A stretch of DNA of 38,420 nucleotides from Campylobacterales bacterium (GTDB lineage: Bacteria > Campylobacterota > Campylobacteria > Campylobacterales > QNZT01): the NCBI GenBank assembly GCA_027084135.1, contig JALWLO010000103.1, positions 1 to 38,420 of the forward strand. The letters are read 5' to 3'. The translations under genes and the position numbers were made by a program. A model generated the notes under the pieces. It saw nothing but the letters and a program-made list of their open reading frames with translations, did no database searches and was not told the origin of the DNA. Of this stretch, positions 1 to 38,420 are shown piece after piece; the first letter of the stretch is position 1, and every line of letters begins with the position of its first letter.

Positions 1-184
1 AACGACAGATGTTACAGGTTCAATCACACTTCCTGAGGGAACTGAGATGGTTATGCCTGGCGACAATGTAAAGATCACTGTTGAACTAATCGCACCTATC
101 GCTCTTGAAGAGGGTACGAGGTTTGCTATCCGTGAGGGTGGTAGAACAGTTGGTGCAGGTGTTGTTTCTAAAATCATCGAATAA
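1..184 (+). CDS. tuf: Elongation factor Tu, C-terminal fragment (5' end outside window)
   Basis: Frame 2 translates to [60 protein letters not shown], the classic EF-Tu C-terminus. Confidence 0.97.
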
Positions 185-196
185 TTAACAACATTT

Positions 197-222
197 ACTA
201 AAGAGGTTAATGCCTCTTTAGT
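197..222 (+). terminator. Hairpin between tuf and rpmG (terminator/attenuator candidate)
   Basis: Perfect 10-bp stem ACTAAAGAGG / CCTCTTTAGT, 6-nt loop TTAATG; weak T tract (CTCTTAT). Confidence 0.5.
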
Positions 223-243
223 CTCTTATAGAAGGATTGATCT

Positions 244-402
244 ATGACTGTAAAAGTTGGATTGAAGTGTAGTGAGAGCGGTGATATCAACTACACAACT
301 ACAAAAAACAGTAAAACTATGACTGAAAAACTAGAGCTTATGAAGTATTCACCGAGACTCAAAAAGAGAACACTTCATAAAGAGGTAAAGCTCAAGTCAT
401 AA
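244..402 (+). CDS. rpmG: 50S ribosomal protein L33 (short ORF missing from the track)
   Basis: [52 protein letters not shown]; position tuf-rpmG-tRNA-Trp-secE-nusG is typical. Confidence 0.93.
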
Positions 403-453
403 AGTTGCAAGTAAAGCAGCGGAGTAGGAGACTACTTCAAAGCTTTCAAATCT

Positions 454-530
454 AGGGCAATAGCTCCAATTGGTAGAGCATCGGATTCCAAATCCGACGG
501 TTGGGGGTTCGAGTCCCTCTTGCCCTGCCA
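454..530 (+). tRNA. tRNA-Trp (CCA)
   Basis: AGGGCAA/TTGCCCT acceptor stem, anticodon arm CGGATTCCAAATCCG with CCA anticodon, GGTTCGAGTCC T-arm, encoded 3' CCA. Confidence 0.96.
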
Positions 531-547
531 TCTAAGTAGGAAGAGAG

Positions 548-727
548 ATGCAAAAGTTTTTGGATTATGTAACTCAATCAAAAATTGAGTTGATGAAAGT
601 TATATTCCCAACAAAAGAGCAGATAAGAAACGCTTTTATATCTGTATTTGTTGTGGTGGCGGTAATTTCGCTCTTTTTAGCTTTAATAGACGCGATAATG
701 TCATTTATATTGTCGCGGTTTTTATAA
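548..727 (+). CDS. secE: Preprotein translocase subunit SecE
   Basis: 59-aa ORF MQKFLDYVTQSKIELMKVIFPTKEQIRNAFISVFVVVAVISLFLALIDAIMSFILSRFL, single TM, directly before nusG. Confidence 0.93.
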   Translation: MQKFLDYVTQSKIELMKVIFPTKEQIRNAFISVFVVVAVISLFLALIDAIMSFILSRFL

Positions 728-736
728 GGAATAGTG

Positions 737-1282
737 ATGCCTAAAGAAGAGTCAAAACATAAATGGTATGCTATACAAACACATGCCGGAAGTGAGCAGA
801 GTGTAAAGCGAGCAATCGAAAATATCTTTGTTCAAATGGGTATCGAAGATAAGCTAAAAGAGATATTAGTACCTACTGAAGATGTGATTGAAGTAAAAAA
901 TGGTGAACAAAAGATAACTTCAAGAAGTTTGTATCCGGGCTATGTTTTTGCAAATATCGATTTAGATACCGCAACATGGCATAAGATACAATCACTTCCA
1001 AAAGTGAGTAGATTTATAGGCGAGTCAAAAAAACCTGTTCCGTTGAGTGAGAAAGATATCGCTGTGATTATTGAAAAAGCAAACAAAAAGGCTCCGCCGA
1101 AACCAAAAATATATTTTGAGGTTAATGAGAGCGTTCGTATCACCGAAGGACCTTTTGCAAACTTTACAGGAGTGGTTGAAGAGTACGATATGGTTCACGG
1201 AACACTCAAGCTCAATGTTTCCATCTTTGGAAGAAGTACTCCTGTAGAGATTTTGTATACGCAAGTTGAGAAGATCATATAA
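737..1282 (+). CDS. nusG: Transcription termination/antitermination factor NusG
   Basis: KWYAIQTHAGSEQSVKRAIE... N-terminal NGN and C-terminal KOW motif; ATG at 737 is better spaced from AAGGA than GTG at 734. Confidence 0.96.
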   Translation: MPKEESKHKWYAIQTHAGSEQSVKRAIENIFVQMGIEDKLKEILVPTEDVIEVKNGEQKITSRSLYPGYVFANIDLDTATWHKIQSLPKVSRFIGESKKPVPLSEKDIAVIIEKANKKAPPKPKIYFEVNESVRITEGPFANFTGVVEEYDMVHGTLKLNVSIFGRSTPVEILYTQVEKII

Positions 1283-1302
1283 ATTTTTAAAAAAGGAAAA
1301 TT

Positions 1303-1728
1303 ATGGCAAAGAAAGTAACAGGTCAAATCAAACTACATATACCTGCCGGTCAGGCGAACCCATCTCCACCTGTTGGTCCTGCGCTAGGTCAAGCCGGTGT
1401 GAATATTATGGAGTTTTGTAAAGCTTTCAATGAAAAAACAAAAGATAAAATGGGATTTAATATTCCTGTCGTTATCACTGTTTATGCTGATAGAAGTTTT
1501 ACATTTACGACAAAACAGCCGCCTGCAAGTGATCTGCTAAAAAAGGCTGCTGGGATTAAAAAAGGTTCCGACAATCCACTAAAAAACAAAGTTGGAAAGT
1601 TGACCAAAGAGCAACTAATGCAAGTTGTTGAGCAAAAGATAGAGGATCTAAATACTAAAGATAAAGAGCAAGCGGCTAAGATTTTAGCGGGAAGTGCCCG
1701 AAGCATGGGTATAGAGATACTAGATTAG
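1303..1728 (+). CDS. rplK: 50S ribosomal protein L11
   Basis: [40 protein letters not shown] signature. Confidence 0.99.
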
Positions 1729-1785
1729 TCACAAGTCTTACCACAAGACTCAAAAGTGTGGAAGCAAATTAAGCGGAGAGAATAG

Positions 1786-2487
1786 ATGTCAAAAAAAGTT
1801 TCAAAAAGATTTAAACAACTATTAGAGAAGATTGAAGATAAAGAGTATGACTTAACAGAGGCGGTTTCAAAGATAAAAGAGTTGAAATCTGCAAAATTTG
1901 ATGAAACTGTTGAAATTTCACTCAAACTCAATGTCGATCCTAGACATGCTGATCAGATGGTTAGAGGCTCGGTTGTTTTGCCTGCAGGTACCGGTAAAAC
2001 GGTCAGGGTTGCAGTTGTTGCAAAAGGTGCAAAACAAGATGAAGCGAAAGAGGCTGGAGCTGATTTGGTAGGTGATAACGATTTGATAGATGATATCACA
2101 GCCGGTAAGATCGACTTTGATGTCCTTATAGCGACTCCGGATATGATGGGAGTTGTCGGTAAAGTAGGTAGGATACTTGGACCAAAAGGTCTTATGCCAA
2201 ATCCGAAAACCGGAACCGTTACGATGGATGTAGCGCAAGCTGTAAAAAATGCCAAGGGTGGTCAGGTTAACTTCCGTGTTGATAAGCATGGAAATGTTCT
2301 AGCCGGTGTAGGTAAAGTATCTTTCAGTGAAAATGATCTATTAGGCAATTTGAAAGCATTTATCGCAAGTGTCAATAAACAAAAACCTGCCTCAGCAAAA
2401 GGAAGGTATATCAAATCAGCCTTTTTATCTCTAACGATGAGCCCATCTGTTAAACTTAACCCAATGGAGCTTTTAGAGATAAAATAG
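1786..2487 (+). CDS. rplA: 50S ribosomal protein L1
   Basis: [33 protein letters not shown] signatures. Confidence 0.99.
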
Positions 2488-2526
2488 CTAGTACTAAGCA
2501 TAGTTAACTTTTAGTACTAGTACTAA
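2488..2526 (+). repeat. Cluster of three TAGTACTA palindromes (two overlapping) in rplA-rplJ spacer
   Basis: CTAGTACTAA (2488-2497), TTAGTACTAG (2511-2520), CTAGTACTAA (2517-2526); 2511-2526 TTAGTACTAGTACTAA is a perfect 16-bp palindrome; 2488-2497 and 2511-2520 are also mutual inverted repeats. Confidence 0.9.
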
Positions 2527-2553
2527 AAGGGGATTTAATCTTTGGTTTAAGAA

Positions 2554-2625
2554 AATAGGGGTCGTATGACTTAAATAAAGAGGCAACTCCTAGCCTCTCT
2601 CCTTAAGTTTAAGGTTTGCCCTATT
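2554..2625 (+). promoter_or_regulatory. Ribosomal protein L10-leader-like RNA element upstream of rplJ
   Basis: Three nested stems: AATAGGG(2554-2560)/CCCTATT(2619-2625), ACTTAA(2569-2574)/TTAAGT(2603-2608), AGAGGC(2579-2584)/GCCTCT(2593-2598), directly upstream of rplJ as expected for L10(L12) autoregulation. Confidence 0.65.
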
Positions 2626-2648
2626 GATGAAACCAGAAAGGAGGAAAA

Positions 2649-3137
2649 ATGACAAGAGATGACAAAGTTAAGATCGTCGATGAGCTCACACAAGAGTTTA
2701 GTAATGCAAATGCCATCTTAGTTTGTGATTTCAAAGGCATGTCTTGTCAAGAGCTTGAAAAAGTGAGACAGTCAGCCCTTGATTCGGGAACTAAAGTCAA
2801 AGTTTGTAAAAATACTCTTGCTTCTATCGCATTGAAAAATGCAGATATGGAAGAGATAAAGCTCTTTGATACAAATATCTTTGTTTGGGGCGAAGATCAG
2901 ATTTCTGCGTGTAAAGTTGCAGATGATGCCGCATCAAATTTCAAAGATAAGTTTGTGATCAAAACAGGTCTCATTGCAGGTAAAATTGCAGATATGGCAA
3001 CGATTGAAGCGTACGCTAAATTACCTAGCAGAGATGAGCTTATCGGTATGTTGCTCTCTGTTTGGACAGCTCCGGCAAGAAACTTTGCTACCGGACTTGA
3101 CAATCTTAGAGCAAAAAAAGAAGAAGAGTCGGCTTAA
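2649..3137 (+). CDS. rplJ: 50S ribosomal protein L10
   Basis: DDKVKIVDELTQEFSNANAILVCDFKGMSCQELEKVRQ; rplJ-rplL-rpoB order. Confidence 0.98.
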   Translation: MTRDDKVKIVDELTQEFSNANAILVCDFKGMSCQELEKVRQSALDSGTKVKVCKNTLASIALKNADMEEIKLFDTNIFVWGEDQISACKVADDAASNFKDKFVIKTGLIAGKIADMATIEAYAKLPSRDELIGMLLSVWTAPARNFATGLDNLRAKKEEESA

Positions 3138-3208
3138 GTTAGCCTATTTACAAATTTATAAGAGTTAAGTAAAAATTTAAGATAAAATAATTTAAAAAAG
3201 GAAGGGAA

Positions 3209-3586
3209 ATGGCAATTACTAAAGAAGATGTTTTAGAGTTTATCTCAAATATGTCTGTGCTAGAGCTTAGTGAGCTTGTAAAAGAGTTTGAGGAGAAGTT
3301 TGGTGTTTCAGCTCAACCTACTGTTGTAGCCGGTGCTGCTGGTGGAGCCGCAGGTGGAGGAGCTTCTGAAGAGAAGACAGAGTTTGATGTAGTACTTAAA
3401 GATGCCGGTGCTAAGAAGATCAATGTCATTAAAGCGGTTAGAGCAATAACAGGTCTTGGTCTAAAAGAGGCGAAAGAGGCTGTTGAGGGTGCTCCTACAA
3501 CGATCAAAGAGGGTGTTAGTAAAGAGGATGCCGAAGAGGCTAAAAAGCAGCTTGAGGAGGCTGGTGCTACTGTTGAGCTTAAGTAG
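3209..3586 (+). CDS. rplL: 50S ribosomal protein L7/L12
   Basis: Flexible Ala/Gly hinge then [43 protein letters not shown]. Confidence 0.99.
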
Positions 3587-3590
3587 TAAC

Positions 3591-3611
3591 AAGAGAGAGT
3601 TTATCTCTCTT
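3591..3611 (+). terminator. rplL-rpoB attenuator/terminator-like hairpin
   Basis: AAGAGAGA-GTTTA-TCTCTCTT followed by TTATCTTAT. Confidence 0.5.
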
Positions 3612-3712
3612 TTATCTTATGTTGAAGAGTATTCAATATCTGTTATAAATGACATTTGTAAGAGATGTTGGATAGATAACTTCTTTCCTAAATTTGCAAA
3701 AAACTTCTATGA

Positions 3713-12377
<8,665 letters not shown>

Positions 12378-12380
12378 AAC

Positions 12381-12406
12381 TTCATCGGGTAACTTTTCCC
12401 GATGAA
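12381..12406 (+). terminator. rpoC terminator-like hairpin
   Basis: TTCATCGGG-TAACTTTT-CCCGATGAA, 9-bp stem just after the rpoC stop. Confidence 0.6.
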
Positions 12407-12436
12407 AACCCTTTTCTTCATTGTTTTTAAGCGATT

Positions 12437-12442
12437 TATAAT
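12437..12442 (+). promoter_or_regulatory. Candidate -10 box of rpsL-rpsG-fusA operon
   Basis: TATAAT after a T-rich stretch, downstream of the rpoC hairpin and 69 nt upstream of the rpsL ATG. Confidence 0.45.
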
Positions 12443-12511
12443 CTCAATTTTTGTAACATTTGCCTCCTTTATGGACATTTGTCTGTAAATAAGGAAAATT
12501 TTAAAAAGGAT

Positions 12512-12892
12512 ATGAGTGTGCCTACTATCAATCAATTGGTAAGAAAAGAGAGAAAAAAGGTGATCAAAAAGTCCAAATCACCGGCACTTGTAAAATGTCC
12601 ACAAAGAAGAGGAGTTTGTACTAGGGTATATACGACAACACCTAAAAAACCAAACTCAGCTCTAAGAAAAGTGGCTAAAGTAAGACTTACAAGCGGCTTT
12701 GAGGTAATTAGCTATATCGGCGGTGAAGGACATAACCTCCAAGAGCACTCTATCGTACTCGTTAGAGGCGGAAGGGTAAAAGATTTACCAGGTGTGAAGT
12801 ATCACATTGTTCGTGGTGCGTTGGATACAGCCGGTGTTGCGAACAGAAAGGTTGCTAGAAGTAAATATGGTACGAAGAGACCTAAGAGTTAA
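12512..12892 (+). CDS. rpsL: 30S ribosomal protein S12
   Basis: [26 protein letters not shown]...; the upstream ORF start at 12479 is probably spurious (AAAAAGGA RBS precedes 12512). Confidence 0.98.
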
Positions 12893-12898
12893 GAGTTT

Positions 12899-12938
12899 TT
12901 AGTACTAATCCATCTTTAGGTGCTTAGTCTAGTACTAA
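12899..12938 (+). repeat. Pair of TTAGTACTAA-family palindromes in rpsL-rpsG spacer
   Basis: TTAGTACTAA (12899-12908, perfect) and CTAGTACTAA (12929-12938), starts exactly 30 bp apart; GCTTAGT(12922-12928)/ACTAAGC(12934-12940) also forms a hairpin. Confidence 0.9.
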
Positions 12939-13030
12939 GCTTATGCATTTAATTTACTACTGTTATGAACTTGACAGGCTCTATCATTGATCCTTAGGGG
13001 ATAGAGTTTGAGTAAATTTAAATAAATTGA

Positions 13031-13510
<480 letters not shown>

Positions 13511-13521
13511 AAGGTTAGAAA

Positions 13522-15612
13522 ATGGCAAGATCACATAAATTAGAGGATTTAAGAAATATAGGGATTGCCGCTCACATTGATGCCGGTAAGACTACAACAA
13601 CAGAGAGAATTCTCTTTTACACAGGTGTTGAGCACAAGATAGGTGAAGTGCATGACGGTGCCGCTACGATGGACTGGATGGAGCAGGAGCAAGAGAGGGG
13701 TATCACCATCACTTCAGCTGCTACCACCTGTACTTGGAGAGGAAAACAGATCAATATTATTGACACTCCGGGACACGTTGACTTTACGATCGAAGTTGAA
13801 AGGTCCATGAGGGTTCTTGACGGTGCTGTGAGTGTATTTTGTGCCGTTGGCGGTGTACAACCTCAGTCTGAGACTGTTTGGAGACAAAGAAATAGATATG
13901 GAGTACCTTCTATCGTATTTGTGAATAAAATGGATAGGGTCGGTGCAGACTTTTATGAGGTTGAGAGACAGATCAGAGAGAGACTCAAAGGTAACCCTGT
14001 GCCGATCCAGCTTCCTATAGGTGCGGAAGATAACTTTGAGGGAGTGATCGATCTTGTGAAGATGAAAGAGATCGTGTGGGATGCGGAAGCCGCAATGGGT
14101 AGTGCATATCACGAGCAAGAGATCAGAGATGAGTTAAGAGAGAAAGCAGAAGAGTATAGAGAAAAGATGATCGAAGAGATAAGCTCCGTTGATGGAAATG
14201 AGGAGCTTATGGAGAAGTTCCTCGAGGGTGAAGAGCTCACAAATGAGGAGATCATGGCAGGTATAAAAAAAGCCACTATCAACATGCATATCGTACCTAT
14301 GACTTGCGGAACCGCTTTCAAAAACAAAGGTGTTCAGACACTGCTTGATGCGGTTGTAGACTATTTACCGGCTCCGACTGAAGTTCCTCCGATCAAAGGA
14401 ACATTGATGGATGATCCTGATACGGTAGTAGAGGTCGAGTCAACGGATGATGGTCCATTTGCGGCGCTTGCGTTTAAAATCATGACTGATCCTTTTGTGG
14501 GACAACTTACCTTTATCCGTGTCTATCGAGGAAGCTTAGAGTCAGGTAGCTATGTACTAAACTCTACGAAAAATAAAAAAGAGAGAGTCGGTCGTATCAT
14601 GAAGATGCATGCGATCAAGAGAGAGGAGATCAAAGAGATCTATGCCGGTGAGATTGGTGCGGTTGTCGGTCTCAAAGATACGACTACTGGTGATACACTT
14701 TGTGACCCAAGTGATAAAGTAGTACTAGAGAGGATGGATTTCCCTGATCCGGTTATCTCAGTTGCGGTCGAGCCGAAAACAAAAGCTGACCAAGAGAAGA
14801 TGGGTATAGCGCTTCAAAAATTGGCTCAAGAGGATCCAAGCTTTAGAGTACATACTGATGAAGAGAGTGGTCAAACGATCATCTCCGGTATGGGTGAGCT
14901 TCACCTTGAGATCATCGTTGATAGGATGAAGAGAGAGTTTAAAGTAGAAGCGGAAGTAGGTGCTCCGCAAGTTGCATATAGAGAGACTATCAGAAGCACG
15001 GTTGAGCAAGAGTACAAATATGCTAAGCAGTCAGGCGGTAGAGGTCAATATGGTCATGTATTCTTGAAGCTAGAGCCGCTAGAGCCTGGTGAAGGGTATG
15101 AGTTTGTGGATGCGATCAAAGGTGGTGTTGTTCCAAAAGAGTATATCCCTGCGGTTGATAAAGGTGTACAAGAGGCGATGCAAGGCGGTATACTTGCAGG
15201 TTATCCGGTAGAGGATGTGAAAGTGACGCTTTATGACGGTAGCTATCATGATGTTGACTCCTCTGAGATGGCGTTTAAACTTGCCGGTTCTATGTGTTTC
15301 AAAGAGGGAGCTAAAAAGGCAAACCCTGTTATCCTTGAGCCGATGATGAAAGTTGAGGTTGAAGTACCTGAGGAGTATATGGGTGATGTGATCGGTGACC
15401 TTAATAGAAGAAGAGGTCAAGTTGAGGGCATGGATGAGAGAGGTGGAAATAAGATTGTTAACGCGTTCGTTCCTCTTGCAGAGATGTTTGGTTACTCAAC
15501 TGACTTAAGAAGTGCGACACAAGGTAGAGCGACCTATACGATGGAATTTGATCACTATGATGAGGTTCCTAAAAATGTTGCTGAAGAGATCATCAAGAAG
15601 AGAAATGGTTAG
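13522..15612 (+). CDS. fusA: Elongation factor G
   Basis: [26 protein letters not shown]1 motif, full-length 696 aa. Confidence 0.99.
14720..14727 (+). repeat. TAGTACTA core inside fusA
   Basis: gTAGTACTAg; encodes K-VVL-E. Confidence 0.6.
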
Positions 15613-15627
15613 GTAGTTGATATAAAG

Positions 15628-15653
15628 GAAGAGATAGGCTTTGCCTACTCTTC
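15628..15653 (+). terminator. fusA terminator-like hairpin
   Basis: GAAGAG-A-TAGGC TTT GCCTA-CTCTTC (one bulged A). Confidence 0.55.
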
Positions 15654-15700
15654 ATTTATAGTTCCTGCATGATATCTTAAAAATTACTTTTTGACTCATC

Positions 15701-15777
15701 GTCCTCGTAGCTCAGCTGGATAGAGCACTGGATTCCTAATCCAGAGGTCACAGGTTCGAATCCTGTCGGGGACACCA
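15701..15777 (+). tRNA. tRNA-Arg (CCT)
   Basis: GTCCTCG acceptor 5' strand, GTAGCTCAGCTGGATAGAGC D arm, CTGGATTCCTAATCCAG anticodon arm, GGTTCGAATCC T arm, CGGGGAC acceptor 3' strand, encoded CCA. Confidence 0.96.
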
Positions 15778-15802
15778 TTCATAAAAAGCGGGAGATGAGA
15801 AA

Positions 15803-17605
15803 CTAAATAATATTTTTAATCAACTGTTCGGGCAGTAATCCCATCGACTCTTCTACCACTTTTGTATTGCCGTGAGGGATAAACTTATCCTCATATTCAA
15901 AGCTTGTTACCTTAACATCTAGTATCCCTTCCTCTTGCAAAAACTCTTCGATAGCACTTCCTACGCCGCCCATTTTGGCGCTATCACTAAAGATGTACCA
16001 CTTTTTATACTTAGTACTAAGCGTTTTGAGAAGTTCTCTATCGAGTGGTTTGACAAACCTAAGATCCAGCAGTCCCACATCTCTATCTAAAAGTTTTTCA
16101 CACTCGCAGGCTCTGCCGACACCGTTACCGTAGCCTACTAGAAGGATATCGCTTTCTCCCTCTTTGAGAAGCTGAGCTTTTCCTAGCTCAAACTCTGGAC
16201 TATCGTATCGGCATCCTATAAAAGCGCCTCTTGGATACCTAAAAGAGCAGGGGGTTTTCATCTTGTAGGCAAACGCTACAGCTTGTCTCATACTCTTTTC
16301 ATCTCTCGGTGCAAAGAGTGTCATATTTGGTATCGCTCTAAGGTAACTGATATCAAATGCCCCCTGATGTGTCTCTCCGTCCTCTCCTACTATTCCGGCA
16401 CGATCTACCGCAAATACAACCGGTAGGTTCATGATGCAGGCATCATGTATTACTTGATCGTATGCTCTTTGTAAAAAGGTTGAGTATATCGCTACAAAGG
16501 GCTTGAACCCCTCCTTTGCCATTGCGCACATGCTAGTGACTGCATGCTGTTCAGCGATTGCTACATCCCAAAATCTCTCCGGAAACTTCTCCATCAAATC
16601 TTTGATTCCGGTACCGCTTGGCATAGCGGCGGTAACACCGACAACTTTCTCATCACTTTTTGCAATTTCCATTAAAGACTCTGAGAAGATCTTCGTTGCA
16701 TTTTTTGCTCCATTTTTTGCGAGAGGCTCACCAGTTTCCAAGTTAAACTTACCGACGCCGTGCCAATGTTCATAGTAGCCTTCAGCAATCTTATACCCTT
16801 TCCCTTTGGTCGTTTGGGTATGAACGATAACAGGTTTTTTCATCTCTTTTGCAAGGGTAAAACTCTCTATAAGTGCTCGTAGATCATGACCGTCAGTAGG
16901 ACCGATATACTCAAGCCCAAGCTCTTCAAAAAGTATCCCTGGGGTGATGAGCTTAAGGCTCTCATCAAATCTCTTTGCCACATAAGTCGCCCCTTCAGGA
17001 AGATGTTCGAGTATCGATTGGGCTGAGGATTTTACCTTTTGATAAAATTTACCCGCCATCACTTGGGAGAGATAGTTGCTTATCGCACCGATCGGTTTTG
17101 CTATACTCATCTCGTTATCATTGAGTATGATGACCACCGGAAGTTTGATATCTCCAAGCTCATTCATCGCTTCATAGACCATTCCGGCACTCATCGAACC
17201 GTCACCTATGAGTGCAACCGGAAGCCTATCTTCCCCTTTGAGTTTGATAGCCTTTGCCGCGCCTGTGGCTAAAGAGATAGAGGTGGAACTATGACCCGCA
17301 ACAAAGTAGTCATAAGGTGATTCACTCGGTTTGGTATATCCGCTTATGCCGCCAAATTGTCTTAAAGTATCAAATTTGTCCCATCTATCAGTTAGAAGTT
17401 TATGTGCATAAGCTTGGTGACTGACATCGAAAATAAACGGATCCTTATTGACATCAAACACATAGTGCATCGCTACGATAAGTTCTACTACTCCTAGCGT
17501 GGAGCTTAAGTGTCCCCCATTTTTACTTACGGTTTCTAAAATCTTTTGACGAATTTTTTGGCATAGATCATGTAACTCCTCTATCGAGTAAGACTTTATA
17601 TCCAT
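15803..17605 (-). CDS. dxs: 1-deoxy-D-xylulose-5-phosphate synthase
   Basis: GGHLSSTLGVVELIVAMHYVFD, VALIGDGSMSAGMVYEAMNELG, TTKGKGY motifs. Confidence 0.98.
   Translation of the reverse strand: MDIKSYSIEELHDLCQKIRQKILETVSKNGGHLSSTLGVVELIVAMHYVFDVNKDPFIFDVSHQAYAHKLLTDRWDKFDTLRQFGGISGYTKPSESPYDYFVAGHSSTSISLATGAAKAIKLKGEDRLPVALIGDGSMSAGMVYEAMNELGDIKLPVVIILNDNEMSIAKPIGAISNYLSQVMAGKFYQKVKSSAQSILEHLPEGATYVAKRFDESLKLITPGILFEELGLEYIGPTDGHDLRALIESFTLAKEMKKPVIVHTQTTKGKGYKIAEGYYEHWHGVGKFNLETGEPLAKNGAKNATKIFSESLMEIAKSDEKVVGVTAAMPSGTGIKDLMEKFPERFWDVAIAEQHAVTSMCAMAKEGFKPFVAIYSTFLQRAYDQVIHDACIMNLPVVFAVDRAGIVGEDGETHQGAFDISYLRAIPNMTLFAPRDEKSMRQAVAFAYKMKTPCSFRYPRGAFIGCRYDSPEFELGKAQLLKEGESDILLVGYGNGVGRACECEKLLDRDVGLLDLRFVKPLDRELLKTLSTKYKKWYIFSDSAKMGGVGSAIEEFLQEEGILDVKVTSFEYEDKFIPHGNTKVVEESMGLLPEQLIKNII
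16011..16020 (+). repeat. TTAGTACTAA (perfect) inside dxs
   Basis: Within 12-bp palindrome CTTAGTACTAAG; encodes LSTK on the dxs strand. Confidence 0.9.
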
Positions 17606-17615
17606 ATTCCCCTCT

Positions 17616-18383
17616 TTAAGCCTCTTTTTTTATCAGCTCTATCACCTTTTGTACTCTTGTTTGGATAGTAGCATCAAAATTTTCTATGTTACTAAGTATA
17701 ATAATTCCACCTTTATTTACGGCATCATCAGCAACGATTTTTATCTTTTTTATCTCTTTGAGTCTCTCTTTAAGATAGATAGCATCTATCGGGTTTGCCT
17801 TGATGATGATATAGGTGGCATCTTTGATCTTGAGAAGAAACTCTTTTGTCAGATTGAAGGCTATCTCTTTCGATCTATCTTCAAGCTCACATTTGATTAC
17901 TTTTTGGGCGATTGATATTGCAAGTTCTATCAACTCATCTTTGATCATCTCTAAAGAGCTCTTTTGATTGAGTATTGTCTCATCTAGCTTTGTGATTGAG
18001 TTGATGAGTTGCGTTTTGAATGATTCGATCTCATGAGAAGCCTCCTCTTGAAGCTCTTTCGTGGCATCCTCTCTTCCTTTTTGATAAGCCGACTCCTTCT
18101 CTTGCTCCACTTTTTCATCGAAATTTTTTTCAAGTTCTTCCAGTTTCATTTGGAGGGTGAGGTTCTCTTCTGTGAGCTTCTCTATCCTCTTGAGAAGTTC
18201 ATCAACACTCTCTTGAGGATCACTCTTGTTATCGTTAGTACTAGAGACTGTTTCATGGCTGTTATCTCTCTCTTCAAAAGATTTTGGTTCATACTTTTGA
18301 TGAGAATTGCTTTTAAACACTTTAAAGCTAAATCGCTCTATCTTATGTTCATTTGTTTGTGTATTGTCTATCACCCTTGCCAT
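17616..18383 (-). CDS. fliH: Flagellar assembly protein FliH
   Basis: Between fliG and dxs; coiled coil region then ELAISIAQKVIKCELEDRSK / VVADDAVNKGGIII typical of FliH C-terminus. Confidence 0.88.
   Translation of the reverse strand: MARVIDNTQTNEHKIERFSFKVFKSNSHQKYEPKSFEERDNSHETVSSTNDNKSDPQESVDELLKRIEKLTEENLTLQMKLEELEKNFDEKVEQEKESAYQKGREDATKELQEEASHEIESFKTQLINSITKLDETILNQKSSLEMIKDELIELAISIAQKVIKCELEDRSKEIAFNLTKEFLLKIKDATYIIIKANPIDAIYLKERLKEIKKIKIVADDAVNKGGIIILSNIENFDATIQTRVQKVIELIKKEA
18235..18244 (+). repeat. TTAGTACTAG copy inside fliH
   Basis: 9/10 match; encodes SSTN on the fliH strand. Confidence 0.8.
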
Positions 18384-18384
18384 A

Positions 18385-19425
18385 CTATTCTATTACCTCA
18401 TCTGAATCACCAAGTTGAATGATACCTTTATCGGCTAGTTTTGTCACCTCTTCAACGACTTGTCTTTGAGCTTCCTCGACATCTTTTACCTTAACAGGAC
18501 CCAAAAACTGCATCTCTTCCACAAATGCTTCGGCAGCTCTGGAGGACATATTGCTGGTAAATTTCTCTACTAGTGCCTCACTTGCACCTTTAAGGGCGAC
18601 CATAAGATTGTTTTTATCAAGTACTTTGAGAATCTCTCTAATCGCATTTTTATCAAGTGTCTCAATATCTTCAAATGTAAACATCAGCTCTTTGATGGAG
18701 TTTGCAAGTTCAGCATCCGCTTTTTCAACCAACTCAAGTGTCGTTTTGGATGCGGATGCACCAAGTTTATTGAGCATCTCAGCGACTGATCTTGGACCAC
18801 CCACTTCAACTTTGTAGGTAGTAAGAGACTCTAGTTTGCTCTCAAGTATGGCTGATACTTTTTTGATGATAGCCGGTGAGATATCTCCGAGATTTGCCAT
18901 TCGTATCGTTACATCAGCTTTGAGATCATCTTCAAAAAAGGATAGTGTTTCAGCAGCTTGACTAGGTGACATATGTGCCAATATCAGTGCGATTGTTTGA
19001 GGATGTTCGGTAGAGATAAAGTCCGCTAGCTGTTCAGGTTTTACTTTTGCCAAAAACTTAAAGCTTTGTGCATCGCCTATCTCTTTTGTCAGTTTTGCCA
19101 AGATCGCGTTTGCCGTATCTACCCCGAAAGTTTTAAAGAGCACCTCTTTGGCATACTCCAAACCACCTGTAGTAAGATATTTATTGGTTTTTAGCAGTGT
19201 ATTGAACTCTTCAAGTATCGCTGATGCGATAGGTCGTTCCACCTGTTTTACTAGGGCGATTTCGGTAGAAATTTGCGTGACAAGATTGACATCAAGATTT
19301 GCGAAGACTCTAGCAGTAGTATCTTCTCCTAGTTGCATTAAAAGTATCGCTATCTTTTGTGGCATAGAGAGGCTTTCATATACCTCTTGCTGCTCAGGAG
19401 TTAACTTGGTAGTAAGCGCTTCCAT
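18385..19425 (-). CDS. fliG: Flagellar motor switch protein FliG
   Basis: EHPQTIALILAHMSPSQAAETL and MFTFEDIETLDKNAIREIL motifs. Confidence 0.98.
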   Translation of the reverse strand: MEALTTKLTPEQQEVYESLSMPQKIAILLMQLGEDTTARVFANLDVNLVTQISTEIALVKQVERPIASAILEEFNTLLKTNKYLTTGGLEYAKEVLFKTFGVDTANAILAKLTKEIGDAQSFKFLAKVKPEQLADFISTEHPQTIALILAHMSPSQAAETLSFFEDDLKADVTIRMANLGDISPAIIKKVSAILESKLESLTTYKVEVGGPRSVAEMLNKLGASASKTTLELVEKADAELANSIKELMFTFEDIETLDKNAIREILKVLDKNNLMVALKGASEALVEKFTSNMSSRAAEAFVEEMQFLGPVKVKDVEEAQRQVVEEVTKLADKGIIQLGDSDEVIE

Positions 19426-19428
19426 ATG

Positions 19429-21111
19429 TTATACCCCTTTCTCGTTTTTTAGTATCGTCTCTATCAGTTTTGCCAACTCTTCAGGTGCTTCATTGATATC
19501 CACTCTCATATTGTCAAGCAGGATATTGTGTTTGAGTGTCTCCTCATCCATCTCCTCATCAAGTCCCAGCTCTTTTTCTAACTTTTTCTTGATCTCATTA
19601 TATTTTTGAAGCGTCTCTTGGTTCTCATCCTCACTCTCTTCGAGAATCTCCTCTTCAAGCTCCTCTTCCTCTTCAGGCTTATACTCTTCGAGCATCTTTT
19701 GACTAAATGGTGAAATCACTTTTTTATAGAAGACAAAGAGGAGTAGTCCGGCTATGAGATATTTTATAATCGGAAGAAGCGGATTGATATACTTTGCACT
19801 CTTTTGTGCGATATTCTCCTCTTTTTTATCTGAAAGAGACTCTTTAAAGGGTAGATTGGTTACCGTTACCTCATCTCCCCTTTTTTGATTGAAACCGATT
19901 GCTCGTTTGACAACTTTATCGATCGACGCTAACTCCTCTTTGCTTAGCTTTTTATAGACAACATTTTTGGGATCTTTTGGGTCAGCCTCATACTTTCCAT
20001 CGACAACGACGGCTGCGGTGATTCTCTTTAGCGTTGCAAACTCCCCTTTGATATTTGTTACTTTTTTAGATATCTCATAGTTGGTGGTCGTACTACTCTT
20101 TTCATACTTTTCCCCGCTTCTTTTATTAGAGCCGAGCGGTTTGGTTGGAGAGATATTGCTGATAGCTCCCGGAACTCCTCCCGCTTCATTCTGTTTTGAA
20201 GCTCCCTCTCTTTTTTCTTCTACACTTTGCTCACTTCTGACAACTGATTCTGGATCATAGTACTCATCAACGATAGATTTTTGTTTGAAGTCAAAGTCTG
20301 CGGTCACTTTTGCCACCAGATGTTTTTTCCCTCCGACAATCGGTGCTAAGATGTTTTCGATCTTTTTTTCAAGTGCCTTTTCAAACTTTTTCTTATACTC
20401 TATCTGACTGGCTACAATTTTGGGACTATATCCGTTGCTTGACTCTGCGTCTAGCGGCTCTCCATCTTGATCGACTATCTTTACATTTTGAGGTGTAAGC
20501 TTCGGTACAGCCGCAGCTATGAGGTTTTTGATACCGTTTATTTGACTAGGATCGAGTCTATAGGAGGCTTTAACTTTGATGAGTACCGATGCGCTCGGTT
20601 TGGTCTGTTCTTCTACGAAAACGCTCTCCTTGGGTAGTGCTATATGGATTGTGGCATCTTCTATGGGAGTGAGGGCTTGGATCGTCTTAGCAAGCTCTCC
20701 CTCTAGTGCTCTTAGATACTTGATATTTTGGGCAAAGTCTGTTTCACCGAAATTTTGTTTATCAAAGAGTTCAAAACCTATTTTGCCACTTTTGGGGATT
20801 CCTTTTGAAGCGATGGTAATTCTCTCTTTATAGACACTCTCTTTAGGCACTCTTATCGTTGAGTCATTGACAATTTTATAGGGAACATTGTCACTTTCTA
20901 GCTGTTGTATGACCAGTGCGGAATCAGCCGGAGAGAGATTGTCAAAAAGTGTGGCATAACTGTCGTTTTGATTTTTTGAGTTGGTATAGAGTACTAAAAA
21001 GACGATAAACCCGATCACAGCAAAGGTAGAGAGAGCGATAATTGTTTTTTGTTTTTTATTAAGTTTGGTAAAGAGCTCCGTTATCTGAGATATTAAAGTT
21101 TTAAAATCCAT
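19429..21111 (-). CDS. fliF: Flagellar MS-ring protein FliF
   Basis: YATLFDNLSPADSALVIQQLESDNVPYKI; IKYLRALEGELAKTIQALTPIEDATIHIALP. Confidence 0.98.
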   Translation of the reverse strand: MDFKTLISQITELFTKLNKKQKTIIALSTFAVIGFIVFLVLYTNSKNQNDSYATLFDNLSPADSALVIQQLESDNVPYKIVNDSTIRVPKESVYKERITIASKGIPKSGKIGFELFDKQNFGETDFAQNIKYLRALEGELAKTIQALTPIEDATIHIALPKESVFVEEQTKPSASVLIKVKASYRLDPSQINGIKNLIAAAVPKLTPQNVKIVDQDGEPLDAESSNGYSPKIVASQIEYKKKFEKALEKKIENILAPIVGGKKHLVAKVTADFDFKQKSIVDEYYDPESVVRSEQSVEEKREGASKQNEAGGVPGAISNISPTKPLGSNKRSGEKYEKSSTTTNYEISKKVTNIKGEFATLKRITAAVVVDGKYEADPKDPKNVVYKKLSKEELASIDKVVKRAIGFNQKRGDEVTVTNLPFKESLSDKKEENIAQKSAKYINPLLPIIKYLIAGLLLFVFYKKVISPFSQKMLEEYKPEEEEELEEEILEESEDENQETLQKYNEIKKKLEKELGLDEEMDEETLKHNILLDNMRVDINEAPEELAKLIETILKNEKGV

Positions 21112-21126
21112 ACTCTACCTATAAAG

Positions 21127-22230
21127 TTATATGTTCTTTTGTAACTCCTCCAAACATCTGCTATTTTGTCTTGGAGTTCCTATGGTGATACGAATACCGT
21201 TTAAGCCGTAGCTCGTTAAATCTCTAACTATTATACCCTTTTTTAATAAGATTTGGGCAATCTTTTTGGATGACTTTGACTTATCAAAAATTAAAGTAAT
21301 AAAATTTGTATAACTTTTTATAAAAGATATTTTATTTTCTTGTGCAAAATTTTCGTATCTTTCCATCTCTTTGAAGTTGTTTTGGAGTGTCATTTGGATA
21401 AAGGCGTCATCCTCTAATGCAGCCGTTGCGGCTTTGAGGGAGAGTGAAGTGACATTAAAAGGCGGTCTCATTTTATACAGCGCTTCGAGTATCTCTTGCT
21501 GTGCGATACCATATCCCACTCTCATGCCGCCAAGTCCATAGGATTTGGAGAAAGTACCGAGATATAGGGTATTGGGAAAGCGCTCTATCAATGTTTTTGG
21601 CTCTATCTTCATTTGTGCATCTTTGTAGGCGGCAAAATCTTGATATGCTCCGTCGATCACCACCAGTGTCTCTTCTGAAATCTCTTCCAAAAAGGCAAAG
21701 ACCTCCTCTTTTGGCAGGCACTCTCCCAGAGGGTTGTTTGGTAGGCATAAAAAGATGATATCTATGTCTCGATGTTGCTGATAAAGTTCCAAAAACTCCT
21801 CTAACTTATGCTCGTCAGAAGCGGTTTTAAGCACGGTAGCTCCCACCTGTTTCGCATAGATATCATACATCGCAAAGGTGGTTTTCGCGGTGAGTATTTT
21901 CATATTTGGATGCGCTTTGGCGTTAATGGCAAAAAAGATGACTTGATCACTTCCCGCACCGATGATAAAGTGTTGCTTCTCTAGTTCAAAGTGCTTTGCC
22001 AAAGCCTCCTTTAACTCACTCATACTGTCATCCGGATACATAAAGACTTTGTCGGCATACGCTTTTATCGCCTCAACGGCTTTCAAAGAAGCACCGAAAG
22101 GATTTTCATTTGATGCTAGCTTTACGATATCTTTTGGCTCTATTCCAAACTCTCTCACGACAAGTTCTATCGGCTTTCCGCCCTCATACACGGTCAAGTT
22201 TTCCAAGTTTGGATTAAAATTCACCCTCAT
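21127..22230 (-). CDS. hisC: Histidinol-phosphate aminotransferase
   Basis: [40 protein letters not shown]-lysine motif. Confidence 0.95.
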
Positions 22231-23284
22231 CCCCTTTTACATAACTTCCAAGCCACTTGATGTTGTTTGGATACTTTTTAAAGACATTTTGAACATTCTC
22301 ATCATCTATATGCCCCTCAAAATCGATATAAAAGAGGGATTTGAAATCTTTTGACTTTCTTGGTCTCGACTCTATTTTTGTCAAGTTGATACCGTTATCT
22401 TCAAAACTTTTGAGAAATTCTAGTAGTGATCCCGGCTTATCATCGGTATATGCCATGATGGATGTTTTGTCATTTAAGCTTTTTTGATTTTTAAAGTCAC
22501 TGATGATAAAGAAGCGCGTTTTGTTGGCTAGATTGTCCTCTATCTTCTCAAAGTGTATAGGAAGCCCGTACATCTTTGCCGCGATATGCGAACAGATAGC
22601 GGCAGCATTTGGAGTCTCTTTCGCTCTTTTGGCTGCTGCTGCCGTTGACCTGGTAGGGATAAACTCCACATCCAGTAGCATATGCTCCTCTAAAAACGCT
22701 TTGCATTGATTGTAGGCTTGAGGGTGTGAAAAGATCACTTTGATCTCTTTAAGATTTTCTTGAAGCGTGGCAAAGGAGTGGTGGATATCCATATACATCT
22801 CAGCAATGATCAGCGAATTGTAGTTATTTAAGGCATCAAGCGTAGCACCGACCGCACCTTCGGTATTGTTCTCTATCGGTACGACACCATACTTTGCCTC
22901 TTTGTTTTCAAGTACTTTAAAGACAGCCTCTATAGAGTTGAGGGGAATATAGCTTGAAAGGGCACCAAATCTACTCTCGGCGGCTTGATGGGTAAAGCTC
23001 CCCTCGGGTCCTAGATAAGCGATCTTTTCCGGAAGTTCCAGATTTCTACTCACGGCAAATATCTCTAGAAATATCGCCTCTATCGCCTCTTTGGTGAGTG
23101 CTCCCTTGCTCTGTTTCGCAAGTCTCTCGATGATCTCTCTCTCTCTCTCGGGACGATAGATACTCGAGCCGTCACTCTGTTTTAGGATACCGACCTGTTT
23201 GACATACTCCATCCTCTCATTCAAGAGTTCAAGAAGCTTGTCATCTACTCTATTTATCTCTTTTCTTAAGGCTTCTAAATCCAC
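22214..23284 (-). CDS. pheA: Bifunctional chorismate mutase/prephenate dehydratase
   Basis: N-terminal chorismate mutase ([25 protein letters not shown]), prephenate dehydratase, ACT domain ([24 protein letters not shown]). Confidence 0.97.
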
Positions 23285-23286
23285 AG

Positions 23287-24498
23287 CTACTCCTCCAAGA
23301 GATCTATCTCATTTGCTATCATATCCTCAAAAGTATCTCTTCTTCTTATCAATCTATCATTTCCGTTTTCTATGGCAACTTCCGCAACTCTTGCCCTCGT
23401 GTTGTAGTTGCTACTCATAGTAAATCCGTAAGCGCCGGCACTTTTGATAATGATAAGATCATCATGTTTTGTAGGGGGAAAAGCGATATCTTTGGCAAAA
23501 AAGTCACCGCTCTCACAAACCGGTCCGACGATCGAAGCTTGTGTAGCCTCTCCTCTAGCTTCAGAGAGTAGCTCTATCTTATGGTATGCGTTGTAGAGAG
23601 AGGGGCGGATGAGATCATTCATTGCTCCATCAACGATCACAAATCGCTTATCTGTGTTTATCTTTTCATAAAGGACCTTTGTTAAAAAGACTCCGCTGTT
23701 TCCGACGATGAATCTTCCCGGTTCACACATGATAGTCAGATCGAGTCCGCTTAGCGTACCAAGTATGGCTTGGGCATAATCGTAAGGTTCAATCAATTTT
23801 TCACCGTTATAATCGATACCCAGCCCACCGCCGACATCGAAGAATTTGATATCGATATCAAGGGCTTTTAGGGCTCTAACGAGGTTAGCCACCTTTGTAC
23901 TAGCCTCTTTGATAGGATCAAGTTTCGTGAGTTGAGATCCGATATGAAAGTGTATCCCTATAGGCTCCAAATGGTCGGAATTTTTCGCTTTGATATAGAT
24001 CCTCTTTGCGCTATCTTCATCGACTCCAAACTTATTAGCGTGGAGTCCGGTTGAGATATAGGGATGCGTTTTGGGGTCGATGTTAGGATTGACTCTTACA
24101 CTGATTCTAGCTTTAGTACTAAGCTCTTTGGCAATCTCTTCAACCCTGTCAAGCTCCGCTTCACTCTCGACATTGATCATCAATATATCAAGTTTGATCG
24201 CTTCTCTGATCTCATCATCACTTTTACCTACACCGGAAAAGATGATCTTATAGGGTTTTGCACCGCAAATCAAAGCCCTTTTTACCTCGCCGATGGATAC
24301 GCAGTCACAGCCTGCACCCTCATTGACCAATGTTTTGATAACGCTCAAATTTGAGTTTGCCTTTATAGCATAGCAGATGAGGGACTTTCTGCCTCTAAAA
24401 GCCTCTTTGAGTCTATTGTATTGTGTTTTGATGTGATCAAAGTCATAGATATATAAAGGTGTTCCATATTTTTGCGCCAGATATCGATAATCTACCAT
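23287..24498 (-). CDS. lysA: Diaminopimelate decarboxylase
   Basis: YGTPLYIYDFDHIKTQY; ICYAIKANSN PLP motif; start chosen at MVDYRYLAQKYG (track ORF extends to 24510). Confidence 0.97.
   Translation of the reverse strand: MVDYRYLAQKYGTPLYIYDFDHIKTQYNRLKEAFRGRKSLICYAIKANSNLSVIKTLVNEGAGCDCVSIGEVKRALICGAKPYKIIFSGVGKSDDEIREAIKLDILMINVESEAELDRVEEIAKELSTKARISVRVNPNIDPKTHPYISTGLHANKFGVDEDSAKRIYIKAKNSDHLEPIGIHFHIGSQLTKLDPIKEASTKVANLVRALKALDIDIKFFDVGGGLGIDYNGEKLIEPYDYAQAILGTLSGLDLTIMCEPGRFIVGNSGVFLTKVLYEKINTDKRFVIVDGAMNDLIRPSLYNAYHKIELLSEARGEATQASIVGPVCESGDFFAKDIAFPPTKHDDLIIIKSAGAYGFTMSSNYNTRARVAEVAIENGNDRLIRRRDTFEDMIANEIDLLEE
24113..24122 (+). repeat. TTAGTACTAA (perfect) inside lysA
   Basis: Exact 10-mer; encodes LSTK on the lysA strand. 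Confidence 0.9.
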
Positions 24499-24549
24499 AA
24501 AATGCCCCATATTTTAAATAGGATATTTTATCTTAATTCGGCTTTAGAT

Positions 24550-25602
24550 TTATCTATTTTTACAGACGAGGTAGAGAGAGATGAGAAATAGGATAAATAT
24601 CGGAAGAGCGATACCAAGATAGGGGGATAGTGCTCCATTTAGTGAAATTTTTGAGAGAGAGAACATCACGCCCCAAAGGAGAAGGATTGACAATATGTAG
24701 GCGCTATTGATGAGTGTGAGGTTTTTGCCTCTTCTTTGTGCCGGTAGAGGATAAAAGAGTGCAAGCATTACGATAGGGACAAATAGAGGAAAGAGTATCA
24801 TATAAAAGAGTGTTGCTCTAATTTTATCACTATTAAGGGATTGTGACTCTAGAAAGTTGATGGCATTGATTGACTCTTTGATGGTGAGTTTTCCTTTGCC
24901 TTTAAATAGGCTATTGACGATATGGGGTTCAAAACCGGATAATGCCGACATAGTTGTATGATTTGATTTTACGATCTTTTTGTTATTTTGCCCTATCAAT
25001 TGGATATCAATCACATCTTTTAAATTCCATCTATTTGTACTAAAGCTTCCTTTTTTTGCGTGAATGATCTCTTGGAGATCCTTCTCTTTGATCTTAAATA
25101 TTTTAATCCCTGTTGCTGTTTTATCGATAGGGTTTAACTCTTTGATATAGATATAGCTGTGATCGGATTTCAAGAAGAGTCCGTGAGTATTGTCTGTTAC
25201 AACCCCATGTTTTTTTATATTGTCAGCAATTTCAGCTGAACGTACAAAGTTAGTGTTTTGTAGAGATATATAGCCTAGGATGATAAAAAGTGATAAAAAG
25301 AATATCGGTTTGATCACATCGCTCTTTGATGTCCCCACGGAATAGAGAGCGACAAGTTGATTGCTTTTTATCAGCTTCATCATCGTACTAACCATCGCAA
25401 AAAGAAGAGACAAGGGTAGGGTGAAGTTGATAAAGTTTAAAAAGATATTTGTAGTATAGAGTATTTGTAGGTTTGCAGAGTCCGGGAGATGTTTGAAATT
25501 TTGCATAAGATCGATTCCGGTGAAAAATATCTCAAGGGATAAAAAGATAACAAGAAAACTTTTTACATAGTTTTTGAGTATCAGTTGTTGGTATAGCTTC
25601 AT
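24550..25602 (-). CDS. LptF/LptG (YjgP/YjgQ) family LPS export permease
   Basis: N-terminal MKLYQQLILKNYVKSFLVIFLSLEIFFTGIDLMQ, six-TM layout with large periplasmic segment. Confidence 0.85.
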   Translation of the reverse strand: MKLYQQLILKNYVKSFLVIFLSLEIFFTGIDLMQNFKHLPDSANLQILYTTNIFLNFINFTLPLSLLFAMVSTMMKLIKSNQLVALYSVGTSKSDVIKPIFFLSLFIILGYISLQNTNFVRSAEIADNIKKHGVVTDNTHGLFLKSDHSYIYIKELNPIDKTATGIKIFKIKEKDLQEIIHAKKGSFSTNRWNLKDVIDIQLIGQNNKKIVKSNHTTMSALSGFEPHIVNSLFKGKGKLTIKESINAINFLESQSLNSDKIRATLFYMILFPLFVPIVMLALFYPLPAQRRGKNLTLINSAYILSILLLWGVMFSLSKISLNGALSPYLGIALPIFILFLISLYLVCKNR

Positions 25603-26159
25603 CTACATATACTCTTTTTAGTACTAAAGTGATTTTTGAGTGTATCGATATCCATCTCTTTGGAGGCTAGGGCGATTTTACTAGTGTACTCTATGATATC
25701 GGGTAAACACTTCTCTTGAGTCTCATCGAAATCACTCAACACATAACTTGTCACTTGGGACTTTATTTTCGGTCTGCCTATGCCGACTCTTACTCTCTCA
25801 TACCCGTTTCCTATCTGTGTATCGATAGATTTCAATCCGTTATGACCGCCGCTACTGCCGCCAAGTTTGAGTCGTATAGAGCCAAACTCCAGATCCAAAT
25901 CATCATGTATAACAATCACTCTATCTATTTTATAGAAATGTTTAACTTTTTGTACACTCTCACCTGAGAGATTCATAAAAGTAAGCGGTTTTAGAAGTAA
26001 AAAGTCGGAACTTTTGTAAAGCTCACCTTGAAAAGCGCTTTTTGAGATATTTTGAGCATGGAGTTGATCGACGAGTTTGTCGATAACCATAAAGCCGATG
26101 TTGTGTCTATTTTTCTCATATTTTGGACCGGGATTTCCCAGTCCTACAAGAAGTATCAT
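25599..26159 (-). CDS. pth: Peptidyl-tRNA hydrolase
   Basis: LLVGLGNPGPKYEKNRHNIGFMVID; KPLTFMNLSGESV; HDDLDLEFGSIRLKLGGSSGGHNGLKSI. Confidence 0.99.
   Translation of the reverse strand: MILLVGLGNPGPKYEKNRHNIGFMVIDKLVDQLHAQNISKSAFQGELYKSSDFLLLKPLTFMNLSGESVQKVKHFYKIDRVIVIHDDLDLEFGSIRLKLGGSSGGHNGLKSIDTQIGNGYERVRVGIGRPKIKSQVTSYVLSDFDETQEKCLPDIIEYTSKIALASKEMDIDTLKNHFSTKKSICR
25618..25627 (+). repeat. TTAGTACTAA (perfect) near 3' end of pth
   Basis: Exact 10-mer within TTTAGTACTAAA; encodes FSTK near the Pth C-terminus. Confidence 0.9.
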
Positions 26160-26163
26160 AAAG

Positions 26164-26700
26164 CTATTTTGCTTTGATCACACCGACAACAGAGACTCTA
26201 TCGGCATCCATCAGTGTTACACCCTCCGGAGCTTCGATATCTCTTATAAGTATAGAATCACCTACATCGAGTTTTGATACATCTAGTGTAAATGCATCCG
26301 GTAGATCTTCCGCTTTTGCTTTTACAAGAAGTCTCTTTTTAGAGAATATAAGAACACCTTTGTTTTTCAAACCGATAGGGGTACCTACAGTTTTTACCGG
26401 TACGAGATATTTGGATAAAACACCTTTACTCGCAACCCTCAAATCAACATGAAGTATCTCATTTGTAACGGGATCTCTTTGGTAGTCTTGAATCACAACC
26501 GGTAGCGTTATATCTCCCACTTTTACATCAAATATAAGTTTCTCTTTTCTTCTAATATACTTGATAAATTCATTTGATTTAAAAGCCGCATTGATATTCT
26601 CTACACCCTTACCGTAGATATTGGCAAGTAGATAACCATCTCGTCTCAAAGCTTTAGCTGCTTTTTTACCGATACTCTCTCTAACTATACCTTCTAACAT
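26164..26700 (-). CDS. rplY: 50S ribosomal protein L25/general stress protein Ctc
   Basis: [36 protein letters not shown]; rplY-pth adjacency conserved. Confidence 0.95.
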
Positions 26701-26709
26701 TTTTAGTCC

Positions 26710-26742
26710 TTTTTGTAATTTAAGCCGGCAATTTTACAAAAA
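26710..26742 (-). promoter_or_regulatory. Hairpin in pilT-rplY spacer abutting the rplY RBS
   Basis: TTTTTGTAA(26710-26718)/TTACAAAAA(26734-26742), loop contains GCCGGC; rplY-strand AAGGA overlaps the stem edge. Confidence 0.4.
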
Positions 26743-26759
26743 AGTAACTAAAAAAGAGA

Positions 26760-27968
26760 TTAATCCTCATCTAGCTTTAGATCGATCTTGCTCGCCTCAA
26801 TATCTTCGACTCCATGTTTGATAGAGTTAAGTTCGTCAAGTTTCATGTTGATATCACTTCTATTGGTAGCATTGAGTATCGCCTCCTCTTTGGTGATTCT
26901 TCCCTGAGCATAGAGATCAACAAGTGCTTGGTCAAATGTCTGCATCCCGTAGATATCTTTACCCTCTTCGATAGCTTGGGTAATTTCAGCATCTCTGCTA
27001 TCAGCGATAAGTGACTCGATCCTTGCATTTCTTAGAAGTATCTCTATAGCGGCAGTCCTTTTTCCATCGACCGTTTTTACCAGTCTTTGAGAGAGAACTC
27101 CTTGAAGGGTTGCGGCAAGCGACATTCGTATCTTGTTTTGCTCATTTCCGGGGAACATACCGATGATCCTATTGATCGTATCTTTGGCATCGACGGTATG
27201 AAGGGTAGAGAGGACTAAGTGACCCGTTTCAGCAGCGTGCATAGCCGTCTCTATCGTCTCCATATCCCTCATCTCACCGACGAGGATCACATCGGGATCC
27301 TCCCTCAGTGCCGCTCTTAGTGCAGTAGAGAAGTCAAGTGCATCCTGACCGATAGCTCTTTGGTTGATGAGGGAGTTCATATCTTTATAGACGAACTCTA
27401 CCGGATCTTCGATCGTAATGATATGTTTTCTTTGATGTTTATTGATGTGATTGATGATAGAGGCTAGCGTTGTTGATTTACCGCTTCCTGTAGGTCCGGT
27501 TACGAGTACTAACCCTCGTTTGAGATCAGTAAGTTTATGGATCGATTTTGGAAGTTTGAGATCTTCCATCGTAGGAATATCTACCGGAATCACTCTAAAA
27601 ACGCCTGAAACGCCGTCAGACTGGAAAAACATATTTCCCCTAAATCTAAACTTCTCATTGAGTTTATAGGTAAAATCGATACTCTTTTTCTCAACTAACT
27701 CTTTAAATCTACCCTTTAATACCTCTTTTGCCAGTTGCAAACCGTCTTGGTAACTCAGTATCTCATCAGAGAGGGGGATCATTTCACCGTGGATTCTACC
27801 TCTATATTTGGAGCCGCTTTTGATATGAAGGTCGCTTCCTCCATGCTCAATCAGACCGGAGAGATAGAGTTTAAGCTTTTTATCCATCTTAAACTCTAAG
27901 TTTCTTACATCAAACTCTTTCTCCTGTTCAAGATCGACATTTTCCGGAGTTAATACTTCATCTACCAT
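26760..27968 (-). CDS. pilT: PilT/PilU-type type IV pilus retraction ATPase
   Basis: GGSDLHIKSGSKYRGRIHGEM; VTGPTGSGKSTTLASIINHIN Walker A; EDPDVILVGEMRDMETIETAMHAAETGHLVLSTLHT. Confidence 0.93.
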   Translation of the reverse strand: MVDEVLTPENVDLEQEKEFDVRNLEFKMDKKLKLYLSGLIEHGGSDLHIKSGSKYRGRIHGEMIPLSDEILSYQDGLQLAKEVLKGRFKELVEKKSIDFTYKLNEKFRFRGNMFFQSDGVSGVFRVIPVDIPTMEDLKLPKSIHKLTDLKRGLVLVTGPTGSGKSTTLASIINHINKHQRKHIITIEDPVEFVYKDMNSLINQRAIGQDALDFSTALRAALREDPDVILVGEMRDMETIETAMHAAETGHLVLSTLHTVDAKDTINRIIGMFPGNEQNKIRMSLAATLQGVLSQRLVKTVDGKRTAAIEILLRNARIESLIADSRDAEITQAIEEGKDIYGMQTFDQALVDLYAQGRITKEEAILNATNRSDINMKLDELNSIKHGVEDIEASKIDLKLDED

Positions 27969-27970
27969 AA

Positions 27971-28978
27971 CTATCCTTTTTCAAGTGCTTTTAATATCTC
28001 GCCAAACGCTTCTTTGAAAGCTTTAAGACCATCTTCAAGCAATTTTTTATAATTTGCTTCTATATCGACATTTGCCTCTTTTAGTTTAGTAAAAAAGTGA
28101 TCTATCTCACTATCACTAGGCGGAGTTTTGAAATCTTTTGAGTCACTTTCTAAAAAAGCTTTGATCGTTTTGAGGGGTGCGGTATTGATAGCGTTTTTAT
28201 AGAGAAGTTCGGTTATGTAGTATGCTTGCGGGAGGTCGTCACCCTTTACGCCAGTACTTGCAAAGAGTGCTCTTATATTTTCTACTCCACACACTTCGAT
28301 CATTTTATAACATCTGCTTGCATTGATGATTCCGAGTACATTAAGGGGAAAGTTTAACGCTTTGAGGGTAGGATTTAATGCTCTGTCAATTCTACTTACA
28401 AAGATAGATATTACCGCACTTGGCATTTTTTTCCCGTTACTATTAGCGTGAAACGCCTCTAGACCTTTTTGAAATGCATCGATACACTTTTGAGTCTGCT
28501 TTGGAGAGAAGATAAGTGTTGCATTGATATGTATCCCTTTGGCAAAAAGTCTCTCCATCGCTTCATACCCTGCTTCAGTAGCCGGTATCTTTATCATGAC
28601 ATTCTCTTGACCTATCTCTTTGTATAACCTTTCGGCTTCCTCTACCGTAGCTGCGGCATCATCGCAAAGTGTAGGATCTACCTCTATAGATATAAAGCCG
28701 TCATCACCCTTTTCATAGAGCGGATAGAGCAAAGATGCCGCTTTTTGGATATCGCTTGTTGCTAGTTTTTCATAGATCTCTTTAGGATCCTCTCCTTTGA
28801 GTCTTTCTATATCCGATCGATAGGCGGGTGAATGTAAAAATGCCTCTTTGAAGATAGCGGGATTGCTGGTTGCACCGTTTATGACACCACTCTCTATAAG
28901 CGCTTTAAACTCACCATCCAAAAAATCTCTCTCAATATAGTCACACCATAAGCTAAATCCATCTAACCCTCTCATCAA
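27971..28978 (-). CDS. tal: Transaldolase
   Basis: GATSNPAIFKEAF, IKIPATEAGYEAMERLFAKGIHINATLIFS. Confidence 0.96.
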   Translation of the reverse strand: MMRGLDGFSLWCDYIERDFLDGEFKALIESGVINGATSNPAIFKEAFLHSPAYRSDIERLKGEDPKEIYEKLATSDIQKAASLLYPLYEKGDDGFISIEVDPTLCDDAAATVEEAERLYKEIGQENVMIKIPATEAGYEAMERLFAKGIHINATLIFSPKQTQKCIDAFQKGLEAFHANSNGKKMPSAVISIFVSRIDRALNPTLKALNFPLNVLGIINASRCYKMIEVCGVENIRALFASTGVKGDDLPQAYYITELLYKNAINTAPLKTIKAFLESDSKDFKTPPSDSEIDHFFTKLKEANVDIEANYKKLLEDGLKAFKEAFGEILKALEKG

Positions 28979-29598
28979 ATCTCCTTTAATATCTCTCTTA
29001 GATCTTTTTTATCAATGATAATATTTGCCTCTTTTTTGAGTATCTCTTTTGCGCAAAATGCTACCTTTTTGTCGGCATGCTTGAACATACTTCTATCATT
29101 TGCTCCATCACCCACTACGAGGGTGTGCTCTTTGTTGATATTGAGTAGTGTTTGTACTCTTTGAAGCATATCTCCCTTAGAGAAGTCAAACATCATATCG
29201 CCACCGACAAGTCCGGTAAGTACACCCTCTTTAGCGTGGAGAATATTTGAAAAGTCAGCATCATACCCCAAGATATCCTTTGCATAGCCGGTAGCGTTTC
29301 TAAAGCCGCCCGAAAAAACAATGACGACATAACCTCTCTTTTTCAGTTCGGCGATCGTCTCTTTCGCTCCCGTTATAAAGGGGAGGTTATGACATATCTC
29401 GTCAACCTTTTTTGTCTCAAGTCCTTTTAAAAGTGCGACTCTCGTGGTGAGAGACTCAAAAAAGTCAAGCTCTCCCGCCATCGCTTTAGCCGTTATAGCG
29501 GAGACCTTCTCTTCCAGTCCCAACTCCTTTGCTAAAAAATCTATCGTCTCTCCATCCATAAGAGTAGAATCAAAATCAAATACACAAAGTTTGTCCAT
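28975..29598 (-). CDS. serB: Phosphoserine phosphatase
   Basis: HAD motif DFDSTLMDGETID; FSGGFR; VGDGANDRSMFKHA. Confidence 0.95.
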   Translation of the reverse strand: MDKLCVFDFDSTLMDGETIDFLAKELGLEEKVSAITAKAMAGELDFFESLTTRVALLKGLETKKVDEICHNLPFITGAKETIAELKKRGYVVIVFSGGFRNATGYAKDILGYDADFSNILHAKEGVLTGLVGGDMMFDFSKGDMLQRVQTLLNINKEHTLVVGDGANDRSMFKHADKKVAFCAKEILKKEANIIIDKKDLREILKEI

Positions 29599-29610
29599 TG
29601 ATAGCCTTTT

Positions 29611-29777
29611 AACCCAAATTTTGCATTATCCGGCATATCATCTGCATCGGTCATTGGCAGCATGGACTTTGAAGTAAAGCCTCGACGAACCCTCCGGGTG
29701 CGCCTGCGTTTTCTTTCAATGTCCCTACTACCAAGCACCGATACATCTGATATACTTTCTAATGCAAAATTTGGGTT
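29611..29777. repeat. MITE-like long imperfect inverted repeat with 18-bp perfect ends
   Basis: Left end AACCCAAATTTTGCATTA (29611-29628) is the exact reverse complement of TAATGCAAAATTTGGGTT (29760-29777); the internal arms match at roughly two thirds of positions by eye toward a centre near CCCTCCGGGTG. Confidence 0.85.
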
Positions 29778-29790
29778 TAAAAATTTTGGT

Positions 29791-29796
29791 TATAAT
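29791..29796 (+). promoter_or_regulatory. Candidate -10 box of metF-like gene
   Basis: TATAAT 28 nt upstream of the ATG at 29824, 13 nt downstream of the right inverted-repeat end. Confidence 0.5.
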
Positions 29797-29823
29797 AACA
29801 TAAAAAATATATTAGGGTATTTG

Positions 29824-30738
29824 ATGTTTGAAGATTTTGTAGATAAACTTAAAAACGGTTCATTTCTCACGCTTGAAACTACTCCAAAACACTCTCCGAC
29901 ATTTAAACCTGTGGTTGATAGGATCGAAGAGCTTGGGCTGCATAAGTTGGTGGACGGTTTTTCAGTGACCGATTCGCCTCTTGCAAAGATGAGGTATAGT
30001 TCACTCTTTGCCTCTCTTCTTCTTCAAGAGAGATTTCAAAAGCCCGTTATCGCGACGATGAGTATGCGAGATAGAAATAAAATCGCTCTACAAGGGGGGC
30101 TTCTTGGGGCAAATGAGCATGATATTAGGGCTATTTTAGCGCTTACCGGAGATCCTGTTCATGGGAGTGATCAGCCAAAAACAAAGGGGGTATTCGAAGG
30201 TAACAGTACCATGCTACTTGATATGATCAAGTGCTTTAATGCGGGGATAGACTATGCCGGGAAGGCGCTTGAAGTCAAACCTAAAAAGATCTACCCATTT
30301 GCGGTTGTCAATGCATTTGCTAAAAATCCTAAAAATCTACAAAAAAAGATGAGGCTAAAGTTGGAGCACGGCGCTATGGGTATCATCACGCAGCCGGTCT
30401 ATAATATTGACAATGCAAAGAGATTGCTTGAGATGTTTGATGAAGCGATCATAGAGGTAGGACGAGAGGATAATCCCCAGCTCATTTTCGGATACTTTCC
30501 TATCACCAAACTCAGAGTAGCGCAATTTTTATCATCGCATGTACCGGGTGTTTATGTTCCAAAGAAGTTGATGAATATCCTCTATGAAGCGAAAAAAGTT
30601 TCCGAGGAAGAGCAAGAGAGAGTAGGGTTTGAGTTTTCCTATCATCTTTTGCGGGAGTTGAGAGCGCTTCACCCAAAGACGCATGTGATGGCTGCGAATA
30701 ATTTCAAACTAGTCAGTAAGCTTCTTAATAATAGTTAG
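29824..30738 (+). CDS. Methylenetetrahydrofolate reductase family protein
   Basis: MFEDFVDKLKNGSFLTLETTPKHSPTFKPVVDRIEELGLHKLVDGFSVTDSPLAKMRYSSL...; GIITQPVYN motif. The track's start at 29662 runs into the inverted-repeat element. Confidence 0.85.
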   Translation: MFEDFVDKLKNGSFLTLETTPKHSPTFKPVVDRIEELGLHKLVDGFSVTDSPLAKMRYSSLFASLLLQERFQKPVIATMSMRDRNKIALQGGLLGANEHDIRAILALTGDPVHGSDQPKTKGVFEGNSTMLLDMIKCFNAGIDYAGKALEVKPKKIYPFAVVNAFAKNPKNLQKKMRLKLEHGAMGIITQPVYNIDNAKRLLEMFDEAIIEVGREDNPQLIFGYFPITKLRVAQFLSSHVPGVYVPKKLMNILYEAKKVSEEEQERVGFEFSYHLLRELRALHPKTHVMAANNFKLVSKLLNNS

Positions 30739-30762
30739 TACTAAGAGATCTCTTAGTACTAA
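30735..30762. repeat. Perfect 28-bp palindrome made of two TTAGTACTAA units around GAGATCTC
   Basis: TTAGTACTAA-GAGATCTC-TTAGTACTAA; contains the TAG stop of the + gene (30736-30738) and the TAG stop of cheW on the - strand (30759-30761). Confidence 0.95.
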
Positions 30763-31265
30763 AAGTCTCTTTTTAGTAGCTCTTCAACCTCTAAAATCGT
30801 TATGATAGAGTCCTTTTTTTTACCGATACCGTGTATCATACCTCTCTCTTTTTTTAATGTTTCCGGAGCAGGATCAATGGCAGACTCTTTTAGTCTGATA
30901 GCTTCAGTTAGCTTGTCTATTACAAATCCTGCGATATTATTCTCTCCTCTCATCACTATATATCTCGTATCTTCACTCGCTTTTTGCGGTTGGAGGTTGA
31001 ATTTTCTTCTTAGATCGATGAGGGGTATGACATTTCCCCTTAGGTTAAAGACACCAAGTACATAGTCAGGTGTTTTGGGCACTCTTGTGTACTCTATCTG
31101 TTTGATAATCTCCTGTATACTTAAAATAGGAACCGCATACTCCTCATCTCCCACATAAAATCCAACAAGTTGGATGATATTCTCTTGTACCTCCTCTTCA
31201 TTGAGAGAAGATTTTGAAATTTGCTCTTTTTGTCTCTTTAATACACTACTTAGATCGCCACTCAT
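30759..31265 (-). CDS. cheW: Chemotaxis coupling protein CheW
   Basis: YAVPILSIQEIIKQIEYTRVPKTPDYVLGVFNLRGNVIPLIDLRRKF. Confidence 0.95.
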   Translation of the reverse strand: MSGDLSSVLKRQKEQISKSSLNEEEVQENIIQLVGFYVGDEEYAVPILSIQEIIKQIEYTRVPKTPDYVLGVFNLRGNVIPLIDLRRKFNLQPQKASEDTRYIVMRGENNIAGFVIDKLTEAIRLKESAIDPAPETLKKERGMIHGIGKKKDSIITILEVEELLKRDF

Positions 31266-33604
31266 GCCTCAACTCCTACTTTAAGATTTATATTTTTGCT
31301 CACTGTATCTATGAGATACTCCGGTGAGTATGGTTTGGTAATATACTCTGTCATGCCCACCTCTATACCTCTTAATCTATCAGACTTCGATGTTCTGGAG
31401 GTTACGGCAAGGAGTGGAAGATTTCTATATCTAGAATATTTTCTGATCTCACTTGCCAATGTGTAACCATCCATCTGTGGCATCTCTATATCAACGAGTA
31501 CCGCATCAAAATTTACTTCACCGCTCTTGATGATATTGAGCGCTTCGAGACCGTTTGTCGCCTCTGTGATCGTTATACCAAGAGGCTTTAGGGCATTTTT
31601 CATGATGGATCTGTCAGTTTTGCTATCATCGACTATCAAGACATGATAGTCGCTCGGCGATGTTTTAGCAGTAGTTTTGGACTCACTCTCTTTGATAAAG
31701 TTAGCTTTGATATCTTTTGCCATATTCATAATAGCCGCAACATCGGTGATGAGGGTGACTCTACCGTCACCTCTGATGGTTGCGCCGGCAATTCCTTCTA
31801 TGCCTTGGAGATAATCACCCATCGATTTAATTACGATCTCCTCTTGCCCTACAAGACCGTCAACTACAATACCGAGTTTGCTTTCAGCCAAACCTATTAC
31901 AACTACATAGGTAAATTCATCATTCTCAAATACACTTTCGACTTCAAAGACATCTGATAGTCTAACAAGCGAGAGTACTTCATCTCTAAGTTTGAGTACA
32001 TTTTTACCCTCTATGGTATAGATCTCGTCCATACTGATTCTTACAGTCTCTAGGACTGAAGAGAGCGGTATAGCAAAATACTCCTCTTGTGCCGAGACGA
32101 GAAGCGCTTGCATGATAGCGAGTGTGAGAGGTATTTTAAGTTTAAAGGTTGTTCCAACACCAAGTTTACTATCGATATCTATGATACCATTGAGTTTTTC
32201 GATATTTGTTTTCACAACATCCATACCGACACCTCTGCCGCTCACTCCGGTAACTTTGGCGGCAGTGGAGAAGCCTGGTCTAAATATGAGTCCATACGCC
32301 TCTTTGTCACTCATATTATCAGCCTCTTTTTCGGTGATGATACCTTTATCTAAAGCTTTCATCTTCAAAAAGTCAGGATCCATGCCGGCACCGTCATCTT
32401 GAATCTCGATGACAATTTGGTTGCCCTCGTTATAGGCTTTGAGATAAACTGTACCTTTGGCAGGTTTCCCTTTTGCAACTCTAGTTTCCGGATCCTCTAT
32501 ACCGTGATCACACGAGTTTCTGATCATATGCACTAACGGATCTCCCACCTCTTCGACGATCGACTTATCTAGTTCAGTCTCTTCACCTTGCATCACAAGC
32601 TCGATCTCTTTGTTAAGTTCTCTTGAGAGATCTCTCACAAGTCTTGGGAACTTATTAAAGACTTTTGAGACCGGGAGCATCCTGGTCTTCATCACCGCAA
32701 TCTGCAGATCAGTAGTGACTAGAGATACGGATGAGACTACTTGGTTTAGCTCTTCTAAAAACTTCTCACCCTCATATCTCTCTTCGACATCATCATAGAT
32801 TTTTAGAAGCCTATTCTTACTGAGTACTAACTCACCGATGAGGTTCATCAGATGATCAAGTCTCTTGACCTCTACTCTGATCGTCTGTTCCGGTGCTGTC
32901 GGTTTTGAGTCACTCTTTCTTTGTGCTTTTTTAGGTTCCTCTTTTTTCTCTTGCGGTTTGAGTTGTGTCGCTTGCTTAGGTTGTTTGCTTGCTTCTTTAT
33001 GCTCTTTTGCTTTTTTCGACTTTTTCGCCTCTTTCTCTTTCTGTTTTTCGGCTAAAAGCCTCTCTATCTCAGCCTCCACCTCTTCCGGAGACATATTAGA
33101 GTAATCCACCTCTTCTAGGGACTCCTCTTTTGCCTCTTTACTTTTCTCTTCAGCAGTAGCGGCACTCTCCTCTATAGTTGTCTCTTGATTTTGCTCTACG
33201 CTACTTAGATCGCCGCCGTTTGAGATCACTTCAAAACGGTTACAGATATCATCTATTTCGATGCCGCACTCCGTATCTGTACCGCTCTCTTGAATACAGC
33301 TTAAAAGGGCTTTCATCATATCGACCGACTCTAAAATCACATCCATAATCTCTGGTGTGATCTTGAGTTCATCTCTTCTGGCCTTATTGAGGACATCCTC
33401 CATGTGATGGGTTAGTCTAGTTAGAACATCGAAGTTTAAAAATGAACTTGAACCCTTCACCGTATGTGCTACCCTAAAGATAGAGTTTAACAGTTCTAAA
33501 TCTTCAGGAGAGTTTTCAAGCTCTACAAGATCTTGATCCATCTGCTCTATGAGTTCATTTGCCTCTACTAAAAAGTCTTCTAAAATCTCTTGTAACTCAT
33601 CCAT
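31262..33604 (-). CDS. cheA: Chemotaxis histidine kinase CheA with C-terminal receiver domain (CheAY)
   Basis: Hpt (FRVAHTVKGSSSFLNF), dimerisation/HATPase (RNSCDHGIEDPE; GRGVGMDVVKTNIEKL), CheW-like, receiver (HVLIVDDSKTDRSIMKNAL). Confidence 0.98.
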   Translation of the reverse strand: MDELQEILEDFLVEANELIEQMDQDLVELENSPEDLELLNSIFRVAHTVKGSSSFLNFDVLTRLTHHMEDVLNKARRDELKITPEIMDVILESVDMMKALLSCIQESGTDTECGIEIDDICNRFEVISNGGDLSSVEQNQETTIEESAATAEEKSKEAKEESLEEVDYSNMSPEEVEAEIERLLAEKQKEKEAKKSKKAKEHKEASKQPKQATQLKPQEKKEEPKKAQRKSDSKPTAPEQTIRVEVKRLDHLMNLIGELVLSKNRLLKIYDDVEERYEGEKFLEELNQVVSSVSLVTTDLQIAVMKTRMLPVSKVFNKFPRLVRDLSRELNKEIELVMQGEETELDKSIVEEVGDPLVHMIRNSCDHGIEDPETRVAKGKPAKGTVYLKAYNEGNQIVIEIQDDGAGMDPDFLKMKALDKGIITEKEADNMSDKEAYGLIFRPGFSTAAKVTGVSGRGVGMDVVKTNIEKLNGIIDIDSKLGVGTTFKLKIPLTLAIMQALLVSAQEEYFAIPLSSVLETVRISMDEIYTIEGKNVLKLRDEVLSLVRLSDVFEVESVFENDEFTYVVVIGLAESKLGIVVDGLVGQEEIVIKSMGDYLQGIEGIAGATIRGDGRVTLITDVAAIMNMAKDIKANFIKESESKTTAKTSPSDYHVLIVDDSKTDRSIMKNALKPLGITITEATNGLEALNIIKSGEVNFDAVLVDIEMPQMDGYTLASEIRKYSRYRNLPLLAVTSRTSKSDRLRGIEVGMTEYITKPYSPEYLIDTVSKNINLKVGVEA

Positions 33605-33613
33605 TTTCTCTCC

Positions 33614-34567
33614 TTAAACGATTGTTGCGTGCAGGGATTCTCTCTTTTTGATAGCATCTGCAACCACTTTATAAAAATCCCCCGCATTAAATTTTGTCAA
33701 ATAGGCATCAGCACCGGCCTCTTCCCCTCTTATATCACTAAAGTGATCTGAGATCGAGGAGTTAAATATGAGAGGGATAGATTTAAATCTCTCATCTTTT
33801 TTTACTCTGGAAGCAAAGTGGAAACCATCAATTTTTGGCATCTCAACATCAGAGATGATCACTTTCAATTCATTGCTAATGTTCTCTCCAAAAATGCTAT
33901 ATAACTCTTCTAACTTTTCTAAGCCCATCTCTCCATCACCGGCTTCAACTACATTGAGCCCCATCTTCTCAAGTGCATTTTTTACTAATTTTCTAGCCGT
34001 TGAACTGTCATCCAGTATTAAGGCTGTTCCTTTAAATTGTTCTATCTCACCTGTTTCAATATCTGTATCAGGTTTATAAAATCCTAGATCCTCTATGATA
34101 CTTTCAAGATCAAGTATCAGAAGTACCTCATCATTCTCTATCTTTGTAACGGCGGTTATTTTTGTTCCGTCAAAGTCTTGAGAGTTTGATGTGAAGTTAG
34201 CAGGCTCGATATCACTCCATGATATTCTTCGAATTCTTCTGGCTTCATGTACGGCGAAACCTATGAGCATATTGTTAAACTCAGTAATGACAACTCTTAA
34301 CTGAACATCTTTAGGGGGTGTGATATGCATCCATTTTGCCAAGTTTATGACCGGTATGACTACTCCCCTTAAGTCAAATATCCCATCTACAAAGTCAGGA
34401 GCGCCGGGAAGTTCAGTCAGTTTTGGAAGTTTGATGATCTCTCTTACTTTCGCGACATTTACTCCGTAAATCCCTTCATATACGCCGTTTTCCGTAACCC
34501 TATATAGTCTAAAATCGACAAGTTCCATCTCATTTGAGCCAACTTTCAAGGTGTTGTCTGTAGCCAT
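33614..34567 (-). CDS. cheV: Chemotaxis protein CheV (CheW + receiver)
   Basis: LPGAPDFVDGIFDLRGVVIPVINLAKWM plus ALILDDSSTARKLVKNALEKMG receiver. Confidence 0.95.
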   Translation of the reverse strand: MATDNTLKVGSNEMELVDFRLYRVTENGVYEGIYGVNVAKVREIIKLPKLTELPGAPDFVDGIFDLRGVVIPVINLAKWMHITPPKDVQLRVVITEFNNMLIGFAVHEARRIRRISWSDIEPANFTSNSQDFDGTKITAVTKIENDEVLLILDLESIIEDLGFYKPDTDIETGEIEQFKGTALILDDSSTARKLVKNALEKMGLNVVEAGDGEMGLEKLEELYSIFGENISNELKVIISDVEMPKIDGFHFASRVKKDERFKSIPLIFNSSISDHFSDIRGEEAGADAYLTKFNAGDFYKVVADAIKKRESLHATIV

Positions 34568-34569
34568 TA

Positions 34570-35298
34570 CTAACCCTTTATCATTTTCTTAAATACAACT
34601 CCTCCTTTTAGGGTTAATCGGTAATAGACACCTTCACAAGCAAATGAATCTAGCACTCTATAGCTAAAATCCTCTTGCTCATATAGATGGTCTATATGGT
34701 AATGTCCCTCACAAAGGAGATTGTATCTATTACCACTAATATCGTATATTTTAAATTTTTGTTTAGCAATATGGCTAAAATTTTCTATTTTTTTACAAAT
34801 ATTTTTATTTTTCTGTTTTTGTAAGATCGTTTTTGAGATGAGATTGTTGCTGAAATGATCTAATATGTTTAATATCCGTAGTATGGCACTATTTCTTATA
34901 AGTTTTACATATAGTTTATATCTAGTACTAAAGGTTTTATCTCCATGAGAGAGTGCTATTTTTTGATTGTGGTACTTTAGTACTAAGGGTTGCTTTTGAT
35001 ACGGTACTACCGAAATGTTTGGAAAAATTTTTTGAAGATTGAAGTCGTGATTTCCTTCGAGATAGATGATCTCTTTCTTTTGAGAGATCTTATTGATGAG
35101 GTCGATCACTTCTCTGTTTTGGGCGATAGTGTATGCCACCTCACCTACAAGGAGATCGAACATATCTCCTAAGAAAAAGAGTTGATTGCAGTTTATTGTA
35201 CTGCTTGCGATATCTTGTAGAAACTCCAAAAACGCTTCACGAACCCCTTTTTGGTAGTGGGCATCGGTGATAAATATCGCATCTTCTTGAAGTCTCAT
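34570..35298 (-). CDS. Metallophosphoesterase, probable UDP-2,3-diacylglucosamine diphosphatase (LpxH-like)
   Basis: ITDAHYQKG, FFLGDMFDLL, YLEGNHDFNL, LSHGDKTFS, CEGHYHIDHL motifs; two genes away from lpxB. Confidence 0.75.
   Translation of the reverse strand: MRLQEDAIFITDAHYQKGVREAFLEFLQDIASSTINCNQLFFLGDMFDLLVGEVAYTIAQNREVIDLINKISQKKEIIYLEGNHDFNLQKIFPNISVVPYQKQPLVLKYHNQKIALSHGDKTFSTRYKLYVKLIRNSAILRILNILDHFSNNLISKTILQKQKNKNICKKIENFSHIAKQKFKIYDISGNRYNLLCEGHYHIDHLYEQEDFSYRVLDSFACEGVYYRLTLKGGVVFKKMIKG
34922..34931 (+). repeat. CTAGTACTAA copy inside lpxH-like gene
   Basis: 9/10 match; encodes FSTR. Confidence 0.8.
34977..34986 (+). repeat. TTAGTACTAA (perfect) inside lpxH-like gene
   Basis: Exact 10-mer; encodes LVLK. 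Confidence 0.9.
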
Positions 35299-36305
35299 GG
35301 AGTATAAGGGATAGTTGGGATACCAAGCCCCTCATCAAATCCAAACATCAAGTTTGCATTGACAACCGCTTGCGATGATGCGCCTCTAAGTAGATTGTCG
35401 ATGGCGGAATTTAGGTAGAGCTTTTTACCCTCTCGTTTGGCAAAGATATCGCAAAAGTTTGTGCCGCTACAGTTTTTTACACTAACGGGATTTTCAAAAA
35501 CTCTGATAAACGGAGCGTTTTGATAATAGGCTTTTAGTACTAAGAGTGGATCGATCTCCTCTTTTAGTACTAAGTAGCTGTCGACCAGCTCTCCTCTGGT
35601 TATAGGAAGTAGATGTGGAACAAAGGTGATATCAAAACTTTTTCCGCTACTCTTTTGAAGCTTTTCAGCGATTTCTGGTTCATGTCTGTGAGCCATAGGG
35701 TTGTAGGCAAAGATATTTTCGTTAATAGTTACAAAGTGGGTATTGTTGATACACTTTTTACCGGCTCCGCTTACACCGCTCTTTGCATCGATAAAGATAG
35801 GATAATTTGCATCGATATAGGGAGTAAACGGCAAAAGTGCAAGTAGGGCGGCGGTAGGGTAGCATCCGGGGTTTGCGACAAGATCGCTTCTTTTTATCTC
35901 CTCTTTATATAGCTCCGGCAATCCGTAAACCGCACTCTCTAGATGCGCTTTATCCTCATGTGGACAGTAGTGTCTCTCATAGGTTTCAAGTTCTAATCTA
36001 TAATCAGCCGAGAGATCAACTACTTTGACTCCCAGATCCAATAGCTCTTTTGCAAATCCCATCGAAGCTTTGTGTGGAAGCGCTAAAAAAGCCAATTTTG
36101 CTTTTTGGGCGACCACTTTCGCATCTGCCTTCTTTACATCGAACTCTATCATAGCGGTAAGAGAGGGGTGAAGTGCGCTTACACTCTCCTCACCGCTACT
36201 TGTGGCGATATAACTAATCTTAAAGTTTGGATGGTGGATAAGGATCTTTATCAGCTCTAGTCCGGTAAAGCCGCTTGCTCCTATGATCGCTACAGGGATA
36301 GACAT
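35295..36305 (-). CDS. argC: N-acetyl-gamma-glutamyl-phosphate reductase
   Basis: MSIPVAIIGASGFTGLELIKIL; VANPGCYPTAALLALLPF active-site Cys. Confidence 0.97.
   Translation of the reverse strand: MSIPVAIIGASGFTGLELIKILIHHPNFKISYIATSSGEESVSALHPSLTAMIEFDVKKADAKVVAQKAKLAFLALPHKASMGFAKELLDLGVKVVDLSADYRLELETYERHYCPHEDKAHLESAVYGLPELYKEEIKRSDLVANPGCYPTAALLALLPFTPYIDANYPIFIDAKSGVSGAGKKCINNTHFVTINENIFAYNPMAHRHEPEIAEKLQKSSGKSFDITFVPHLLPITRGELVDSYLVLKEEIDPLLVLKAYYQNAPFIRVFENPVSVKNCSGTNFCDIFAKREGKKLYLNSAIDNLLRGASSQAVVNANLMFGFDEGLGIPTIPYTP
35534..35573 (+). repeat. Two perfect TTAGTACTAA units 30 bp apart inside argC
   Basis: 35534-35543 and 35564-35573, both inside the identical 14-mer CTTTTAGTACTAAG; encode LVLK...LVLK. 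Confidence 0.92.
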
Positions 36306-36306
36306 A

Positions 36307-36798
36307 CTAAAACTCTATCTCTTTGTAGGTGATCGAGAGTATCTCAAACTCCCGCTCACCACCGGGTAGTTGGACTCTAACTTCATCTCCCTCTTCTTTA
36401 CCCATCAAGCCTTTTGCCAATGGGGAGAGTATGGAGATGAGTCCTTTGTCGGGATTGCTCTCATAGGTTCCGACGATCGTATAGGTGCTCTCCTCTTCGG
36501 TATCTAGATCGCAGAGGGTTACGGTCGATCCGAACATTACCCGATCGTGAGGTAGTTTGGATGGATCTACCTCTTGTACATTGTCATAGAGTTCAGCCAG
36601 TTCGGCTATTCTATTTTCGATAAATCTCAGTTTCTCTCTTGCCGCATGATACTCAGCATTCTCTTTGAGATCCCCATGTCCTCTGGCGATATCTATCTCT
36701 TCAACCGTTTTGGGTCGTTGGTTTGTTTTTAGATCATGGAGCTCATCTGCGAGCTTTCTATATCCATGTGTCGTTATTGGTTGTTTTTGCATTTGCAC
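36307..36798 (-). CDS. greA: Transcription elongation factor GreA
   Basis: ITTHGYRKLADELHDLKTNQRP; EIDIARGHGDLKENAEYHAARE. Confidence 0.98.
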   Translation of the reverse strand: MQMQKQPITTHGYRKLADELHDLKTNQRPKTVEEIDIARGHGDLKENAEYHAAREKLRFIENRIAELAELYDNVQEVDPSKLPHDRVMFGSTVTLCDLDTEEESTYTIVGTYESNPDKGLISILSPLAKGLMGKEEGDEVRVQLPGGEREFEILSITYKEIEF

Positions 36799-36831
36799 TC
36801 CTAATTAATTCCAAAATAAAATATTGTAGCT

Positions 36832-36837
36832 ATTATA
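36832..36837 (-). promoter_or_regulatory. Candidate greA -10 box overlapping lpxB stop
   Basis: - strand TATAAT (forward ATTATA) 34 nt upstream of the greA start. Confidence 0.4.
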
Positions 36838-37855
36838 ACAAATTATGTAAATTTTTCACACTACCGTGAGAGAGGAGCTCTCTGATAGCGATCGAGTCTT
36901 TGTTGAACTTCTCTTCATCAAGCTCTATATAGGCTTTTAGGAGATTATCAACGGTTACGGTATCTTGTAATAGTTCGGTATGCATCGGTGGATTGTTAGA
37001 GAAGTGTAGAAGAAGATTGGCAAGACCTACATAGGGTAGTTTGACAAACATTTTTGCTATTTTGAAGTCTATCGGTTTGGCTTTATAGGCTAGCACAAAG
37101 GGAGTGCCGATGATCGCGGCTTCAAGTGTAGCGGTTCCCGAACAGATAAAAGCAAAGTCACTGTGGGCTAAAGTTTCGTGAGCGCTGTATGAGATGTCAA
37201 ATTCACCTAGATCACCGTAGAGATCTTTGATATCGTGATACTTTAAAAAGGGTGGGACGATGATGGTTTTATTGCTCTCAAGCTCTTTTGCCAATGCTTT
37301 GAAAATCGGCATCAATCTCTTGATTTCCCCCCTTCTGCTGCCGGGCATAAATGCGATATTTTTATATGAAACGGTTGGATTTCTTCTAAGCTTTATCTCA
37401 TCCAAAAGGGGATTTCCTACATAGGTGGCGTTGGTAAAATATCTATCTTCAAATGGGAAAATAGAGGCTTGAATATCACAATATCTATCAATCTTTTTCA
37501 CTCTCCCCTTTTTCCAAGCCCAAACTTTGGGCAGTATGTAGTAGACGATCTTTTTATCTGGATATCTCTTTTTGATCTCTTTGGCAAGAGGCAGGTTAAA
37601 GGATGGGGCGTCTATAAGCAAAACGGTATTGCACTCTTTGGCAAGAAGCGTCATCTCTTTAAGAGCTTTTTTGGCTAGTTTGATCTTGGATATCACATCA
37701 AAAAAACCCATCACCGAAAACGCTTGCATATCGTAGATGGGAGAACCGAAGCGCTTATCAAATATACCGCTTATCTCAATATCCGGATCGAGTCTTAAAA
37801 GAGGTTCTAGATGTATATTGGCTGAGGGTTCGAGTGCCGATACAAGGAGTTTCAT
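36833..37855 (-). CDS. lpxB: Lipid-A-disaccharide synthase
   Basis: ALEPSANIHLEPLL, FVGNPLLDE-like YVGNPLLDE, FMPGSRRGEIKRLMP, CSGTATLEAAIIGTPFVLAYK. Confidence 0.96.
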   Translation of the reverse strand: MKLLVSALEPSANIHLEPLLRLDPDIEISGIFDKRFGSPIYDMQAFSVMGFFDVISKIKLAKKALKEMTLLAKECNTVLLIDAPSFNLPLAKEIKKRYPDKKIVYYILPKVWAWKKGRVKKIDRYCDIQASIFPFEDRYFTNATYVGNPLLDEIKLRRNPTVSYKNIAFMPGSRRGEIKRLMPIFKALAKELESNKTIIVPPFLKYHDIKDLYGDLGEFDISYSAHETLAHSDFAFICSGTATLEAAIIGTPFVLAYKAKPIDFKIAKMFVKLPYVGLANLLLHFSNNPPMHTELLQDTVTVDNLLKAYIELDEEKFNKDSIAIRELLSHGSVKNLHNLL

Positions 37856-37872
37856 TCAAACAGTATCCGAAA

Positions 37873-37902
37873 ATCGGGTTAAAAGACAAACTTAAACCCG
37901 AT
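37873..37902 (-). terminator. Terminator-like hairpin at the end of the yfaZ-like gene
   Basis: - strand ATCGGGTT...AACCCGAT followed by TTTTC. Confidence 0.5.
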
Positions 37903-38420
37903 ATAACCGGCTGAATTGAAAGTTACATCTTTCTTGTTATAGTTTGTGTCGATATTTCTATATCCGAGGTATACATCGATATTTTGGATCACCTGCATAT
38001 CTGCCTCGATTCTATACTCAAGGTAGCTATCCGCATCTGAAAAAGAGAGCGGGGAGGGTGCGTAGGCAAACTTGATCCCAAGTGCGCTTTTTGGTAGATT
38101 TCCAAGATACATTCTAGCTTTTGCACTTACATATATAGGTAGAGCGATAAAATTTTCATCTAGGGCATCGTTGGAGCTAAGTATAGCTCTAAGCCCTACG
38201 CCAAACTTTAGATTTGGATAGCCGTAAGGTGAATTTTCTACATAAAATCCCGCTCCAAAGAGGTTGTCATCATCTCCGCTGATAAAATTGCCGTCAAAGT
38301 AGAAGTTTCTATACTCAAGTGAGTGGGTTTTCGTGGCAAGTGAGACTCTTCCCTCAATCTCAAGGTCACTGCTATTGATATTGAGACCAAGTGATGCTTT
38401 CTCTCCACCATGTAGTACAC
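37879..38420 (-). CDS. YfaZ-like outer-membrane beta-barrel protein (5' end outside window)
   Basis: Frame is open to the window edge: ...GGEKASLGLNINSSDLEIEGRVSLATKTHSLEYRNFYFDGNFISGDDDNLFGAGFYVENSPYGYPNLKFGVGLRAILSSNDALDENF...SAGYIGFKFVF*; terminal Phe and alternating strands typical of OMPs. Confidence 0.75.
   Translation of the reverse strand, partial: VLHGGEKASLGLNINSSDLEIEGRVSLATKTHSLEYRNFYFDGNFISGDDDNLFGAGFYVENSPYGYPNLKFGVGLRAILSSNDALDENFIALPIYVSAKARMYLGNLPKSALGIKFAYAPSPLSFSDADSYLEYRIEADMQVIQNIDVYLGYRNIDTNYNKKDVTFNSAGYIGFKFVF

Follow-up and report, generated by a model that had tools for sequence, protein, structure and literature searches.

Why does a ten-base palindrome, TTAGTACTAA with the core TAGTACTA, recur among unrelated genes of the 38.4-kb window, the whole stretch of DNA analysed here, and does it do so in the rest of the genome? 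The window comes from G000, a Campylobacterales MAG that is 92% complete and represents a relative of Campylobacter and Helicobacter, and the statistics for this genome are based on a 552 kb sample (28%) and on whole-genome pattern counts.

Copies in the window and in the genome

An earlier note on the window listed nine exact copies of TTAGTACTAA and seven variants ending in C or G, and a pattern search of the window reproduces all of their coordinates. The bare core at 14720 is also confirmed, which brings the total to 17 TAGTACTA cores:

2488..2497, strand.: CTAGTACTAA in the spacer between rplA (1786-2487) and rplJ (2649-3137), forming a hairpin with the next copies
2511..2526, strand.: TTAGTACTAG at 2511 and CTAGTACTAA at 2517, overlapping with an offset of 6 bp, in the rplA-rplJ spacer
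11508..11517, strand.: TTAGTACTAG within rpoC
12899..12908, strand.: TTAGTACTAA in the rpsL-rpsG spacer, 7 bp past the end of rpsL
12929..12938, strand.: CTAGTACTAA in the rpsL-rpsG spacer, second arm of a predicted hairpin
14720..14727, strand.: TAGTACTA, bare core, within fusA (EF-G)
16011..16020, strand.: TTAGTACTAA within dxs
18235..18244, strand.: TTAGTACTAG within a fliH-like gene
24113..24122, strand.: TTAGTACTAA within an Orn/DAP/Arg decarboxylase family gene
25618..25627, strand.: TTAGTACTAA within pth (peptidyl-tRNA hydrolase)
30735..30744, strand.: TTAGTACTAA, its TAG being the stop codon of an MTHFR-family gene (+)
30753..30762, strand.: TTAGTACTAA, its TAG being the stop codon of cheW (-), convergent with the MTHFR-family gene
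34922..34931, strand.: CTAGTACTAA within a metallophosphoesterase gene
34977..34986, strand.: TTAGTACTAA within the metallophosphoesterase gene that also holds the copy at 34922
35534..35543, strand.: TTAGTACTAA within a semialdehyde dehydrogenase family gene
35564..35573, strand.: TTAGTACTAA in the gene of the copy at 35534, 30 bp away

With at most one mismatch to TTAGTACTAA allowed, the window holds 18 matches, two of which (25034 and 32821) are without the core; dinucleotide shuffles of the window give 1.84 expected matches, and a count of 18 was not attained in any of 100 shuffles. The share of copies assigned to spacers, 7 of 17, holds for positions at or between genes, yet those at 30735 and 30753 include stop codons. 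These two copies form a hairpin with a stem of 11 bp and a loop of 4 nt (TAGTACTAAGA-GATC-TCTTAGTACTA).

The enrichment, which the earlier note had allowed might be confined to this window, persists beyond it, as exact TTAGTACTAA occurs 553 times in the whole of G000 and the reversed control only 4 times. The 552 kb sample contains 340 TAGTACTA cores, where 11.6 would be expected, and 147 copies of the ten-mer TTAGTACTAA, where the expectation is 0.7; TAGTACTA exceeds the prediction of an order-3 Markov model 29-fold and is found about once per 1.6 kb (0.62/kb, 616 cores per Mb). The enriched unit is the exact palindromic octamer TAGTACTA (25% GC), mostly in the form YTAGTACTAR, and neither GTAC nor AGTACT, which are not enriched outside the octamer. 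Observed/expected ratios in G000 are 0.64x for AAGTACTT, 0.18x for GAGTACTC, 1.1x for CAGTACTG and 1.17x for GTAC, and one-base variants of TAGTACTA range over 0.88-2.35x at the first base and 1.4-3.4x at the second.

Placement relative to genes and in related genomes

The motif had been described as scattered through core genes, and rightly so: 276 of the 340 sampled sites (81%) are coding, mostly as single copies in either permitted frame, and none lies in the frame that would make TAG a stop. LVL peptides in G000 number 190 against 102 expected, while the congener has 55 against 76, and ST is also inflated. The inflation of LVL and ST implies that the force behind the motif is strong enough to change proteins. 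A coding artefact was rejected, as the two frames give unrelated peptides and both peptides are inflated relative to the congener. In the 50 bp 3' of stop codons, TAGTACTA density is 4.31/kb versus 0.54/kb in coding sequence, an 8.0-fold difference, with a post-stop excess of 1.5-fold for control palindromes of the same composition. Pairs of sites at most 30 bp apart number 27 versus 5.5 expected in the G000 sample, and many stop-proximal TAGTACTA pairs are predicted to fold as hairpins.

Among the searched genomes, iteration of TTAGTACTAA is specific to the G000 lineage. No second genome with comparable abundance was found among ~497 of the order and phylum; the count is 7 in one congener and 0 in another, and the highest elsewhere is 20. 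Orthologous alignments with the congener G002, which has almost no motif copies, show mostly substitutions and not insertions at the sites, and 0 of 31 G000 sites are intact there. Judged from these alignments, TAGTACTA sites arose via base substitution rather than insertion. A mobile short repeat was rejected on the same grounds and because the flanks are nearly information-free beyond the 10-mer.

In g3, another genus of the family to which G000 belongs, the equivalent palindrome is a different one, TATCATGATA (mostly as YTATCATGATAR); it is present in 1549 copies in G043 (control 7) and 1009 copies in G132 (control 1) and is likewise concentrated directly 3' of stop codons. Between these two species, which share ~73% DNA identity, 9 of 21 and 10 of 14 TATCATGATA sites are fully intact, compared with ~5% of other 10-base windows, and identity at third codon positions is 0.76-0.81 within the sites versus 0.49-0.52 elsewhere. 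By this comparison, TATCATGATA is maintained position by position at the DNA level. Such site-by-site upkeep is demonstrated only for the sister-genus palindrome, because none of the 31 G000 sites is intact in G002.

A candidate uptake-type recognition tag

TTAGTACTAA may mark the whole genome as a recognition tag that is particular to this lineage and akin to uptake sequences, a tentative reading in which we infer both the reader and the uptake step and whose chance we place slightly below even. TATCATGATA looks like a tag of this sort in genus g3. The likeness to HIP1 or DNA-uptake sequences pointed out earlier is borne out, since copies are dispersed over the entire genome and occur in genes whose functions are unrelated. 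A dimeric DNA-reading protein would recognise the palindrome, most likely during natural transformation, as an uptake receptor or as a periplasmic or pseudopilin DNA-binding component. Cells that preferentially take up kin DNA and recombine it would thereby propagate and maintain the sites, and one motif would give way to another when the specificity of the receptor changes. G000 contains three prepilin-like genes side by side. ComEC was found in all three genus members, including the congener without the motif; as it is widespread and present in this motif-free congener, having competence genes is not what sets the motif-bearing genome apart.

The well-known uptake sequences of Neisseria and the Pasteurellaceae are non-palindromic. 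Like the motifs described here, DUS (Neisseriaceae) and USS (Pasteurellaceae) are 9-12 bp long, present in hundreds to thousands of copies and spaced at ~0.5-1 per kb (0.62/kb for the G000 core, with a motif of roughly 10 bp). They likewise lie within genes and are enriched outside them, form stem-loops as stop-proximal pairs and differ between related genera; inverted, terminator-associated pairs are known for the Neisseriaceae dialects (PMC3630211). DUS and USS are kept at orthologous places, which is seen here for TATCATGATA in genus g3, but for 0 of 31 TTAGTACTAA sites versus G002. Unlike DUS and USS, the present motifs are palindromic, AT-rich, located in Campylobacterota and putative in their uptake function, and TTAGTACTAA and TATCATGATA differ more from each other than DUS dialects do. 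Much the same pattern would be predicted by a chromosome-organising protein, or by a modification enzyme absent from the assembly.

Campylobacter jejuni discriminates DNA at uptake via a methylated RAATTY motif (PMC10046745). This CtsM/RAATTY system belongs to the same order and, like the proposed tag, discriminates kin DNA by sequence at uptake, but its motif, a methylated hexamer read by way of m6A, is short, whereas the palindrome here is long and no methyltransferase was found for it.

Competing explanations and wider meaning

In Elhai's cyanobacterial model for HIP1, the core is methylated by a solitary enzyme, and the sites are made and kept by repair that methylation directs or by some other function that depends on methylation. 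An origin of this type is unlikely for TAGTACTA, albeit to be taken seriously. Cyanobacterial HIPs are palindromes, mostly coding and swapped for other palindromes in relatives (PMC4390886), and HIP1 (GCGATCGC) and its alternates share with TAGTACTA exact symmetry, genome-wide spread, mostly coding location and abrupt replacement in a relative. The density also fits the class (6-8 bp palindromes at about 500-2500 per Mb; 616 per Mb in G000), and methyltransferases are abundant in Campylobacterota. Against this type, neither a D12-type nor a C5-type methyltransferase, nor any methyltransferase fitting TAGTACTA, was found in the 92% complete G000, and the inner AGTACT and GTAC are not enriched on their own. 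Furthermore, HIPs in Elhai's list are GC-rich (50-100% GC), whereas the G000 and g3 palindromes are AT-rich; one-base deviations of HIPs cluster at the two terminal bases, unlike those of TAGTACTA; and HIP1 is without the strong post-stop peak with hairpin pairs.

The GTAC-centred methylation or protection motif proposed in the earlier note is not supported, as enrichment is confined to the complete octamer and the methyltransferases identified in G000 are parts of other systems. Of two N6_N4_Mtase matches, one adjoins an RE_TdeIII endonuclease and the other resembles a type III Mod; an HsdM-like protein (type I) accounts for the N6_Mtase match, and the remaining Eco57I matches read as non-DNA methyltransferases. 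The TdeIII-partner enzyme (C19) was rejected as the cognate methyltransferase owing to this endonuclease neighbour and to its full-length homologues (50-61% identity) and partial ones (80-83%) in motif-free genomes. The restriction-modification targets of ScaI (AGTACT) and RsaI (GTAC) have the GTAC centre in common with TAGTACTA; unlike such targets, AGTACT and GTAC are neither enriched nor avoided here, and the octamer alone is iterated.

That a protein for chromosome organisation, segregation or global regulation binds at ~1,200 places is quite unlikely. The palindrome would suit a dimeric binder, sites are spaced nearly at random across G000, and TATCATGATA sites are strongly conserved in genus g3, but no macrodomain-like blocks are visible in the 552 kb sample, sites per gene fit a Poisson distribution, and a motif switch inside one family is hard to reconcile with a many-site housekeeping protein. 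In G000 the motif shows no enrichment upstream of starts and is scarce in the first 25 bp, which makes classical promoter control unlikely.

Biased mutation or mismatch repair (Vsr-like or methylation-independent conversion) could write the motif without a selected function, and the appearance of sites through lineage-specific substitution accords with it. This is improbable, as such repair should deplete mismatch-derived neighbours, whereas transition neighbours are mildly over-represented (≤5.3x in G043 for TATCATGATA, ≤2.4x in G000), as expected from the decay of maintained sites, and as it leaves the post-stop peak and the hairpin pairs unexplained. An RNA-level element, in which 3'-end copies, paired or single, terminate transcription or guide RNA processing and those in coding DNA are spill-over, would account for the peak 0-50 bp past stop codons and the hairpin folds but is most improbable, given the intragenic, mostly single majority in either permitted frame, an obvious T-run in few TAGTACTA pairs and the counter-selection that a terminator signal within genes would meet.

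The uptake-type recognition tag could be one member of a series. Possibly, although we consider it rather doubtful, this Campylobacterota family uses fast-switching palindromic self-recognition tags, one per genus or species, with a dimeric reader, a common YTA...TAR frame and a variable centre (GTAC or TCATGA). If true, the phylum would have a new class of uptake or kin-recognition sequence that works independently of methylation, and the replacement of one motif by another would be visible here among near relatives. To our knowledge, there is no earlier long uptake-type motif in Campylobacterota, so that this one would be the first. The open-access literature searched contains no relevant paper naming the TTAGTACTAA or TATCATGATA motif and, for uptake discrimination in this phylum, only the methylation-based RAATTY case. 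The findings touch on the function of HIP-like repeats and on how uptake sequences start, spread and are replaced. One family comprises a genome with a lineage-specific motif, nearly motif-free congeners and a sister genus that stably keeps another motif, and such contrasts make the question of what changed with the motif answerable from few genomes.

A phage source was considered and rejected: paired motifs in 25 viral contigs are mostly local clusters, and of 10 viral contigs checked, one gave a single weak match to the congener and nine none. In the G002 sample, 4 of 11 cores lie within a sugar/surface-polysaccharide-type cluster, which base composition, rather than exchange, could explain.

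Abundance and form of the palindrome

All 17 TAGTACTA cores listed in the earlier note were found in the window, where 18 matches with at most one mismatch compare with 1.84 expected, a number reached by none of 100 shuffles. The source genome, G000 (1.98 Mb, 144 contigs, 92% complete), contains 553 exact copies of the 10-mer and four of the reversed pattern, so the claimed excess over chance is borne out at both scales. An order-3 Markov model of 552 kb of sampled G000 stretches predicts 11.6 cores and 0.7 10-mers (observed: 340 and 147, respectively). Enrichment is seen in 39 of 41 stretches, the two without any site being 4.2 kb and 2.0 kb long, and extrapolation from 0.62 per kb would give about 1,200 cores per genome. 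The motif is neither ordinary nor an artefact, and it is larger in extent than first claimed.

The core is preceded by Y and followed by R in about 85% of cases in G000, while flanks outside Y-TAGTACTA-R are near background. AGTACT outside this context is neutral or avoided, and one-base variants of the core are only mildly enriched; intact sites therefore far outnumber decayed ones.

The window's rpoB is nearest to those of Campylobacterota (a metagenome-assembled genome labelled Nitratiruptor, 75%; Aliarcobacter, 73%; Helicobacter, 68-72%). Gene content includes rplA, rplJ, rpoB/rpoC, rpsL, rpsG, fusA, dxs, pth and cheW, as well as a fliH-like gene, an MTHFR-family gene and a CheA-like kinase, among others. 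With this variety no single regulon is involved, as the earlier note had held. Three copies lie in the rplA-rplJ spacer (window 2488-2526), the usual place of ribosomal L10 leader RNAs, with which they could interact.

Placement in genes and after stop codons

Entirely within genes lie 276 of the 340 sampled sites, using only the two frames without an in-frame TAG (NTA GTA CTA, n=160; NNT AGT ACT ANN, n=116). The LVL peptide occurs 190 times in G000 vs 102 expected, and 55 times vs 76 expected in a congener; ST stands at 1.28x and 0.89x, respectively. This inflation indicates that the motif alters not only synonymous sites but also the proteins themselves. The first tenth of genes is richer in coding sites, which would fit LVL being tolerated in signal peptides.

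Within 50 bp past stop codons, site density in G000 reaches 4.31 per kb, compared with 0.83 in other spacers and 0.54 in genes, whereas 63 other palindromes of equal composition show just a 1.5-fold post-stop rise. The stop codon itself is contained in 11 sites, among them those at both genes converging at window 30738-30759. Pairs at most 30 bp apart number 27 vs 5.5 expected, and many post-stop pairs can fold into 9-15 bp stems.

Occurrence in relatives and a second palindrome

Within the genus, G002 has seven copies (control 1) and G001 none. A wider count covered samples, not the whole group, of the order (299 genomes) and phylum (397), with about 497 distinct handles. The runner-up for TTAGTACTAA is G157 with 20 copies (control 2), and its genus mate G393 has nine (control 1), both slightly raised and both in another family; the remaining sampled genomes are at or near control level. 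In viral contigs L175, L171, L169 and L166, which seem to have no link with the G000 host, TTAGTACTAA-type copies are locally clustered in groups of 5-10.

In orthologous G002 stretches (~74% identical), none of 31 G000 sites is intact; most align gap-free with several substitutions each. Third-codon-position identity is 0.37 within sites vs 0.50 elsewhere, as would be expected if sites were written by substitution in the G000 lineage; loss in G002 plus drift is a formal alternative. Four of the 11 cores in the G002 sample cluster at G002:C38 ~185.8-189.4 kb (L136) among glycosyltransferase/flippase-like genes, possibly through import or a base-composition effect.

A search for over-represented palindromes in stretches of eleven other genomes gave a single strong match, TATCATGATA (full form YTATCATGATAR) in G043, which with G132 represents another genus of the same family. 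Whole-genome counts are 1549 (control 7) in G043 and 1009 (control 1) in G132, while G000 has 10 copies. Moderately raised counts in G038 of another family (166, control 2), G198 (88, control 6), G244 (66) and G226 (49), with controls of 2-6 in these four, may be remnants of this motif or show it at an early stage. The second palindrome, like the first, has outer Y and R in ~83-85% of cases, in the frame YTA...TAR. Its post-stop peak is 2.54 vs 0.63 per kb, and its close-pair excess is weaker (8 vs 4.3 expected).

In alignments of G043 and G132, 9 sites out of 21 and 10 out of 14 are intact, whereas the remaining 10-nt windows are intact in 5.8% and 4.7% of cases (P ~1e-6 and 5e-11); the site counts are small because only ~14% of each genome was sampled. 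Third-position identity is 0.76-0.81 in sites vs 0.49-0.52 elsewhere. Retention and identity together show that the motif is actively maintained at the DNA level in this genus (example stretches: L191-L194, L237-L270). The G043 core ATCATGAT and TAGTACTA are letter-by-letter complements (mirror images), an odd but probably coincidental relation.

Uptake sequences, methyltransferases and restriction

A long motif, near-random spacing, coding-permitted placement, a post-stop peak and hairpin pairs make up the pattern of DNA uptake sequences, from which we infer that DNA uptake is the most likely role of the motif. Neisseriaceae dialects likewise form inverted pairs at terminators (PMC3630211), resembling the post-stop hairpin pairs of G000. 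In Haemophilus, ~65% of sites are coding in a genome that is 86% coding (PMC2346458), and C. jejuni, of the same order as G000, can discriminate DNA at uptake (PMC10046745). In G000 the ComEC competence channel is encoded next to a gene identified by eye as dnaB, and three prepilin-like genes form a cluster; no uptake receptor for the motif was found. It is also possible that a chromosome-organising protein reads the motif.

The main rival is the HIP1/methyltransferase model (PMC4390886). As regards METHYLTRANSFERASES, family searches of G000 gave two N6_N4_Mtase proteins, listed with a third enzyme:

G000:C19:17579-19920 (L092, L126), restriction-modification pair of a 528 aa N6_N4 methyltransferase and an RE_TdeIII endonuclease (family search)
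C105, second N6_N4_Mtase, reading as a type III Mod (class from sequence features)
C39, the one HsdM-like N6_Mtase (family search)

Overlapping motif copies lie ~110 bp upstream of the C19 pair, and full-length homologues of its methyltransferase are scattered among genomes without the motif. Family search of the 92% complete genome gave no MethyltransfD12 or C5 enzymes; of two Eco57I-family matches, one reads by eye as a small methyltransferase of tRNA type and the other as one of PrmC/HemK type. None of the methyltransferases found fits TAGTACTA, though 8% of the genome may be missing, and on this key test the HIP1 model fails. GTAC is at only 1.17x expectation, which also speaks against the suggested GTAC-centred methylation motif. 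The proposed likeness to HIP1 or uptake sequences holds for the pattern; in kind, the motif falls among the highly iterated palindromes and the uptake sequences. What is new is the combination: the palindrome is AT-rich, none of the methyltransferases found fits it, hairpins lie close to stop codons, and one motif replaces another from genus to related genus.

The specificity of TdeIII is GGNCC. GGCC is strongly avoided in G000 (0.09x), consistent with this specificity, although its avoidance is equally strong in the congener. ACGT stands at 0.06 (G000) and 0.01 (G002) of expectation and GGCC at ~0.1 in both samples, which suggests long-standing restriction pressure in both congeners.
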